This document shows, in pieces, positions 1-64,000 of a stretch of DNA of 64,000 nt. The notes under the pieces were generated by a model. It was not told the DNA's origin. It did not search any database and saw only the letters and a program-made list of their open reading frames with translations. The position numbers were made by a program, and so were the translations under genes. How positions within the stretch are numbered: position 1 is the stretch's first letter; each line of letters opens with the position of its first letter. Source of the DNA: Vibrio agarivorans (GTDB lineage: Bacteria > Pseudomonadota > Gammaproteobacteria > Enterobacterales > Vibrionaceae). The stretch is taken from contig NZ_JAUFQF010000001.1 of NCBI RefSeq assembly GCF_030409635.1, forward strand, positions 1,195,497-1,259,496, given 5' to 3'.

Positions 1-489
1 AACTGGACACCAAAGAAAATCAAAATCATGGGCATGGAGAACACAAAAGTAGCAAAACACTATTTTGCACACTCACACGTTGAGTTTGATTGTGCCTTTG
101 GGGCGATCACAATTGAGATGAAGGGGAAAGGCGAGTTTATCAGAGGGATTCAAAACCCTTGGGATATCAAAGGGGGGATTACCAAACTTATTCAAAGCTA
201 CGCCTTGTTGCCTTGGTTTACCATTGAGTGGTTTTCTAACATTCTGGGCACGACCCCAAGAACACTGCAAAGAGAACTGAAAAAGCAGTCTTTATCGTTC
301 AAGCAACTAAAAGAGCAAACTCGAAAAGAGCACGCGACACAACTGTTGGTCACCAGCACTCTGCCTACCAGTGATGTCGCTTGGGAGAGTGGCTATAGTG
401 ATTTGAGTAACTTTAACCGGGCATTCAAAACTTGGACGGGCATGACCCCATCCATGTACCGCAAGCAACACCGAGCCTCATCGACTTAA
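1..489 (+). CDS. AraC-family transcriptional regulator, C-terminal part (5' end outside window)
   Basis: The reading frame is open from the first base, so this is the 3' part of a longer gene; the first visible ATG at 28 is not a true start. The last 100 residues form the AraC/XylS DNA-binding domain with two helix-turn-helix units and the signature DVAWESGYSDLSNFNRAF followed by TGMTPSMYR. The missing N-terminus would be the ligand-binding domain. It closely resembles the C-terminal half of the AraC regulator at 20518-21486 (shared GYSDLSNFNRAF), so the two are paralogues. It converges with the phosphatase gene, the stop regions overlapping by 4 bp. Target unknown. Confidence 0.85.
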   Translation, partial: NWTPKKIKIMGMENTKVAKHYFAHSHVEFDCAFGAITIEMKGKGEFIRGIQNPWDIKGGITKLIQSYALLPWFTIEWFSNILGTTPRTLQRELKKQSLSFKQLKEQTRKEHATQLLVTSTLPTSDVAWESGYSDLSNFNRAFKTWTGMTPSMYRKQHRASST

Positions 490-2165
490 TTAACGCAACT
501 GTGGCGCTTGTATTGACTCACTAACTTATGTGCAATCTTGGCACAGTTATGTTCTGAATTATCACGCTCAACGCAGTAGTAGTATCTCTCCATCAACAGC
601 AGATACGTGCAAAGCTGCTGCGGATCGCACGCACAAACCAACTTGACGACATCCTCTTCAATCGCGCTGTATTCAGTACGCAACTCGTCATTGAAATACT
701 CTGGATCATACACCCCAATCGGGTCCCACTCAGTAAACAAGATCTCCGATACCCAACTTTCGAGATCTACAGATGGTGTAACCTGGGGCAGTCCCTCAAC
801 CATCTGATCGACCATTTTCATTACCCCTTCCAGCGCATATCGATTGGGTATCACTTCATTGACGTAACAGAAATGCGCTTCTGACAGAAGCTCTAATGGT
901 GAGTCCCACCAAGACTCTGGGCTCACATAATACGCCATCAAGGGATAGTCACCTTTTGCAGCATTGTAGTCCACGCAAACGACCTGATCGCTGCGACGCT
1001 CAGGGAATGGCGTAGGATCCATTGTGTAATGACCAACAATAACTGGAAATAGTGGCGTTTGGTTGTAGCAGAGTGCGTCATCCGCTAACTCTAAATCTGG
1101 AATCGCGTCATCTTGACCTGCCGGTACCACCGCTATGTCTCGATAACGATAAACCGAGTCAGCGCTCTTCCACCAAGCAACCCTGATATTCGTTCTGATG
1201 TTTCCATGCTTATCTTCAAAGTGACCGCCTTCTGGCAATGAGACCTCAGGGCCTTTTAGCAGTGTTTCAATCAAATGGTAAAGCTCGTGGTGCTCATCAA
1301 ACGCATCTCGCCAATGCTGCTCTTTAAGCGTGTTATCTGAGTTCAGATAACACGTTAAACGCTCGATACTCTCTTCATGCCAACAGGCGTGAATCGCTCG
1401 CACATCACCAAAATTCAAAAAGAGGGGCAACGTTTTAAACCACTCAACCCACTCTTTATGCAACACTGAATCTTCAACTACCTCACCCAAAAATGTTTGA
1501 TGCTGGCGAAGATTCCCTGCTTTGCTTCTATCTCGACAATATCGACCATCCTGTCGCTTTATCATCCAGCCAATAGCATTAAACTCGTGATTCCCCATGA
1601 CACACAAGGCTTGCCCGTTATCCATCAACTGCTTAACTTGGTTCAATACCTCGAGTTGCTGCGTTGATGAGCAATCAGAATTATCAATCAAATCGCCTAA
1701 GAAGACCAACTTGTCATCTGTTGCTGAGATAGAAAGATCCTGAATAAGCGCTTGTAGTTTTCTGTTTTGACCATGGATATCACCCACAAAATAAAGCCCA
1801 TCAAAGTTGGGATTCACCGTACGCGACATGCCGTTGTTAACCCTGAACTCCAGCCCCTTTTCCAGTGCTCGACAGCGTTTTTCCAAGGTCGGGTGCATCA
1901 CTTTCAACCAAAAATCATGATCAAATTGACCTATCGAGTCAGCGTAACTCTCCTGTAAACCCGCAGTATGTGTAATACTCGCTGCACAAATGAGCTCCTC
2001 TATGTATTGCTGGACCCAGCCGAGAAGCTCTGATGCAGAAAACGCTCTCTCTTCTGCAATCAGTGCGTTTTCAACTTTTTGCCACAACACCCAATTGCTA
2101 CGACAGCCATAACTCGGCAAATCAGAAAAGAGTGTGTGGATGTATTTTGTTTCAATCAGCGCCAT
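486..2165 (-). CDS. Calcineurin-like metallophosphoesterase (PPP-type)
   Basis: A 559-residue cytoplasmic protein. The dinuclear-metal phosphoesterase motifs are clear and ordered: GDIHG at residues 128-132, GDLIDN at 157-162, GNHE at 191-194, and a later histidine in IHACWHE. These are the residues that bind two metal ions and the phosphate in PPP-family serine/threonine phosphatases and Ap4A hydrolases. About 120 residues precede the catalytic core and about 200 follow it, making it longer than bacterial PrpA/PrpE or ApaH; the flanks are not recognised. Start ATG at 2165. Substrate (phosphoprotein, dinucleotide or other) cannot be told from sequence. Confidence 0.8.
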   Translation of the reverse strand: MALIETKYIHTLFSDLPSYGCRSNWVLWQKVENALIAEERAFSASELLGWVQQYIEELICAASITHTAGLQESYADSIGQFDHDFWLKVMHPTLEKRCRALEKGLEFRVNNGMSRTVNPNFDGLYFVGDIHGQNRKLQALIQDLSISATDDKLVFLGDLIDNSDCSSTQQLEVLNQVKQLMDNGQALCVMGNHEFNAIGWMIKRQDGRYCRDRSKAGNLRQHQTFLGEVVEDSVLHKEWVEWFKTLPLFLNFGDVRAIHACWHEESIERLTCYLNSDNTLKEQHWRDAFDEHHELYHLIETLLKGPEVSLPEGGHFEDKHGNIRTNIRVAWWKSADSVYRYRDIAVVPAGQDDAIPDLELADDALCYNQTPLFPVIVGHYTMDPTPFPERRSDQVVCVDYNAAKGDYPLMAYYVSPESWWDSPLELLSEAHFCYVNEVIPNRYALEGVMKMVDQMVEGLPQVTPSVDLESWVSEILFTEWDPIGVYDPEYFNDELRTEYSAIEEDVVKLVCACDPQQLCTYLLLMERYYYCVERDNSEHNCAKIAHKLVSQYKRHSCVN

Positions 2166-2195
2166 TGGGGCTCCAGAGTAGGTGCGAAAAATTGT

Positions 2196-2233
2196 TCAGT
2201 TCACTATCCATTTATCAGTTCACTATCCATTTA
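2196..2233. repeat. Perfect 19-bp tandem duplication
   Basis: Two adjacent identical copies of TCAGTTCACTATCCATTTA (2196-2214 and 2215-2233) lie just upstream of the phosphatase start codon, in its probable promoter or leader. The rest of 2166-2446 shows no gene. Confidence 0.9.
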
Positions 2234-2446
2234 ACAATCAAACCACCGACATTTTGATATAGACATACTTGCTTACAAGTCGATAGCTCTAACAGCTACT
2301 CGGATTACGGCTCGGCATGTATATTCACTGAACGGTTTATTGCCTACAAAAATCGCAGGGGGGCATCACAATCATTAAACGATGAAGGTATTTTAACGGC
2401 TATATCTCGTTGATATGGAATATCACCAATTCCCTGAGTAATAATC

Positions 2447-2791
2447 ATGAAAATAGTGTTAACGACCATTAAGGAAAAAGACATCAAATACCCTTATATA
2501 CTAATACACCGTAGCCCGTCTTTGAGGATAAAGTCAGAACATAGGGATATAGAATGGCAAGCTCTTCGACAAAGAGATGTTATCGAGCTAAAAGCGCATG
2601 AAGCGCTCTCGAGCCTTGCTGTGCTTTCGAGCGCCAAAGAGATGATTGAATACTATATTCGCTTCAACCCTGACTATTTATCACCACTCGCCCAGCTCCA
2701 AGGTTTTGAGTTAAAGCTATCTAACACCCAAAGCGTGATGTTTAGCCCCTCTGGTAAAGTAGCAAAACCAGCGCTGCCTCTATCACCCTAG
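2447..2791 (+). CDS. Hypothetical protein (114 aa)
   Basis: Not recognised. A soluble 114-residue protein without signal peptide or membrane segment, moderately charged, with no motif I can name. It begins with ATG at 2447 after a poor ribosome-binding region, and is isolated between the divergent phosphatase and the convergent MscS gene. No other frame across this stretch is a better candidate. It could be a small lineage-specific protein or a spurious ORF. Confidence 0.45.
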   Translation: MKIVLTTIKEKDIKYPYILIHRSPSLRIKSEHRDIEWQALRQRDVIELKAHEALSSLAVLSSAKEMIEYYIRFNPDYLSPLAQLQGFELKLSNTQSVMFSPSGKVAKPALPLSP

Positions 2792-2834
2792 GCAATACCT
2801 CGAGGCAATAGTGACAGGCGAATGGGTAGTATGT

Positions 2835-2864
2835 TTCTACTGATGAGTGTTCTACTGATGAGTA
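2835..2864. repeat. Short tandem duplication at the end of the mscS-like gene
   Basis: TTCTACTGATGAGT is repeated with a 15-bp period (2835-2848 and 2850-2863). The second copy contains the stop codon of the MscS-type gene, so the 3' end has been duplicated. Confidence 0.85.
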
Positions 2865-3691
2865 AACTTCTCATCGTACAGCTCCATGAAATCTTTGCGT
2901 ATATCCTGCTCTAAATGCACCGCTTTATCTGTTGGGCAAAACAACGTGATATGAACGTTTTGTTCGCCGTTTGGCATGCTCGAAATATGGATATGCGGCT
3001 CAGCACTTGGCAAATCGACACCTGAATGTTTTTCAATCATGATGTTGTAGCGACGCGCAACTTCGATGAAGTATTCACAGTGCGCTTCGATGCGCTTTTC
3101 AAGCTCATCCAGCAGTGGATACAAGTTAACAAAATTCGGTACGATAATCCCAAAGTTATGGAACACATAACGCTTCATGAAGTTGAGGTTCTTGACTGGA
3201 TGAGTAAAGAACAAACTGTTGGGTAAGGTGATGGTTTTACCCGTGTAATCGTATAAGCCGTGATGTAAATCGATCTCCTGAATGACGGTCGCCATCAAGC
3301 TGTGATCAATCACTTCACCACTGTATTTACCCACTTCAATCCAATCACCGATCTGAAATGAGCGCGAGCTAGCACGTTGAAAAGAGCCGGTGAAACAGAG
3401 AATGATCTCTTTTGAAGCGACCACAATAGCCACCGCAATCGCTGTCACCGACAGGGCAAACTCATTGATCTCTGATTGCCACAGATAAAACAGAACAACC
3501 ACTATCACCAACAAGTTGATGTTTTTGGTGGTGGCCATCCACTTACGTTGCTCTTGCGTCACAAAGACATCATCACCACGTATCTGCGCCAGCACCAGCT
3601 TGCGAATCCCATAAATGCACACCAACACGAAAATCGTGAAAACAAATTTGTGAGTAGAAAAGAAATCTATCGCTTGATGAATAACGTCCAC
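2852..3691 (-). CDS. MscS-family small-conductance mechanosensitive channel
   Basis: A 279-residue inner-membrane protein. Hydrophobic segments near residues 15-30 and 55-70 precede the pore-lining helix (about 75-105: LSVTAIAVAIVVASKEIILC), followed by the beta domain typical of MscS (SFQIGDWIEVGKYSGEVID, about 110-130) and an alpha/beta C-terminal domain. The pore helix is less Gly/Ala-rich than E. coli MscS, so gating could differ. It starts with GTG at 3691. The family opens under membrane tension and releases solutes on hypo-osmotic shock. A BCCT osmolyte-type transporter is divergently encoded next door, which suits an osmoadaptation role. Confidence 0.85.
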   Translation of the reverse strand: MDVIHQAIDFFSTHKFVFTIFVLVCIYGIRKLVLAQIRGDDVFVTQEQRKWMATTKNINLLVIVVVLFYLWQSEINEFALSVTAIAVAIVVASKEIILCFTGSFQRASSRSFQIGDWIEVGKYSGEVIDHSLMATVIQEIDLHHGLYDYTGKTITLPNSLFFTHPVKNLNFMKRYVFHNFGIIVPNFVNLYPLLDELEKRIEAHCEYFIEVARRYNIMIEKHSGVDLPSAEPHIHISSMPNGEQNVHITLFCPTDKAVHLEQDIRKDFMELYDEKFTHQ

Positions 3692-3916
3692 TGTCTTTAC
3701 AACCTACTAATAAAACGATGGTTTATGGTAGATGGGATATTAGCTGGTAGCAAGTGGAGAAACGTTGAAATCACACTGCCCAAATTAACCCTAATCTACG
3801 GTTATAATGCTGTGCTCAACGTGCTAGTATCAGCGGCTTTTTGATCAGCCTCACACTTTTAGTACCATTTCGTGAGGGAAATGCACGGCTTTCGAGCCTA
3901 AAAAAGCGAACCAACT

Positions 3917-5500
3917 ATGTCAAATTTGACAAGCTCCGCCCCTCAAGCTCCTGTTCAGGAAGCTGATTACGCTGCGACACCTCCCCTTTCGTTTCTAAAA
4001 AAACTTGAGCTCGATAACCCTGTATTTTGGTTAAGCGGCAGCTTTCTGTCTCTCTTTGTCCTGCTTGCACTTACCAATACCGATGCTCTGACGGGTTTTG
4101 TAAACTCTGGTTTCGGCTACGCAACTCAATACTTCGGTGCCTTTTGGCAAGTATTGTTGTTAGCAAACTTTCTGATTGGCCTTGTCATTGCATTTGGCCG
4201 CACGGGTTATGTGCGTCTTGGCGGGTTAGCGACACCTGAAATTGATACCTTCAAATGGCTATCTATCGTACTGTGCACCCTATTAGCCGGTGGTGGCGTT
4301 TTTTGGGCGGCAGCAGAGCCTATTGCCCACTTTGTATCTTCACCACCCGTTTATGGTGATGCTACACCTAAAGCAGCTGCGATCAACGCGCTCTCTCAAT
4401 CCTTTATGCATTGGGGATTCTTAGCCTGGGCTATCCTTGGCTGTTTGTCTTCGGTTGTTCTGATGCATTTGCATTACGATAAAGGTCTTCCTCTAAAACC
4501 AAGAACACTGCTTTATCCCGTATTTGGCAACAAAGCGATCAACGGTAAGATTGGTGATATTGCCGATGCGTGCAGCATTATTGCGGTCGCTGCAGGAACA
4601 ATCGGTCCTATCGGCTTTTTGGGTCTGCAAATTAGCTATGCGTTGAATACGCTATTTGGTTTGCCTGACACCTTTATGACACAAAGTTCAGTGATTCTCG
4701 CAGCCATTGCGATGTATACCGTCTCTGCGCTAAGCGGTGTAAGTAAAGGCATACAAATTATCAGCCGATACAACATCATTCTGTCTGTGGCACTTATTGG
4801 CTACATCTTATTCTTTGGGCCAACGAGCTTTATTGTCGATGGCTATGTTCAAGGTGTCGGTCGCATGATCGATAACTTCTTTCCAATGGCGTTGCACCGT
4901 GATGACACCGAATGGCTCAGTTGGTGGACCGTGTTCTTTTGGGGATGGTTTCTAGGCTACGGCCCTATGATGGCTATTTTCATTGCGCGTATTTCTCGTG
5001 GTCGCACCATTCGTCAACTCATTCTTTCGATCAGTATTGCTGCACCGCTCATCACCTGTTTTTGGTTTAGCATTGTTGGTGGCAGTGGCCTGGCCTTCGA
5101 ATTAGACAACCCTGGATTGATTTCATCCGCTTTTGAGGGCTTCAACCTGCCTGCAGTACTGCTAGCCATCACCTCTGAGCTACCTTACCCAATGGTAATT
5201 TCCGTATTGTTCCTTATTCTGACCACCACGTTTATTGTCACAACGGGTGATTCAATGACATACACGATCAGTGTGGTAATCACCGGCTCTGCAGAGCCTA
5301 ACGCGATGATTCGCTCTTTTTGGGGCATTGTGATGGGGGTTGTGGCAATTACACTGATTTCTATTGGCTCTGGTGGTATCTCGGCACTTCAATCTTTTAT
5401 TGTGATAACTGCCGTACCGGTCTCTTTCATCCTGCTTCCAAGTCTTTGGAAAGCGCCTAGCATTGCCAATACAATGGCGAAAGAGCAGGGTCTTGTTTAA
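3917..5500 (+). CDS. BCCT-family transporter (betaine/carnitine/choline type)
   Basis: A 527-residue inner-membrane protein with about 12 membrane helices. The family signature is present around residues 340-370: a Trp-rich helix (WWTVFFWGWFLGYGP) followed by FIARISRGRTIRQ. BCCT carriers import quaternary ammonium compounds (glycine betaine, choline, carnitine, DMSP) driven by Na+ or H+. The usual WxWW-like substrate-box tryptophans are partly replaced here (GWFLGYGPMM), so substrate preference may differ from BetP or BetT. The hydrophilic N- and C-terminal extensions are short, arguing against strong osmosensing by the tails. Monocistronic, followed by a hairpin at 5529-5552. Confidence 0.9.
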   Translation: MSNLTSSAPQAPVQEADYAATPPLSFLKKLELDNPVFWLSGSFLSLFVLLALTNTDALTGFVNSGFGYATQYFGAFWQVLLLANFLIGLVIAFGRTGYVRLGGLATPEIDTFKWLSIVLCTLLAGGGVFWAAAEPIAHFVSSPPVYGDATPKAAAINALSQSFMHWGFLAWAILGCLSSVVLMHLHYDKGLPLKPRTLLYPVFGNKAINGKIGDIADACSIIAVAAGTIGPIGFLGLQISYALNTLFGLPDTFMTQSSVILAAIAMYTVSALSGVSKGIQIISRYNIILSVALIGYILFFGPTSFIVDGYVQGVGRMIDNFFPMALHRDDTEWLSWWTVFFWGWFLGYGPMMAIFIARISRGRTIRQLILSISIAAPLITCFWFSIVGGSGLAFELDNPGLISSAFEGFNLPAVLLAITSELPYPMVISVLFLILTTTFIVTTGDSMTYTISVVITGSAEPNAMIRSFWGIVMGVVAITLISIGSGGISALQSFIVITAVPVSFILLPSLWKAPSIANTMAKEQGLV

Positions 5501-5528
5501 CGTAGCTAAGTAAGAAACAATAGATGAT

Positions 5529-5552
5529 GAGTGCCTATGTTTATAGGCACTC
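5529..5552 (+). terminator. Hairpin after BCCT gene (weak terminator)
   Basis: Perfect 10-bp stem GAGTGCCTAT / ATAGGCACTC with a 4-nt loop, 28 bp after the BCCT stop. No U-run follows, so intrinsic termination would be weak. Confidence 0.55.
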
Positions 5553-5585
5553 CATTAACTTCAATGCAAGGACTACATTGAAACG

Positions 5586-5690
5586 TTAGTCACCATCTCG
5601 ATAGCGTTGTTCTTCTTCATCTTGAGCTTCAAACTCTTGATAGTCGACTTCCACTACCTCGTCACTACTAAAACTGTTACGGTCGTGGCT
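5586..5690 (-). other. In-frame acidic tail after the TAG stop of the FUSC gene
   Basis: Directly after the TAG stop of the FUSC-type gene (5691-5693) the same frame stays open for 34 codons and ends at TAA 5586-5588. It reads SHDRNSFSSDEVVEVDY and then EFEAQDEEEQRYRDGD, a plausible acidic cytoplasmic tail. It has no start codon of its own. It may be the original C-terminus cut off by a CAG-to-TAG change, or a read-through extension. Confidence 0.5.
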
Positions 5691-7022
5691 CTACTGCTCA
5701 TTTGGCTCAAATAGCCGGTTATAAAACATCACGATCATTAGCACGAAATAGATAACTGTCAGCATCGTAAATGCCTGAGTCATACTATAACTTGGTGTCG
5801 TGCTCAAAGCGGACGATGTAAAGTTTGCGAGCATGTTTCCCGAGATGATCTTCAATGGCTCTAGGCCTGGTTTTCCGCCAATGAACCACATAATGAACAC
5901 GTTGATAAAATAAAAAATAAATAGCTGCCAAGCCCCTGTGAATTGAGGCAACAGAGTCACATACTGTATTAAATACAGCGTGGCGAAAATGGCTGTAAAG
6001 ATTCCCATCAACTTTGTTGCCTTATTCGGCATCGATGATACTGAGTTGGCAAGAACACCACTCATCAAAGGCATTACATAGCCACCCGGCACAGGAACGT
6101 AGATCCACAGCAACACGCCGGTGATAAAAATACAGCACGCTTTAAGCGAGTAGTCGAAGCGTTTGGTGTGATCATCTGAAAATGCGCTCTTTGGTGCCAA
6201 AAGCGGTTGGTAAACCGAACGATAGTTCTTCACCCATTGGTCTAAACTTGCAGAGTCAGAAAAACCGTTGTGCATCTGATGCTGAACGAGCTCAATCGCT
6301 TCTCTAATGCCCTGCTCTTTATTGCTTTTTGATTTGGCCGCGCCATTAAGTAGCTCGATACAATCAAGAGCGTCAAGCAAACCAGCTTTTTGAATGGTGA
6401 GCTGCCGGTAACCCCGCAAATTTGAACTCAACATCAGACGCAGTGTTTCAATATCACTTTCAATTGACGCTCGCTCACTGGTCTTAAAGTCATAAAACTG
6501 ACGATTAACTCGAGACCACACACTCTCTATTGTTTGCCAAAACAACTGTTCTTTCTTTTCTGGCCATAAAAGTGAAGACACGAGTGAATACACCCCAAGC
6601 GCCAACAAGGTTTGTTCCATTCTAAGCACTGCTAGCAGAAACGTACTATCACTATCAAACTGCCCTGATGAAGCGATCACCGCAAACACGGTAAAAGTCA
6701 TTCTGAACATATAACCAAATTTGATATGTGAGCTGAGGTAGACACAAACAAACAAAAGTACGGTCGTGACAGTCAAAAATAACTCACGACTTTGTGGAAA
6801 TAGACTGACGAGACTAAAGGCGGTAATAATGCCAAGCCCTGTACCGAGTATCCGGTTTTTGGCTTTTTCTACTGACTGTGAATAAGACTCGGTCGCGGCA
6901 ATCACACTCACCGCGATGATAGTCCAATACGCGCGATCCCATCCCCACGCTAATGCAATGATAATCGAGAGGGCAATTGACAGCGCAACCTTGAATGCCT
7001 CTTGGGCTCTTTGCTCTAACAT
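5691..7022 (-). CDS. FUSC-family inner-membrane efflux protein (AaeB-like)
   Basis: A 443-residue protein with two sets of membrane helices (about residues 10-160 and 300-435) separated by a hydrophilic helical region, the layout of the FUSC/YccS/AaeB aromatic-acid exporter family. E. coli AaeB is about 655 aa, so this is a short version. It is the last gene of a three-gene operon with an HlyD-type adaptor and a DUF1656 protein, each 10 bp apart, matching the aaeXAB order. Its likely role is proton-driven export of aromatic or related weak acids. The ORF ends at TAG but continues in frame for 34 acidic codons (see 5586-5690). Confidence 0.85.
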   Translation of the reverse strand: MLEQRAQEAFKVALSIALSIIIALAWGWDRAYWTIIAVSVIAATESYSQSVEKAKNRILGTGLGIITAFSLVSLFPQSRELFLTVTTVLLFVCVYLSSHIKFGYMFRMTFTVFAVIASSGQFDSDSTFLLAVLRMEQTLLALGVYSLVSSLLWPEKKEQLFWQTIESVWSRVNRQFYDFKTSERASIESDIETLRLMLSSNLRGYRQLTIQKAGLLDALDCIELLNGAAKSKSNKEQGIREAIELVQHQMHNGFSDSASLDQWVKNYRSVYQPLLAPKSAFSDDHTKRFDYSLKACCIFITGVLLWIYVPVPGGYVMPLMSGVLANSVSSMPNKATKLMGIFTAIFATLYLIQYVTLLPQFTGAWQLFIFYFINVFIMWFIGGKPGLEPLKIISGNMLANFTSSALSTTPSYSMTQAFTMLTVIYFVLMIVMFYNRLFEPNEQ

Positions 7023-7032
7023 CGTCTAATCG

Positions 7033-7899
7033 CTACTTCTTAAACACTTGAACAGACGCCGTTGTTCCCACGCGCAACTCCAAATCCTCAGGCAGATGGG
7101 TTAACTTCACTTTCACCGGAATACGTTGAGCTAAGCGAATCCACTGAAAGTTTGGGTTCACGCTTGGCAGCAAATTCACGCCTGTACTACCGTCTTGCTT
7201 AGCGATGCCATAGCCAACACTCTCAACATGACCTTCTAAGGCTGTATTTGAGCGCATCATCAATGTCACCATCGCGGTATCACCCACTTGAACGCCTTCT
7301 ATCTCTGTCTCTTTAAAAAAGCCTTCGATCCAAAAGCTCTCTTTATCAATCAGAGCCACAACAGCATTATTGGCCACCACTTGAGACCCTTCTCTAAGGT
7401 TAAAATTGGTGACATATCCGGTCGTCGGGGCATAAACCTTTGTAAACTCAAGATCAAGCTTCGCACTCTCTATCGATGCATTAGCAGACTCTAAACTTGC
7501 AACTGCTGTCTCAACCGCACTGGTTAAGTTGTTCAATTGCAAAGTCGGCACCGAACCCGGCGTTTTCTGCTCTAAGTTAAACGAACGTCTTTGTTCGTTT
7601 TTTGCTTTCTTTACTTGGGCTTGTGCTTGGCTTTGAGCGGCAATCGCTTTGTGTAATTCAGCTTGATAAACACTGTCGTCTATCTCAAACAGTAGTTGTC
7701 CTTTTTCCACCAGCGTATTGTCTTTTATCGCGATGTTCGTCACGGGGCCAGTCACACGTGGGGTGACGGTGATGATATGTGCGCGTACTTGACCATCTCG
7801 AGTCCATGGCTGACTCTCATGATGTATGTATTCATGGGCAACGACCAAGCCGGTCGCTATCACCATGAGCGCTGAAAAAATTCTACGTTTGCTTTTCAC
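7033..7899 (-). CDS. HlyD/MFP-family periplasmic adaptor (AaeA-like)
   Basis: A 288-residue protein anchored by one N-terminal membrane segment (about 8-22). Then come a lipoyl-like half (TVTPRVTGPVTNIAIKDN), a coiled-coil hairpin (about 80-150), the second lipoyl half (VYAPTTGYVTNFNLREGS) and a beta-barrel domain. This is the membrane-fusion protein that links an inner-membrane pump to an outer-membrane channel. It starts with GTG at 7899, supported by GAGGTT eight bases upstream. It is the middle gene of the aaeXAB-like operon and presumably works with the FUSC protein at 5691-7022. Confidence 0.9.
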   Translation of the reverse strand: MKSKRRIFSALMVIATGLVVAHEYIHHESQPWTRDGQVRAHIITVTPRVTGPVTNIAIKDNTLVEKGQLLFEIDDSVYQAELHKAIAAQSQAQAQVKKAKNEQRRSFNLEQKTPGSVPTLQLNNLTSAVETAVASLESANASIESAKLDLEFTKVYAPTTGYVTNFNLREGSQVVANNAVVALIDKESFWIEGFFKETEIEGVQVGDTAMVTLMMRSNTALEGHVESVGYGIAKQDGSTGVNLLPSVNPNFQWIRLAQRIPVKVKLTHLPEDLELRVGTTASVQVFKK

Positions 7900-7909
7900 T
7901 CTAATAACC

Positions 7910-8134
7910 TCAAAACTGAATCAAGAAACGGCCCAAAAGCACAGACAACAGACACACAATACAAATATCCACCAAAGCGGGGTTTACTGTGCAGTTGTAA
8001 ATACCTAACTTAGCCAGAGGCTTACTAATTAGTAAGTTGATAAAAAAAGCGATCACGACGACCAACAGCAAAGGAGGAAAATAGATCTCTCCCCATACGA
8101 GTTCGTGTGGCATGTTCAAGATTGTCGTTTGCAT
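7910..8134 (-). CDS. DUF1656 small membrane protein (AaeX-like)
   Basis: A 74-residue protein with two membrane helices. The conserved start MPHELVWGEIYFPP is typical of DUF1656 proteins (AaeX, YdhI), which always accompany HlyD/FUSC efflux genes. An internal ATG at codon 8 is an equally possible start. It is the first gene of the operon; 8135-8300 upstream should hold the promoter. Its function within the pump is unknown. Confidence 0.85.
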   Translation of the reverse strand: MQTTILNMPHELVWGEIYFPPLLLVVVIAFFINLLISKPLAKLGIYNCTVNPALVDICIVCLLSVLLGRFLIQF

Positions 8135-8303
8135 CTGTGGCCTATTGCTAGCTATGGGTGTTCTGTGAATAAACGCTATGGTAGGTGTCTTGATTGAACG
8201 ATCAAAATCAACATTGCAGGATAAAACCCTACAAGATTAGATTCGCGTTACTTGTATCGCTGTAAACAGATGAACTAGGAAAGGCTGAAGCACAGGTAGT
8301 AGA

Positions 8304-8334
8304 GGATGGTTAATTCGCCAAAGCATAACCATCC
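8304..8334 (-). terminator. Hairpin downstream of PLD gene
   Basis: Nine-bp stem GGATGGTTA / TAACCATCC with a 13-nt loop, 22 bp beyond the stop of the PLD-type gene. A U-run is weak on both strands. Confidence 0.4.
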
Positions 8335-8355
8335 ATTGTTTTATAATGTTTGAAT

Positions 8356-9885
8356 TTATAGATACTTCTCAATCGGGAATAGCTGCAAGAAACCCGACTT
8401 AAAGCGATCCCACTGGCCAGTATCTGGCTCAGTATCCCAGCTTTCATCACCAGAATACCAACGTACATCACCCTCTTCTAAGCCAAGCGACCAACTATTG
8501 TTTACGTCCATCGCATGCTCCATTTTTTCTGCTAACTCTAGAGCTAAGTTCTCGTCACGGATAATCAACAAGGACTCTGTATTAAGATAGGTTGAGCGTA
8601 AGTTGAAGTTAAATGATCCGATACCCGCCACTTTTCGATCGAATACCGCCGATTTAGTGTGCAAACCATAGGCAGAATGGGGGGCGCATTTTGATGCATC
8701 ACGTGTCGACTCTTCACACACCTCTGAATCAGGCTTCAACTCGAATAACTGCATACCGCTTTCAAGCATGTCTTGACGACGGCCCGCATAAGCCGAGTGG
8801 TTAGTGATCAGATCGTTCGAGGCCATTGAATTGGTAAGCGCTTTCACGTGAACCCCTTTGTTTGTTAGCGCCTTCATCTCTTCTAGCTGACGATCATCCA
8901 TCACCAGATAAGCGGACTCCCAAATCATTTCTTGTTGTGATTCACGGGCTAACTCTGATAAAGCACGAGCCGTTCTCTTCGGTGTGTCTGTGTCCGAAAG
9001 GTCTTCTGGAACTGGCTGATCGTAGACAAAATCAGCATCAACTGGCGTCATTTTCTCAAGGAGCTCGCCAAGAAAAAGCTCAGCACTGTCTTCGCCTTGA
9101 GGAAGTGCGGGATAGTCGGCATAAATCGGGGCTGAAAGAGCATTCATCTTGCCATAATCCTGTGTTGAACCACCCAACATGTTAACGGGATATGACCATT
9201 CGCTGTCCCAGTACATTAAGAAACTGGTTTGAATTTCCGGTACCACTTCCCCTGTGATAAGCGCATCGCGGTCGCGAAAGTTGATGTCATCCGCAAGGTC
9301 AAAATACTCATCGCCAATATTACGCCCTCCGACGACAGAGAACGTGCCGTCCACGGTAAATGACTTATTGTGCATACGACGATTTAAGCGAGAGAAGTCA
9401 CCTAATACGCGAACGAACTTAGCCATGCCTGTACGTGTTGGAATCGGGTTATAAATACGGATTTCAATATTGGGGTGAGAATCAAGCGTGGTCAAAAGAT
9501 CTTCACGTTCATCAAGGTTGATATCATCTAGCATTAAGCGAACGTTCACCCCACGATCAGCAGCCGCGACTAAGCGACTTCCAAGGTAGTGACCCGACTC
9601 GTCCGAGTTCCAGATGTAGTATTGAATATCAATGCTCTGCTCTGCCATTTCAACCAACGCAACACGCTGTGCAAGCGCATCCCAACCGGTATCTTGCAGT
9701 GTGACTGCACTTTTACCGTTCGACAACTGGTCGCCAAAATGTTCCTCACTCATTAAAGATAATGAAGACTGGGTTTGAGGAGCAACACTCTCTTGTGAAT
9801 GTTCTACAGTTTCTGGCAGTGACGAACACCCCGCAAGAGTGATCAAAAGTAAAAACGTAAGACTAATGCGTTGAAGCGCAGGCAT
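8356..9885 (-). CDS. Phospholipase D-family lipoprotein (cardiolipin synthase ClsC-like)
   Basis: About 509 residues from the ATG at 9885, which has AAGGA about ten bases upstream; a GTG at 9909 is an alternative. A lipoprotein signal ends in LAGC. Two HKD motifs are visible: MHNKSFTVDGTFSVVGGRNIGDEY and LHTKSAVFDRKVAGIGSFNFNLRS, both with the HxK...D and GGRN/GSFN signatures. This pattern fits the ClsC/YmdC group that makes cardiolipin from phosphatidylglycerol and phosphatidylethanolamine, though a nuclease or hydrolase role is possible. The lipid anchor places it on the periplasmic side. It lies downstream of the tamA-like gene on the same strand. Confidence 0.85.
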   Translation of the reverse strand: MPALQRISLTFLLLITLAGCSSLPETVEHSQESVAPQTQSSLSLMSEEHFGDQLSNGKSAVTLQDTGWDALAQRVALVEMAEQSIDIQYYIWNSDESGHYLGSRLVAAADRGVNVRLMLDDINLDEREDLLTTLDSHPNIEIRIYNPIPTRTGMAKFVRVLGDFSRLNRRMHNKSFTVDGTFSVVGGRNIGDEYFDLADDINFRDRDALITGEVVPEIQTSFLMYWDSEWSYPVNMLGGSTQDYGKMNALSAPIYADYPALPQGEDSAELFLGELLEKMTPVDADFVYDQPVPEDLSDTDTPKRTARALSELARESQQEMIWESAYLVMDDRQLEEMKALTNKGVHVKALTNSMASNDLITNHSAYAGRRQDMLESGMQLFELKPDSEVCEESTRDASKCAPHSAYGLHTKSAVFDRKVAGIGSFNFNLRSTYLNTESLLIIRDENLALELAEKMEHAMDVNNSWSLGLEEGDVRWYSGDESWDTEPDTGQWDRFKSGFLQLFPIEKYL

Positions 9886-10022
9886 TGATGATGGTTCCTT
9901 AATTGTCACCGCTATTTCTACTTCTAAAGCAGCGGTATATTTCTATGGGTTGCAAGTAATTTCAATACTTAACGAATAGAAACAGTATATCAAACCGATC
10001 GTTATTCTGCGCGGTAGCTCAC

Positions 10023-11741
10023 CTAAAACTGAGTGCCTAAAGAAAAATGGACGCGAAACTCATCCCCTTGCGGTGCATCTAGACCATAGGCAAAATCGAG
10101 TTTAATCGGTACAAATTTGGAATCCCAGATCAAACTTAAGCCAGTGCCTCGTTTAGGCTCTGGCAACTTATCAAAAGCATCCCCCACATCAAGAAACGCC
10201 CCTAACCAAAAGTTATTGTAGATGTTGTATTGATACTCTAACCCCATGGTGGCCATATAAAGTGCCCCCGTCAGCTCGCCATTATTGTTGGCCGGGGAAA
10301 TTGACTCGTAATCATAGCCGCGAACACTGCCATCACCGCCAACGAAAAAACGCAGTGATGACGGAATATCTGAGAGCTCATCGGTAAAGTTAGCCCCTGC
10401 ATTCACCCGTAAATGAAACTTCTGTTTATCCGTAATGTTCCAAGACAATACCGATTCACCGAGTAAACGCAGCACACGACTATTTGAGAATAGATTTGGA
10501 TCAGAATACTCCACCGACAGCATATGACGATGGCGTATCTCATTACTATCAGGCTTCTGTTCTAGATAGCTAAACGATATCCCCGGCATTAGAAACTGCG
10601 TCGTGTCAGACTCTGAAGCCTGGGTGTAATCCTCAAACAGATATTTCACATACGCCGTGGTCTGCCAATCTTGGTCCAACTTCCAATGCTTTTCGAATGT
10701 GAGATCACTGGTGAAACGCTTGGTATCGAGATAGTCAACATGATTGACACCAAACTGCACGCCATAGTAATCCGTTAATACATCATGATTGGGGATTTTG
10801 TAGCCCAGATTAAGTAGCTGCTCAGGTCCTGACAGGCTCACCTCACTATCAAAGCTGTGCCCCTTCTCGTTATACCAAGGTTGAGACCAACGTAAAGAGG
10901 CTCTTGGACCAACGTCAGTAGCATAACCCCCACCTACTTGTATTACGTTTTTTGAACGCGGCTCTACATCCACCTCAATGGGTAATTCTAGATTACTGCC
11001 CGCATGGTCAATGTCAGCTTTTACTGACAGTTGCTTAAACCATCCCGCCTCAGAAAGTTGTACCTGATATTCATTGAGCTTCTGCGCGTCAAAATATTCT
11101 CCAGCCTCAAAAGACTTGAGGTTGTTCACCCTATCCTCTCTAATCTGCGAACCATTCACTTGAACATCACCAAATCGATAGCGAGGGCCACTATTGAAGT
11201 GAATAATGACATTAGCACGCAGCTGGCTTGGGATCACCTCTAAGCGCGCCTGCTCAAATTCGCCATCAAAATAACCCTTACTTAACGCCAATGAGCGCAG
11301 CCGATTTTTTAAGTTGTCATACTTGTCATGTTCAAGAATTTGTCCTGATTCTATACCGGCATTCGACACTAACTCGACAAAGTCGTCATCGGTTATCGCC
11401 TCACCCGCCAACTGAATGTCGACAATTTGCAGTCGTACCGGACAGCCTTTATCCACCGTTAGCGTCGGTGTCTCTGTGTCCATACCGTTAATGACAAATG
11501 TTGGCTGATAATAACCAAAAGGGTTCAACGCTTGATTGAGCAGTTTATCGATGTGGTGACGAGAAACGTGAGACAGGGAATCACTATCGATACCCGTCAT
11601 ATAGTCAGTGACATTTTTCGACAGTGTGGCTGATAAACCTTGTATTTTGAGCTCTGATGCTGACGAAATCGGCGTATACAGAACAATGAGTGCAACAAAG
11701 GCACCAAGTATTCGGCAATATCTTTTCATACGATTAACCAT
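10023..11741 (-). CDS. tamA: TamA-like outer-membrane assembly protein
   Basis: A 572-residue protein with signal peptide (about 1-28), three POTRA repeats (about 30-270; one shows YRFGDVQVNG) and a C-terminal 16-strand barrel of the BamA/TamA superfamily. The conserved VRGYDY motif in RFFVGGDGSVRGYDY corresponds to the VRGF/Y loop that closes the barrel, and the chain ends in aromatic F. TamA cooperates with inner-membrane TamB in outer-membrane protein or lipid transport. No tamB follows here: the next gene is a PLD lipoprotein. This may be a second, orphan TamA paralogue. An internal ATG at codon 5 is an alternative start. Confidence 0.85.
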   Translation of the reverse strand: MVNRMKRYCRILGAFVALIVLYTPISSASELKIQGLSATLSKNVTDYMTGIDSDSLSHVSRHHIDKLLNQALNPFGYYQPTFVINGMDTETPTLTVDKGCPVRLQIVDIQLAGEAITDDDFVELVSNAGIESGQILEHDKYDNLKNRLRSLALSKGYFDGEFEQARLEVIPSQLRANVIIHFNSGPRYRFGDVQVNGSQIREDRVNNLKSFEAGEYFDAQKLNEYQVQLSEAGWFKQLSVKADIDHAGSNLELPIEVDVEPRSKNVIQVGGGYATDVGPRASLRWSQPWYNEKGHSFDSEVSLSGPEQLLNLGYKIPNHDVLTDYYGVQFGVNHVDYLDTKRFTSDLTFEKHWKLDQDWQTTAYVKYLFEDYTQASESDTTQFLMPGISFSYLEQKPDSNEIRHRHMLSVEYSDPNLFSNSRVLRLLGESVLSWNITDKQKFHLRVNAGANFTDELSDIPSSLRFFVGGDGSVRGYDYESISPANNNGELTGALYMATMGLEYQYNIYNNFWLGAFLDVGDAFDKLPEPKRGTGLSLIWDSKFVPIKLDFAYGLDAPQGDEFRVHFSLGTQF

Positions 11742-11836
11742 CAGAGCTGACTTCGGGCGGGTACTATACGAGTGTTTAACGCAAGGTGATAATCCGGTTT
11801 GTAGGACAATATCCTCTTGGTTATCAGCATAAAAAA

Positions 11837-11858
11837 GCCCCGCGATTGATGGCGGGGC
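11837..11858 (-). terminator. Rho-independent terminator of amidohydrolase gene
   Basis: GC-rich stem GCCCCGC / GCGGGGC with an 8-nt loop; on the minus strand it is followed by six U. It lies 35 bp after the amidohydrolase stop. Confidence 0.85.
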
Positions 11859-11892
11859 AAAAGCTCAACTATACAGACAAGTCTGTATCGGA

Positions 11893-13461
11893 CTAGTTGA
11901 AAACAGCCGTGTTACGAATGGCTTTACCTGGATAGACGCCTTCCAGCACTTTTGAGTCTTCTACGACAACCGTGCCATTCACCACAACATATGGAATACC
12001 AGTTGAAGGAAGCCCAGGCTCTTTCAGCGTAGAGTTATCAGTGACGGTATTTGGATCAAACAGGGTAATATCGGCATCTGCACCCACTTGAATTCGGCCT
12101 TTGTGACTCATCTGCTCAACCCCATTCTCTTCTAAGAACTTAGCGGGCATAAAGCTCATTTTCGCGATCGCAGACATCAATGGCATGAGGTTGTCTTCTC
12201 GGACCATTTTTAACACTTTGGCTTGAGTTCCCGCTGCTCGAGGATGACCTTGTAAGCCTTCATAAGGTGTTTTCCAACTGTACGCCATCATGCCATTTGA
12301 CATCATTAACGGGAATGAATCGCTACCAACAATCGTCGACTCATGTGATAACGCCAACTTAAGATCTTCATTGGTCGCACCATAAAACATCACACTCGCA
12401 CCCGGATCGTTTTCAAGAAGATATTCATAACGCTCTTTGGTCAAAGGCTTCATCGTCGCGGTTTCAATAATGTCAGAGTAATCTCGGCCCATGTTGCGTT
12501 GATAGTTTTCAGGCACCAAGTAGTCTGCGGCGGCGATGGTTGCACCATAGTTATAAGGGTAAATTTCAGCCATCACTGTCATACCTTTCGCGCGCGCATC
12601 ATCCAGGAGTTTGAGGGCTTCTGGCGTCTCATTTAGCGTTTGTTGATGCATATGTTGAACTAATAAACCGCCACCATATACACCAACACCGGATAACATT
12701 TCTTCTATTCCTAACATGCCAGAGGTTGGCGGGAGCTCACTTGAAAAACGACCGTGTAGATACGTTGAAACACCGAACTGCCCTGCCAGACGCTGCCACT
12801 CTTTAGTTTCAGTTGTTGTCGTTGCTTTAGACATATAGCCCACTGGCACACCAATACCCAGTCCGCCCGCTTTAAGCTCTGCTTCCACCATCTCTGTGAT
12901 TTTCTCAATCTGTTCATTGGAGGCTATTTCTGTCAATGCATCGTGACTGATATTCGATGCCTTTGTTTCTTCTGCATCAAAAACATCATTGATCATAGTA
13001 CCGGTGCGCGACTGGTACTTATTGTTCAATACCTTGGTGCGAATACCAGCAGCAGAAACACTCGCGCCAAAGTTGGTTTGTGAACGCCCTTCTAAACGTT
13101 GATACCAATCAGAAACCGGGTAAGCACCCACTTCAAGTGCAAGTGGCGTGGTCACACCATTTCGTAACTGCAATTTTTGCATAATTGGCATCGCGACAAC
13201 ATGTGAGTGTGTGTCGATAAACCCTGGTGCAACAACAAGACCTTCAGCGTTGATCACTTTATCACCAATAAGAGGTTCCGAAGTGATCTTGACGATCTTG
13301 CCTTCTTCAATCGCTACATTCGCTTGTTGATCAAAACCGGTTTCTGGGTCCATCACTCGTCCATTATTGATCACTAAGTCATAAGCAAAGGCCGTTGGTG
13401 AAAGCGCCAAGGTTAACGCCAAAGCGGTACGTGAAATTGACATCGAATAGATTGTTTTCAT
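11893..13461 (-). CDS. Secreted amidohydrolase, D-aminoacylase / N-acyl-D-amino-acid deacylase-like
   Basis: A 522-residue protein with a cleavable signal peptide (to about AFA, residue 26). The amidohydrolase layout is clear: N-terminal beta strands (DLVINNGRVMDPETG), the metal-binding HxH in GFIDTHSH (about residue 85), and the C-terminal NGTVVVED. The short HxH segment and overall length suit the D-aminoacylase/dihydroorotase-like class, which hydrolyses N-acyl-D-amino acids or related amides. It probably acts in the periplasm. It is followed by its own terminator and preceded on the same strand by a secreted beta-rich protein gene, with a LysR gene divergent from both. Confidence 0.8.
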   Translation of the reverse strand: MKTIYSMSISRTALALTLALSPTAFAYDLVINNGRVMDPETGFDQQANVAIEEGKIVKITSEPLIGDKVINAEGLVVAPGFIDTHSHVVAMPIMQKLQLRNGVTTPLALEVGAYPVSDWYQRLEGRSQTNFGASVSAAGIRTKVLNNKYQSRTGTMINDVFDAEETKASNISHDALTEIASNEQIEKITEMVEAELKAGGLGIGVPVGYMSKATTTTETKEWQRLAGQFGVSTYLHGRFSSELPPTSGMLGIEEMLSGVGVYGGGLLVQHMHQQTLNETPEALKLLDDARAKGMTVMAEIYPYNYGATIAAADYLVPENYQRNMGRDYSDIIETATMKPLTKERYEYLLENDPGASVMFYGATNEDLKLALSHESTIVGSDSFPLMMSNGMMAYSWKTPYEGLQGHPRAAGTQAKVLKMVREDNLMPLMSAIAKMSFMPAKFLEENGVEQMSHKGRIQVGADADITLFDPNTVTDNSTLKEPGLPSTGIPYVVVNGTVVVEDSKVLEGVYPGKAIRNTAVFN

Positions 13462-13509
13462 AGCTACTCCAGAGTAATTTATATAAAAAGGGTATTAGGG
13501 ATTAAACAG

Positions 13510-14259
13510 TTAAAAATAGAATTTGTAGGCCGCCCATACGACCGTATCGTTGCTTTTTATTGCTTCAATACCGTTGTTAGCTGATAGCTTCACATCCGTA
13601 TTTTCAATACGAATTTGTCCCCAGCGAGTTTTGTCTTGCGAAAATGGAGTCGCAATCATTAGTGTTGACTTAAGAACTGAAGCATCAACATCACCCGTCA
13701 TATAGTTATACTCTGGCCAAGCACCGATATACGTTCCATCTTGACCTATATTGTAGATAACATACATTGCGGCAGAACCACCGATAGCGTCATCACTAGA
13801 TGTGTTGAACCTTTGAGTGGTCTCATCTGAGTACTTTCCGCCTAATACACCTATGCGTGGGAACAGGTTTAAGCCTTTCACTCCAGAATTGATCGCCAGA
13901 GTTGCACCAACAGAAGCAGAGGTGAACATCGCGTTATCAATCACATCAAGTGAGACTGCAGCTCTTGGTACCGTCGTATTGTCCGTCGAAAACACATGGA
14001 AATACTGGAGGCGACTGTCTGAATATCGACCTTCCTTATTCATTGTCCCCTCAAGAGTCAACATACCGGTCTGACGTTCTGAAATATGAAAATCACCAGA
14101 CACCGATGCTTTAAAGTCTCCTTGATTACTCATTGAAACATAAGCAGATGTGTTAGTTTCGGTTAGATCTGAAGGGTTTGGTTCTTTCTCTGTTGCCATC
14201 GTTTGCGTTGATAATGCAGCGGTCATGACTGAAACTAATGCCTTAAAATTGTGATTCAT
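13510..14259 (-). CDS. Secreted beta-rich protein, probably outer membrane
   Basis: Not recognised as a named family. From the ATG at 14259 (AAGG seven bases upstream) it encodes 249 residues with a signal peptide ending near TMATEK. The body is rich in alternating polar/hydrophobic strands (GDFHISERQTGMLTLEG, GTYIGAWPEYNYMTGD) and ends in aromatic F (WAAYKFYF), as outer-membrane barrels do. It lies just upstream of the amidohydrolase on the same strand and may share its promoter, near the inverted repeat at 14362-14384. A longer ORF to 14328 exists but lacks a good start. Confidence 0.65.
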   Translation of the reverse strand: MNHNFKALVSVMTAALSTQTMATEKEPNPSDLTETNTSAYVSMSNQGDFKASVSGDFHISERQTGMLTLEGTMNKEGRYSDSRLQYFHVFSTDNTTVPRAAVSLDVIDNAMFTSASVGATLAINSGVKGLNLFPRIGVLGGKYSDETTQRFNTSSDDAIGGSAAMYVIYNIGQDGTYIGAWPEYNYMTGDVDASVLKSTLMIATPFSQDKTRWGQIRIENTDVKLSANNGIEAIKSNDTVVWAAYKFYF

Positions 14260-14361
14260 GTGCCTACCTTTTTTTGAGAGTATCTTTGTGTATCTTTGGA
14301 CTTGCACTCCCTGTCCTAGTGGCACCATTATTGACTAATACAAACCTTCTTAAAAATCACA

Positions 14362-14384
14362 TATGACGGACCTAACTCGTCATA
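14362..14384. promoter_or_regulatory. Probable LysR-type operator (inverted repeat)
   Basis: Perfect 7-bp inverted repeat TATGACG - 9 nt - CGTCATA between divergent genes, including the motif GTCCGTCATA (reverse strand, 14362-14371) that recurs at 15472 and 16309. Size and position fit autoregulation by the LysR protein at 14548. Confidence 0.6.
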
Positions 14385-14547
14385 AACTAGCTTTGCAAAA
14401 TGAGAAATACACGTTATTTTTAATAGACATCCTCTCCTCTAGGTTTGTAGAAGATGTAGATCACAATCAATAAAGCCCGTCTATAATTACTCCAAGCTAC
14501 TGTTTTAGCTTGAAAACAAATTAAGAAATAACAAGAGAGAATAGTGA

Positions 14548-15456
14548 ATGAATTTCAGCATCGAACAGCTTCTCGCCTTTGTCACCGTGTATGAAGAGCG
14601 TTCATTCAGTAAAGCTGCCGCAAAGTTAAACAAACACCGCACGACCACTGGGCAAGTCATCACCAACCTAGAAGACATTCTCGCAATAGAACTGTTTGAA
14701 AGAGTTGGTCGATCCGTTGAGCCTACCGAAGACGGTGAACTCCTCTATAATTACGCAAAATCTGCATTAGAACAGACACGATTATTGGATAAAGTCGCAC
14801 TAAGTCTCTCGTATAGCGGACTAGAAGAAATCACCATTGCATACCCGAGCTATTTCCCACACCGCTTACTGTCTGACATGCGCTTGCAACTAGCTGAAGA
14901 CTTCCCAAACCTTCGTGTCAACCTTGTAGTGAGAAGCAGAGATGATATCCGTGCAGGGATGGAATCTGGTGAGTTTCAGTTCGGTTTTGTTAACGCACAA
15001 AACCTAAAAGGAATTCACAGTATGGACTCCACCTTAATTGGGGGGATTGAGTTTGCACCCTTCGTTAGCAAAGACAGCCCTTTAGCGAGTTGCTCGCCAA
15101 AAGACATGCTAAACCAACTTAAGCTCTCTCGTCAGTTTGTCCTGAGATCCTTCGTTGAAGAAGGCGTTGAAGCGAAAATGATCGTTGCAGCTCGCTATGA
15201 AGAAGTCGACCAACTGGCAATGGCGATCAAACTCGTTCAGCAAGGTGCCGGTTGGGCATGGCTACCCAGGGTTTTGACCGAATCTGACTACGTTACTGAC
15301 GGGCTAATACCACTTGAGATTGCGGAGCTCAATGAAGGCTGGAAGTTCCAAATTGTACTTTGGAGTCCTCATAGTAAACCGATTACCAAGATCAAAAACT
15401 CGATCGTTAGTGTTGTTGTCAATTACGCAAAACGATTTAAAATGCTGCAACATTAG
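14548..15456 (+). CDS. LysR-family transcriptional regulator
   Basis: A 302-residue protein with the N-terminal winged HTH (residues 1-60: FVTVYEERSFSKAAAKLNKHRTT), a linker helix, and a periplasmic-binding-like effector domain (about 88-295). It is divergent from the secreted protein/amidohydrolase pair and upstream of the TRIC-type and C45 genes. The motif GTCCGTCATA occurs in the regions before all these units, so it probably controls them and itself. The effector is unknown; the neighbours suggest an acylated amino acid, peptide or lactam-like compound. Confidence 0.9.
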   Translation: MNFSIEQLLAFVTVYEERSFSKAAAKLNKHRTTTGQVITNLEDILAIELFERVGRSVEPTEDGELLYNYAKSALEQTRLLDKVALSLSYSGLEEITIAYPSYFPHRLLSDMRLQLAEDFPNLRVNLVVRSRDDIRAGMESGEFQFGFVNAQNLKGIHSMDSTLIGGIEFAPFVSKDSPLASCSPKDMLNQLKLSRQFVLRSFVEEGVEAKMIVAARYEEVDQLAMAIKLVQQGAGWAWLPRVLTESDYVTDGLIPLEIAELNEGWKFQIVLWSPHSKPITKIKNSIVSVVVNYAKRFKMLQH

Positions 15457-15471
15457 CAGACTGTGGGTGGC

Positions 15472-15481
15472 GTCCGTCATA
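15472..15481. promoter_or_regulatory. LysR-group motif copy upstream of TRIC-type gene
   Basis: GTCCGTCATA, identical to the copies at 16309-16318 and (reverse) 14362-14371, 70 bp before the TRIC-type start codon. Confidence 0.5.
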
Positions 15482-15551
15482 ACGCATTTCGACTAAGGAA
15501 AGGATAAACGTAACCTGAATGAACTCACTCTAACCAATTAAGCTTATTCAT

Positions 15552-16190
15552 ATGTTTACTCCTTCTTTTATCATCGACACAATTACCGTGTTAGGCACTG
15601 CGGCATTTGCTTTATCTGCCGTTCTTGCTGCCCACGAAAAACATGGTGATATTTTTACTATTCTTGTTCTCGGTACGATCACGGCAGTCGGTGGCGGTAC
15701 AATTCGCGATACCCTGCTAGATGTGCCGGTATTTTGGGCACAAGAGTTGTCTTACGTTTACATAGCGTGCTTTAGTGCTGCAGTCGGTTTCTTTTTCTAT
15801 CCGCTGTTAAACGCAAAGTGGATCAACAAAATCTACCTCTATATTGATGCATTCGCGATTGCCATGTTTAGCATTCAAGGCACAGAAAAAGCGTTCAGTC
15901 TTGGGTTTGGTTTGCCTGTTGGGCCGATTATCCTAGGTGTAATAACCGCAGTCGGTGGGGGAATCATTCGCGATGTATTATTGCAAAGACCTTCCTTGTT
16001 GCTCACAAAAGAGCTGTATGCCATTCCTGTTGCGCTCGGGTGTACGGTCCACGCATTAACACTGACCTATGCTCCAAGTTTCTCCGAGGTTAGTGCGATC
16101 TTAGCCTCTTGCCTTGTGATCTATCTACGACACCTTTCGATTCAGAGCAATTTAATGGTGCCCAATTGGGCAATTTTAAAATCGAATTAG
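15552..16190 (+). CDS. TRIC-type / UPF0126 family membrane protein (YadS-like)
   Basis: A 212-residue inner-membrane protein with about seven helices arranged as an internal duplication. The hallmark glycine motif appears twice: TAVGGGTIRDTLLDVP (about 45-60) and TAVGGGIIRDVLLQRP (about 133-148). Bacterial TRIC-family proteins form trimeric cation channels; some YadS relatives have been linked to glycine or other small-molecule transport. It lies between the LysR gene and the C45 gene and has its own terminator at 16215-16247. Substrate cannot be read from the sequence. Confidence 0.9.
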   Translation: MFTPSFIIDTITVLGTAAFALSAVLAAHEKHGDIFTILVLGTITAVGGGTIRDTLLDVPVFWAQELSYVYIACFSAAVGFFFYPLLNAKWINKIYLYIDAFAIAMFSIQGTEKAFSLGFGLPVGPIILGVITAVGGGIIRDVLLQRPSLLLTKELYAIPVALGCTVHALTLTYAPSFSEVSAILASCLVIYLRHLSIQSNLMVPNWAILKSN

Positions 16191-16214
16191 TACATTGCAA
16201 AATTGATTCGCTAC

Positions 16215-16247
16215 AGAGTGAGCTAGAGATAGCTCACTCTTTTTTTA
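16215..16247 (+). terminator. Rho-independent terminator after TRIC-type gene
   Basis: Ten-bp stem AGAGTGAGCT / AGCTCACTCT with a 6-nt loop, followed by a run of seven T. Confidence 0.9.
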
Positions 16248-16308
16248 TTTTAAATCATAACTTTACCAAATTGTCCCATACGCAGACCATAGACAAAAGA
16301 CGAGCCAC

Positions 16309-16318
16309 GTCCGTCATA
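16309..16318. promoter_or_regulatory. LysR-group motif copy upstream of C45 gene
   Basis: GTCCGTCATA, 77 bp before the C45 hydrolase start; third copy of the motif in this gene group. Confidence 0.5.
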
Positions 16319-16394
16319 AGTGATTTAATTTGTTAGCATTAATCCTCTAAATTATACCTCAACAAAGACATTCACTCATAACATCGAGGTTAAC

Positions 16395-17564
16395 ATGATT
16401 ACTTCAACCCTAAATCCAATCAAAACTTTTGAAAGCGGCACTATGTTCGAGACCAGCGAAGATATGCTATTTGTTCTGCAGCTATCAGGAAGCTGGTATG
16501 AGATGGGTAAGCAATATGGCGAACTTTCTCGTCAACACATGCAACCAATGTGGGACAAGCTTGTTCAGCCAATGTTTGATAAAGGTATTTCAAACGAAGA
16601 AGAAGCTTATGAACTGTTCGGTAGTCGCATTTTTGACGCATTATCTCTTCGCAGAAAACAGTACTTCCAAGGCGTTGCTGATGCTCTCGATTGGTCTGTA
16701 GAAAAAGTCGTGTTGCTTGACCAAAGTGGCCCATTTGCTATTTTTGAAGGCAAACTTCACTCATTCTCGGGTTGTTCATCCATGACAACCTGGGGTGACA
16801 GCACAAAAGATGGCCGCACCTTAATTGGCCGCAACATGGACTGGAGCGAGCTGTTTCTAGATTTTCCTATCTACCTTACGGTATATAACCCAAATGATGG
16901 TTCAAATAAGGTTGCTAATGTTTCATGGCCAGGTTGGCAATGGCTAGTCACTGGTGTGAACGATAAGGGTGTGTATGCGGATTTGCATGACGGCACCTCA
17001 ATGGGCGGGAACGTAGTCTCATCAGAGAAACCGTCATTCCTGAACTCTGTTTTCGACTATCTCGCAGAGTGTGACACCCTTGAAGCGATCAGCGCTCGCT
17101 TCCAAGCTGCGCGCACAGATGTGCCTTGTATTTGGATGTTAGCTGACAGTACGGGTCGTGCTTGCTCATACGAAAATACACTTCAAGAGAACCGCCGCCG
17201 TTCTCCTGAGAAAGACGCCTCATCGTTTGTCACTGTAAACACTTTCCTCAACCCAGATTGGGGACTAGGTATTCGCGATACGATGAGTAACTCTCTGCGT
17301 CGTCTAGAGAATCTAACCGAGCGTCACAACGAAATTGCAGGCCGTATTGACGCCAGAAAAATGCGCGACATTTTTGACCTACCACTATTTAATGAAGACG
17401 GTACGTTCAAAGAGCATGGCGGCGCGACAAAGCCAAGAAATCAGGATGTTGATTTAACTAACTATCAGGTCGTGACAGACTTGCATGATATGAACTTGTG
17501 GATCAAACTGCCTGTTCTAAGCCAAGATTGGGTTTCTGTCGATCTCAAAGATCTATTTAAATAG
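16395..17564 (+). CDS. C45-type Ntn hydrolase (acyltransferase/amidase family)
   Basis: A 389-residue protein resembling peptidase family C45 and the choloylglycine-hydrolase superfamily. The probable autoprocessing site is Gly-Cys in FSGCSSMTTWGD (Cys about residue 127), after which Cys becomes the N-terminal nucleophile. The family motif DGRTLIGRNMDWSE follows, then WPGWQWLVTGVNDKGVY. Known members include isopenicillin-N acyltransferase and amidases that cut amides of non-protein amino acids. No signal peptide, so it is probably cytoplasmic. Its proximity to an N-acyl amino acid amidohydrolase and a shared motif suggests a pathway for acylated amines, which is inference. Confidence 0.75.
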   Translation: MITSTLNPIKTFESGTMFETSEDMLFVLQLSGSWYEMGKQYGELSRQHMQPMWDKLVQPMFDKGISNEEEAYELFGSRIFDALSLRRKQYFQGVADALDWSVEKVVLLDQSGPFAIFEGKLHSFSGCSSMTTWGDSTKDGRTLIGRNMDWSELFLDFPIYLTVYNPNDGSNKVANVSWPGWQWLVTGVNDKGVYADLHDGTSMGGNVVSSEKPSFLNSVFDYLAECDTLEAISARFQAARTDVPCIWMLADSTGRACSYENTLQENRRRSPEKDASSFVTVNTFLNPDWGLGIRDTMSNSLRRLENLTERHNEIAGRIDARKMRDIFDLPLFNEDGTFKEHGGATKPRNQDVDLTNYQVVTDLHDMNLWIKLPVLSQDWVSVDLKDLFK

Positions 17565-17580
17565 AAATCTATCTACATGA

Positions 17581-17598
17581 GAGCCCTGTAATGGGCTC
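17581..17598 (+). terminator. Terminator after C45 gene
   Basis: Six-bp GC-rich stem GAGCCC / GGGCTC followed by TTTCT, 16 bp after the stop. Confidence 0.7.
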
Positions 17599-17786
17599 TT
17601 TCTGTCTACAAGTAACTTGTTCACCCTACTATTTGTAAGACTAAACTCCATTAATAGCATCCGGTTTCACATCAATATCAGCCTATTCTTTCAAGCCCTC
17701 GCAAGAAAATTCCTGCATTAAAGCAATTACTTGAGTCACTTCAACTTTTCTAACCCAAAAACGCCCTCGCATCACTCTAGATGATA

Positions 17787-17797
17787 TTGTATTACAA
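17787..17797. promoter_or_regulatory. TTGTNNNACAA operator, trimodular lyase promoter
   Basis: TTGTATTACAA, 32 bp before the lyase start codon. It matches the palindromes upstream of the alginate genes at 37-45 kb, so this distant lyase probably belongs to the same regulon. Confidence 0.65.
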
Positions 17798-17828
17798 AAT
17801 GTAACACCTGGTAAGGAAGCTTAATTCA

Positions 17829-20444
17829 ATGAAAACACCTATTCTGGTTAGTGCCGTCTCACTTGCCTGCGTCTGTCTATCGGCTTGTGGTGGCAGCAGT
17901 AGTGACAGTAATGATAGTGGCAATAACAATGACGACAGCACGATTATCATTGATGGTTCAGCAGCGTCATTTGAGGAACTACAGGCGGAGATTACCCAAG
18001 CCTCTTCGGGCGATACGATCACTGTGACGCAAGACTTATTCACTACAGACTCTGTGAGTATCGTCATTGACAAGTCACTTACCATTAAAGGAAGCCCCTC
18101 TGGCTACTCTTCACAGGATAAAGCCATTATCTCAGGTAATGTCTGTTTTGATATTCCAGACTCTGCAGACGGGCACTCAGGGATCACCTTATCCGACTTA
18201 CATTTTGAAGATATCGAAATGATGAAGAGAGACGATAATCAATCATGTGGTAGTGAGAGCGCCTCTCGTTCCATCATCAACGTTGGGAAAGTGGGGACTA
18301 ATGATACCTATGTGACACTCGACAATCTGAGTTTCGATGGCGCTGGCTTTGATGAACTGACAGCCAGTCCAACCGCTTGGATATACTCTCGTGGATTAGT
18401 CAGAGTCATCAATAGCACTTTTGCAAACAAGCAAACGACCAATAGTGCCAACAGCATCATTTATCTTAACTGTGGCAGCATTAGGGCTAACGGATCTATC
18501 TTCGATAGCAATACCTTTTCTTTAGATACCCCCTCTTCTGATGTTGCTGGCATTTGGGTTGGCCAGTTTGATGGAAAAACATGCCAAGCGACTGTTACCA
18601 ATAATGAATTTAATGACTTCAACCTCAATACGACGTCTAGTGAAGGTGAACTCGCCGCCATTATTGATGGGAGTAGCGATGAGACAGTCATAAGCGGTAA
18701 TCAATTTAACCCATCCAACACAGTACCCGATGAGCCCGAAGATGGAGAAATAGTTGCTCCTTATACTCTCGATTCCTTCAAAGCTATTATTAACGCATCC
18801 AAGCTACAGCGCTGGGACCCAACGCTAGAAGAAGGCGACAAACTAGATATCAGTAATCAAACTATCGCTAACGAAGATTACTTTGACGATTACTTTTATG
18901 CCTACCCAGCGTCAAACCAGCTGGTATTCAAAATGAGTGGTTATAAGAATCGCTCAGAGTTGCGTGTTGAAGAGAACTTTGACACCAGTGAATTTGGTAT
19001 AACTCGCACGCTGAACGCAAGCTTTAAGCCGGTTGGTATCCAAGAGGCGATCGCGAACAGTGTAAACGGTGACGAAGTCACGTTTTTACAGATACACAAC
19101 AAAGGAGAAGATGAAACTGGCAATGGATATATTCCTCACCCTCTGCTGCGTGTTGTGTACGAAGAAATTCGCAACGGCTTAACTGGACACTACTGGGCCG
19201 TCATCAAAGCTAATGCTGTTGATTGCAGCAGTGATAGCCCTTACGCAAATTCCGAAGCATGTGACAGCAGTAATGCTTACACTCGTTTTGATTTAGGTGA
19301 GGCCGATCTTGACAGCTTTACCGATATGGATCTTGCTGTCAGTGAAAGTCAGCTGACTATCTCGGTTAACGGGTTCGAAAAGGTCAATCTCGATATCAGT
19401 TATTGGGCGCACCTGCTTAGCTACTTCAAAGCTGGTGTCTACAACCAATACGATGACGGCGATGACATCAATGATTGGTCAGAAGTCCGCTTCACGGCAC
19501 TCACCGTCTCTGAAACAGAAACAACACCAGCGACAGGTTGGGATATTGACCAATGGAAGATAACGATACCTGCCAGCAAAGATGATTGGTATGGCTCTGG
19601 AGGAACGTCAGCAGCTGAATTGGTTCCCGTACATTGTAACGATAGTTCAAAGCAGGTGCTCAATGACAATAGCGACATTGTGTATAGCCAATACGACAGT
19701 GGCGAGATTTCCTTCTTCAACGTTTCACAAGAGCGCATGCACTTTAGAGTCGATATGGGCTATGGTACATCCACCAGCAACTCTAGCTATATTCGTTCTG
19801 AGTTGAGAGAGCTATTCAACGCCGAAAACCTTGGCACATGTAGCACCAGTAACCAAGACCAGATGACCAGTTGGTTTATCGATGACTCTGCAACAGGCAC
19901 CAAAGAACACAAGCTCACCTCGGTGCTTCGCATCGAAGACTACCCGATGATTAGCGGCCAAGATCCGAAAGTCGTGGTAGGGCAAGTGCATGGCTGGGAG
20001 ATCTCACAAGCTCTAATCAAGGTGCTTTGGGAGGGTGAAAATAAACCCGTTCGCGTGATCATGAATCAAGACTTTTTCTCTGATAATGAGAAATGTGATA
20101 GCAGCAACCCAGTCAATAACTGCGATAACTGGTCATTCAGCATCGAACTCGGGACATACGCTGCCAATGTGGATTGGCAATACGAAATTCTTGTCGATGA
20201 AGAAGGCATTTACCTTGCGACACTCGATAGCCTTGCTGGAGAGTCGAGCCGTGAAGATATCACTATTCATTGGGGAGAAGTATTCACGGATAAAAATGGC
20301 GACTCTGTCACCATGACCGAAAGCTGGAAAGATGAAGCGTACTATTTTAAAGCCGGTATCTATCCACAATTTAAGCCCGATAGCGACTACATTGGTGAAC
20401 GATTCGATGTCAGTTTTTCAACGATAAACATCGATCATCAATAA
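17829..20444 (+). CDS. Trimodular alginate lyase lipoprotein: beta-helix + PL7 + PL7
   Basis: An 871-residue surface or periplasmic lipoprotein. The lipobox LSAC ends at Cys20, followed by a Gly/Ser/Asn/Asp linker. Residues about 40-300 form a right-handed beta-helix-like domain (ITLSDLHFEDIEM, LRANG-type turns) of uncertain activity. Residues about 310-560 are a PL7 domain with RSELR, QIH and YFKAGVYNQ. Residues about 566-870 are a second PL7 domain with RSELREL, QVH and YFKAGIYPQ. In PL7, Arg, Gln, His and Tyr from these motifs carry out beta-elimination of alginate. Both PL7 catalytic sets look intact. It starts with ATG 17829 after AAGGAAG and ends at a terminator. Confidence 0.85.
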   Translation: MKTPILVSAVSLACVCLSACGGSSSDSNDSGNNNDDSTIIIDGSAASFEELQAEITQASSGDTITVTQDLFTTDSVSIVIDKSLTIKGSPSGYSSQDKAIISGNVCFDIPDSADGHSGITLSDLHFEDIEMMKRDDNQSCGSESASRSIINVGKVGTNDTYVTLDNLSFDGAGFDELTASPTAWIYSRGLVRVINSTFANKQTTNSANSIIYLNCGSIRANGSIFDSNTFSLDTPSSDVAGIWVGQFDGKTCQATVTNNEFNDFNLNTTSSEGELAAIIDGSSDETVISGNQFNPSNTVPDEPEDGEIVAPYTLDSFKAIINASKLQRWDPTLEEGDKLDISNQTIANEDYFDDYFYAYPASNQLVFKMSGYKNRSELRVEENFDTSEFGITRTLNASFKPVGIQEAIANSVNGDEVTFLQIHNKGEDETGNGYIPHPLLRVVYEEIRNGLTGHYWAVIKANAVDCSSDSPYANSEACDSSNAYTRFDLGEADLDSFTDMDLAVSESQLTISVNGFEKVNLDISYWAHLLSYFKAGVYNQYDDGDDINDWSEVRFTALTVSETETTPATGWDIDQWKITIPASKDDWYGSGGTSAAELVPVHCNDSSKQVLNDNSDIVYSQYDSGEISFFNVSQERMHFRVDMGYGTSTSNSSYIRSELRELFNAENLGTCSTSNQDQMTSWFIDDSATGTKEHKLTSVLRIEDYPMISGQDPKVVVGQVHGWEISQALIKVLWEGENKPVRVIMNQDFFSDNEKCDSSNPVNNCDNWSFSIELGTYAANVDWQYEILVDEEGIYLATLDSLAGESSREDITIHWGEVFTDKNGDSVTMTESWKDEAYYFKAGIYPQFKPDSDYIGERFDVSFSTINIDHQ

Positions 20445-20457
20445 GCCTATAAGATAG

Positions 20458-20490
20458 AACCCGATACTCCCCATTATAGTATCGGGTTTT
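20458..20490 (+). terminator. Terminator after trimodular lyase (bidirectional)
   Basis: Eleven-bp stem AACCCGATACT / AGTATCGGGTT with a 9-nt loop followed by TTTT; it lies between convergent genes and may serve both. Confidence 0.85.
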
Positions 20491-20517
20491 CTCATCCTCT
20501 AACGATTGATAGCCGCG

Positions 20518-21486
20518 TTACGTCTGTTTACTTCCATGCGCTTTACGATACTGTGCAGGAGTCATCGACTTCCAACGACGAAATGCACGATTGAAGTTAG
20601 ATAAATCGGAATAGCCGCAACGCCAAGCGACATCGGCTACAGGTACTAACTGCTCGAGTAGCTCACAAGCGAGCTCACATCGTTTCGTCTCTTTTAATTC
20701 TTGGAAAGAGCACTGATTCTCGGTAAAGCGGCGTTTCATAGTGCGGGTTGATACACCAATAAACCCTGCTAGCCAATCAATGTTAAACCAAGGTAGTGGA
20801 GCATATGAGTGGACTAGTCGCTTAATTTCATCAAACCAAGCCTCGCGCTTATAGTCAATTTCTACTGGCTTAAAATCTTGTGGTAGTGGCACTTCTATAG
20901 CGCCATAGGCCTGTTCATAAGTCACCTCAACAGATTCCATACCAGTAGGCAAACGCTGGGCAAGATGGCTCTTAAAACTCAACCAGACAGAGTGAGGTAT
21001 CCAAGTCTCTCCTAAGAAATCACGGCACATAGTGATCAGTGCAAAAGAGCGGAACCACTCTGCTTGGTCATAAGCTGGGGCAAATATCGGATAAGCTCCA
21101 CGATGACACAAATACCACTTATCGTTAATCTTTTCGGGCCAAAAGATCACATGATTATTCATGGTCTGCATTTGCTCGACGAGTGCATGAATACCGTCTG
21201 ACAATGACTGACATTTATCTAGCGCCTGCCCCAGCTCTGGAAACATATGCCCGACCGTCAATAATTGCCCTACTTCGATGCCAAGACGATCATGACTTTT
21301 GCTTATCATGGCGCTGATAAAAGAAAGCGCTGCATGTGTCGGCAACCAATATATTTGATCTTCGAGCATATCAGGAATTTGATATTGGTCAGCAGTATCC
21401 CGCCATTGAATACCCTGTGATTCAAAGTATTCGATAAACGGCAGAAGATTATTACTATGGGTTAAGTTGACAGGGCGTTGACTCAC
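20518..21486 (-). CDS. AraC-family regulator with AraC-like ligand-binding N-terminal domain
   Basis: A 322-residue protein. The first 200 residues resemble the arabinose-binding-like domain of OruR/ArgR-type AraC proteins (LGIEVGQLLTVGHMFPELG), and the last 100 residues are the double HTH with VADVAWRCGYSDLSNFNRAF and MTPAQYRKAHG. It starts with GTG at 21486. It is convergent with the trimodular lyase and closely related to the partial regulator at 1-489. Which genes it controls is unknown; it need not regulate the lyase, whose promoter lies 3 kb away. Confidence 0.85.
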   Translation of the reverse strand: MSQRPVNLTHSNNLLPFIEYFESQGIQWRDTADQYQIPDMLEDQIYWLPTHAALSFISAMISKSHDRLGIEVGQLLTVGHMFPELGQALDKCQSLSDGIHALVEQMQTMNNHVIFWPEKINDKWYLCHRGAYPIFAPAYDQAEWFRSFALITMCRDFLGETWIPHSVWLSFKSHLAQRLPTGMESVEVTYEQAYGAIEVPLPQDFKPVEIDYKREAWFDEIKRLVHSYAPLPWFNIDWLAGFIGVSTRTMKRRFTENQCSFQELKETKRCELACELLEQLVPVADVAWRCGYSDLSNFNRAFRRWKSMTPAQYRKAHGSKQT

Positions 21487-21588
21487 GGTTGCTCACGTTT
21501 TTTTAGACTTCAACTTTTGATAATAGTGAGTTACATCACCCTTGAAAAGTCACCGACAACAAAAATCTGGTTATAGTTTGGGGATTTC

Positions 21589-22494
21589 TTAACGCAAACG
21601 TTCCTCTATGTTTGTATAAGGAGCAAAAGCTTCCAAAATGGCATCCATAACCACTTGTTGAGCGTTAGATTTCAGGGTCCGATGCCGGTATGCCATGTAG
21701 ACAGAACGACTATCAAAACGAAAGTTGGGCAGCCACTCAACTAAGTCTCCACGATTAATGGCATCAATAACAAAATATTCTGACGTAAAGCAAAAACCCA
21801 ATCCCGAATCAGTCATGTCGAGTAATGAATCGGTATCATGAAGTGTGATTTTAGGGTAAAGCGTCACGCTCTCTACTTCTTTGGTGGTCGTGTTGTAGCC
21901 CGACAAGGCATTGTTTGTTAGATGCCCAATAAAATGGTGACGCTTAAGTTCAGACAGTGAGGTCACAATTCCATGCTCTTGAGCATAATGTTTCGACACC
22001 ACGACTTTAATTCTAAAATCAAACACCTTTTTGGCAACAAGACTACTGTCTTGTAAGTCCCCTACCAATAAGCCAATGTCAGCATCTGGGTCTAACGTGG
22101 ATGTATCGTAAGCCGAAATCATCTTAATTTTTAGCTTAGGGTGCTTAATTAACAGCTTAGTAATCGTCTCTTTTAAGAAAAACGAGTAGACAAAACTGGT
22201 ACAGTCTATTGTGACTTTACCGACCACATCTTCAGCATCACGGTTAATATTGTCTAACTCTTCGGTCAGATTCCGGTAGTGCCCGCTCAAACGCTCGTAA
22301 TAACGTGTTGCGTCACTGGTTGGTGTCAGCTTTGTTTTACTGCGGACAAACAGTTGTGCACCTATCATCTCCTCTAGCGCTAAAATACGCCGACTCACCG
22401 TCGATAGCGGGACCTCTAATTCCTCACTCGCTTTCTTCATACTGCCATGCTCGACCACCTGACAGAAAATGAAAATATCATTTAAGTTACGCAT
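21589..22494 (-). CDS. LysR-family transcriptional regulator
   Basis: About 301 residues from ATG 22494, which has GAGG nine bases upstream. The N-terminal HTH reads FCQVVEHGSMKKASEELEVPLSTVSRRI, followed by a typical effector domain of the CrgA/YafC class. The next same-strand gene upstream, the repeat protein, has its own strong terminator at 22536-22567, so they are separately transcribed. Target unknown. Confidence 0.9.
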   Translation of the reverse strand: MRNLNDIFIFCQVVEHGSMKKASEELEVPLSTVSRRILALEEMIGAQLFVRSKTKLTPTSDATRYYERLSGHYRNLTEELDNINRDAEDVVGKVTIDCTSFVYSFFLKETITKLLIKHPKLKIKMISAYDTSTLDPDADIGLLVGDLQDSSLVAKKVFDFRIKVVVSKHYAQEHGIVTSLSELKRHHFIGHLTNNALSGYNTTTKEVESVTLYPKITLHDTDSLLDMTDSGLGFCFTSEYFVIDAINRGDLVEWLPNFRFDSRSVYMAYRHRTLKSNAQQVVMDAILEAFAPYTNIEERLR

Positions 22495-22535
22495 ACTTAG
22501 CACCTCACTTATGTTCAGAATAAAGTGCAGACGAC

Positions 22536-22567
22536 AAAAAGGGAATAGCTCTACTCAGACTATTCCC
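22536..22567 (-). terminator. Terminator of the repeat-protein gene
   Basis: Stem GGGAATAG / CTATTCCC with a 11-nt loop and, on the minus strand, a U5 tail. A second hairpin GAACAGG / CCTGTTC (22575-22595) sits just before it. Confidence 0.8.
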
Positions 22568-22619
22568 CTTTCACGAACAGGAGTCACACCTGTTCCCCTT
22601 ATGAAATCATATCAACGAG

Positions 22620-23111
22620 TTAGAAGTATCGCTCACTGGTACGCATGTCATCTTCAAAGTAGCCACCACCCGTTTTATCACTTGAGTCGATGTAAGCGAA
22701 TCGCTCGCCCGTTTTCATATCATCCTCGAAGTCCGCGATACGCTCACCTGTGCGCATATCATCTTCGAAGTAACCACCACCCGTTTTATCGCTTGGGTCG
22801 ATGTAAGCGAATCGTTCACCGGTTCTCATCTCATCCTCAAAGTATGCGATACGTTCACCTGTGCGCATGTCATCTTCGAAGTAACCACCGCCCGTTTTAT
22901 CACTTGGGTCAATATAAGCAAAACGTTCACCAGTTTTTATATCATCTTCAAAATATCGTTCACCGGTGCGTTGGTCGTCTTCATTGTAGGTAAAGCTTTG
23001 TGTCGTAGGGCTTGTCACATGAGAATTCTGCGTGAAGTCTGTTGATGAAGCTGCAAATGCTGCAGGAGCGACAAATAGTGAAGTCATTAGTAGGGTTGCT
23101 AGAGTTTTCAT
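22620..23111 (-). CDS. Secreted tandem-repeat protein (FEDD-M-RTGER repeats)
   Basis: A 163-residue protein from ATG 23111 with a clear signal peptide (cut near AFA, residue 20). The mature part is almost all repeats: seven copies of a unit like YFEDDMRTGER (residues about 43-162), some joined by FAYIDPSDKTGGG. Two full 37-residue units (77-113 and 114-150) are nearly identical, with a shorter unit before (53-76). No family is recognised. The repeats are acidic, hydrophilic and Tyr/Phe-rich, suggesting an extended periplasmic or surface protein that might bind metal ions, which is inference. The high DNA identity between units suggests copy-number change by recombination. Confidence 0.75.
   Translation of the reverse strand: MKTLATLLMTSLFVAPAAFAASSTDFTQNSHVTSPTTQSFTYNEDDQRTGERYFEDDIKTGERFAYIDPSDKTGGGYFEDDMRTGERIAYFEDEMRTGERFAYIDPSDKTGGGYFEDDMRTGERIADFEDDMKTGERFAYIDSSDKTGGGYFEDDMRTSERYF
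22662..22883 (-). repeat. Two 111-bp in-frame coding repeats
   Basis: Adjacent 111-bp units (22773-22883 and 22662-22772), each coding for 37 residues and differing at a few codons, inside the repeat-protein gene. Confidence 0.85.
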
Positions 23112-23219
23112 ATTGACACCTCGTATCACAAAGATTGTTGGGTTATGTCTGCTCCCTGCTGACCATTAAATACTAAGTGTTGACCGAGGCATTTTGTAGA
23201 GGACTATTTGCAACCTTCA

Positions 23220-23265
23220 ATCCCATAAATGGGATATAACATTACAACTAGCATTATTATGGGAT
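23220..23265. promoter_or_regulatory. Palindrome ATCCCAT-AA-ATGGGAT plus third half-site
   Basis: A perfect 16-bp palindrome at 23220-23235 and another ATGGGAT at 23259-23265, about 110-150 bp upstream of the repeat-protein gene; probably an operator for an unknown regulator. Confidence 0.4.
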
Positions 23266-23298
23266 TAAATGGGGCACTACCGAGCACACTAAAAACGA

Positions 23299-23328
23299 CA
23301 AAGGCTCACTCAAATGAGTAAGCCTTTG
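23299..23328 (-). terminator. Hairpin after bfr
   Basis: Stem CAAAGGCTCACTC / GAGTAAGCCTTTG with one mismatch and a 4-nt loop, 37 bp beyond the bfr stop; the minus-strand U-run is interrupted. Confidence 0.6.
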
Positions 23329-23364
23329 TACAAGAATAATTGAAGCTTTAAGGAAATCTAGAAG

Positions 23365-23841
23365 TTACTCTTCATCGACATATTGAGCTTGAAGGTAGTT
23401 TTCTATACCGGACATTTCTATCAACCCTAACTGGGTTTCAAGCCAATCAACATGTTCTTCTTCATCTTCTAAGATCTCTTGGAATAGATCCCTTGAAACA
23501 TAATCACGTGCATCTTCAGCGTAGGCTATTGCATCTCGCAAATCAGGTATGGCAATCAGTTCAAGCTTGAGATCACACTCGATCATCTCTTTGGTATCTT
23601 CACCGATCATCAGCTTGCCAAGATCTTGCAAGTTAGGTAAGCCCTCCAAAAACAGAATGCGTTCGATGAGCTTGTCGGCATGCTTCATCTCATCAATGGA
23701 CTCATGGTATTCCTTATCTGCTAAGTGCTTGAGACCCCAATCTTTATACATACGAGCATGCAAAAAATATTGGTTGATGGCAATAAGCTCATTGCCAAGA
23801 ATTTTGTTGAGATGTTGAATAATAATTGGATCGCCTTTCAT
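23365..23841 (-). CDS. bfr: Bacterioferritin
   Basis: A 158-residue cytoplasmic protein matching the family length. Ferroxidase ligands are visible: Glu18 in [17 protein letters not shown], the HxxxE of [18 protein letters not shown] (about 46-63), Glu94, and the [13 protein letters not shown] segment (about 127-139). The haem ligand Met52 (DEMKHAD) is present. It stores iron in a 24-mer. GGAGGG lies six bases before the ATG. The gene is downstream of bfd on the same strand, with a hairpin between them, the usual pairing for storage and release of iron. Confidence 0.95.
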
Positions 23842-23912
23842 GACGTGCCCTCCTCTTTGGCTCTAATAAGCGTAGAAGCTGTGGAGTGTCTGTCAAAAAA
23901 GCACGACAATTC

Positions 23913-23933
23913 CCGAGTGGTAAAACCACCCGG
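23913..23933 (-). terminator. Hairpin between bfd and bfr
   Basis: Nine-bp stem CCGAGTGGT / ACCACCCGG (one mismatch), followed on the minus strand by a T6 tract some 11 nt later; possibly an attenuator. Confidence 0.5.
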
Positions 23934-23951
23934 AGGAAGGGATAATACGAA

Positions 23952-24140
23952 CTAACAGGCTTGTTTAAAAAGTTGCTGCTGTGATTCGTAAACGATCTCT
24001 TTCGCCTGTTTAACGCATTTACCACACTGGCTTCCCAGTGAGGTGCACTTTCTAATGGTACGCATGTCCTGCACGCCCTCTTCAATGACGAGCTTTTTAA
24101 TTTTCTTGTCAGAAATTCCGTGACACAAACAAACGTACAT
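23952..24140 (-). CDS. bfd: Bacterioferritin-associated ferredoxin
   Basis: A 62-residue protein with the Bfd [2Fe-2S] cysteine pattern: CLCHG at residues 4-8 and GSQCGKCVKQAKE further on, giving the CxC...CxxC arrangement. Bfd binds Bfr and delivers electrons to release stored iron. The start is ATG at 24140 (MYVCLCHG), matching E. coli Bfd; an upstream TTG would add two residues. The AT-rich upstream region (24150-24210) may hold a Fur site, but I cannot assign one securely. Confidence 0.93.
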   Translation of the reverse strand: MYVCLCHGISDKKIKKLVIEEGVQDMRTIRKCTSLGSQCGKCVKQAKEIVYESQQQLFKQAC

Positions 24141-24236
24141 AACCAAAACCTAGAAAAAATGCAGCAAACAAAATAAATATAAACAATAACAATTCGCATT
24201 ACCAGATCAATTTCCGGTCATTTTAAGCAATCAATG

Positions 24237-25136
24237 CTAAGTGTCTGAATCCCAATAAGGTGGAGTGCCAAAATAATTTGAAAAGAAATCAATGAACGCT
24301 CTCACCTTCGGTGCAAGCAATCTTGAACTCGGATAAACCGCCCAAATCGCCGAGTTGGAGACCAAAGGATAGTCAGTCAAGATCTCAACTAATTCACCCC
24401 TTTTTAGATGTTCATAAACACACCAGGTCGCACTGACGGTAATGCCTAAACCGTGTACACAAGCATCGCGAACCGCTTCACCATTATCAGCCTTAAACTG
24501 ACCTTTTGGTTTCACCGTAACCTCACCGCTCTCAGTTTTGAAGGTAAACGTCTCAAGACCTGGTAACTGAACAAAGTGGTGATTCATTAAGTCGCTGGGA
24601 TCAACCGGTTTGCCGTACTTGGCCAAATAGTCTGGAGAGGCGCAAACAATGCGCCTATCATCTGCCAGTTTTCTCGCTACCAGTGTCGAGTCCTTAAGCT
24701 CAGCATTACGAATCGCAATATCAAAGCCGCCTTCGACAAGATCCACCATGGAGTCAGAAAGCCTGAAATCCACCGTTAGACCAAGGTTCTCACTCATGAA
24801 CTGCTGAAAGGCAGGGATTAAATGCATGCGACCAAATGAAGCAGGCGCAGCCACTCTCAAGGTCCCGGTTGGTATCACACTTCCCACACCCACCGATGCT
24901 CGTGCGGCTTCAATCGAGTTCAGTACTTCTTCAGCATGAGGAAGAAAAGCCAAGCCCTCTTCGGTAAGGGAGACCTTTCTGGTTGTACGGTGAATCAACC
25001 TCACCCCTAGCGCATCTTCAAGCTTATTAATATGAGCACTCGATACAGCAGGAGACAAGCCAAGCTCAGCCCCCGCAGCGCTGATGTTGTGCGTTGCAGC
25101 GATTCTGACAAAGAGTTTTAGGTGTTCGACGTTCAT
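24237..25136 (-). CDS. LysR-family transcriptional regulator
   Basis: About 299 residues from ATG 25136 (MNVEHLKLFVRIAATHNISA), preceded by GGAA; ATG 25148 is an alternative, and a longer ORF to 25271 adds an unlikely N-terminal extension. The HTH (residues 1-60) and effector domain (about 90-295) are typical. It is divergent from the phnDCE-type operon, its likely target. Which ligand it senses is unknown. Confidence 0.88.
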   Translation of the reverse strand: MNVEHLKLFVRIAATHNISAAGAELGLSPAVSSAHINKLEDALGVRLIHRTTRKVSLTEEGLAFLPHAEEVLNSIEAARASVGVGSVIPTGTLRVAAPASFGRMHLIPAFQQFMSENLGLTVDFRLSDSMVDLVEGGFDIAIRNAELKDSTLVARKLADDRRIVCASPDYLAKYGKPVDPSDLMNHHFVQLPGLETFTFKTESGEVTVKPKGQFKADNGEAVRDACVHGLGITVSATWCVYEHLKRGELVEILTDYPLVSNSAIWAVYPSSRLLAPKVRAFIDFFSNYFGTPPYWDSDT

Positions 25137-25381
25137 TCTTTCCGCCATTAAAATCGTACTGGGGTAAGGATAGCGGCTAACCCTATGATTTCCTACAAAC
25201 AAATGATGCCAATCTTCTGAAAAATACCTCTTGCCGTCACCTCTATAAGTGGAGTAACAACGGGTCATCAATAAACAAATGTTACATTTAAAATGCTTAT
25301 GTCATTGAATTGAAATGCAAATTAATCCGAAATGTCATTTTTTGAGCTTAGTTTGTACGCAACTTAATTCTCAAGGACTCG

Positions 25382-26220
25382 ATGATGAAAATACCCTGTT
25401 AAAACTCACTGCTTTGACTGCTGCGATCAGCGCAACTTCTGCGTTTGCTGCGTGCCCTGACACACTTCGTTTTGCAGACACTGGGATTGAAGGCACTGAA
25501 GAACTTCAACTGACTTACCAACAATTTGTACAAGAAGTTGAAGGCCGCCTAGGTGTAAAAGTAGAGTTTTTCCCAGTGGGTAACCGCACAACGGCTATCA
25601 ATGCACTGCGCTTCAACCAAGTTGATATTGTTCTTGCTGGCCCGTCTGAGTATGTTCTGATGACAGAACATGTTGAAGATATCAAGCCAATCAGCGCCGT
25701 TGTTCGCCCAGAATACTACTCGGTATTTATTGCACCAACGGATAGCGACATCAACTCAATTGAAGACCTTAAAGGTAAGCACATTGCAATGAAGGATCAC
25801 GGTTCAACAACGGGTCATATCATGCCAATGTACATGCTACATAAAGAAGGTATTGATCTAGACCGTGATGTTCAAATCAGCCTACTAGACGGTGCTCGCA
25901 TGCAAGCGCTTGCTTCTGGTGAAGTTGACGCTGTTGGTACTGGTATCCGTGATTTTGCCCCATTTGTAGAGCAACAAGGCGAAGGCAAATACAAAATCGT
26001 AGCAGAGAGCGAGACAATGCCTGGCGACCCGTTCATCGCTGGCCCGCATATTTCTCAACAGTGTGCAGACTTCATTCAAGAGAAGTTCATGGATGACGCT
26101 GACGGCTTGCTACAAGCTATTCTTGCACCAGGTAAACGTAAGAAATACGTAGGCGCTGAAATGATTACGGTTAACGATGAAGTCTACAACATCGTTCGTG
26201 AATCTTACTCTCTACTTTAA
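25382..26220 (+). CDS. phnD: PhnD-like phosphonate/phosphite ABC substrate-binding protein, signal peptide frameshifted
   Basis: The mature frame (from about 25393) encodes a PhnD-type binding protein: CPDTLRFADTGIEGTEEL, TTAINALRFNQVDIVLAGPSEY, then IAMKDHGSTTGH, consistent with a transporter for phosphonate, phosphite or a related oxyanion. The expected start is ATG 25382 or 25385, with AAGGA ahead, but in that frame translation stops after six residues (MMKIPC). The body is in another frame, open upstream to ATG 25315 without a ribosome-binding site. One extra base near 25390-25393 would join ATGATGAAA to TLLKLTALTAAISATSAFA, a perfect signal peptide. So there is a frameshift at the very start, or a sequencing error. 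It heads the operon with phnC and phnE. Confidence 0.75.
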
Positions 26221-26228
26221 GGTGTGAC

Positions 26229-27029
26229 ATGCGTCTTGACGTCGTTGATTTAAAGAAAACCTACAGCGATGGTACGCAAGCACTTAACGGGCTCAGCTTC
26301 AGTGTTGAGCCCGGTGAAGGCGTCATCATTCTAGGTCATAATGGGTGTGGTAAATCCACCCTTATGAAGTGCTTAACCGGTATAGAACCTATCACCTCTG
26401 GCAAAATCATTTTAGATGGTACCGACTTAACAAGCGCGCCAAACAGAGAGCTTCGAGCATTAAGACAGCGTATTGGCTGTGTCTTCCAGAAATTCAATAT
26501 GGTTGGCAATCTGAGTGTGTTGCAAAACGTACTGTTTGGCATGATGGGTAAGAAAGGCTATTGGTCTTGTAATACCCTGACGGCTTCAAAAGTCGATCGT
26601 CACCGTGCAATGGATGCGCTTGATCGCGTGGGGCTTGCTCATCTAGCAGGTCGTCGTACCGACACCTTATCGGGTGGCCAGCAACAACGTGTCGCCATTG
26701 CGCGAATGCTGATGCAAGATGCGGAAGTCGTTTTTGCTGATGAGCCAGTTGCCAGTCTTGACCCTAAAGCCGGTCATGAAGTCATGGAACTGCTTTGGTC
26801 AGTGATCAAAGAGCGCAATATGTCTGTGATTTGTGTTTTGCACCAGATCGAATTTGCACGTGAGTTTGGCGAACGCTTTGTTGGTCTCAACTCGGGTCAA
26901 CTGACATTTGATTCCGCTGCAAAAGACATTTCAGATCAAGATATTGAACAGTTATACCAAATTAAACCTCCAGTAGTGACGAGTACAAATGAACAGCCAA
27001 TCAGCCAAACTCAACTCTCTCCCGCCTAG
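26229..27029 (+). CDS. phnC: PhnC-like ABC transporter ATP-binding protein
   Basis: A 266-residue ABC ATPase with Walker A GHNGCGKST (about 37-45), Q-loop, signature LSGGQQQRVAIARM (about 148-161), Walker B VVFADEP and a H-loop VLHQ. The sequence class and the context between phnD and phnE fit the phosphonate/phosphite importer. It begins 8 bp after the phnD-like stop and overlaps the permease gene by 41 bp. Confidence 0.9.
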   Translation: MRLDVVDLKKTYSDGTQALNGLSFSVEPGEGVIILGHNGCGKSTLMKCLTGIEPITSGKIILDGTDLTSAPNRELRALRQRIGCVFQKFNMVGNLSVLQNVLFGMMGKKGYWSCNTLTASKVDRHRAMDALDRVGLAHLAGRRTDTLSGGQQQRVAIARMLMQDAEVVFADEPVASLDPKAGHEVMELLWSVIKERNMSVICVLHQIEFAREFGERFVGLNSGQLTFDSAAKDISDQDIEQLYQIKPPVVTSTNEQPISQTQLSPA

Positions 27030-27792
27030 ATTTGAGGCACCCTCAATCTTTACTTGGGTGATCGCTCTGGTACTGATTGCTTTTTTTGTGAATGGTTTTG
27101 CCTCTGCAAATATCACCACAGGTCGACTCACAAATGGTGTGTCCAATCTGGGGATCTTCTTAGGCGATGCGTTCCCACCGAACTTTAGTCGTGTTGATGT
27201 CATTGCTAAGGCAATGCTAGAAACCTTCCAAATGGCGATCGTCGGTGTAGTATTCGGCGTCATCTTCAGCTTACCGATGGCTTTGCTGTGCGCGCGTAAC
27301 ACCACCCCTCACCCAATAGTGCGAATGATTGCCGTGAACGTGGTTTCTACCTTCCGTACCATTCCTGATCTTGTGTGGGCGTTGGTGTTCGTGATTGCCG
27401 TAGGTCTAGGGCCACTAGCAGGTATCTTAGCGATTGTGATGGATACCATTGGTTTCTGTGCGCGCTTCTTTGCAGAACGTATCGAAGAGATCGACCCAGG
27501 ACCAAGCCGAGCGTTAAATGCGATAGGTGCTAAGCGCAGTAGCGTCGTGATGGGTGCTGTGATTCCAGAATGTTTACCTTCGTTTGTTGCCACCAGCTTG
27601 TTCTCGGTAGAAAAAGCTGTGCGAAGTGCGGTGGTCTTGGGCCTAGTCGGCGCAGGTGGCATTGGTGTTGAGCTTTCAGCGTCAATGAACTTGTTCCGAT
27701 ATGACCAAGCGCTTACGGTTATCTTAGCCATACTGGTTGTGGTAATCGGTGTAGAGCGTGTTTCTGGCATGATTCGTCGTAAGATCATGTAA
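26989..27792 (+). CDS. phnE: PhnE-like ABC transporter permease
   Basis: A 267-residue inner-membrane protein with about six helices and the ABC permease EAA-type loop (RALNAIGAKRSSVVMGAVIPECLPS, in parts). FRTIPDLVWALVFV is typical of PhnE. The gene overlaps phnC by 41 bp, implying translational coupling. No phosphonate-degrading gene (phnW, phnX, phnJ) is visible nearby, so the substrate remains open. Confidence 0.9.
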   Translation: MNSQSAKLNSLPPRFEAPSIFTWVIALVLIAFFVNGFASANITTGRLTNGVSNLGIFLGDAFPPNFSRVDVIAKAMLETFQMAIVGVVFGVIFSLPMALLCARNTTPHPIVRMIAVNVVSTFRTIPDLVWALVFVIAVGLGPLAGILAIVMDTIGFCARFFAERIEEIDPGPSRALNAIGAKRSSVVMGAVIPECLPSFVATSLFSVEKAVRSAVVLGLVGAGGIGVELSASMNLFRYDQALTVILAILVVVIGVERVSGMIRRKIM

Positions 27793-27812
27793 CCCTTACC
27801 GATTGATACACA

Positions 27813-27841
27813 AACGCCGAGTTCATTATGAACTCGGCGTT
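27813..27841. terminator. Hairpin between convergent phnE and MATE genes
   Basis: Perfect stem AACGCCGAGTTCAT / ATGAACTCGGCGTT around a tiny loop; no U-run, but placed to stop both convergent transcripts. Confidence 0.6.
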
Positions 27842-27852
27842 ACCTAGCTCAG

Positions 27853-29214
27853 TTAATCATAGAGCAGCTTATCAGCTTTATCTTGATCAAACTCTTTCAC
27901 TGCCTGACGCGCAAGGTGGCGAAACGGCAGCATCTTAACGATCTCTTCAAATGGCATCACGGCAAATGCCCAAAAAATCGATCCGTCAAAAACGAAAATG
28001 ATCAATGCGCACAATGGAATGGATACTATCCACTGACCAGTGAAGTTGACCTTGAACACTTCCGTCGTTTTCCCCAACGCACGCAGAGCATGACCGTGTA
28101 CGGTGTTATAGCCACGGACTAATGGTAAGAAGATATACAGTGGTGCAATGGTCGCCAGTGCAACGTATGTGGAATCATCGAGATCGGGATAGATATCGGT
28201 AATGAAGTAACTGAGTATCAAAAAGAACACACAAGAGACGACTGAAATGCCGACGGCCATGTCGATACTGACATTGAGCTTCTTATCGAGATCTTTGAGG
28301 TCGCGCGAGCCTATCGCTTGACTTAAAGAGATGGCCGATGAGTGAGCCCATGCTGTGATAAACTGTGTGCCCGCTTTAATCCACGGCATCATAATCGTAA
28401 TCGCTACATAAGCGTTAATGTTCAACTGTGAGTAAAGTAGCTGATAGATGGTTGCACCGATAGCCAGCATCGTCACATTAGCCGCAACTGGGAATATCTC
28501 TTTGAAGTGGTTGACGATGTTACTCTTCATCGAAGCATCTAGCTCACGCGTAGACACCTGAATATTCGGGTCAATCTTCATGCAGTAGCAAAGAAACGCT
28601 AATCGAACCAGAATCGCCACCAAACTACCCAGTGCCGCGCCCGTCACGCCGAAGCCTTCAAAGCCAGCAAAACCATAGATCAAGAAATATGACATCAAGC
28701 CATTCAGTGGCATCTCAATCAAATACCCTTTAAATGGTACTTTGGTGCGCCCAACAGCATTGAACAGTGCAATAATGACCTGAGTAATGGCATTGAGAAG
28801 CACGATGTGGATCGCAACCGAAAGGTATTGCTGCGTTGTGGCTAACAAGCTCTTATCATCAGTCAACGCACCAATAAGCGATGCATCAAAGACTTGAATT
28901 AGTGTCCAAAACAGTAACGCCACTAAAAAGTTGATGGCCATACCAGCCCAGAAGCCGCGATTCAATGACGCATTGACGCCAGCGCCTACCGCTCGGCTAA
29001 GTACTAACTGCGTACCATTTGCCAATGCCATTTGAATACCCATAACAAAGGCAACAATGGTGGTCGCGATGCCGAGTGCAGCAAGAGAGATTTCACCTAA
29101 TGGAGATACCAGTAGGGTATCGATCATTAACATCGACTGCATGAGCAGTGCGTTCATGGCCAAAGGCCATGCAAGAGACAGGTTCTTTTTTACGTAAGAC
29201 TTGGTTGCCGACAT
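27853..29214 (-). CDS. MATE-family efflux transporter
   Basis: About 453 residues from ATG 29214 (MSATKSYVKKN, with TAGGT upstream); the longer ORF to 29247 is less likely. Twelve membrane helices in two homologous halves, with the family-typical LAWPLAMNALLMQSMLMIDTLL (in parts) at the start of each bundle. MATE pumps expel cationic drugs or metabolites using Na+ or H+. It is downstream of the FadR-type gene at 29339 on the same strand, with a hairpin between them. Confidence 0.88.
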   Translation of the reverse strand: MSATKSYVKKNLSLAWPLAMNALLMQSMLMIDTLLVSPLGEISLAALGIATTIVAFVMGIQMALANGTQLVLSRAVGAGVNASLNRGFWAGMAINFLVALLFWTLIQVFDASLIGALTDDKSLLATTQQYLSVAIHIVLLNAITQVIIALFNAVGRTKVPFKGYLIEMPLNGLMSYFLIYGFAGFEGFGVTGAALGSLVAILVRLAFLCYCMKIDPNIQVSTRELDASMKSNIVNHFKEIFPVAANVTMLAIGATIYQLLYSQLNINAYVAITIMMPWIKAGTQFITAWAHSSAISLSQAIGSRDLKDLDKKLNVSIDMAVGISVVSCVFFLILSYFITDIYPDLDDSTYVALATIAPLYIFLPLVRGYNTVHGHALRALGKTTEVFKVNFTGQWIVSIPLCALIIFVFDGSIFWAFAVMPFEEIVKMLPFRHLARQAVKEFDQDKADKLLYD

Positions 29215-29243
29215 ACCATACCTAATCGTGTATTTTACAAACG

Positions 29244-29269
29244 ACAACTGCTCCAGAAGGAGCAGTTGT
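29244..29269 (-). terminator. Hairpin between fadR-type gene and MATE gene
   Basis: Eleven-bp stem ACAACTGCTCC / GGAGCAGTTGT with a 4-nt loop; only a short U-rich tail (CGTTTGT). It lies in the MATE leader and could be a terminator or attenuator. Confidence 0.5.
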
Positions 29270-29317
29270 TAATCTTAATCAATCCCTTGAGCACCATGCG
29301 CAATTGGAATGCGCAGT

Positions 29318-29349
29318 GGGTATTATCCGTTCAGGGTATTATCCGTTCA
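29318..29349. repeat. Perfect 16-bp tandem duplication at a gene end
   Basis: GGGTATTATCCGTTCA occurs twice in a row (29318-29333, 29334-29349). The second copy spans the stop codon of the FadR-type gene. Confidence 0.9.
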
Positions 29350-30055
29350 CAACACGTGCGAGTCGTTGATTATCATCATTAAGTAGTGCGTGTGAAGCCA
29401 TACGAGCTTCATCACTGCGACCAGCCATAATGGCATCATAAATCGCTTGGTGCTCTTCTAGACAGAATCGACCGCCTTCTACTGACTCATCAATGAACTG
29501 CTTGAAAATTGTCTCTAAAATATTGCCAAAAGGTAAGTAGAACTGATTTCCTGTCGACATAAAGATCGTCTGATGAAACAAATGATCGTTCACTGTCCAT
29601 TCATCATAATCAAAGGTGTTCGCCGCAATCGTCATCTTTTGGAAGATAATTGATAGCTCTTTACGCTGCTCTGCCGTTGCACCAATCGCCGCCAACGCAC
29701 ACGCTTCCGGTTCAATTGCTTTGCGTAAACCTAGGAACTGCGCCAAAAACGGCTCAGTATCTTCAAGGTCAAGAATCCACTCTAGCAGTTGTGGATCAAG
29801 AAAATGCCATTGACCTCTTGGACGTACCGTAGTGCCCACCTTAGGGCGAGACTCTATCAGGCCTTTGGCCGATAATAACTTTGTCGATTCACGCAATGCT
29901 GTACGGCTTACGCCAAACGCTTCACATAGCTCCACTTCATTGGGTAGCTTTTCGCTTTCACTCAACTTACCTGACAAGATTTGACGAGCAATTTGTCTAG
30001 CAACCTGAACATGAATCTTGCGACTGGAATTTTCTACAAGAGAAAAAATCGCCAT
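29339..30055 (-). CDS. GntR-family regulator, FadR subfamily (paralogue 1)
   Basis: About 238 residues from ATG 30055, with AGGAG seven bases upstream. The winged HTH covers residues 10-75 (LPNEVELCEAFGVSRTALRESTKLLSAKGLIESR, in parts), and the FCD all-helical effector domain follows (about 95-230), with metal-ligand-type residues D and H in NDHLFHQTIF. It is very similar to the regulator at 30657-31376. FadR/FCD regulators typically sense uronates or organic acids. Placement beside the alginate genes suggests a role as alginate/uronate regulator, acting on TTGTNNNACAA sites. The inverted repeat at 30074-30128 overlaps its promoter region. Confidence 0.88.
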   Translation of the reverse strand: MAIFSLVENSSRKIHVQVARQIARQILSGKLSESEKLPNEVELCEAFGVSRTALRESTKLLSAKGLIESRPKVGTTVRPRGQWHFLDPQLLEWILDLEDTEPFLAQFLGLRKAIEPEACALAAIGATAEQRKELSIIFQKMTIAANTFDYDEWTVNDHLFHQTIFMSTGNQFYLPFGNILETIFKQFIDESVEGGRFCLEEHQAIYDAIMAGRSDEARMASHALLNDDNQRLARVVNG

Positions 30056-30073
30056 AACAATGCTCCTGAATAA

Positions 30074-30128
30074 TATCAATTTGAGTCGTAATCAAATGGT
30101 GTTATTTCACTAACGACTCAAATTGATA
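30074..30128. repeat. 16-bp perfect inverted repeat with 23-nt spacer
   Basis: Arm TATCAATTTGAGTCGT (30074-30089) and its exact complement ACGACTCAAATTGATA (30113-30128) lie 19 bp upstream of the FadR-type start. It may be a pair of operators or a leader hairpin. Confidence 0.8.
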
Positions 30129-30175
30129 CTAGTTTTAACCAACGACTATCCCATTGTTTAAAATAGGAAAGATCA

Positions 30176-30250
30176 CAAAAAGCCAGACGATGCTGGCCTA
30201 AGGGCGAACGCTTATTATCGATATATTGACCGAACGCCTTAGACATTCAT
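30176..30250 (-). ncRNA. Candidate small RNA 3' end (two hairpins with terminator)
   Basis: On the minus strand, a stem formed by CTAAGGCG and CGCCCTTAG (one bulge) is followed by GCCAG-catcgt-CTGGC and TTTTTG, an intrinsic terminator. No minus-strand coding gene lies upstream (30257-30656), so the terminator has no obvious mRNA. Start and promoter are not defined. Confidence 0.35.
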
Positions 30251-30656
30251 CAACGATAATTTTTCGCTATGACTATCACTTACAAAATAAATAATACAAT
30301 ATGATCTATGTTATGCAAGTCTGTTTGTCTCAGAAGTGGATGAATTTCACTATTTCGAAGGGTTCTAACCTCCTAGACTGTGAACTCGATCATCTTTGTC
30401 CATAGGAGCTGTGTGGATATTGGTCGACAGAAAATCACATTTTTTTATTTCCGTCACGATAATGACATTTATTATCACTTAGATATTGAATCAATTGATG
30501 ATTTATAAATCAAAAGTACTACTCATTACATTCGTTACGTCACACAAAATTAGTTTACCATGCGTTCAAGCTTTATATTTATTGGTGCACTACATAGCTA
30601 GTGTTATACTTTCATTAAATAATACATAAATCACTAAATCGAAGTAAGAATAAGTT
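30251..30656. other. AT-rich intergenic region before FadR paralogue 2
   Basis: No convincing gene. It holds a 23-codon ORF at 30411-30482 (GTG start, AGGAG ahead, product beginning MWILVDRKSHFF) that could be a leader peptide, and a small palindrome CACTA-catagc-TAGTG at 30588-30603 just before the regulator, possibly its operator. Confidence 0.4.
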
Positions 30657-31376
30657 ATGGCAAGCGCATTTAACTCTATTTCTGGTTCTAAACGCAGCCT
30701 CCATGTTCAAGTTGCTCGTGAAATCGCACGTGGCATTTTGTCAGGAGAACTACCAGAAGGCTCTATTCTCCCAGGTGAGATGGCGCTTTGCGAACAATTT
30801 GGTATCAGCCGCACGGCTTTACGTGAAGCAGTCAAGCTTTTGACCTCGAAAGGTTTACTTGAATCTCGCCCTAAAGTGGGAACACGTGTTATTCACCGTG
30901 CTTACTGGAACTTCCTTGATCCACAGTTAATTGAGTGGATGGACGGTTTAACCGATCCTGATCAGTTCTGTTTCCAATTCTTGGGCCTGCGTCGTGCTAT
31001 TGAGCCGGAAGCTTGTGCTCTGGCAGCTTCGCACGCAACCGCGGAGCAACGCATTGAACTGTCAGAAACATTCCAACGCATGGTAGAGATCGCCGAAGCT
31101 GAAACGTTCGACCAACAACGCTGGATGGAAGTGGACACTCAGTTCCACAGCTTGATCTTCAACGCGACAGGCAATGACTTCTACCTCCCGTTTGGTAACA
31201 TCCTAACCACGATGTTCGTTAACTTCATTGCGCACTCTTCTGAAGAGGGCAACACATGTATCAACGAACACCGTCAAATTTATGATGCGATCATGGCAGG
31301 TAATGCCGATAAAGCACGCAGCGCCTCTGCACAGCATCTAATTGCACACAAACACCGTTTACCTGAAGCAAGTTAA
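30657..31376 (+). CDS. GntR-family regulator, FadR subfamily (paralogue 2)
   Basis: A 239-residue protein with HTH (residues 10-75, ILPGEMALCEQFGISRTALR) and FCD effector domain (about 95-230; metal-type residues in EVDTQFHSLIF). It is highly similar to the regulator at 29339-30055; the two are divergent, about 600 bp apart. Both are candidates for the regulator of the TTGTNNNACAA sites. It has its own terminator at 31405-31431. Confidence 0.88.
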   Translation: MASAFNSISGSKRSLHVQVAREIARGILSGELPEGSILPGEMALCEQFGISRTALREAVKLLTSKGLLESRPKVGTRVIHRAYWNFLDPQLIEWMDGLTDPDQFCFQFLGLRRAIEPEACALAASHATAEQRIELSETFQRMVEIAEAETFDQQRWMEVDTQFHSLIFNATGNDFYLPFGNILTTMFVNFIAHSSEEGNTCINEHRQIYDAIMAGNADKARSASAQHLIAHKHRLPEAS

Positions 31377-31404
31377 TCGCTTTAGTTACACAAGTTGATT
31401 GATA

Positions 31405-31431
31405 AAAGCACGCTTAATAGCGTGCTTTTTT
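31405..31431 (+). terminator. Rho-independent terminator after FadR paralogue 2
   Basis: Ten-bp stem AAAGCACGCT / AGCGTGCTTT with TAAT loop, then T-run. Confidence 0.9.
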
Positions 31432-31543
31432 GTATTCAAGCTAAGCTAAAAGAGCGAGGTCTCTGTTTTAATAACTTTTCATGTACATAAAAAGCACAGC
31501 TATATAAGATATATAATATTACAAATTAAATTGAGCTCACATT

Positions 31544-33406
31544 ATGAATGATTCCCTTCTTCCCAACATTATTCAGTTCATTAGTCAGATAGACCCTTTC
31601 GACAAAGTACCCAAAAGTGCCCTACGTGAGCTCTCTTCAGAGATAGAGATCACTTATTTAGCTAAAGGGGAAACTATCGAGCTAGGTTGTGAAGGTAAGA
31701 AGAAGTCGCTTTATGTCATTCGTACTGGTTCAATGGAGCAACGTAAAGCGGATGGTGTGCTGCGTGCTCGACTTGGCCCAGAGGATCTCTTCGGATTTAC
31801 ATTTTTAGCTCAAGACATTGATAACAATGAAGAATACCATGCAACTGCGATAGAGAATTCGTTGGTGTACATTGTTCCTCATACCGCTCTGCAAAAGCTA
31901 TTTAAGACACACCCTGAATGTGCTGAGCACTTCGCTTCTCAAGCTCAGGTTCGCCTAAAGTCTGCCCTTGATGTGGTTTGGTCGAACAAAGAGAAAGGTC
32001 TGTTCATTCGTCGTGTCGATGAAGTGGCAAGCGGACGCGTCGCGGTAGTGACATCCGATCAATCGATTCAATCAGTGGCTAACGAGATGCTCGTTCAGCG
32101 CTCGCCTTGTGCAGTGATCTATGAGAACGATGAAATTGTCGGCTTGATTACCGACCGGGATATGACCAAGCGTGTAATTGCTCAGCGTACCAGCATTGAC
32201 AGCCCAATTGTAGATGTGATGACTCACTCCCCTCTTACGGTTAAACCGGACGACTTAGTGATGCATGCTGCCTCGATGATGATGCAGTTCAACATCCGCA
32301 ACTTACCGATGGTCAAAGACAATAAGGTTGTGGGTCTATTAACCACCAGCCACCTAGTACAGAACCACCGTGTACAAGCCATCTTCCTAATTGAAAAGAT
32401 TAAGTATGCAGGTAGCGTAAAGTCGTTGGCTTCTTTCTCATCTGAACGTCAGGCAATTTTTGAGGCGTTGGTTGAAGGACGCGTGTCGCCTGAAGTGGTC
32501 GGTAAAGTAATGACGATGATCATGGATGCGTATACGCGTCGTCTCATCCAGATCGCTATTGATAAGCTGGGTCCACCACCTTGTGATTTTGCATGGCTAG
32601 TAGCAGGCTCTCATGCTCGTAACGAAGTTCATATGCTATCTGACCAAGACAGTGCGATTGTTTTGGCTGACGATGCCACTGAAAGTGACCGCATCTACTT
32701 CAGTCATTTAGCGATGATGGTTTCCAATGGCCTTGCAAGTTGTGGATACCCATTGTGCCCAGGTAAATACATGGCGGCGACGCCAAAATGGTGTCAGCCA
32801 CTCAGTGTATGGAAACACTACTACAAAAAATGGGTAGCGAACCCTGAGTATGAACGACTGTTGAATATCAGTGTTTTCTTAGAGATTCGTTCAATTTACG
32901 GCAACAGTGAGTTTGAAACCATATTACGTGATGAACTGCACCGTAATATCCGTGAAAACCGTGAGTTCTTAGCAATGTTGGTCAATGACTCGGTCACAAC
33001 GAGTCCACCACTCGGTATCTTCAACAAGTTAGTACTCGAGAAATCGGGTGAGAACAAAAAGACACTCAATATCAAGCGCTATGCGATCAACCTTATTATC
33101 GATTTGGCACGTATCTATGGCCTTGCATCCGAATGTGAAGTCTCTGCTACGGACGAGCGCTTCAAGCATGCTTTTGAAAAAGGAGCATTAAGTGAAGACT
33201 CTTATCGCAATATTATCGGGGCATATCAGTTCATCTTATCTGTTCGCTTTAATCACCAATTAGAAGCGCTCAAAACAGGTGGTGAAGCCGATAACAACAT
33301 CAACCCAGACAGTTTTGGTAGCTTTGAACGTGGGCACTTAAAAGATGCTTTCCGTATCATCGCCGATCTGCAAGAGGCTGCGAAAGTTCGCTTTGGAGTT
33401 CGTTAA
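31544..33406 (+). CDS. cNMP-binding / CBS / DUF294 nucleotidyltransferase-like protein
   Basis: A 620-residue cytoplasmic protein. Order: cyclic-nucleotide-binding-like domain (about 15-140), CBS pair (about 160-285, LITDRDMTKRV), DUF294 putative nucleotidyltransferase domain (about 310-450, with GSHARNEVHMLSDQDSAIV giving the GS...DxD motif), and the DUF294 C-terminal helical domain. Such proteins are often encoded next to a DnaQ-like exonuclease and the acetate permease in Vibrio and Shewanella, and are thought to signal by uridylylation, unproven. It overlaps the exonuclease gene by one base (TAATG). Confidence 0.88.
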   Translation: MNDSLLPNIIQFISQIDPFDKVPKSALRELSSEIEITYLAKGETIELGCEGKKKSLYVIRTGSMEQRKADGVLRARLGPEDLFGFTFLAQDIDNNEEYHATAIENSLVYIVPHTALQKLFKTHPECAEHFASQAQVRLKSALDVVWSNKEKGLFIRRVDEVASGRVAVVTSDQSIQSVANEMLVQRSPCAVIYENDEIVGLITDRDMTKRVIAQRTSIDSPIVDVMTHSPLTVKPDDLVMHAASMMMQFNIRNLPMVKDNKVVGLLTTSHLVQNHRVQAIFLIEKIKYAGSVKSLASFSSERQAIFEALVEGRVSPEVVGKVMTMIMDAYTRRLIQIAIDKLGPPPCDFAWLVAGSHARNEVHMLSDQDSAIVLADDATESDRIYFSHLAMMVSNGLASCGYPLCPGKYMAATPKWCQPLSVWKHYYKKWVANPEYERLLNISVFLEIRSIYGNSEFETILRDELHRNIRENREFLAMLVNDSVTTSPPLGIFNKLVLEKSGENKKTLNIKRYAINLIIDLARIYGLASECEVSATDERFKHAFEKGALSEDSYRNIIGAYQFILSVRFNHQLEALKTGGEADNNINPDSFGSFERGHLKDAFRIIADLQEAAKVRFGVR

Positions 33407-34122
33407 TGAAGTCAATATTGCGCTATTTTCACCCCCTAGAACAACTGCGCCGCAAGCGTGAAGCCTTCTTAGACGCTGGTCATATTCCAGCGTCCTTTAT
33501 GGACAACATCCAAGCTTCTGTTCCAGAGGTCAATGACCTTGTTGCTGATCAGCCTTTCATTATCTTAGATTTCGAAACGACAGGCCTAGATAGCGATTCG
33601 GATCTAATTCTTTCGATGGGGTGGGTTGAGATGCACAACAACAAAATTGACCTTGCCACCACTCAGCACCTCTATATCAATAGTGATTCGCAAATCAAAC
33701 CAGAAACGGCGGTGATCAATCACATCACGCCGCAAATGCTCTCTGAAGGTGTGTCGATTCATGATGCGATGATGACATTCTTTAAAGCAGCAGCGGGCAA
33801 AATTGTCGTGGCACATGGCTGTGTGGTGGAAGAGAGCTTTCTCAACCGCTATCTGGCCTCCCAATACCACATTAGTGAGTTTCCTCTATTGTGGGTTGAT
33901 ACCATGCATCTCGAGAAGAGCTTGGCGAAAGCCATCAACCAAGATGCAGATATTGATATCACTTTATCCGGGGCAAGAGCACGTTATGGCCTGCCTGAGT
34001 ATCAGACCCACAATGCCCTTGCCGATGCTGTTTCAACCGCGGAGTTACTTCTAGCGATCATTAAACGCTTGAAACCGGATAACTCATTGCATATAGGCAC
34101 ACTCTACAAGCTCAGCCACTAA
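33406..34122 (+). CDS. DnaQ-like 3'-5' exonuclease
   Basis: A 238-residue protein with the DEDDh exonuclease motifs: ExoI ILDFETTGLD (about 49-58), ExoII in VVAHGCVVEESFLNR (about 137), and ExoIII HNALADAVSTAELL (about 205-218) with the catalytic His and Asp. It resembles the epsilon-subunit family but carries an N-terminal extension of about 45 residues and no polymerase-binding tail that I recognise. It is translationally coupled to the DUF294 gene, so the two probably act together. Confidence 0.88.
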   Translation: MKSILRYFHPLEQLRRKREAFLDAGHIPASFMDNIQASVPEVNDLVADQPFIILDFETTGLDSDSDLILSMGWVEMHNNKIDLATTQHLYINSDSQIKPETAVINHITPQMLSEGVSIHDAMMTFFKAAAGKIVVAHGCVVEESFLNRYLASQYHISEFPLLWVDTMHLEKSLAKAINQDADIDITLSGARARYGLPEYQTHNALADAVSTAELLLAIIKRLKPDNSLHIGTLYKLSH

Positions 34123-34148
34123 CTATTTTTAATCCACTCAAAAAACCA

Positions 34149-34183
34149 AAAAAGCTCGGGAACAATCAATCCCCGAGCTTTTT
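34149..34183. terminator. Bidirectional terminator between exonuclease and tctA
   Basis: Twelve-bp stem AAAAAGCTCGGG / CCCGAGCTTTTT with a 11-nt loop between convergent genes; U-runs in both directions. Confidence 0.92.
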
Positions 34184-34203
34184 ATTTAGAGCAGTTCAAC
34201 CCA

Positions 34204-35697
34204 TTAGCTGTGCTTTTCAGTCAAACTTTGCTTCTTTTTCATACGCAAAGTTGAGTACACAGAGAAAATCGCTAACAACACGAATGCTAACGCTATTGGA
34301 CGCTCATACAAGAAAGACCAGCTACCATCATACATCAACAAAGACTTACGCAAGTTCGTTTCAGCCATTGGGCCTAAGATAATTGCGAGTAAGATTGGTG
34401 ATGACGGGATCTCCATCTTGGTTAAGAAGAATCCAAGTAGACCAAATGAAATCGCAACACCCACATCAAAGATCGAGTTGTTGATCGCATAAGCACCGAC
34501 AACGGATAAGAAGATGATCACCGGGATCATTATCAGTTTCGGCACTTCGATAATGCGGCAGAAGAAGCGAATACCGACAAGGCCAACCACTAACATCAGC
34601 AGGTTTGCTACCAGCATCGAGCTAAAAACACCGTAAACGATATCTGGGTTTTGCGTGAACAGCAGAGGGCCCGGAGTCAGACCTTGGACAATCAATGCAC
34701 CAAGCAGTACTGCTGCCGTTGCATCACCCGGCACACCCAATGTTAATAATGGAACCAAAGAACCACCCGTTACGCCATTGTTACCCGCCTCAGCAGCTGC
34801 CAAGCCTCGCACAGAGCCTTTACCAAACTCATCTGGGTTCTTAGACGAACGTTTCGCTTCGTTGTAACAAACAAACGCGGAGATATCAGCACCCGCCCCC
34901 GGTACAGAACCGATTGCTGTACCCATCGCACCACTTTTTACTGCGGTAGGTAACATCTCTTTGATGTCTGATTTGCTCAGCAATTTATGGTCAAACTTGG
35001 TCGCTTTGACTTGTTTCTCTTTATGCAGTTTCTCTAGTTGGTTCAATGCTTCTGATAGCGCAAACAAACCGATCAATACGGGAATTACGTTGATACCGCT
35101 ATACAGATCCATCACGCCAAAAGTGAAGCGCGGCACACTACTGATTGGGTCTAAACCTACCGTTGCAACTAGCAAACCAATCGTACCCGCTAAAAGACCT
35201 TTTAGAATATTCTTAGAAGAGACACTGGCAATAATAGTTAGACCAAAAAGAGCCAGAGCGAAATATTCCGGCGCATTGAAGCGTAGAGCAAAGGTTGCCA
35301 GCTTTGGCGCAATCGCGATCAATACAATGGTACTGATCAAGCCACCGATGAAAGAAGCTACTGCAGAGATACTCAGCGCACGTGCCGCCTGCCCCTTTGT
35401 CGCCATCGTATGACCATCAAGCACAGTGGCTGCGGACGCGGGAGTGCCCGGGGTTTTTAGTAGAATTGCGGCAATTGAACCACCGTAGATACCACCGATA
35501 TAGACACCAATCAGCATCACAAGCGCAGAGGTTGGCTCCATACCAAAGGTAAACGGCAATAGTATCGCCACCCCCATAGTCGCTGTTAGACCGGGTAATG
35601 CACCTAAAATAATTCCGCCCAAGACACCAAACACCAGTACCGGTAATACAGCCGGGCTCATTGCGGTGCCCAAACCATCAATTAAATACTCAAACAT
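34204..35697 (-). CDS. tctA: Tripartite tricarboxylate transporter, large permease TctA
   Basis: A 497-residue inner-membrane protein with about 11-12 helices and the TctA signatures LPGLTATMGVAILLPFTFGM (early) and GSVPGAGADISAFVCYNEAKR (about 270). The TTT family imports carboxylates using a periplasmic binding protein and an ion gradient. It is the last gene of an operon with the 156-aa gene, tctC and tctB. The operon's TTGTNNNACAA site suggests that the substrate could be an alginate-derived acid. Confidence 0.93.
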   Translation of the reverse strand: MFEYLIDGLGTAMSPAVLPVLVFGVLGGIILGALPGLTATMGVAILLPFTFGMEPTSALVMLIGVYIGGIYGGSIAAILLKTPGTPASAATVLDGHTMATKGQAARALSISAVASFIGGLISTIVLIAIAPKLATFALRFNAPEYFALALFGLTIIASVSSKNILKGLLAGTIGLLVATVGLDPISSVPRFTFGVMDLYSGINVIPVLIGLFALSEALNQLEKLHKEKQVKATKFDHKLLSKSDIKEMLPTAVKSGAMGTAIGSVPGAGADISAFVCYNEAKRSSKNPDEFGKGSVRGLAAAEAGNNGVTGGSLVPLLTLGVPGDATAAVLLGALIVQGLTPGPLLFTQNPDIVYGVFSSMLVANLLMLVVGLVGIRFFCRIIEVPKLIMIPVIIFLSVVGAYAINNSIFDVGVAISFGLLGFFLTKMEIPSSPILLAIILGPMAETNLRKSLLMYDGSWSFLYERPIALAFVLLAIFSVYSTLRMKKKQSLTEKHS

Positions 35698-35706
35698 GAT
35701 AGCCTC

Positions 35707-36150
35707 CTACATCCAGCTTGCTTCAGGTAGAGCGATATAGAACACCTGACCAAACAGGTAATACACAGTGAAAACAAAACCAAGCCCAATAGCGTAATAC
35801 AGTGGCTTTTTCACTTTAAAGAAAATCAGATAAGCGACAAAGGCAATGAGACTGGCATATAGATAGCCAAGAAAGTTAATTGCTACCGCATAAGTAATAA
35901 GATAACCGATACCAAACAGAGACATTTTGGTAATAAGCGGCCCATCCGCTTTATCGATTCCTTTTAATTTCTGTTGAACAAGTAGTGCAATACAAATCAC
36001 AATTTGCATCACCACGATTAACGTTGGGAAAAAACTCGCATCGACACTCGCGTCTTGATACATAGGACTGTCGAACTGAGAAATCAGCCATAACGCGATG
36101 CCGGCAAAGAGAATAACGATAGATGGAAACACGACATTTCGATTGACCAT
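35707..36150 (-). CDS. tctB: Tripartite tricarboxylate transporter, small permease TctB
   Basis: A 147-residue protein with four membrane helices, the normal size and layout for TctB. It is 9 bp upstream of tctA and 76 bp downstream of tctC in the same operon. It is required for the TTT permease complex; its exact function is unclear. Confidence 0.88.
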   Translation of the reverse strand: MVNRNVVFPSIVILFAGIALWLISQFDSPMYQDASVDASFFPTLIVVMQIVICIALLVQQKLKGIDKADGPLITKMSLFGIGYLITYAVAINFLGYLYASLIAFVAYLIFFKVKKPLYYAIGLGFVFTVYYLFGQVFYIALPEASWM

Positions 36151-36226
36151 AGACTTACCTCAAAAACTACAAATGGTACAAAGGGAAAAGCAGTGCGGCA
36201 CCTTTCGGTGCCGCGGTAATCAATAA

Positions 36227-37153
36227 TTATTTAATCAACGTTGCGAGAGATTTCGTGTCTTGCTCAACAAAATCTGTGAACGATTGTGCGTCAAGGTTAT
36301 GAATCGTCATCGCACCTTTTTGCATGAACTCTTTGAATTCAGCAGAAGCCATTGCTTCATCAAATGCGTTGCCTAAAACTTCGATGATCTCATCTGGCGT
36401 ATCTTTCGGTGCGCCGATACCACGCCATGTACCCGTTACCACATCAATGCCTTGCTCTTTCAGCGTCGGAACATCAGGGATGTACTCGATACGCTCTTCA
36501 GACATGACGCCTAGCGCTTTAAGCTGGCCAGAACGCAACTGAGCAATCGCCTCGCCCGGAGTCACCATAGTCACATCAGTGTGCTTGCCCAGTACTGCTG
36601 GGATCGCTTCAGATGCGCCGTTGTATGGGATCGCGTTCATTTTGATGTCTTGGTCTTTTTCAAGAGACATCAAGTAAAAGTTTGGCGCAGCCGTTGATGC
36701 AAACTTCACGCTGCCAGGGTTCTCTTTCGCGTCTTTGATTAAGTCATTAATCGTGTTGTAAGGGCTATCTTTCGATACCAATACCACTGCTGGGTCAAGG
36801 TTAACCAGTCGAATCAGTTTGAAATCGTCTGCTGTGTGACGCATCAAGCCCATTTGTGGCAGCGATGCAATCTCACGTGTCACAACTGTCAAGGTATAAC
36901 CATCTGCACGCTGCTGCGCACCAAAACTCATACCTACTGCACCTGCACCACCAGTGCGGTTAACAATTGAGATGTTCTGCCCCAGCACATCTTTCGCGCT
37001 GTTAGCTAATGTACGGCCAACCGCATCCGTACCACCACCTGCACCAAATGGCACCACTAGGCGAATATTCTTAGTCGGGTAATCTGCAGCGAAGGTTGTT
37101 GCTGAAGCGAGAATGCCTGCGGCAACCATGAGAGATTTTAGTAATTTACTCAT
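36227..37153 (-). CDS. tctC: Tripartite tricarboxylate transporter, periplasmic binding protein TctC
   Basis: A 308-residue secreted protein (signal peptide to about TTFAAD) of the Bug/TctC family: YPTKNIRLVVPFGAGGGTDAVGRT is the classic ligand-loop segment. The Bug fold captures carboxylates via two bound waters. It lies 25 bp downstream of the 156-aa gene and starts the transporter part of the operon. Ligand unknown; the operator suggests a uronate-related acid. Confidence 0.92.
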   Translation of the reverse strand: MSKLLKSLMVAAGILASATTFAADYPTKNIRLVVPFGAGGGTDAVGRTLANSAKDVLGQNISIVNRTGGAGAVGMSFGAQQRADGYTLTVVTREIASLPQMGLMRHTADDFKLIRLVNLDPAVVLVSKDSPYNTINDLIKDAKENPGSVKFASTAAPNFYLMSLEKDQDIKMNAIPYNGASEAIPAVLGKHTDVTMVTPGEAIAQLRSGQLKALGVMSEERIEYIPDVPTLKEQGIDVVTGTWRGIGAPKDTPDEIIEVLGNAFDEAMASAEFKEFMQKGAMTIHNLDAQSFTDFVEQDTKSLATLIK

Positions 37154-37178
37154 AATGTAGACCTTTTGAATTAGATAG

Positions 37179-37649
37179 TTATCGGTATGTTTGTGTAGGG
37201 TTTTCTATTTTTTGTGTTTGGTATTCGTGCATCATCAGCTGCTCGATAGCCAAGGCAATCCAACTACTGATCAACATGTCGTACCATTGTTGAACTCCGC
37301 TGCAAGCAACCACGATGTTGCCGTAAACGAACGAGCCATAAAAAAGCACGTCCTCTTCGCGAAGTGAGCTTGGGTGAATCTGTTGCAGCTGCACATTACT
37401 CGTTGACTCACGCCACGCTTGTGCTGCTTTTTTCTGTGCTAGATGATCAAAAGGAATAGTCCATGAGTCAGGATCACCTAACGAGGTTTGATAGAGAATG
37501 GCGTCTTCAAAAGAAGATTCCCAAGGTTTTAAATGCGGGTTCATCACCACGATATGCAGTTCTTGACGATTGGTGCGCTCGAATAAACGTTCGATAGAAG
37601 GTTTCACAAGCTCCACTGCATCAATGGCGATGGCTTGAATGTCTCTCAT
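37179..37649 (-). CDS. Hypothetical protein, first gene of the TTT operon (156 aa)
   Basis: Not recognised. A soluble 156-residue protein without signal peptide; Trp- and Gln-rich, with central segment VLFYGSFVYGNIVVACSGVQ that may form a beta sheet. It is 25 bp upstream of tctC and directly downstream of a TTGTNNNACAA palindrome, so it is the promoter-proximal gene of the operon. A role linked to the imported compound (enzyme, sensor or chaperone) is plausible but unsupported. Confidence 0.75.
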   Translation of the reverse strand: MRDIQAIAIDAVELVKPSIERLFERTNRQELHIVVMNPHLKPWESSFEDAILYQTSLGDPDSWTIPFDHLAQKKAAQAWRESTSNVQLQQIHPSSLREEDVLFYGSFVYGNIVVACSGVQQWYDMLISSWIALAIEQLMMHEYQTQKIENPTQTYR

Positions 37650-37684
37650 AACGGTTCCTTGTTTGTCGCTACATACTAAACATA

Positions 37685-37695
37685 TTGTACGACAA
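37685..37695. promoter_or_regulatory. TTGTNNNACAA operator, TTT operon promoter
   Basis: TTGTACGACAA, 36 bp before the first gene of the 156aa-tctCBA operon. Between here and the terminator at 37917 (37696-37916) I see nothing else. Confidence 0.65.
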
Positions 37696-37916
37696 GGAAT
37701 CTCTCAATCTCGTAATTGGCAGTTTTCGCTATTGATCACGCTAGAGAATTGAATTGGTCAAAATTCGGGATTTAGATCGATTTATCGCAGGTTTTAGTGA
37801 CTATCTTTCATATTTTGGTGTGTATTTTGAATAAAGGAAACCAAGAGAGATACAGCAGTTTGTGTTATTTAAAAACAACAAACTAGTGAGGAAAAATTAG
37901 GAAATGGGCACAAACT

Positions 37917-37950
37917 AAAAAGCTCCCTATATAAATATAGGGAGCTTTTT
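37917..37950. terminator. Strong bidirectional terminator after kdgM copy 1
   Basis: Sixteen-bp stem AAAAAGCTCCCTATAT / ATATAGGGAGCTTTTT with a 2-nt apex; U-runs on both strands. It ends the kdgM transcript. Confidence 0.92.
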
Positions 37951-37976
37951 ATCGACAGGGAATGTCTATATTAGAC

Positions 37977-38660
37977 TTAGAAGCTGTAAGTGATACCTAC
38001 ACGGCTACGTAGTTGGCGGCTGCTATCTTCGCCTGCTTTTTCACATGCACTGTTACATTGAACGTTACCTAGTTCAATGTATGGACGCCAGCTCCAATCT
38101 TTTTCTTTGTAACCAATTTTGAAGTTGTAATCCCATTCGTGCTCGCCATTGTTCCATTTTTCAGCAAAAAAGTCTTCTGCGTAGTTTGCTTCAAAACCAA
38201 ATTGCCAAGCATTCCAGTTGTAGTCGATGTTACCTGTCACTTTACTACGGTTCAGGTTCTCACCATCGGCAACATTACGTAGCTCATGACGGTAACGGAA
38301 TTTAGTTGTGATACCGTTTTCGAATTTGTATTGAACACGTACTTGAGGTTTATATGTTGTACGACCGTTGCTACCAAATGTCACTGGCATGGCTGTTTGA
38401 ATACGCCATTGCTTGTCAATGTTCCAATTGTAGCCGTATTCAAATTCATTATCTGCGCGCTCAAGTTCGTCAAGCTCACCAGAGTGTTTTGCTTCAACAC
38501 CAAAATAGTGATTACCAACACCAGCACTGATTTTAATTCGACCAGCACGCTCTTCACCGCCATGCTTGTATTCTTCACGAAAATCCAGAGATGCTGCTGA
38601 AACAAGAGTGGTAGCAAGTAGGGATGCCACTGCGATAGAGGCTTTAGATAGTTTGTTCAT
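37977..38660 (-). CDS. kdgM: KdgM-family oligouronide porin (copy 1)
   Basis: About 227 residues from ATG 38660, with AAGG seven bases upstream; the TTG two codons earlier is not needed. A signal peptide (to LVSAAS) is followed by beta strands typical of KdgM 12-strand barrels (TYKPQVRVQYKF, KFRYRHELRN, RQLRSRVGITYSF) ending in F. KdgM porins admit acidic oligosaccharides such as oligogalacturonate or oligoalginate. It is divergent from the PL7 gene with operators between them. An odd CNSACEKAGED insert with two Cys near the C-terminus may form a loop disulfide. Confidence 0.9.
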   Translation of the reverse strand: MNKLSKASIAVASLLATTLVSAASLDFREEYKHGGEERAGRIKISAGVGNHYFGVEAKHSGELDELERADNEFEYGYNWNIDKQWRIQTAMPVTFGSNGRTTYKPQVRVQYKFENGITTKFRYRHELRNVADGENLNRSKVTGNIDYNWNAWQFGFEANYAEDFFAEKWNNGEHEWDYNFKIGYKEKDWSWRPYIELGNVQCNSACEKAGEDSSRQLRSRVGITYSF

Positions 38661-38691
38661 ATTCAAACCTTATATAACGTCCGTTGTGTTA

Positions 38692-38702
38692 ATGTATGAC
38701 AA
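38692..38702. promoter_or_regulatory. TTGTNNNACAA-type operator, kdgM copy 1 promoter
   Basis: Coding-strand reading TTGTCATACAT, 32 bp upstream of the kdgM start; it is part of TTGTCATACATTAACACA, shared with kdgM copy 2. Confidence 0.6.
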
Positions 38703-38731
38703 TTATATTAATGCTGTAGCCCGTTAATATC

Positions 38732-38747
38732 TGTGATAAATATCACT
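38732..38747. promoter_or_regulatory. Probable CRP-binding site
   Basis: TGTGATAAATATCACT matches TGTGA-N6-TCACA except the last base. It lies 70-85 bp upstream of kdgM copy 1, suggesting catabolite control. A weaker TGTGA-N6-TCGTG occurs at 38966-38981 towards the PL7 gene. The rest of 38748-39057 is AT-rich and shows nothing else. Confidence 0.6.
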
Positions 38748-39057
38748 AAAAGTAAGGTTTATATAAGGAGATCTAAATCACATGACGACATAAGTAATTG
38801 TTATATATAATATTTATTATTAATTATGGCAATTTACATTACTTTACTTAGTGTTAGAAGTGTGACATTTGTTGAACTTTTTCTACTTATTCTGGTCACT
38901 CATGTCATTTTGTATTATCAGAAGCGCTAAAGAAAACTCAATAGAAAACCACTATTCATCTTATTTGTGATTTAGATCGTGTATAAATTGCTTTTCTTAG
39001 ACCAAATCCTAGTTTTTTAAGCGACTTATTCTGTAATGTGCATCTTATCTAATCGTA

Positions 39058-39068
39058 TTGTAAGACAA
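39058..39068. promoter_or_regulatory. TTGTNNNACAA operator, PL7 lyase promoter
   Basis: TTGTAAGACAA, 25 bp before the PL7 start codon. Confidence 0.65.
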
Positions 39069-39092
39069 GACATGTAAATATAAGGTCATATA

Positions 39093-40010
39093 ATGAAAGC
39101 TAAATTACTTGCTACTGCTGTTATTACTTCCCTCTCTTTCGGTGCCCATGCTGCGGATAAAATCCCTGCTGACGTATTAGACTTATCTTGCTGGAAGGTG
39201 ACACTTCCGGTGTCACTCACTGGTGGTGATAAACCAACTGAATTTTCTGAACAAGAGATTGTGAATGGTGCAAACCATGATGAGTATTTTTATGTAAACG
39301 AAGCAGGTGATGGGGTTGTATTCCGCTCACCAGTAGCAGGTGTGCGTACATCAGAAAACACTAAGTACATTCGTTCAGAGCTACGTGAGATGATGCGTTG
39401 TGGTGATGAAAGCATCAGTACTCGTGGTGTAAACGGCAACAACTGGGTGTTTAGCAATAATGTATCAGAAGAGTCTCACAAACTTGCTGCTGGAGTTGAT
39501 GGTACGTTAGAAGCGACACTTTCTGTAGATCATGTTACGACAACGGGCGAAATCTGGCAGCAAGGCCGTGTAATTATTGGTCAAATTCATGCTCCAAAAG
39601 ACGAGCCAGTCAAGATCTACTACCGAAAACTTCCGAACCACACCACCGGATCACTTTGGATCTCTCACGAGCCCAACCGTGGTGATGACATCATCTTCCC
39701 GATGATCGGCCCAAGCAAACCAAACTACTGGCGTCAAAGCGCAAAAGATGTTCCTGAGTCATTTGATGATGGTATCGCACTAGGTGAGAAGTTCTCATAC
39801 AAAATTGAGATCGAAGGCGCTGATATGACAGTAACGGTTATGCGTGATGGTAAACCTGACGTGGTTCAAAAAGTCGATATGCAAAACTCAGGTTATGAAG
39901 AAGCGGATCAGTGGATGTATTTCAAGGCGGGTGTCTACAACCAAAACCGTACTGGTGATGCTGACGACTATGTTCAAGCAACTTTCTACAAGCTGGATGT
40001 AAACCACTAA
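39093..40010 (+). CDS. PL7 alginate lyase, secreted
   Basis: A 305-residue single-domain PL7 (alginate lyase 2 superfamily) enzyme with cleavable signal peptide (GAHAADK, cut about residue 20). Catalytic motifs: YIRSELREM (about 91-98), IIGQIHA (about 165), and MYFKAGVYNQN (about 283-293). QIH is the variant often linked to polyguluronate or mixed activity. It has no lipobox, so it is periplasmic or released. It follows a TTGTNNNACAA operator, is divergent from kdgM copy 1, and is ended by a terminator at 40074-40111. Confidence 0.93.
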   Translation: MKAKLLATAVITSLSFGAHAADKIPADVLDLSCWKVTLPVSLTGGDKPTEFSEQEIVNGANHDEYFYVNEAGDGVVFRSPVAGVRTSENTKYIRSELREMMRCGDESISTRGVNGNNWVFSNNVSEESHKLAAGVDGTLEATLSVDHVTTTGEIWQQGRVIIGQIHAPKDEPVKIYYRKLPNHTTGSLWISHEPNRGDDIIFPMIGPSKPNYWRQSAKDVPESFDDGIALGEKFSYKIEIEGADMTVTVMRDGKPDVVQKVDMQNSGYEEADQWMYFKAGVYNQNRTGDADDYVQATFYKLDVNH

Positions 40011-40073
40011 TCACAAATTTGCGCTTTTAAAGCTGTTTGTATCTTTAAAGGCTATTTGTATCTCTAAAAGTAG

Positions 40074-40111
40074 AATGAGGCAGATAACATCCGTTACCTG
40101 CCTCATTTTTT
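40074..40111 (+). terminator. Rho-independent terminator after PL7 gene
   Basis: Ten-bp stem AATGAGGCAG / CTGCCTCATT (inner TAAC/GTTA pairing too), followed by T-rich tail. Confidence 0.88.
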
Positions 40112-40128
40112 ATGCAGTAAATCAATTA

Positions 40129-40259
40129 GTTTCAAATCGAACGGGCTTCCTGTTTGCAATCGCGTTTGTCTTTTTCAGCCCCTTCATCAATTCAGCACTC
40201 TACTCGCGAGTCTTGTCGGTCGTCTGAGCGAATATCTCAAAGAAGAAGTGAAGCAATAG
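40129..40259 (+). pseudogene. Possible remnant of a membrane protein C-terminus
   Basis: One frame reads a hydrophobic segment TGFLFAIAFVFFSPFINSAL; after an apparent shift another frame reads LLASLVGRLSEYLKEEVKQ and stops at 40257. Together they look like a decayed carrier end. No start or family can be named. Confidence 0.2.
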
Positions 40260-40302
40260 GTAGTCAAAGCGCAATTGTTTAGCACGCAAATTACTTAAGA
40301 TA

Positions 40303-40330
40303 CAAAAAAGCTCCCACCGAGGTGAGAGCT
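40303..40330 (-). terminator. Terminator after kdgM copy 2
   Basis: Stem AGCTCCCACC / GGTGAGAGCT (one mismatch), with a run of A on the plus strand giving the minus-strand U-tail; 28 bp after the kdgM stop. Confidence 0.85.
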
Positions 40331-40357
40331 AAAAGAAATATGGACGGTTTCTTTTTA

Positions 40358-41083
40358 TTAGAAGCTGTAAGTTAGACCTACACGGCTACGTAGTTCGCGA
40401 GTTGACTTCTCTGAAGATGTGCTTACGTCACCAAATTCAACGTAAGGTGCCCATTGGCCCATCACATAACGAACAGAAGTATTTAGCTCATAGTTTGTGT
40501 CGTCGTTATCGTAGATATCGTAACCATCGGCTTTGTACCAGTTTGCTTCGAAACCAAAGCGCCATGCATCCATAGCGTAGTTTACGTTACCGGTAATACG
40601 GTGACGACGCTGATTAGATACGTTTTCTGTGCCTAGTTCTGGACCATCTTCGCCCTCTACGATTACTGTTTTAGACGTGTTTTGACGCATGTCATAACGG
40701 TAACGTGCACTCAGGCTTAGGCCGTCAATGCTATCAAATGAGTAAGTCGCACGTACTTGTGGTTTGTATGTAATACCACCTTCACGAGCTTCAATTGGCA
40801 TACCGTAAGTCATTGTCCAGTTGTCGTTTAGCTTATGACGGTAGTTAAGGCCCAGCTCCCAGCCGTTGTTTTTCAAATCTTCCATGAATTTGCCATCTTC
40901 GCCTTTGAACTTAGCTTCGATGTCGACTAAAAAGTTACCGATGCTGTCTCCCAGCTTTACACGAGTAGCGTGCTGATCAGTGTGGCTTTTAAACTCATGA
41001 CGAACGTCAAGTGATGCCGCTGATACCGCTGTCGTTGCTAAAAGAGTTGCCACTGCAACAGATACTTTAGATAGTTTGTTCAT
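40358..41083 (-). CDS. kdgM: KdgM-family oligouronide porin (copy 2)
   Basis: About 241 residues from ATG 41083 (AAGG upstream). The signal peptide MNKLSKVSVAVATLLATTAVSAAS is nearly identical to that of copy 1, followed by KdgM-type strands (ITYKPQVRATYSF, SARYRYDMRQN, LRSRVGLTYSF). It is a clear paralogue of 37977-38660 and shares the promoter block TTGTCATACATTAACACA. Two porins with diverged loops may accept oligomers of different length or composition. Confidence 0.9.
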   Translation of the reverse strand: MNKLSKVSVAVATLLATTAVSAASLDVRHEFKSHTDQHATRVKLGDSIGNFLVDIEAKFKGEDGKFMEDLKNNGWELGLNYRHKLNDNWTMTYGMPIEAREGGITYKPQVRATYSFDSIDGLSLSARYRYDMRQNTSKTVIVEGEDGPELGTENVSNQRRHRITGNVNYAMDAWRFGFEANWYKADGYDIYDNDDTNYELNTSVRYVMGQWAPYVEFGDVSTSSEKSTRELRSRVGLTYSF

Positions 41084-41115
41084 GTTCAAACCTTAGGTGA
41101 TACTTGTATGTGTTA

Positions 41116-41126
41116 ATGTATGACAA
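41116..41126. promoter_or_regulatory. TTGTNNNACAA-type operator, kdgM copy 2 promoter
   Basis: Coding-strand TTGTCATACAT, 33 bp upstream of the kdgM copy 2 start, same spacing as in copy 1. Confidence 0.6.
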
Positions 41127-41590
41127 ATAGTTTAATGAAATATCGGTTTAGAACTGTGATGGAGCTCAATATAAATTACGTGCTACTGGATAAAGAAGAT
41201 GATATTCACTCTCATTTAAAAATTAAACTACTGATAAAAATCAAATTTATCTTGGAAAATTTGCCCATGAGCAACTTTCACTTAAGTCAGATTTGTGAGC
41301 TATCACAAAATTAACAATGGAACTTAGGTCTGTTTTTAATACTTAGATATTATTTATTAACATACAGCAAAACTAAGACGATCAAACCAGCAATAAACCA
41401 CGCAACATCCGTGTCACAAGGCTTGTGGGGATTTTTTAGTAAATCAAATAAAGTTGATGGCTGTAACCTGCAGCCAGGGGCGAGTGAGCTCTATTTGCGG
41501 GGGAATTTTTAGGCTTTCCTTGAACCAGCAAGTGGCAGGATCCAAGAAAAGCCTTTTGGTATGGTCACTACGATAGGTTGAGTTCAATGG
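41127..41590. other. Intergenic region upstream of kdgM copy 2 and after the chemoreceptor
   Basis: No convincing gene; a 64-codon plus-strand ORF at 41120-41314 is low-complexity and rejected. It contains a palindrome TTGTGA-GCTA-TCACAA (41293-41308; spacer 4, not a standard CRP site) and a hairpin GGCTTTCCTTG / CAAGAAAAGCC (41512-41553) followed by TTTT on the plus strand. Confidence 0.5.
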
Positions 41591-43495
41591 CTAGATGCTG
41601 AACTGGCCTATCTGCTCGTTAACGCTTCTGTTCAGTTTTAACACCTCTTCAGACTCATCAACTTGCTGCTCACTTTTCGCATTCAACTCAATCACGAGAT
41701 CGTTGATCTTATGGATATTGACATTGATACTTTGAATCACTGTGTTTTGTTCTGCCGCCGAATTAGAAATCTCTCCATTGAATTGACTGATCGTTTCAAT
41801 TTGAGTGTCGAGTGTTGACAGCATACCGACTGCTCGGTCAACTTCGTCTCTGGTACTTGCACAATACGTTTTGGTCTTGTCAATCGACTGAACCAACCCA
41901 CCAGACTGCTCCATTAACTTGGCCAATGCCGATTCTATTTCTGCAGTGCTAACCTGAGTTCGACTTGCCAGTGCCCTCACCTCATCAGCAACCACGGCAA
42001 ACCCTCGGCCATGCTCCCCTGCTCTTGCCGCTTCAATCGAAGCATTAAGTGCTAACAAATTGGTTTGCTCTGCAATACTCCCGATCACTGTCACTATCGA
42101 CTGAATGGCATTTGTTTCATTCGCCATCTCATTGATATTGTCGAATGTCACCTGAACTTGATTTTCTAATTCGATGATGTTTTCTTGCGCGAGTTCATGC
42201 ACGTGTTTGGCTTGATCACTCAGTTGTTGAGCAGATTGCGCAGCTCCGGCGGCCGAATCTGTATGCTTCTCTACCACGATAGACGACTGAGATAGCTCAT
42301 CGATAGCTGTCACGATCTGAGTCGTTTCACTGGTGTGGATATTTAATACTCGATTGGTGTCTTTACAACTGCTCTCGATACTTTGTGTTTTGCTATCAAG
42401 CGAACGTGAGGACTGGTTCACTTGACGCAGCATCTGTTGCAGACCATCGATGAACTGGTTTATTCCGTTGGCAATATCTGCCAAGTCATCTTTTCCTTTC
42501 ACCTCTAAACGCTGAGTTAAATCACCACTGCCCGCCGATAATCCATTAATCAAAATCTTAAGAGATTTGATTGGCTGATAGATACGGTCGAGGATAAACG
42601 CTACCGCTAGCGATGCTAGTATTAACGCTGTCATGATCATCAGCAGAGCATTTTGATTCGCTTTGTCGAGTTCAGATAGCGCCAAAACCTCATCTACCAC
42701 GACAATCATCTGCCAAGTTGCCTGGCTCCCTAACAACACGGGCATTGAGGTCACAAGTGAATCATGGCCATCGACTGTTTGATGCAAAAACTCACCAGAT
42801 TGCAGGACACCCATTTGAAGAGATGAATCCGCTAACTGTGACTGAGGCTGAATACTCTCTATGGTCGAGGCTATCACCACGCCGCGATCATCTGCCACTA
42901 CTGCTCTAGCATTGCTAATCGTCTCAAGGTCCAAAAGCTTTTCATGGACATCAGAAAATCGAATATCCGCCATGATCACGCCATCAGCAAAGGAGTACAT
43001 AACACCAATCATTGGAGTTTGATCACTTTTAGTAAAGAAGACATCACTGAGTGAAAGGCCACGCGTTTGTCTCGCGTCTTGGTACCAAGGTCGCGTCCTT
43101 GGGTCGTATTTACTTTTTATTCCGACGCCATTCGGGAAAGACTCCGAAGGCCTTGAGGTAAATGAGTTGCCATCATCAAAACCGAAGACAACCTTATCTA
43201 TACCACCAAACTCAGAGGCTAAGAGTGCTAACTTTTCCGTTGCAATCGTGTCTTTGGGGCTGGACACATAATGGTCTGCGAGAGCATTAACGGTTTCAAT
43301 CGTTCTCTGTACAGTTTGTTCAAGCTCTTTCACTTCATTACTAAGCGAGTGATTGATTTCACCGAGAATACGATGATTGACCTGGTGGCTTAACTGGCTT
43401 TGAGACAGCATACCAACAACAAGTAAAGACAAAGCGGTTGTTACCATCGCGGCAACAATAATTTTGGATTTAAATCCCAGCCTTAAGATTTCCAT
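41591..43495 (-). CDS. Methyl-accepting chemotaxis protein (dCache-type sensor)
   Basis: A 634-residue chemoreceptor: N-terminal membrane helix (about 12-30), periplasmic double-Cache domain (about 35-275, with [20 protein letters not shown]), second membrane helix (about 280-300), HAMP (about 303-355) and a cytoplasmic signalling domain whose hairpin tip reads [20 protein letters not shown] (about 470-490). Its position among alginate genes suggests sensing of alginate oligomers or a product, which is inference. No TTGTNNNACAA site is seen within 60 bp of its start. Confidence 0.93.
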
Positions 43496-43680
43496 TTCGG
43501 CTAGAACTCCTATTCTAATTTTTAGTGAAAGCCTCGATAAGAGACTAGTGATAGTGAACTATGAGCATGTCAGACGATGCCGGTCGACATTAAGTTAAGC
43601 TGCGCTCATCGCATCACTTGCTTGTGCTGTGAGTAAAACTTCGATTGTGTTTTATCATTCGCTCTTGTTCCTGAACTTGC

Positions 43681-43776
43681 TCAAAGGAACAGTCCGTCTT
43701 CGATATAAGCTTGAGTATTGAGAAATACCGCATTAACTAGACTAGAGCGGCCTGAGGCTCGAGCGGGATGGGTCAT
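43681..43776 (-). pseudogene. 31-codon ORF, probable 5' remnant of a decayed gene
   Basis: ATG at 43776 with AGGA six bases upstream and an operator-like site at 43801; the product begins MTHPARASGRSSLVNAVFLN and ends IEDGLFL. After its stop a neighbouring frame continues as EQVQEQERMIKHNRSF, suggesting a frameshifted remnant. The N-terminus loosely recalls M20-type peptidases. It could instead be a genuine small peptide. Confidence 0.3.
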
Positions 43777-43800
43777 TTTTTGTCCTAATGATTTTATTAT

Positions 43801-43811
43801 TAGTCGTACAA
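43801..43811. promoter_or_regulatory. TTGTNNNACAA-like site before the 31-codon ORF
   Basis: Minus-strand TTGTACGACTA, one base from the perfect palindrome, 25 bp before the ATG at 43776. The remainder of 43496-43680 and 43812-44019 shows no gene. Confidence 0.45.
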
Positions 43812-44019
43812 AATAATAATAAAGACCAAATAATGTTCTGTGAGCCAAATCTAAGTTTACACATCCTGTTACAAGCATAAAAATGACAAACACTATAAAT
43901 CCATAATAATACCCATAAAAAACAAGAATTTACTTAAATGCACCCTCTGTCCGTCATCTGATAAAAGTTCAAGAAATGTGCACTAGTCAAAAAAAATTGA
44001 AATTTTACTTTATTTTTAT

Positions 44020-44030
44020 TTGTCATACAT
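44020..44030 (+). promoter_or_regulatory. TTGTNNNACAA-type operator next to a sigma-70 -10 box
   Basis: TTGTCATACAT, identical and in the same orientation relative to transcription as in both kdgM promoters. It is directly followed by TATGAT (44031-44036), a good -10 element, pointing to a transcript starting near 44043. Confidence 0.6.
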
Positions 44031-44042
44031 TATGATGTACAC

Positions 44043-44350
44043 ACTGTTACGAGGTGAGCGGTGCTGTCGTTCCCTTGCCTCACTTATTTGACCTAGTGGA
44101 TTGTTCATAACATCGACAGGGTCTGGTTAGGTGCTTCCGCTTAGGATGTATCGACCCGTTGAGCAAACTCCCCCTTTGCTTAACAAACAATTTGGCTGAG
44201 CTTGTTATTAGCAAGCAACAGTAACTTGGTTTCCAAGACTGTTTTAGCCATGAATTTTAAAACAACTATAAATTTTGCTGACATCCCCCAACTCAGCAAC
44301 CCATACCTGCTGCGCTCACACGATACAGGCCGTGTGAGCGCTTTTTTTTT
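44043..44350 (+). ncRNA. Candidate alginate-regulon small RNA with C-rich loop
   Basis: A region of about 300 nt with promoter (operator + TATGAT) and a very strong terminator: stem GCGCTCACACG / CGTGTGAGCGC (44312-44322 / 44331-44341) plus nine T. Inside, GTTGAGCAAA / TTTGCTTAAC (44158-44184) forms a 10-bp stem with a loop of CTCCCCC, which could pair with GGGGAG-like ribosome-binding sites. A further stem GTGAG/CTCAC lies at 44054-44083, and GGGTC/GACCC pair around 44130-44156. No good ORF fits: the 106-codon ORF from 44202 runs through the terminator. The 5' end is estimated. Confidence 0.5.
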
Positions 44351-44484
44351 ATTTTCGATCTCTGCTTTTCGTTTGCTGGATGAAATCCATCAAGACCGAT
44401 TAACGCTCGCTCAGTTGTTCGTAATATTGTTTTGCTCACAAATTATACCGATTACGAATCACACAACCTCTAAAGAGCAAGATC

Positions 44485-44808
44485 ATGAAAAAAATCACTA
44501 TCACAAAAACCGTCGCATTTAGCGTGTTAACCACTTCACTCATTAGCGGAGCAGCATTTGCTAATACCAGTAATGTCTCGACGGATATTATTCAGGAAGA
44601 TGCACACGTTTCTGCAGCAGATGGTCCGCAACAAGCAGCGATGAGACAAGCAGAGCATCAGCATGCTCTTGAGCAACTTGAGCGTGATGGCAATGTCGAT
44701 CGCTATACAGAAACTAATGGCGTTGACCACTCTGTTCAAAGGTTGTCATCAGATTGCGAAAATGAAGCGATTCCTTCAGGCGCAAAAATCAATGAACATT
44801 GTGAGTAA
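44485..44808 (+). CDS. Small secreted protein of unknown function (107 aa)
   Basis: Starts at ATG 44485 (weak AGAGCAAGA upstream) and encodes a signal peptide (to about AAFANT, residue 26) followed by an 80-residue hydrophilic, His/Gln/Glu-rich region (AAMRQAEHQHALEQLERDGN) with two Cys near the end (SSDCENEAI, NEHCE) that could form a disulfide. Family not recognised. It sits between the candidate sRNA terminator and its own hairpin at 44827-44847, so it may be an independent unit or depend on read-through from the sRNA promoter. Confidence 0.7.
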   Translation: MKKITITKTVAFSVLTTSLISGAAFANTSNVSTDIIQEDAHVSAADGPQQAAMRQAEHQHALEQLERDGNVDRYTETNGVDHSVQRLSSDCENEAIPSGAKINEHCE

Positions 44809-44826
44809 CCTTGTTTGAAATTGAGC

Positions 44827-44847
44827 AAACGGCTTTAGAGCCGTTTT
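44827..44847 (+). terminator. Terminator after the small secreted protein gene
   Basis: Eight-bp stem AAACGGCT / AGCCGTTT with a TTAG loop and short T-run. The rest of 44848-45146 shows no gene. Confidence 0.8.
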
Positions 44848-45146
44848 CTCTTACTCAGTGTAAAACCAACACTCACATCACTTCTACTTCCCACCGGCTT
44901 CATCAATTAACGTTTAAAACCCTTTTAGGCATCCCGTTTAAGCAGTAATTTGTAGTATTTAATCAACCTAATCAAAACGCCATTTCATTTTCAACGGTAT
45001 GATTACTTGGCTTCCAAAGCAGGCAAGCGTTCCTTATCTAGTATCGTCTATAAGACAATTCCCAAAGCAAAAAGAAGTAAGATCCAGATCACTTGTATGA
45101 GTAATGCGCGGGCTACAAACGCTAACTTTGTCACGTTCTTGAAATA

Positions 45147-45157
45147 TTGTAGTACAA
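45147..45157. promoter_or_regulatory. TTGTNNNACAA operator, symporter/PL6 promoter
   Basis: TTGTAGTACAA, 59 bp before the SSS symporter start codon. Confidence 0.65.
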
Positions 45158-45216
45158 ATAAAAATATCCATAGTTAGTATTGTTACAAGCCATTAATAAT
45201 TACAGAAGGTTTCAAG

Positions 45217-46998
45217 ATGGATCTCAATACTCTCATTGTAGGCATCTACTTCCTATTCCTTATCGCAATAGGATGGATGTTCAGAACATTTACAAGTACT
45301 ACCAGTGACTACTTCCGTGGGGGCGGTAGCATGCTTTGGTGGATGGTTGGTGCAACTGCGTTTATGACTCAGTTCTCAGCTTGGACATTTACTGGTGCTG
45401 CTGGTAAAGCATACCAAGATGGTTTCGCCGTCGCGTTTATCTTCCTAGCAAACGCATTCGGTTACCTAATGAACTACCTATACTTCGCACCTAAATTCCG
45501 CCAACTTCGTGTTGTTACGGTAATTGAAGCGATTCGTATGCGTTTTGGTAAGTTCAACGAGCAAGTGTTTACTTGGTCTGGTATGCCAAACAGCGTAATC
45601 TCTGCAGGTATCTGGCTAAACGGTCTGGCTATCATTGCATCAGGCATCTTTGGTTTCGACATGACAACAACGATCATCCTAACGGGTCTAGTTGTACTAG
45701 TAATGTCGGTAACAGGTGGCTCTTGGGCGGTTATCGCATCAGACTTCATGCAGATGGTTATCATCATGGCGGTTACAGTAACGTGTGCGGTTGTAGCTAT
45801 CATCCAAGGTGGCGGTGTTGGCGAAATCGTTAACAACTTCCCAGTAGATGAAGGCGCATCATTCGTTTCTGGTAACGACCTGAACTACCTAAGCATCTTT
45901 GGTCTGTGGGCATTCTTCATCTTCTTCAAGCAGTTCAGCATTACAAACAACATGCTTAACTCTTACCGTTACCTAGCAGCAAAAGACTCTAAGAACGCGA
46001 AGAAAGCAGCACTTCTAGCATGTATCCTAATGACTATGGGCCCACTAATTTGGTTCATGCCTTCATGGTTCATCGCGGGTCAAGGTGTTGACCTAGCAGC
46101 ACAATACCCAGATGCTGGCTCTAAAGCAGGTGACTTTGCTTACCTATACTTCGTACAAGAATACATGCCAGCAGGTATGGTTGGTCTTCTGATTGCAGCA
46201 ATGTTTGCAGCGACAATGTCTTCTATGGACTCTGGCCTAAACCGTAACTCAGGTATCTTCGTTAAGAACTTCTACGAGCCAATCCTTCGCCCTAACGCGA
46301 CCGAAAAAGAGCTAGTACTAGTTTCTAAACTGACTTCGACATTCTTCGGCATCTCTATCATCCTAGTTGCCCTATTCATCAACTCTCTGAAAGGTCTAAG
46401 CCTATTCGATACGATGATGTATGTGGGTGCTCTGATTGGCTTCCCAATGACAATCCCTGCATTCTGTGGCTTCTTCATCAAGAAGACTCCAGACTGGGCT
46501 GGTTGGGGTACACTAGTTGTTGGTGGTATCGTTTCTTACTTCGTTGGTTTTGTTATCACTCCAGAGATGGTACAAGGCTGGTTTAACCTTGAGCCTCTAA
46601 CTGGTCGCGAATGGTCTGACCTGAAAGTTGCTATCGGCCTAATCGCTCACCTAGTGTTCACTGCTGGCTTCTTCTGCCTAACAACTGTGTTCTACAAGCC
46701 GCTTTCTGAAGAGCGTCAAAAGAACGTGGACAAGTTCTTCGAAAACCTATCGACTCCACTTGTTGCAGAGTCTACAGAACAGAAGAAACTGGACAACAAA
46801 CAGCGTCGCATGCTTGGTTCACTTATCGCAGTAGCAGGTGTTGGTGTAATGCTGATGTTCCTACTACCTAACCCACTATGGGGTCGCTTCATCTTTATAC
46901 TATGTGGTGCGATTGTTATGGCGGTAGGTCTACTTCTAGTGAAAGCAGTTGACCAAACAGTAGAAGATGCACAAGCAAAAGCTGCTGAACAAAACTAA
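45217..46998 (+). CDS. SSS-family sodium:solute symporter, probable alginate-product transporter
   Basis: A 593-residue inner-membrane protein with about 14 helices. Hallmarks: DYFRGGGSMLWWMVGATAFM near the start and AAMFAATMSSMDSGLNRNSG (about 328-347), the sodium-site segment of the SSS/SGLT family. Marine alginate degraders use such symporters (ToaA-type) to import unsaturated uronate monomers or short oligomers. Codon use is strongly biased (many CTA, ATC, GGT), suggesting high expression. AGAAGGT lies before the ATG. A terminator separates it from the PL6 gene, so the lyase may be partly attenuated. Confidence 0.9.
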   Translation: MDLNTLIVGIYFLFLIAIGWMFRTFTSTTSDYFRGGGSMLWWMVGATAFMTQFSAWTFTGAAGKAYQDGFAVAFIFLANAFGYLMNYLYFAPKFRQLRVVTVIEAIRMRFGKFNEQVFTWSGMPNSVISAGIWLNGLAIIASGIFGFDMTTTIILTGLVVLVMSVTGGSWAVIASDFMQMVIIMAVTVTCAVVAIIQGGGVGEIVNNFPVDEGASFVSGNDLNYLSIFGLWAFFIFFKQFSITNNMLNSYRYLAAKDSKNAKKAALLACILMTMGPLIWFMPSWFIAGQGVDLAAQYPDAGSKAGDFAYLYFVQEYMPAGMVGLLIAAMFAATMSSMDSGLNRNSGIFVKNFYEPILRPNATEKELVLVSKLTSTFFGISIILVALFINSLKGLSLFDTMMYVGALIGFPMTIPAFCGFFIKKTPDWAGWGTLVVGGIVSYFVGFVITPEMVQGWFNLEPLTGREWSDLKVAIGLIAHLVFTAGFFCLTTVFYKPLSEERQKNVDKFFENLSTPLVAESTEQKKLDNKQRRMLGSLIAVAGVGVMLMFLLPNPLWGRFIFILCGAIVMAVGLLLVKAVDQTVEDAQAKAAEQN

Positions 46999-47023
46999 TT
47001 CTAAATTAGACATTTAGTTTACT

Positions 47024-47050
47024 AGGCGGCCTTGCTGGGCCGCCTTTTTT
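47024..47050 (+). terminator. Terminator between symporter and PL6 gene
   Basis: Eight-bp GC-rich stem AGGCGGCC / GGCCGCCT followed by six T; probably partial, as no separate promoter is obvious before 47099. Confidence 0.88.
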
Positions 47051-47098
47051 AATTCCCTTAAAACTCCTGTTCCAACCAAAACAATAAGAGAACACACA

Positions 47099-48718
47099 AT
47101 GAAAAAAACGATTCTTGCTGGTTTAATCGCTTCAATGTCTGTCGTCGGTTTGACCGCTTGTACTTCAGACAACGCTGCGGAAACTCAAACTCCCCCAACA
47201 CCTGTCACCTCTGATATCTCAGTGACCGATATCACTCGTGATTACCTGTTGGCTACTGAGCGCTTAAACACTGTGGATGGCGCTGAGCTAACAGTAAAAA
47301 GTGAAGCGGAAGTTGCTGCACTTAAAGCACAAATCGAAAATGCAAAAGATGGTGCCACGATTACTATCCCAGCAGGCAAGTTTCCTCATCTCGATGTTGT
47401 GACGGTAACAGCCAACAACATCACTATCAAAGCTGAGCAAGCTGGTAGTGCTTGGTTAACCGGTCTCGTGCAGCTTGTACTAGAAGGTAACGACATCACA
47501 GTCGATGGTTTGGTCTTCACAGAAGGCGGCCCAGCCGAGCGCTTTGGTGCTATCCGTATGATGGGCGATCGTAACACGCTGCAAAACTCAACCTTCTACT
47601 ACTTCAACCACGATTACGAGTATGAACCTGACGAGCGTCGTTCTGAATACCCGAAATACCTTTGGCTATCGCTATGGGGTAAAGAAGGTAAAGTGATCAA
47701 CAACCAGTTTGAAGGCAAGCAGAAGCGCGGTACGTTGATCGGTGTTCAAAAGAATGAAACGCCAGATAATCACTACATTGCCCACAATATCTTCCTTGAC
47801 CAGCAACAGAACCAGTTCAACGAATTGGATATCAAAGAAGCGATCCGCTACAACGGCAACAGCTGGGAAGCAATCCGTATTGGTGATTCAAAAGCGTCTC
47901 AATGGCCATCAAACTCTCAATTTGTTGATAACCTAATGATCAACATGGATGGTGAACGCGAGCTGATTTCGATTAAGTCAGGCGGAAATGTCATTGGTGG
48001 CAACACTATTTTTGAAAGTGCTGCATTGATTTCTCTACGCCACGGTAAAGCTAACGTGGTAGACAGCAACGTGATCATCGGCAACGAGAAGCGCCTAACT
48101 GGCGGTATCCGTATCTACGATGAAGATCATGTGATCAAGAATAACTACATCTCAGGCACTCGCGGTCGTGATGGTCTGATTGAAGGTAATGCGGACCTAC
48201 GCGGTGGTGTGGTGATCAATACCGGTATCATTGACGTTGAAAACAATGAAGTTCTCGACCAATCAGTAAAAGGTAAAGAGCTGAACAAACAGTGGACACC
48301 GAAGAACATCACTATCAACAACAACACGCTGGTTGATACTGAGTGGGGCTTTGTGTACGGCAACCAAACACACCGAGTGAGCCTGTTCAACAACGATGTT
48401 GTTGAGACAATCTACACTGGCGTCAACATTGATTTTAATTCAAACGTGATTGATAACTCGCAGCACTCTGAGTTTGTGAGTGTTCGTGCGGTGGCTGATC
48501 ACCCGCTAGTTAACGCTAGCTACTCTAACGAGTTCTATGCTGGCACGGTAACAGAAAGCGAGCAGCTTGGTGAATATTCAGCAACGCTACCGAAATCAGT
48601 AAAACTTGGTGGCTTTAATAGCTACGAAGGCGCAGGGGCAAACGTAGAAGAGCTACAAATTATCACGGCAGAAACTGCAGGCCCAGATTACCGCTTGGTT
48701 AATACGTTCCAGCGTTAA
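47099..48718 (+). CDS. PL6-family polysaccharide lyase lipoprotein (alginate lyase)
   Basis: A 539-residue lipoprotein (lipobox LTAC, Cys about residue 21) with one right-handed beta-helix of the PL6/chondroitinase-B family. The catalytic Lys and Arg sit in ELISIKSGGNVIGGN (about 290-305) and ALISLRHGKAN (about 310-320). The short single-domain form resembles PL6 enzymes that cut MG or MM bonds. The N-terminal SEAEVAALKAQIENAKDGAT is the typical PL6 start. It is downstream of the symporter and followed by a strong terminator. Confidence 0.9.
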   Translation: MKKTILAGLIASMSVVGLTACTSDNAAETQTPPTPVTSDISVTDITRDYLLATERLNTVDGAELTVKSEAEVAALKAQIENAKDGATITIPAGKFPHLDVVTVTANNITIKAEQAGSAWLTGLVQLVLEGNDITVDGLVFTEGGPAERFGAIRMMGDRNTLQNSTFYYFNHDYEYEPDERRSEYPKYLWLSLWGKEGKVINNQFEGKQKRGTLIGVQKNETPDNHYIAHNIFLDQQQNQFNELDIKEAIRYNGNSWEAIRIGDSKASQWPSNSQFVDNLMINMDGERELISIKSGGNVIGGNTIFESAALISLRHGKANVVDSNVIIGNEKRLTGGIRIYDEDHVIKNNYISGTRGRDGLIEGNADLRGGVVINTGIIDVENNEVLDQSVKGKELNKQWTPKNITINNNTLVDTEWGFVYGNQTHRVSLFNNDVVETIYTGVNIDFNSNVIDNSQHSEFVSVRAVADHPLVNASYSNEFYAGTVTESEQLGEYSATLPKSVKLGGFNSYEGAGANVEELQIITAETAGPDYRLVNTFQR

Positions 48719-48761
48719 TCGCACAAATAAGTTCTCCAAAATGCCTAACTAGGCGTTTATT

Positions 48762-48790
48762 GCCAGTCTCCTTTGGAGGCTGGCTTTTTT
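48762..48790. terminator. Terminator after PL6 gene
   Basis: Ten-bp stem GCCAGTCTCC / GGAGGCTGGC (one mismatch) followed by six T; it reaches the end of the convergent sigZ-like gene. Confidence 0.9.
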
Positions 48791-49331
48791 ATTTGCAGCC
48801 ACAGTCAGATTGACGCTTTTGATAGTCCATGACATTCCCCTGAGCATCGATAGAGAACTCACAACACTGGTTAAATACACCAAACAGCTTTTGTCGACTT
48901 TTCTGCACTCGAGATTTTAGCGTTGAGTACTTTATCCCCTCTTTTTTCGCAAACTCTTTCTGTGACATCCCATCAATTTCTATTGCGCGCAGAAGCTTGG
49001 CATCTTGTTCGGGTAGGCCATCGATAAAGGGGGCAACACATTGAGCGAGTTCAGTGATCAATGACACCTGCTGCTCAGCAAACCACAGATCTTCACTATG
49101 CACCTCGGCCTGACGGCCGCGTTTACGATAGAAATCGATAATCGTGTGATTAGCGATTTGAAACAGCCATGACTTTATCTTTTTCGTATCCTGAACGGTC
49201 GCTAGATTGTGATAGGTTTTGATCAATATCTCCTGCAGCAGATCATCGACATCGGCTGGGTTGGCGACATTTCTGTGCAGGAAAGCTTTAAGGCTTTGCT
49301 GATACTGCTTCCAAATGGCTTCCACATTCAT
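48789..49331 (-). CDS. sigZ: ECF-type RNA polymerase sigma factor, SigZ-like
   Basis: A 180-residue sigma factor with region 2 (VDDLLQEILIKTYHNLATV, about 28-46, and IKSWLFQIANHTIIDFYRKR) and region 4 (LLRAIEIDGMSQKEFAKKEG, about 113-132). The chain ends in a Cys-rich tail: NQCCEF and SDCGCK, as in SigZ. No anti-sigma gene is adjacent. It lies downstream of a GST-like gene on the same strand, 27 bp apart, so they likely share a transcript. The signal is unknown; the cysteines suggest redox or metal control. Confidence 0.85.
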   Translation of the reverse strand: MNVEAIWKQYQQSLKAFLHRNVANPADVDDLLQEILIKTYHNLATVQDTKKIKSWLFQIANHTIIDFYRKRGRQAEVHSEDLWFAEQQVSLITELAQCVAPFIDGLPEQDAKLLRAIEIDGMSQKEFAKKEGIKYSTLKSRVQKSRQKLFGVFNQCCEFSIDAQGNVMDYQKRQSDCGCK

Positions 49332-49358
49332 AATCTAGCGACTCTCTAATGGTGATAA

Positions 49359-50054
49359 TTAACCGCAACAACGACTCGACTGACAAGTTGAAGTAGAAAC
49401 TGTCTTACCCTCTCCTAGAAAGGTTCCTTTCAAATAGAAGGCGTTAAACTTCTCGACAAAACCTTCAGATACCGACTTTTCAGCTAGGCCAGTATTAAGT
49501 AAAGCTTTTTGCCATGCTTTGACTTTAGGGAGATCTCGAAGTAAATCGTGACATGTTTCCTGTTCAATAATGGCGGCTCTGTGCAAAACAGGCAACCAGG
49601 CGATATCAACATTACTTAAGCTGTCTGATTTAAAGAATAGAGACTCACCTGATAACTGCTTTTCGACTTTACCTAACGCTTGGCGAAGTTTGCTTTCTCG
49701 CTCGAGAAGAGTTTGCTCATCTTTGCTACTCATCATGCCGCATTGCGGCAAGTAGTTCTTGCTGCCCAAGTAGCTCCATGCGCGATCTAACGCTTTTCGT
49801 TCATTGCTCACACCTTGTTCAAGTGGACCATATTCATCTTCGATATATTCGATAATTGCATCTGACTCAAACAGCGAAACACCACTTTGTGTCACCATCA
49901 CAGGTACTTGACCGTTTGGCGAGATATCTAGAAACCACTGCGGCTTCTCTTTCAAGCTAATGTATTCAATCTCATACGGCAGATTACGTGCTTCTAGAGC
50001 AGCAGTAACACGTTGGACAAAAGGACAAATGGTAAAACTGACGATCTTAATCAT
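49359..50054 (-). CDS. Glutathione S-transferase-like protein with Cys-rich tail
   Basis: A 231-residue protein with an N-terminal thioredoxin fold (IVSFTICPFVQRVTAALEAR; one Cys in TICPF) and SNAIL/TRAIL-like segment SLFESDAIIEYIEDEYG, then a helical GST C-terminal domain. It resembles stringent-starvation or omega-class GSTs. Unusually it ends in CQSSRCCG, three cysteines in eight residues, like the Cys tail of the adjacent sigma factor. It is upstream of the sigZ-like gene. Confidence 0.85.
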   Translation of the reverse strand: MIKIVSFTICPFVQRVTAALEARNLPYEIEYISLKEKPQWFLDISPNGQVPVMVTQSGVSLFESDAIIEYIEDEYGPLEQGVSNERKALDRAWSYLGSKNYLPQCGMMSSKDEQTLLERESKLRQALGKVEKQLSGESLFFKSDSLSNVDIAWLPVLHRAAIIEQETCHDLLRDLPKVKAWQKALLNTGLAEKSVSEGFVEKFNAFYLKGTFLGEGKTVSTSTCQSSRCCG

Positions 50055-50136
50055 GATAAATCCTCAAAGGTGATTATTGTTTCAATACCCTTAAGACGAT
50101 GCCGATGAAAAAAAGACGACGAACAATAAATAAAAC

Positions 50137-50172
50137 ACAAAAAAAAGAGGCCTAACAAACTGTCAGACCTCT
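50137..50172 (-). terminator. Terminator of serS
   Basis: Stem AGAGG(C)CT / AG(A)CCTCT with an A-run at 50139-50145, giving a minus-strand U-tail; 28 bp after the serS stop. Confidence 0.8.
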
Positions 50173-50199
50173 CTCTAATCAAATATCGTTAATCAGAAA

Positions 50200-51552
<1,353 letters not shown>

Positions 51553-51599
51553 TCACGCGTTTGTCAAAATATATAAGTGTAGAAGATACCCAAAAGCCA

Positions 51600-52949
51600 C
51601 TACTTTTCATAGCGCTTTTGTGGGCTTTTTGCATCTAATGAAGCGAGATAATCCAGTTTTTCACCAATTTTGGTCTCTAAGCCGCGATTTGTCGGCATAT
51701 AGTAACGAGTTTGACTCATTTCTGGTGGTAGGTAACGCTCACCTGCGGCATAGGCACCTGGCTCGTCGTGTGCGTAACGATACTCCGCGCCATAACCCAT
51801 GTCTTTCATCAAACTCGTCGGTGCATTGCGCAAATGATGTGGCACTTCATACTCTGGTAGGTTTCGCGCGTCATCCAGTGCCTGCTTCCACGCAGTATAA
51901 ACCGCATTACTCTTTGGTGCGCACGCAAGATACACCACGGCTTGCGCAATTGCCCGTTCACCTTCTGCTGGGCCAATTCGAGTGAAGCAGTCCCAGGCAT
52001 CCATCGCGACTTGCATAGCTCGAGGGTCAGCGTTGCCGATGTCTTCAGAAGCGATCGCTAACAGTCGACGAGCAATATAGAGCGGGTCGCACCCGGCGGT
52101 GATCATACGGGCTGACCAATACAGCGCTCCATCTGGGTTAGAACCACGAATCGACTTATGAACAGCAGAGATAAGGTCGTACCAAATATCCCCTTTATTA
52201 TCGAAACGAGAAACCTTTTCGCCAGCCACCTCAGCGAGCAACGGCAAGGTGATCTGTTTAACGCCTTGTTCATCCTCTTCAGCCATGTCGTACAGCAGTT
52301 CAAGGTAGTTAAGGGACATTCGGGCATCGCCGTTCACCAACTCTGCCAAACGCTCAAGGACATTTTCATGGAACATTGCTGTAGTTTTACCTAAGCCACG
52401 CTCCGGATCAGTAATCGCTTCATTGAGTGCGTTCATCACTTCTTTTGTTGACAGTGATGTCAGCTTGTAGACTCGCGCTCGCGATAGCAGAGCGTTATTC
52501 AGTTCAAAAGAAGGGTTTTCGGTCGTTGCACCAATAAAGGTAACGGTACCGTCTTCTATATGCGGTAAGAAAGCATCTTGTTGCGACTTGTTAAAGCGAT
52601 GCACCTCATCGACGAATAAAATCGTGCGTCGGCCCGCTAATTTGTTGTCGCGCGCTCTGTCGATTGCGGCCCGAATATCTTTGACGCCAGAGGTGACGGC
52701 TGAGACGCGTTCGACTTCCGCATTGGCATAATTTGCCGCCACTTCGGCAAGCGTTGTCTTACCAGTCCCCGGAGGTCCCCAAAGTATCATTGAGTGTATT
52801 TGACCCGCTTGCAGCGCCTTTCTTAATGGCTTGCCCTCGCCCAAGATATGGGTTTGGCCAATATACTGTTCAATCGTGGTTGGGCGCATCTTGGCGGCAA
52901 GCGGGCGAAAATCTTCATCTGAACTAAAGTCTAAGCTGTAATTACTCAC
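51600..52949 (-). CDS. rarA: Replication-associated recombination protein A (RarA/MgsA)
   Basis: A 449-residue AAA+ ATPase with Walker [14 protein letters not shown] (about 55-67), Walker [16 protein letters not shown] (about 110-124), sensor 1 [12 protein letters not shown] and the C-terminal MgsA domain with [14 protein letters not shown]. It acts at stalled replication forks. It starts with GTG 52949 preceded by AAGGAA. The order lolA-rarA-serS is the conserved gammaproteobacterial arrangement; crcB and ftsK, often found beside it, are absent. Confidence 0.96.
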
Positions 52950-52952
52950 TGA

Positions 52953-53549
52953 TTAGTTCCTTTGATCATCCACTTCCACGCCATCAGGCACAACGAAAGT
53001 AAAGCGATCTCGTTTAGGCGCTTGTGAGCTCAAGTTAGTAAAGCGGTAGTCCCCTTTCTGACCATCTTGTTCAATCACTTTGAAGCCAGAAACTTCGCCA
53101 GCATCGTTGATGATGATCTGAAAAGTACCTTGATTCACTTCTTGTGAGGTCGGTACTAACGTAAAGACATCTTGTGCCTGAGAGACTTGATAGTTATCCC
53201 AATCACTCTCTTGATCACGGGTTAACAAGATAAATGGTGTTTGTGCTGCAGCTTGCTCTTGCCAAAAAATGCTTACCTGTTCAATAAATGGGCTGTAATA
53301 CCAGATCGACTGACCGTCAGAGACTAGAACATTTTCATCGGGTAGCGTTGTTGTCCAGCGGAATAAACTCGGTCGTGCAATCTCAACCGTGCCTTCTCCT
53401 TCCATTACCACATCGCCTTCGGGGCTAGTCACCACCTGAGTAAAATCTGCACTGAAGCCAGCACTCATTGACAAACGCTCACTCAACTCTTGCTGTGCGC
53501 CTGCCAAAGCGGTAGAACTGACCAATAATAGCGCTAATAATTTCTTCAT
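52953..53549 (-). CDS. lolA: Outer-membrane lipoprotein carrier protein LolA
   Basis: From ATG 53549 ([20 protein letters not shown]) it encodes a 198-residue periplasmic chaperone with cleavable signal peptide. LolA features: [37 protein letters not shown], and [13 protein letters not shown]. It carries lipoproteins from LolCDE to LolB. It ends 3 bp before the rarA start, so translation is coupled. The ORF extends upstream to 53591 but lacks a sensible signal peptide in that form. Confidence 0.95.
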
Positions 53550-53575
53550 TGTTATTCTCCTGTGGTCATCACTAC

Positions 53576-54193
53576 TTAACGACCACAACACTGTTTAAAC
53601 TTTTTGCCGCTGCCACAAGGGCACTGTGAGTTACGGCCTACTTCTTTGTATGGGTTGAAGCTCTGCGCTTTGTCACCGACCATTTCAGCGTCTGCTGCCA
53701 TCGCAATTTCAGCAATCATAATATCAAGCTGATCATAGAAATCATCAAGCTGCGGTAAATCCTCAATCCCTGCTTGCTGCATCTGCTCATGAGTGGCTTG
53801 CTCATCAATCGCCAACATCATGGTCGTTAAATAAGCTTGCAACATGCGTATTGTGCCATCTGACGGCTGCTTCTCTTGCCATTGCTCCTCTACGGTAGGC
53901 CATAGGCTCATAAAGCCCTCAGCAAAATCAGACAAGCACTCCTCTTTTACATCAGCTTGCTCAAGAAGTTCCAATAACGAGTAGCTTTGCGTTTTTAACA
54001 CCGCATATTGAGCGTTGATCTGCTGCTCAAACTCGCCTTTGTGGCCCAATGCTTCTTCACCGAACAGTTGTCCCACCCATGTTACAGGATCAAGAGGCTT
54101 CATCGTGAAATTCGCAGCCAGCACCGCACCTTCCACAAACCAAGGTGATTCTTGAGTGGGTATTTCGGACAGATTTATCAATGAATAAGACAT
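53576..54193 (-). CDS. UPF0149/YecA-like protein with C-terminal SEC-C motif
   Basis: A 205-residue cytoplasmic protein: helical UPF0149-like region (about 15-165) and a C-terminal zinc-binding SEC-C motif [18 protein letters not shown] with CxCx8CC spacing, as in SecA and YecA. YecA-type proteins bind ribosomes or SecB. It lies 26 bp upstream of lolA on the same strand and is divergent from the dusC gene. Confidence 0.85.
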
Positions 54194-54331
54194 AGTATGG
54201 GGTTTCTCTCTTTTGCGTTATGTTGCGAGTATACCGTTAACTCACGCTTTCAGCGAGAAAGTGGCGTGACTTTGCACATAAATCAGCCTACAATCCCGCT
54301 CCCAATTTTTACACCGGAGTGACCATCAACC

Positions 54332-55150
54332 ATGCGTGTTGTATTAGGCCCAATGGAGGGTGTTCTCGACCACCTGATGCGAGAAATTCTCACTGAAATC
54401 AACGATTACGATCTGTGTGTTACTGAGTTCGTGCGTGTCAGTGATCAAGTTCTGCCGGATCACGTGTTCCATCGCCTCTGCCCTGAGCTTAAGCAAGGGT
54501 CACAAACAAAATCTGGTGTTCCTGTGCACCTGCAACTTCTTGGGCAACATGCAAAATGGATGGCAGAAAATGCCATCAAAGCTGCAGAACTCGGTGCAAA
54601 AGGGATCGATATTAACTTTGGCTGCCCTGCCAGACTTGTCAATAAACATGGTGGTGGTGCTGCGCTATTAAAAGAACCCAACACCATTCATGAAGTAGTT
54701 AAAGCGTGTCGTGATGCTGTGCCTGACCACATTCCTGTCAGCGCAAAAATTCGCCTTGGGTGGGATAATCCTGAAGACTGCTTTGATGTCGTTGATGCCA
54801 TTGAACAAGCAGGAGCGAACGAGCTGACGATTCACGCCCGCACCAAAACCGGTGGCTACAAAGCCAGTGAGATCCGTTGGGAATATATCGACAAAATCCG
54901 TCAACGCACGTCTATGCCGCTGATTGCCAATGGTGAGATCTGGAACTATGCGGATGGTCAGCGATGCATTGAAACAACAGGTATCGACTCGCTGATGGTG
55001 TGCCGCGGCGCATTTAACGTACCTAATCTAGGCAATGTAGTGAAGCACAATGCACAACCGATGCCATGGCATGAAGTGGTGGAACTGCTGATCGTCTACT
55101 CCCACTACCCCCCGGAGTATACAGTAAAAATCGTGTCTATTTGCGAGTGA
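54332..55150 (+). CDS. dusC: tRNA-dihydrouridine synthase C, C-terminus replaced by island sequence
   Basis: The first ~256 residues match DusC: MRVVLGPMEGVLDHLMREIL, catalytic Cys in DINFGCPARLVN (about 97), HARTKTGGY, and NGEIWNYADGQRC. DusC reduces U16 of tRNA. From residue about 257 the sequence departs from the family: instead of the C-terminal helical tRNA-binding domain (about 60 residues) there are 15 foreign residues (HYPPEYTVKIVSICE), giving 272 aa versus about 315-320. The island begins here, so the gene is a target-site-truncated chimera, probably inactive. Confidence 0.88.
   Translation: MRVVLGPMEGVLDHLMREILTEINDYDLCVTEFVRVSDQVLPDHVFHRLCPELKQGSQTKSGVPVHLQLLGQHAKWMAENAIKAAELGAKGIDINFGCPARLVNKHGGGAALLKEPNTIHEVVKACRDAVPDHIPVSAKIRLGWDNPEDCFDVVDAIEQAGANELTIHARTKTGGYKASEIRWEYIDKIRQRTSMPLIANGEIWNYADGQRCIETTGIDSLMVCRGAFNVPNLGNVVKHNAQPMPWHEVVELLIVYSHYPPEYTVKIVSICE
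55094..55110. other. Left island junction in dusC (estimated)
   Basis: The DusC family match ends within codons 255-259. This marks the boundary between chromosome and mobile element; the exact core cannot be set without the right junction, which lies beyond the window. Confidence 0.55.
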
Positions 55151-55198
55151 GTGAGTGGAAGACCATTACTGACAATGCTCTTCCCATAGGTGACAAAC

Positions 55199-55225
55199 GT
55201 ACACACTATGTATAATAGTGTGTAC
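55199..55225. repeat. 27-bp palindrome near the left island end
   Basis: Arms GTACACACTA and TAGTGTGTAC (perfect 10-bp inverted repeat, 7-nt spacer), about 100 bp inside the junction. A related sequence TGTACACAATA lies near the other end at 63954-63964. Candidate recombinase-binding or transfer-control site. Confidence 0.7.
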
Positions 55226-55276
55226 GCACTTCAATCCCTCAAGGATTAAAGAGCCGATAACATTTCACACTTTCTA

Positions 55277-55807
55277 TTAATCTGTGGTGACTGAATAGTC
55301 ACCTTTCCCCTCGTTGTAATCATAATGAATCTCAGTAGGGTAATCTTCAGATGCAATTTCAAGTATTTCGATAATGGTAGTAACTGGGATTTTATATACA
55401 TATTTATGGCGCTCAAAATCAGAGCAAGTATAGACGCCTCCCCAGTTGCGATCTTTATCTCTGTAGGCATACAAAGCACTGCCATGTACTAATTGGTTTG
55501 CAATAAACTGGACTGTCTTTGTAAGCTTATCTTCTTTAGATAGGTCATACAGTTCATCAATGTCCCAGAAGTTCAAGCTATTGACAGGTTTGATACATTT
55601 AGAACCGTAGACATTAAATTGTTTACTCGTTGTGCGCGAGGAAAGCTTATTTGCTTCAGTAAGCTTTCGAACCATAAATAACGATATAATTACATCTTTT
55701 TCGAAGTTGACTTGCCGCTTCTCGGTATATCTTAGCGGTTTAGAAACGGGTTTAAACCTTCTGGCATAAGCAGCTAAGTCTTCCTTCCAGTAACGAGACT
55801 CAATCAC
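55277..55807 (-). CDS. Hypothetical partner protein of AbiV-like gene
   Basis: Not recognised. About 176 residues from GTG 55807, which overlaps the AbiV stop as GTGA and has GGAAGAAG upstream; a GTG at 55822 is possible. A soluble protein with a charged N-terminal half (FEKDVIISLFMVRKLTEANK) and a C-terminal part (LVHGSALYAYRDKDRNWGGV) rich in aromatic residues, perhaps helical then beta. It is translationally coupled to the HEPN-type gene and lies next to the island end, in the cargo position. Likely second component of the putative defence module. Confidence 0.75.
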   Translation of the reverse strand: MIESRYWKEDLAAYARRFKPVSKPLRYTEKRQVNFEKDVIISLFMVRKLTEANKLSSRTTSKQFNVYGSKCIKPVNSLNFWDIDELYDLSKEDKLTKTVQFIANQLVHGSALYAYRDKDRNWGGVYTCSDFERHKYVYKIPVTTIIEILEIASEDYPTEIHYDYNEGKGDYSVTTD

Positions 55808-56457
55808 AATTTCTTCTTCCACTCCTCATACCAACGCTTACCCTTCAAGCCACTCTCAAACGGCCATGCCAAAACTCTATCGAACAAGGGGCCTTGCGTT
55901 ATCAAATCCATATCAGGAATATCCCAATACATGTCATTTAGAGCAATTTTCTCATTTATATCCCTAAACTCACCAACCATAAGTGAAATAAATTGCTTTG
56001 CATCATTCTCAGAGGTCACTTTTATAGGTATAGACACTCTGCTATCAACATCGACTTTACCTTTAATCCTGCTTAAGCCAACGTAAGTTGCCTTTTGCTT
56101 CTTTACTTCAATCTCTTTCTCTTCAATCTTCTTTACAAACTTCGGTGAAAACTCAAATAAATCACGACTTATAAAATGAGTTTGCTTTTTGGGGTGATTG
56201 AAAAGTAACTTTAACCACTGTTGTTCAATGTCTTCAGGCATGAACCCTTCATTCGTTAGTGCTGTGTAATAATAGTGTTCAACCCAACTAGCTTTTGAAA
56301 ACTCTTCCAGTGAAAGTACCGCTAACTGAAAACTGGATGGATATGAACCATGTTCGAATAGTAATATTGAGTCATTTAAGAGTCTGAGAGCATTGTGTAA
56401 AGACTCTACCGCTATTTTCTCAAACTTGTACTTGCTCAATCCGTCTAATTTTTCCAT
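55804..56457 (-). CDS. AbiV-family (HEPN-type) abortive infection protein
   Basis: A 217-residue helical protein. Its first 60 residues match the AbiV/HEPN pattern: SLHNALRLLNDSILLFEHGS, then SFQLAVLSLEEFSKASWVEH, i.e. alternating helices with G/A and the conserved EE..K. AbiV from Lactococcus blocks phage translation after infection. It overlaps the downstream gene by 4 bp. Base composition is more AT-rich than the helicase gene beside it, as expected for cargo. Start ATG 56457. Confidence 0.75.
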   Translation of the reverse strand: MEKLDGLSKYKFEKIAVESLHNALRLLNDSILLFEHGSYPSSFQLAVLSLEEFSKASWVEHYYYTALTNEGFMPEDIEQQWLKLLFNHPKKQTHFISRDLFEFSPKFVKKIEEKEIEVKKQKATYVGLSRIKGKVDVDSRVSIPIKVTSENDAKQFISLMVGEFRDINEKIALNDMYWDIPDMDLITQGPLFDRVLAWPFESGLKGKRWYEEWKKKL

Positions 56458-56539
56458 TGATAACTTTAGTTCCCCTAAATATTAAGCCATTATGTACAAG
56501 ACCAGAATTGCAGTAAACGCAAGTCTGCACAATAAAACT

Positions 56540-58708
56540 TCAGCATTGTAATAGTTCTTTCAGGTAGCTATTCCGCTTATGAGAGTGACTAGGTGCCTTG
56601 GTGATCTGCTTCATGTCATCACTACTACCAACGATATGGATTTCACTTTCCGCTCTAGTGATTGCCGTATAGAACCATGCTCTATCCACTATTCTTCCGT
56701 TTTGCAGAGCGATGATGATGCGTGGAAACTGTGATCCTTGAGCTTTATGTAGAGTGATTGCGTAACCCAACTCCATGCAGTCGAGAACGGATTGTGTTAT
56801 CTCGACCTTTTCACCTGTATCTAGCGTCACTTCACCATAACTGTCACCAGAAGGTTTGGTACTGGTTAGTGTGCCAAGTGAGCCGTTCTGAATGCCTTTA
56901 TCGTAATGATTCTGCGTGAATAACACCGCATCATTGAGGCTAAGTGGCAGAAAGAACTTGTTACCATTGATTTCGAACTCAAGGCTGGCGCTATCTGGGT
57001 TAACGGCTTGCTGGGTGAGCTTATTGATTTCTGATACGAGTGCCTTGGTTGGAGCCATGACACGACTGCTATCAGGGAACTCTTGATAAAGCTCGCAACA
57101 GACTTTGGCAATGTCTGTTTTACTGGTTTCGTGAAAGTGTATTGCACCTGAGCTTAATTGTTCAGGCATCACTCCTTGATTGATGAGTTTTGAGTATTCG
57201 GGGATACCCGTTGAACCTTCTTGCCGTTTGACGATATCCAGCATCGTATTCGCCACCGTTTTTGCTTCAACGATGTCTTCCAATACCTTGCCACAACCTA
57301 TTGGTGGGAGTTGGTCAGGGTCGCCACTGAATATCAATCGTACAGAGGGGTGAATGTGATTTACTAGGCGATACATAGTTGGCAGGTCAATCATGCTCGC
57401 TTCATCAATCACTAATAGATGATTTGTTTTCTCGACACTGGGTTCAATAGGTTCTTCACGCAGCAATTTGGCAATGGTTGAGGTAACAAAACCGATGGAC
57501 TCATGAAGTCTCATTGCAGCACGACCGCTGAGCGCAACGGCGTGTATTTCAAATCCAAGTTGATGATATGTCCTGAGAGCCGTCCTGAGTACCGTTGTTT
57601 TGCCTGTTCCTGCACCACCCGTAATGCAGCTTACCGAATTATCCAGACACGTTGTGACGGCTTCGATTTGTTTAGGGGTTAATTCGTAGGGAAGCTCCGC
57701 AGCCGCAGAGCAATACGCAGCATTGGCGTTTTCATCAAACAAGTTATTTCGCTTAATCAGTGTTTTTAAGCGCTTGGCAACAACACTTTCCATCAGAAGT
57801 TGCGCTGTTGGATGGTAGGCTCCTGTGTCGGGATTTAAAACATACTGAGCTTTATCATGACCTGATTTGAACGCCTGAGTGACCAGTGTTTTGTCTCTTA
57901 ATAGCTTGTTGAGGTAAGGGCGCACATTGGCATGAGTGGTATAGGTGTGACCTTTTTCAATCTCCTTGCGAATCGCCATTTCCAGAGCAGCGCTGAGCCT
58001 TCTTGGGTCATCCTTCGCAACATCGCTCTTAAAATCCGTTAACTTGATAATGTCTTCAATGGCACTGAACGAAAGACCAAAGCCCATTAAAGCATAAGGA
58101 TTATCCTTGATAACATCGATGGAGGCTTCACCGTGATGCTTGAGTAGTCGTTGCTGCACACTGGCAGGGATGTTGTACTCGCTCATCCAGTTGCAATGAG
58201 CCAGATTTTTATATTTGGCGTACCCCTTAAAGAGCGCTTCCACTGAATCTTCACTCAAAATCGATGTCAGACGCTTTCTGGACTCTGGGGTGTCATTTCT
58301 CAGTGTGGCATGGAAGTCTTTACCCAAGAGCTGCCAGAGCGCTCTAGCTTTGCTTTCGCCAATACCCTTGAAGTCACTTTCTCTGGCGATAAATCGTATC
58401 AGTTGCTCACCTGTTTCGGGTAAAGTGCATTCAATATGCTTGGGTGATTCATACGTGTGCTGCTGCATTACATAATCACCCATCTCCATATTTTCTATCT
58501 GTCGAGCACCTCTGACTGACCAATGCTGACCCAGCGTTGGAAGTACAGGGATGCTATCGGGGTCGGCTTTGATGGTGACGTAATACTTCCCACTATTGGT
58601 TTTGTAAGAGTCTTTCGCCAGCGGTACACCGCTGAATATCACCATCTTGGTCGAGTGATAAGGGATACTGGTGACACGCATTTGGTCTTCATGCAAAGCG
58701 GTATTCAT
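56540..58708 (-). CDS. RecD-like (RecD2-type) SF1B helicase
   Basis: A 722-residue protein: N-terminal OB-like and helix-hairpin-helix region (FKGIGESKARALW, about 112-124), then an SF1B motor with Walker A TGGAGTGKTTV (about 364-374), motif II VIDEASMID (about 430-438), GDPDQLPPIGCG (about 460-471), and a C-terminal GYAITLHKAQGSQFPRII (about 665-682). This is the RecD2 family (5'-3' DNA helicase). Its start overlaps the upstream 145-aa gene by ATGA, so it belongs to the island's recombinase operon and probably helps excision or replication. Confidence 0.92.
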   Translation of the reverse strand: MNTALHEDQMRVTSIPYHSTKMVIFSGVPLAKDSYKTNSGKYYVTIKADPDSIPVLPTLGQHWSVRGARQIENMEMGDYVMQQHTYESPKHIECTLPETGEQLIRFIARESDFKGIGESKARALWQLLGKDFHATLRNDTPESRKRLTSILSEDSVEALFKGYAKYKNLAHCNWMSEYNIPASVQQRLLKHHGEASIDVIKDNPYALMGFGLSFSAIEDIIKLTDFKSDVAKDDPRRLSAALEMAIRKEIEKGHTYTTHANVRPYLNKLLRDKTLVTQAFKSGHDKAQYVLNPDTGAYHPTAQLLMESVVAKRLKTLIKRNNLFDENANAAYCSAAAELPYELTPKQIEAVTTCLDNSVSCITGGAGTGKTTVLRTALRTYHQLGFEIHAVALSGRAAMRLHESIGFVTSTIAKLLREEPIEPSVEKTNHLLVIDEASMIDLPTMYRLVNHIHPSVRLIFSGDPDQLPPIGCGKVLEDIVEAKTVANTMLDIVKRQEGSTGIPEYSKLINQGVMPEQLSSGAIHFHETSKTDIAKVCCELYQEFPDSSRVMAPTKALVSEINKLTQQAVNPDSASLEFEINGNKFFLPLSLNDAVLFTQNHYDKGIQNGSLGTLTSTKPSGDSYGEVTLDTGEKVEITQSVLDCMELGYAITLHKAQGSQFPRIIIALQNGRIVDRAWFYTAITRAESEIHIVGSSDDMKQITKAPSHSHKRNSYLKELLQC

Positions 58709-59142
58709 CGTGGCATCAACCCCATTTCGGATAAGGTTTCAGATAGCTCACCAAAGCGCTCAAGTCGCTTTTCAAGCTCCTTGACCTTGGCTTTCAACTC
58801 GATGTTTTCAGCCTCTAATGATGACACCCGCTTTGAATCGAGCAGCTTTCGATTTGCTGTGTTGTCGTAGGCTTGAGGTTTGCCCTCATTCTTCTTGGCA
58901 GCGGCGGTCAACGGTGGCAGGACACCTTTACTGCGCAGCTCATCTTCTAAGGCTTTGAGTGCTTTCTTGAGGGCAGGATTTTGGTTTAACGCCGATTTGC
59001 CACAACCAATACCCTTTGCCACTTCAATACGGTTAAGCTGACCTCTGAACACGATTTGTTTAAAGTCATCGTCCGTCTGTGTGGCTTTCCAGACCTCAAA
59101 TGCCTCAAGGTTTTGCTGTGCTTTTTGCTGCCCACTTGCCAT
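58705..59142 (-). CDS. Island-operon protein with C-terminal coiled coil (145 aa)
   Basis: Not named with certainty. 145 residues: an N-terminal DNA-binding-like region (EVAKGIGCGKSALNQNPALK) and a C-terminal coiled coil (SLEAENIELKAKVKELEKRL). It overlaps gmtX by TAATG and the helicase by ATGA. The CGKS segment is not a Walker A. Probably an accessory DNA-binding factor for the recombinases. Confidence 0.75.
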   Translation of the reverse strand: MASGQQKAQQNLEAFEVWKATQTDDDFKQIVFRGQLNRIEVAKGIGCGKSALNQNPALKKALKALEDELRSKGVLPPLTAAAKKNEGKPQAYDNTANRKLLDSKRVSSLEAENIELKAKVKELEKRLERFGELSETLSEMGLMPR

Positions 59143-59819
59143 TAGTCATCTACCTCACCCAATAGCTTGCGAAGCCCTGTGACAAAGCCTCTAGGGAATA
59201 CTTCGCTGTTGTATTCCATGTCTTTTACTTGACCCGCCTGAGTAGTTTGCCAGTCGTTCTTTTCCATGCATTCATCAGAAATGACATACGCTAAGGCTTT
59301 TTTCTCTGATTCGGTGAGTACGCCTGATAGGGATGGCAGCACTTCGACGCTTGGCTCTGCGGTGGTATCAAACTGGCGCACAGGGCGCTTGTCGATAGTG
59401 ATATTGGCGTGTTGCTTGAGCAAATTGACCTCTTTGCGGTAGCGGTTACGCTCGGCAATGATTTGACCAAACAAGGCGCGTACCGCAGGGTCTGGGATGC
59501 GCTCTAACAGCTTATTATCCGCAGGGATGGATTTAGACCGTGAGGTGTTGGATAGCGGCTTTTTGGTACTGGTATTGCACTTTGCCGCCCACGCTTCGAT
59601 GAGTGTTCGGTAGTGCTTATTACGGGTAGCACGCAAAGCTTCATACGCCAATCCGCCATTTTCAGCAGACACCCGACCAATTTGCGTGATGGAGAAATCA
59701 CGCTGACCTGATTCTGCATAGGCTTTCAGCGTGTCATTGAGCTTATCGAGGTTTTGCTGCGTGCGAGGCACTTTGCCTTCTTTTAAGTCAGCCAAAATAA
59801 CATCAATATCGAGTTCCAT
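59142..59819 (-). CDS. gmtX: Gamma-mobile-trio-like protein GmtX
   Basis: A 225-residue protein beginning MELDIDVILADLKEGKVPRT, with an HTH-like N-terminal region (FSITQIGRVSAENGGLAYEA) and a helical middle (RALFGQIIAERNRYRKEVNL). Size, order and operon position after gmtZ match GmtX as I remember it from gamma-mobile-trio islands. Function in the trio is unclear. Joined to neighbours by TAATG at both ends, with GGAGG before the start. Confidence 0.7.
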   Translation of the reverse strand: MELDIDVILADLKEGKVPRTQQNLDKLNDTLKAYAESGQRDFSITQIGRVSAENGGLAYEALRATRNKHYRTLIEAWAAKCNTSTKKPLSNTSRSKSIPADNKLLERIPDPAVRALFGQIIAERNRYRKEVNLLKQHANITIDKRPVRQFDTTAEPSVEVLPSLSGVLTESEKKALAYVISDECMEKNDWQTTQAGQVKDMEYNSEVFPRGFVTGLRKLLGEVDD

Positions 59820-62476
59820 TAGTCCTCCAATAAGTTCGGTAGTGCTATGCCATCTAGATTAATGGCTTTATTAGTCAGTGCATGAATACCCTGAGAGAGC
59901 AGCTTGTTATCGGTCAGGTATTCTTCCGCTTCGATGTGGTTCGCCACCTTGCGGTAGCCTTCGAGCTTATCGTCAGGGTCAGCAATTTTCGCCATTTGGC
60001 GCAGCATGGCATTGGCGGCTATGAGTTGTTGTTTGTCGTCCATTTCCATGAAAATCGGCTCGAAGCCTTTTTTCATTAGCACACGACTGAGTTGCATCGA
60101 GCGCTTTTGAATAGCAGGGGTTTTACGCAGTTCGTCCTGTAAATCAGGAAAGAATTCTGCATCATCACAAAGCAGTGATAGATGCAGTAACTCAGAGTCG
60201 GTTTCGATAAACTTTAAGGCATGGCTGACATCTTGCTCATAGCCAACCGCAATCAGTTTATCTTTGCTGTCATCTTCATTTCTGGTCTCTTCAACACGAA
60301 TGATTTTCTGAATAAGTTCAAAGCACGCAATCCAGTCTTTGGCGTATTCATCGGCTTCAACTTGCTGCTTTTCATAGCGGCGCTGTAGGGCTTGCAGCTC
60401 ATAGTGCTTGGTAAACGGTTTGCCTTGCTCTTCACAAAAGAACTGCTCGTCTTTTAGGGCTTCCAGCTCACCTTCAATTTCCACAGATAGGTTCGCAGCC
60501 TGATGTGCTTTGTAGCTCAGTTGGTTGAAGTGGGCATTGAGCGCAGGCAGGTATCGAGCTTCGGTAATAAACCAGCGGCAGCGAATACAGTTTTCAGGGC
60601 CGTGAGGCACACTGCCGTAAATGCGGTGGGTAGCAGCTTTTACATCATTAATCAACTTACCACCGTTCCAGCAACCACCAAGGGTACTGACTTCATCCGA
60701 TTTCACGGTGTTACCGCCTACCAGACACATACCGCACGAGCGTTCTTCCCAGCCAACCGGATTACGATTAACCAGTGCCGCCTGAATGCTGTCATCGTTG
60801 TGATACACCATCTTGCATTGAATTTGCTCCAATGAGGCATCTTTAAGGAAGTTGCGCACCGATTGTTTGGATTTTGCGTCTAGCTCTCCATGCGCTTCAT
60901 CCATTTTTTCAGCCATTACTGATGGGGTAATCTTGTTGTAGTAGATGGTCATCAATAGACGCGTATGCCCTGCTAATAGTTTAGAGATTACAGGTAATGG
61001 CAGTTGGGTGTCCATCGTATAGGCAGTGATGAGTGAGACTCGCAAGCTGTGCAATGGAAAGCTAGTTTTGTAACGTCGCGACTTAGGTATATCCTCTGGA
61101 TACTCGGAAACTAACCTCAATCTTCCCCCGCCATCGAGACTATCACCATGTTCAGCCAATTGATTTTCTAGAGCGAAGAGGAGTTGATACCAGAAAGAGT
61201 CTAGCGCATCGTCCCTAATGGGTTTAGTTCTATCATCCCCCCTTGCCGAGGCCTCTCTAAATAGAAATGAAATTTCCCCCATACTTTCCAGTTGTGCTTT
61301 CGATTTTTTCTTATCAGTGTGCTTGGTAAGTAATGTGGTGCAGTCGGTTGGTTTATCAATTGGGTTGTACTTTTCTTGCCAATTGCGTAATTTCTCTATC
61401 CAGTACAATACTTCATTATTTTGCCACGGAATGATGTAACCACGCTCTAGTTCGTCCTTGTTTTGGTCGGCGGTCTTATTGGTATTGATATACAAGCCTG
61501 TTGAATACAGCCCTGTCATGGTGTCGTGAATTCGGCGGAATATGCCTTTACTAAATGGGCGCTTTTCACTGCCAAGTGCAAAGTCATTTTTAGTGTTAAG
61601 TACCCATTGAGCGTTTTCGTAGCGCCACGTATCGGCTTCACCGCTATCTAGCATCCGCACCTGATAGGTACGCAGTGGCAGATGGAGCTTCATGAAAACC
61701 ACCATCGCTTTGACGGGTGACCAGATTTGGTGAAGGATGATTTTATTGCCTTTGCGAGTTGTTTTTATAGTACGCCATACACAGTCGGGGTCGGTTTTAT
61801 CAATCAGTTCTGGTTCAACTTCAAACCAATCGCCATCATTACCTGATAGACGTTGACCTGTCTGCTGTTGCGCCCATGTCCAGTGTTTGAAATTACGATA
61901 GTGATAAGTGGGAAGCAGGGTTTCACCTTGCTTGAGGTTTTGTTCAATGACGGTGAGTTCGTCTTTATCAGGTAGCGGACAGAGGATTTGGCGCAAATTA
62001 TGAATGTAGCGATACGGCAGGGGGGTACGTACAGTTTCTGTTAGTGATTCCTGTCGTTTGATTTTGCTCAGCGGGTTTTCAACCAATGACACTAACTCGC
62101 CATTGTCATCCTCTTCAGAAAACACCTTTTGGACAACAAAGTCAATAAAGTCACAGGAGATGTTTACTCCTGATTGGATTACTTTAGGAGAGTTTTGTGT
62201 TTCTCTTAACAACGTCTCCAGCTCTTCACTAGAACATTGGTGTCCTCGGTGTCCCTTAAAAAATAATGATATGTCGCCTATCGCATAGCTTGCGCGCTCT
62301 CTAATATAGGATTCGAAGAAGCGAGCCAAAGCAAATTGTTTAGTGTCAATCGATGTGGTTTGTGCGGCCATCCACTCGGCTGCCAACTCCTGCCATTGTT
62401 GCCACTCAGCACCAAGTGTGGTGAGCATCCAAGAGAAGGATGAATCCGATGAACGTCCGTCATTTTTTCTCGCCAT
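59819..62476 (-). CDS. gmtZ: Gamma-mobile-trio-like integrase GmtZ (large tyrosine recombinase)
   Basis: An 885-residue protein. The catalytic core is visible about residues 470-520: HSLRVSLITAYTMDTQLPLP then LAGHTRLLMTIYYNKIT, giving HxxR, GH and the Tyr nucleophile. Before it lies a long N-terminal domain (about 460 aa); after it, a Cys-rich part (CGMCLVGG, NCIRCRWF) that probably binds zinc, and a helical C-terminus. Far larger than phage integrases (about 350-400 aa). It appears intact and is coupled to gmtY and gmtX by 1-bp overlaps. Its probable role is island integration into dusC. Confidence 0.8.
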   Translation of the reverse strand: MARKNDGRSSDSSFSWMLTTLGAEWQQWQELAAEWMAAQTTSIDTKQFALARFFESYIRERASYAIGDISLFFKGHRGHQCSSEELETLLRETQNSPKVIQSGVNISCDFIDFVVQKVFSEEDDNGELVSLVENPLSKIKRQESLTETVRTPLPYRYIHNLRQILCPLPDKDELTVIEQNLKQGETLLPTYHYRNFKHWTWAQQQTGQRLSGNDGDWFEVEPELIDKTDPDCVWRTIKTTRKGNKIILHQIWSPVKAMVVFMKLHLPLRTYQVRMLDSGEADTWRYENAQWVLNTKNDFALGSEKRPFSKGIFRRIHDTMTGLYSTGLYINTNKTADQNKDELERGYIIPWQNNEVLYWIEKLRNWQEKYNPIDKPTDCTTLLTKHTDKKKSKAQLESMGEISFLFREASARGDDRTKPIRDDALDSFWYQLLFALENQLAEHGDSLDGGGRLRLVSEYPEDIPKSRRYKTSFPLHSLRVSLITAYTMDTQLPLPVISKLLAGHTRLLMTIYYNKITPSVMAEKMDEAHGELDAKSKQSVRNFLKDASLEQIQCKMVYHNDDSIQAALVNRNPVGWEERSCGMCLVGGNTVKSDEVSTLGGCWNGGKLINDVKAATHRIYGSVPHGPENCIRCRWFITEARYLPALNAHFNQLSYKAHQAANLSVEIEGELEALKDEQFFCEEQGKPFTKHYELQALQRRYEKQQVEADEYAKDWIACFELIQKIIRVEETRNEDDSKDKLIAVGYEQDVSHALKFIETDSELLHLSLLCDDAEFFPDLQDELRKTPAIQKRSMQLSRVLMKKGFEPIFMEMDDKQQLIAANAMLRQMAKIADPDDKLEGYRKVANHIEAEEYLTDNKLLSQGIHALTNKAINLDGIALPNLLED

Positions 62477-63931
62477 TATTTACCTCTCAATTTAGGATGC
62501 TTGCCTGTGAAATAGCCCTGCGGGTCGACGTCATCAAACCCATGCTCAACGAGTGCTTTCCAGTCGAGCGCTTTGACTTTGGATTCAGGGTTTGCCAGTT
62601 GCAACGTCGCTTGGGTCAGTTCATCAGAGATTTCCTGCTGGCCTTTGCCTGTGTAGGGGATTTGTGAGTCTAGGGACTTATGGTGCATACAGCGTCGAAT
62701 TACCAACGGGTTCAATCCTGAACGTTCTAATCGTCTGCCGTAATTATGTCGATGCCCATGTGGATCTAAGCCTTCTGCCTTGCTCGGCTCTAAACCAATG
62801 CGCTTCAAGCCGTTGGCGTAGTTATCATGGAAGGCGTTGATGGTGTAAGGGTTGCCGATAGCGCTATGATGAAACGAAATAAACGCATAAGGGTGATGAC
62901 AGTCGATGCTGGCTCGGTACTTTTGGTAGTTTTTCCAAAGTGACATAAACACTTTGCCATAGTCAGTTGGAAACCATTGAACCTGTATGTAGTTGTCTTT
63001 GTGGTCAACCACACGGTTCTTCCAACCAAGATGAGCTGTGCCTTTCATGCGCTGACGAGGGATGCGAGCATATTGCTCCTTTAGATATGCTTCTCTGTTT
63101 GGTGTACCAGAACGACTTCGCCAACCATCAGGGGCTTTGCCATCTGTTTCGTTGTAAATTCGAACGATAGCACTATCTGGCTCATAGGGATCTTCAAACA
63201 CGTCTGTCACCCAAAGCGTTTAAAGCTTCACTTTCGCGTAACCCGCCACCGTGCATTAGAAGGAGTATTAACTTGTCCCTGAGTGCCACTCGTGGGTCGC
63301 TCGCGCCACCGATGCCATTTATATAAAAATCTTCCCAATGCTTTTCAGGAAAGGCGATGGCGTCATCTTCGGTTTTGGTGAGCGGCGTGCGTCCTTTAAT
63401 GGTTCGCGCCTTACGGATGGTTTTGTTCACAGTCTTATCTTCGATATGACCAAGGAAATCATTTGGTTTTTGCGATACCATGCAGCGTAATTCAATCGCT
63501 GCTCATGCGGGGTAGCATCACGCAAGGGGTTCATGGACGCAGTACCTTGCTTTTCTGCCAACCAGTCGGTAAATGCCGTCAGTCGATGAATATGCTTATT
63601 CACGTTACTGGTTGAACTGGCACCCAATCTAAACCAGAGGGGTCAATCCCATCCTCACCAATGGTTCCTGTATATAAACGTTAGAGAAGGTCTGGAAGAG
63701 TAACTTCGGATCGTCGAACAACCCTCTATTGCTTCCATATAATCCAACAACAAAGATACCGCTTGAAGAAAGCCATTCATCACTGAATTGCTCACTCCGT
63801 CAGCTTCTAATTTGAGTAGGTATACTGTCACCGTGCTCAACTCGCCTTGCTCAGTTAGCAAGATAGGCAGTTGGCTTTTTGATGCCCGTATTGTCCTCTA
63901 CAATCGTCGCTCTGACTTTTACTGATGACAA
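62476..63931 (-). pseudogene. gmtY: Gamma-mobile-trio-like recombinase GmtY, broken by about six frameshifts
   Basis: Reading across frames reconstructs one tyrosine recombinase: VKVRATIVEDNTGIKK (63868-63931), LLKLEADGVSNSVMNGFLQA (to about 63725), DDPKLLFQTFSNVYIQEPL, GEDGIDPSGLDW (63615-63660), NVNKHIHRLTAFTDWLAEKQ (63470-63605), NDFLGHIEDKTVNKTIRKAR to HGGGLRESEAL (63210-63465), then LWVTDVFEDPYEPDSA to the stop (62476-63210). Catalytic residues survive: Arg in GGGLRESEA, HxxR in DPHGHRHNYGRRL, and Tyr in SQIPYTGKG. The largest intact piece is 62476-63210 (244 aa). Either a decayed gene or low-quality sequence. Confidence 0.75.
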
Positions 63932-63943
63932 GCTATGCTTTCC

Positions 63944-64000
63944 TTATACACAGTGTACACAATATTTACTATATACCCATATAATTAGTTGTGCAATAAA
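63944..64000. other. Possible right-end region of the island
   Basis: AT-rich, non-coding; contains TTATACACAGTGTACAC (63944-63960) continuing into AATATT, which shares the GTACACA core with the palindrome at 55199-55225. The other half of dusC is not present, so the right junction is outside the window. Confidence 0.4.

Follow-up and report, generated by a model that had tools for sequence, protein, structure and literature searches.

Genes and putative operators of the alginate locus

The window, that is, the whole 64,000-nucleotide stretch of Vibrio agarivorans DNA analysed here, harbors genes for alginate lyases, KdgM porins, a TTT importer, a sodium:solute symporter, a chemoreceptor, and two GntR/FCD regulators, together with a series of putative operators (Table 1). 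The symporter gene and the neighboring PL6-like lyase gene are probably an operon. The first ORF of the TTT operon lies beside TctC in 33 of 41 related loci. The importer encoded there had been called unknown; this did not stand, as a homologue in Vibrio sp. C42 is reported to be specific for unsaturated alginate oligosaccharides (PMC13390454).

Table 1. Features of the window, with their positions, strands, and the evidence for each.
Feature	Position	Strand	Evidence
Strong motif match before TamA-like Omp85 gene	11799..11809	-	exact match; matrix
Putative operator TTGTATTACAA before trimodular PL7 lyase gene	17787..17797	+	exact match; matrix score 17.2
Large lyase with PL7 (Alginate_lyase2) domains	17829..20444	+	Pfam PF08787, two stretches
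FadA, GntR/FCD regulator, FadB paralogue	29339..30079	-	Pfam GntR and FCD; BLASTP, 61% identical to FadB
FadB, GntR/FCD regulator, best DNA-binding candidate	30657..31376	+	Pfam GntR and FCD; distribution; FCD exclusion
TTT importer operon, tctA-tctB-tctC and conserved 156-aa ORF	34204..37649	-	Pfam TctA/B/C
Putative operator before TTT operon (TTGTCGTACAA on coding strand)	37685..37695	-	exact match
kdgM1 porin	37977..38666	-	Pfam PF06178
Putative operator TTGTCATACAT before kdgM1	38692..38702	-	one mismatch; abuts TATAAT; CRP-like site 37 bp upstream
Putative operator TTGTAAGACAA before PL7 lyase	39058..39068	+	exact match; matrix score 16.8
PL7 alginate lyase	39093..40010	+	Pfam PF08787
kdgM2 porin	40358..41089	-	Pfam PF06178
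Putative operator TTGTCATACAT before kdgM2	41116..41126	-	one mismatch; CRP-like site 36 bp upstream
Methyl-accepting chemotaxis protein, Cache-like sensor	41591..43495	-	Pfam; dCache_1 43.0 bits, just below cut-off 45
Putative weak operator TTGTACGACTA	43801..43811	-	one mismatch; 306 bp before chemoreceptor start; CRP-like site at 35 bp; TATTAT -10-like hexamer
Putative operator TTGTCATACAT at promoter of candidate RNA	44020..44030	+	one mismatch; matrix score 14.3; kept in G048
Candidate RNA of ~300 nt	44042..44347	+	fold z-score; terminator; conservation in G048
Putative operator TTGTAGTACAA before symporter	45147..45157	+	exact match; loci L006-L009 share the core, at 70 bp
Sodium:solute symporter and chondroitinase-B-fold (PL6-like) lyase	45217..48718	+	Pfam PF00474, PF14592

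An earlier note on this DNA had proposed that one 11-bp palindrome, TTGTNNNACAA, marks an alginate regulon through eight sites. All eight were present, four as exact matches and four with one mismatch, and one additional exact match was located at 11799. Seven of the eight lie 25-60 bp before a start codon, as had been claimed. The distances from site edge to start codon were 32, 36, 25, and 60 bp for the exact sites at 17787, 37685, 39058, and 45147, 26 bp for kdgM1, 27 bp for kdgM2, and 25 bp between site 43801 and the ATG (43776) of a 31-codon ORF. The full palindrome reads approximately wATTGTATKACAATw. GntR/FadR regulators with an FCD domain bind a TNGTNNNACNA-type palindrome, and the site type of the window, judged by its letters, fits that of this subfamily.

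Frequency of the palindrome in the window and the genome

Within the window, the exact 11-mer occurred five times against 2.05 expected, a count reached by 6 of 100 shuffles, and 49 sites were found with one mismatch against 45.8 expected. Genome-wide, the bare 11-mer gave 135 sites versus 187 for the reversed-pattern control, and TTGTMNKACAA gave 39 versus 42. The bare 11-mer was ruled out as a genome-wide marker because it showed no excess over the reversed control. As it is unselective, the case is carried by position, clustering, and conservation; these pass the comparison with random genes by which the earlier note wished the motif to be judged, whereas the bare 11-mer is unenriched.

The window holds five matches to TTGTMNKACAA, where the remainder of the genome would predict 0.45 (Poisson P ~1e-4). 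A weight matrix was built from 14 sites at TTT promoters, of which the window contributed one and other species 13; it detected eight window sites with a score of at least 14 versus none in the reversed window, and the first-order Markov null gave a mean of 0.9 and a maximum of 4 in 40 draws. The eighth of these strong sites is 11799, which precedes the TamA-like Omp85 gene, a gene with no evident alginate link; its membership in the regulon is doubtful. Site 43801 had the lowest matrix score (9.1) among the eight sites of the earlier note. A scan for sigma-70 promoters found nine versus 19.4 in shuffles, so sigma-70 hits were treated as weak evidence.

In the same genome, 28 of the 39 TTGTMNKACAA sites were intergenic, and eight of these 28 preceded pathway genes by 11-70 bp (measured between the starts of site and gene), namely two PL7, TTT, two SSF, kdgF/PL17, PL15-like, and an SDR gene with a presumed alginate role. 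The regulon had been described as spanning 27 kb; the sites do cluster there, but others lie elsewhere, before kdgF-kdgK-eda, a PL17-like pair, another symporter, the PL15-like lyase, and the SDR. Of the genome's seven PL7 genes, four lacked a site scoring at least 9.5 in the loci read. The kduD/uxaC/kdgR cluster (L240) contains TTGTATGACAA twice and TAGTATGACAA once, the third site lying 43 bp from a place that resembles the KdgR box. This cluster was rejected as a regulon member because none of the 29 other genomes read (30 loci fetched from 64 kduD-positive genomes) had an exact site at most 300 bp from kduD, and the L240 sites may be strain-specific or due to chance.

Conservation across species and choice of the regulator

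Of 47 Vibrionaceae species, 43 had the exact 11-mer just 5' of the PL17-like gene and 45 a site within one mismatch; the reversed control gave 0 of 47. The stretch read was the PL17/kdgF intergenic region in 40 species and, in the seven where kdgF was not found, the 500 bp upstream of PL17. In a second set of seven loci, six were readable, one each from V. hannami, Alginatibacterium, and Marinomonas sargassi and three from Psychromonas, five of the six outside Vibrionaceae; the exact site stood 55-341 bp upstream of PL17 in all six. Of the 41 related TTT loci, 22 had a site within one mismatch at -40 to -60 of the operon. The other 19 lacked one there; they include all TTT loci of Psychromonas, Marinomonas, and Photobacterium in this set, and the genomes of these three genera with siteless TTT loci all have a FadB match. 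The operator thus placed before pathway genes appears conserved across species, as an alginate regulon of FadB would predict.

It is very improbable that the matches reflect chance or promoter composition, with TACAAT -10 hexamers recurring in A+T-rich upstream DNA. Many TTT sites do contain TACAAT, and the genome-wide counts of the bare pattern agree with such an origin, but the PL17 upstream regions against their reversed control, the empty kduD promoters, and the eight window sites against the Markov mean all speak against it.

The two FadR paralogues of the locus had both been suggested as regulators; FadB is favoured by its distribution, whereas FadA was not found in several genomes that bear the site. 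In raw counts that ignore kinship among genomes, FadB (E<=1e-60) was present in 50 of 50 PL17-positive (match at E<=1e-150) and 2 of 147 PL17-negative Vibrionaceae (197 genomes), and in all 41 genomes with a TTT. In one of the two PL17-negative exceptions, FadB has a stop codon. The link between FadB and PL17 does not extend beyond Vibrionaceae, as five FadB-positive Marinomonas among the 12 genomes searched had no PL17 match at E<=1e-60. The exclusion screen covered FCD-family proteins. The FCD proteins found in G296 and G302, both with an exact site, were FadA, FadB, and PdhR only, and those of Psychromonas G032 were FadB, a PdhR-like, and a UxuR-like protein, which leaves FadB as the only pathway-linked FCD protein common to the three genomes. 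From these sequence comparisons, FadB is most likely the regulator that reads the palindrome.

FadA as the sole regulator was disfavoured, since searches of several site-bearing genomes returned no FadA. That FadA, or an obligatory FadA/FadB pair, binds the palindrome rather than FadB alone is unlikely: the exact site is kept in Alginatibacterium G024, V. hannami G031, Psychromonas G032, and M. sargassi G037, each with a single FadB-type match (E<=1e-30). In favor of a role for FadA are its identity to FadB and similar helix-turn-helix, the presence of at least two FadB-type matches in 43 of 52 FadB-positive Vibrionaceae, and the reported alginate induction of both gntR1 and gntR2 in C42 (PMC13390454). 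Additionally, a further FCD protein, equally close to FadA and FadB (39-42% identity), occurs in six of the seven Vibrionaceae initially scored as FadA-less, so these genomes are weak evidence against FadA-type partners. The six are Photobacterium-type genomes.

Still less likely is that the palindrome is read by a non-FCD transcription factor, or by PdhR or UxuR-like proteins. Non-FCD factors lie outside the FCD screen, PdhR occurs also in G296, G302, and G343 (and a PdhR-like protein in G032), and a UxuR-like FCD regulator gene of the same genome adjoins a similar site, TTGTCGTACAA (L085), which indicates that the pattern is common within the FCD family. Against this, G296 and G302 keep the site with no FCD protein beyond the three named above, PdhR acts as a general regulator, with the E. 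coli operator ATTGGT-N3-ACCAAT, and FadB tracks PL17 almost perfectly in Vibrionaceae.

The FadB protein has an N-terminal GntR winged helix (PF00392, 65.7 bits, cut-off 27) and a C-terminal FCD domain (PF07729, 83.2 bits, cut-off 24.3). The metal-site residues D..FH, EH, and a third H are kept in the consensus of 35 FadB-type sequences, and FadB therefore appears to possess the D/H residues of metal-binding FCD proteins; the third H is not conserved among 19 FadA-type sequences. FadB reached the cut-off of none of the NCBIfam equivalogs LldR, PdhR, NanR, GlcC, UxuR, ExuR, and fatty-acid FadR; its best score was 92.5 bits for LldR (cut-off 311), and the others listed were far below theirs. As to possible autoregulation through a site at the regulator's own promoter, an exact site lies 184 bp from FadB in L011, and among the 18 orientable FadB loci (of 30), six had a site with a score above 8 within 700 bp and two an exact site within 300 bp. 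The C42 genes gntR1 and gntR2, taken from gene order as FadB and FadA, are reported to be alginate-induced (PMC13390454), although no good site was seen between fadA and fadB in the window.

Proposed regulon and comparison with known systems

Comparative genomics lends good support to the central claim of the earlier note, namely that a single palindrome of the GntR/FadR type marks an alginate regulon. With considerable confidence, we propose that the palindrome is the operator of an alginate-catabolism regulon under FadB, a predicted GntR/FadR-type (FCD) repressor. Beyond the observed sites, their conservation, their genes, and the FadB distribution, we infer FadB binding, the sign of control, the effector, and the part of CRP. 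FadB dimers would sit on the palindrome at or near the core promoter, repress the lyase, porin, importer, oligo-lyase, and kdgF-kdgK-eda promoters, and be released by an alginate breakdown product (unsaturated uronate, DEH, or KDG). CRP would add activation at some promoters, and FadA, where a genome has it, would probably share the sites.

Two further members were considered. Site 43801 had been assigned to the 31-codon ORF; the short distance is as described, but the site more likely serves the chemoreceptor gene than the 31-codon gene as such. With only six candidates per genome scored, a chemoreceptor homologue (E<=1e-150) was found in 16 of 197 Vibrionaceae, all 16 FadB-positive, and 13 of 15 other loci had a site with a score of at least 11 within 700 bp upstream, which makes the chemoreceptor a possible regulon member. 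The candidate RNA, whose presumed start point is 44042, had a fold z-score of -6.8 (0 of 100 shuffles as stable), a terminator with an 11-bp stem at 44312-44341 and a T-run, and both ends conserved in G048. No Rfam match reached the gathering score in the window, and none was found at E<=1 in 43500-44500. Complements of its conserved 3' segment in the DNA searched from the same genome were, among the 15 longest matches listed, the RNA itself. This structured RNA may belong to the regulon. We suggest only tentatively that the alginate regulator also switches on a trans-acting ~300-nt RNA and a dedicated chemoreceptor through one operator; if so, seaweed digestion would be coupled to chemotaxis and post-transcriptional control.

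The proposed regulon is of the ordinary kind of GntR/FadR catabolic regulon. We found no FadB-type alginate regulon described in the literature searched, which left out most subscription journals, and a June 2026 paper calls the regulation of alginate use in Vibrio elusive (PMC13390454). A named candidate regulator, an operator of 15-17 bp, and a regulon from lyases to Eda are now proposed, with site conservation spanning Vibrionaceae, three Psychromonas, one Marinomonas, and Alginatibacterium, and with the chemoreceptor and a new RNA nominated as pathway members. A single protein and a handful of promoter fragments would suffice to test the proposal, which could also supply an alginate-sensing part for engineering degraders of brown algae.

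The UxuR/ExuR hexuronate regulators resemble FadB in being FCD proteins of uronate catabolism, and their regulons were reportedly described by Bouvier et al. in 2019. FadB is 24-26% identical to the two UxuR-like paralogues of its own genome and scored 49 and 44 bits against the UxuR and ExuR families (cut-offs 442 and 396). KdgR, of the IclR family, controls KdgM-type porins and KDG enzymes in enterobacteria; it differs from FadB in both protein family and box. A KdgR equivalog lies beside kduD in this genome. No KdgR box (consensus with at most two mismatches) was found in L115, L116, or L117, and the window has box-like places at 44971 (176 bp from the symporter operator) and 3709 (far from any operator).

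The alginate locus of Vibrio sp. C42 is of the same type as that of the window, with TTT, SSS, porin, MATE, chemoreceptor, and GntR genes; alginate is reported to induce two of its three gntR genes, its six lyase genes, the porin, SSS, and TTT (PMC13390454). The terms palindrom, promoter, and emsa do not occur in the main text of that paper; its methods include gntR deletion mutants, and we noticed no regulon result in the sections consulted.

DgoR, the GntR/FadR-type D-galactonate repressor of E. coli, is like FadB an FCD regulator of sugar-acid catabolism. Its structure (7c7e) is one of the two nearest solved relatives of FadB (E 1.8e-19) and the nearest of FadA (6.8e-25); the similarity to FadB is remote and falls short of orthology. 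DgoR controls the dgo operon for D-galactonate, whereas the neighbors and putative targets of FadB are alginate genes. The reported metal ligands of DgoR are D146, H150, and H195 (PMC7674646), whereas FadB has a third conserved FCD histidine; given these ligands, a reading of the lost third histidine of FadA as loss of the metal site was dropped. The DgoR operator IR1, which overlaps the promoter, is reported to contain TTGTAGTACAA (PMC12288454), the exact core at window site 45147.

Palindrome sites in the window and the genome

All eight TTGTNNNACAA-like palindromes that the earlier note had placed before alginate genes were found in the window: at 17787 and 39058 (PL7 lyases), 37685 (TTT importer), 38692 and 41116 (kdgM1 and kdgM2), 43801, 44020 (candidate RNA), and 45147 (symporter). 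Four are exact and four carry one mismatch, and the distance from site edge to start codon is 25-60 bp wherever a start exists. That the motif exceeds background held for its clustering in the window and failed for the bare 11-mer. The exact 11-mer occurs five times in the window against 2.05 expected (6 of 100 shuffles reach five), one-mismatch matches number 49 against 45.8 expected, and the bare pattern has 135 copies in the whole genome against 187 of the reversed-pattern control; it is weak evidence. The form TTGTMNKACAA occurs 39 times genome-wide against 42 for its control, with five of the 39 in the window, where 0.45 were expected (P about 1e-4).

With a weight matrix built from 14 TTT-promoter sites (13 belonging to other species), eight window sites scored at least 14, against none in the reversed window (Markov null mean 0.9, maximum 4 in 40 draws). 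Seven belong to the eight palindromes; the other is a strong match at 11799-11809, missing from the earlier list. It precedes by 68 bp a gene for a TamA-like Omp85 protein (10023-11741) without an evident link to alginate, and may be due to chance. Site 43801, scoring 9.1, is marginal on sequence alone.

The 39 TTGTMNKACAA sites were placed against ORFs chosen by length; 28 were intergenic and 11 were within ORFs. For eight intergenic sites, four of them in the window, a pathway gene begins 11-70 bp downstream, counted from site start to gene start. The regulon proposed across 27 kb thus stands for its window sites but is not confined there, as pathway sites also occur at the four C1 loci of the table, including an SDR gene that we infer to encode a putative DEH reductase. 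The remaining intergenic sites precede unrelated genes (catalase, citrate synthase, MerR, DeoR-type regulator, and others scanned) or have no near gene. Seven PL7 genes (eight matched stretches) were found in the genome. Two are the window genes with sites, and one outside is preceded at 33 bp by the near-site CTGTATTACAA. The other four lack a site at a score of at least 9.5; therefore, the regulon does not take in every lyase gene.

Features of the locus and pathway genes with sites elsewhere in the genome (C1)
Feature	Position	Basis or remark
FadA, GntR/FCD regulator	29339-30079	Pfam
FadB, GntR/FCD regulator	30657-31376	Pfam
First gene of TTT operon, 156 aa	37179-37649	adjoins TctC in 33 of 41 related loci
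SDR gene with site	C1:153159	
kdgF-like cupin gene, kdgK and eda, divergent from PL17-like pair, with site	C1:169224	
Symporter with site	C1:171503	
PL15-like lyase with site	C1:741268	

Pfam also identified the TTT importer, two KdgM porins, PL7 lyases, the chemoreceptor, the sodium symporter, and a chondroitinase-B-fold lyase in the window, whereas the PL17, PL15, and KdgF labels reflect domain content and gene order, with no named family model behind them. The first TTT gene matched nothing in Pfam, even with the threshold relaxed to E 1. The importer had been called unknown, a description that no longer applies because Vibrio sp. C42 reportedly has a TTT specific for unsaturated alginate oligosaccharides (PMC13390454).

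Further sites were observed in the same genome. A 591-aa ORF without a match in Pfam (3877-5652) has an exact TTGTAATACAA (L117 6243, C1:732242) about 590 bp upstream and a second, weak site 61 bp upstream. A uronate cluster that also encodes UxaC, a KdgF-like cupin, and KdgR has three TTGTATGACAA-type sites (L240 7188, 12827, and 15555; C2:64500-84400), upstream of two kduD genes and of a symporter gene; a sequence resembling the KdgR box is located 43 bp away from the site at the symporter. The copy TTGTCGTACAA (L085 1501, C1:272514) has the gene of a UxuR-like FCD regulator on one side and an agarase-CBM-like gene on the other, which suggests another FCD regulator with a similar operator.

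Conservation of the site across species

The TTT receptor search returned 47 loci, from which 41 with at least 71% identity were kept and six with 32-40% identity were excluded. In the 250 bp preceding the first gene of the operon, 15 of the 41 have an exact site at -40 to -60, seven have one with a single mismatch, and 19 have none at that place. The site-less loci include all those of Psychromonas, Marinomonas, and Photobacterium and some of Vibrio; in eight of them the first-gene homologue was not found and distance was measured from tctC.

The PL17 test, which reads the DNA upstream of the second gene in the PL17-like pair, is stronger. It covered 47 of the 50 PL17-positive Vibrionaceae; the three omitted were the source genome of the window, a genome with only one PL17 match, and one whose pair lies close to a contig end. 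The stretch read was the PL17/kdgF intergenic region in 40 and 500 bp in the seven where kdgF was not found. An exact site was present in 43 of 47, a site within one mismatch in 45, and none in two, against 0 of 47 for the reversed control; 46 sites of PL17 loci gave the consensus wATTGTATKACAATw. Among 12 further genomes, PL17 was present in seven (V. hannami, Alginatibacterium, M. sargassi, and four Psychromonas) and not found in five FadB-positive Marinomonas; all six readable loci had an exact site 55-341 bp upstream. As a negative control, kduD had no exact site within 300 bp in any of the 29 other genomes read.

Chemoreceptor and candidate RNA

Chemoreceptor homologues (45-61% identical, six candidates per genome scored) were found in at least 16 of 197 Vibrionaceae, these 16 all FadB-positive. 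In 13 of the 15 other loci, a site scoring at least 11 lies within 700 bp upstream, at about -440 in eight, a spacing that leaves room for another transcript; the window's own such match is the operator of the RNA. A conserved TTGTATTACAA (L006 2263, L230-L236, and L238) about 440 bp before the chemoreceptor of eight relatives is followed by a long stretch without evident gene and may start a different short transcript. Site 43801, with a -10-like hexamer and a CRP-like box, is a plausible predicted chemoreceptor promoter.

The candidate RNA (44042-44347), with a predicted 5' end, folds far more stably than shuffles (z -6.8), ends in an 11-bp terminator stem followed by a T-run, and had no match in Rfam. 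Any match occurred in eight of 148 genomes searched and both ends only in the window's own genome and relative G048, so the RNA is narrowly distributed. The middle differs in G048 and no ORF has a common start, but one frame of about 27 codons near the 3' end is open and similar in both and may be a short coding part. A 107-aa ORF (44485-44808), located after the RNA and ahead of the symporter, has a signal-peptide-like start and no confident Pfam match; G048 (L119/L126) has a similarly placed 114-aa ORF.

The probable regulator and its proposed control

FadB is most likely the regulator that reads the palindrome. FadA and FadB, 61% identical, are our own names and imply no fatty-acid role. 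FadB was present in all 41 TTT genomes; among 197 Vibrionaceae, it was found in 52 (E<=1e-60) and PL17 in 50 (E<=1e-150), all 50 with FadB (raw counts, kinship ignored). The two with FadB and no PL17 were G340 and G334, whose fadB is interrupted by a stop codon. Nine of the 52 had a single FadB-type match, and the exact site was present in all seven of these with PL17 upstream read. Six of the seven encode a further FCD protein that shares 39-42% identity with both FadA and FadB, and are therefore of little use for judging FadA-type partners; these (L284-L289; G312, G321, G308, G295, G307, and G274) are Photobacterium-type, keep the PL17 site, and gave no FadA-type match. The exact site together with only one FadB-type match (E<=1e-30) makes Alginatibacterium, V. 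hannami, M. sargassi, and Psychromonas G032 cleaner cases. The FCD proteins found were FadA, FadB, and PdhR only in G296 and G302 (site kept), the same trio in G343 (one-mismatch site), and FadB, a PdhR-like, and an UxuR-like protein in G032. In this screen of FCD proteins, FadB is the sole pathway-linked FCD protein common to the four. The third FCD histidine is kept in FadB orthologues and lost in FadA orthologues; the two may sense different ligands.

The sites are positioned on or close to the core promoter, and the kdgM1 operator directly abuts TATAAT. Using the CRP site consensus, CRP-like sites were found at kdgM1 (one mismatch), kdgM2, and 43801 (two mismatches each), in each case 35-37 bp upstream of the operator, although the kdgM sites are not independent because the pair is paralogous; a match with at most two mismatches in 150 bp occurs in 6% of shuffles. 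At this spacing the TTT promoter had only a four-mismatch match, kdgF and PL15 had two-mismatch matches at other spacings, and the remaining promoters had three or four mismatches. FadB probably represses promoters carrying sites, an alginate breakdown product would probably relieve this repression, and CRP probably activates some of the promoters. The corresponding genes of Vibrio sp. C42, including gntR1 and gntR2 (taken as FadB and FadA from gene order), are reported as alginate-induced in the available text of PMC13390454. The window's fadA/fadB intergenic region has no good site, although a few orthologues have one; FadB autoregulation is not evident.

A full-text search of openly accessible literature found no description of this alginate regulon, and the accessible part of a 2026 paper calls the regulation elusive (PMC13390454). 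This is a new regulon with a known type of control. FadB scored below equivalog level for LldR, PdhR, NanR, GlcC, UxuR, ExuR, and fatty-acid FadR, and its nearest solved relatives are 9jpj (deposited as pyruvate dehydrogenase complex repressor) and DgoR (7c7e). The D/H residues of FCD domains that bind metal are present in FadB, and DgoR is reported, in the available text of PMC7674646, to require a divalent metal for binding its sugar acid. The DgoR operator IR1, as given in the accessible part of PMC12288454, contains TTGTAGTACAA, which is identical to the window core at 45147.
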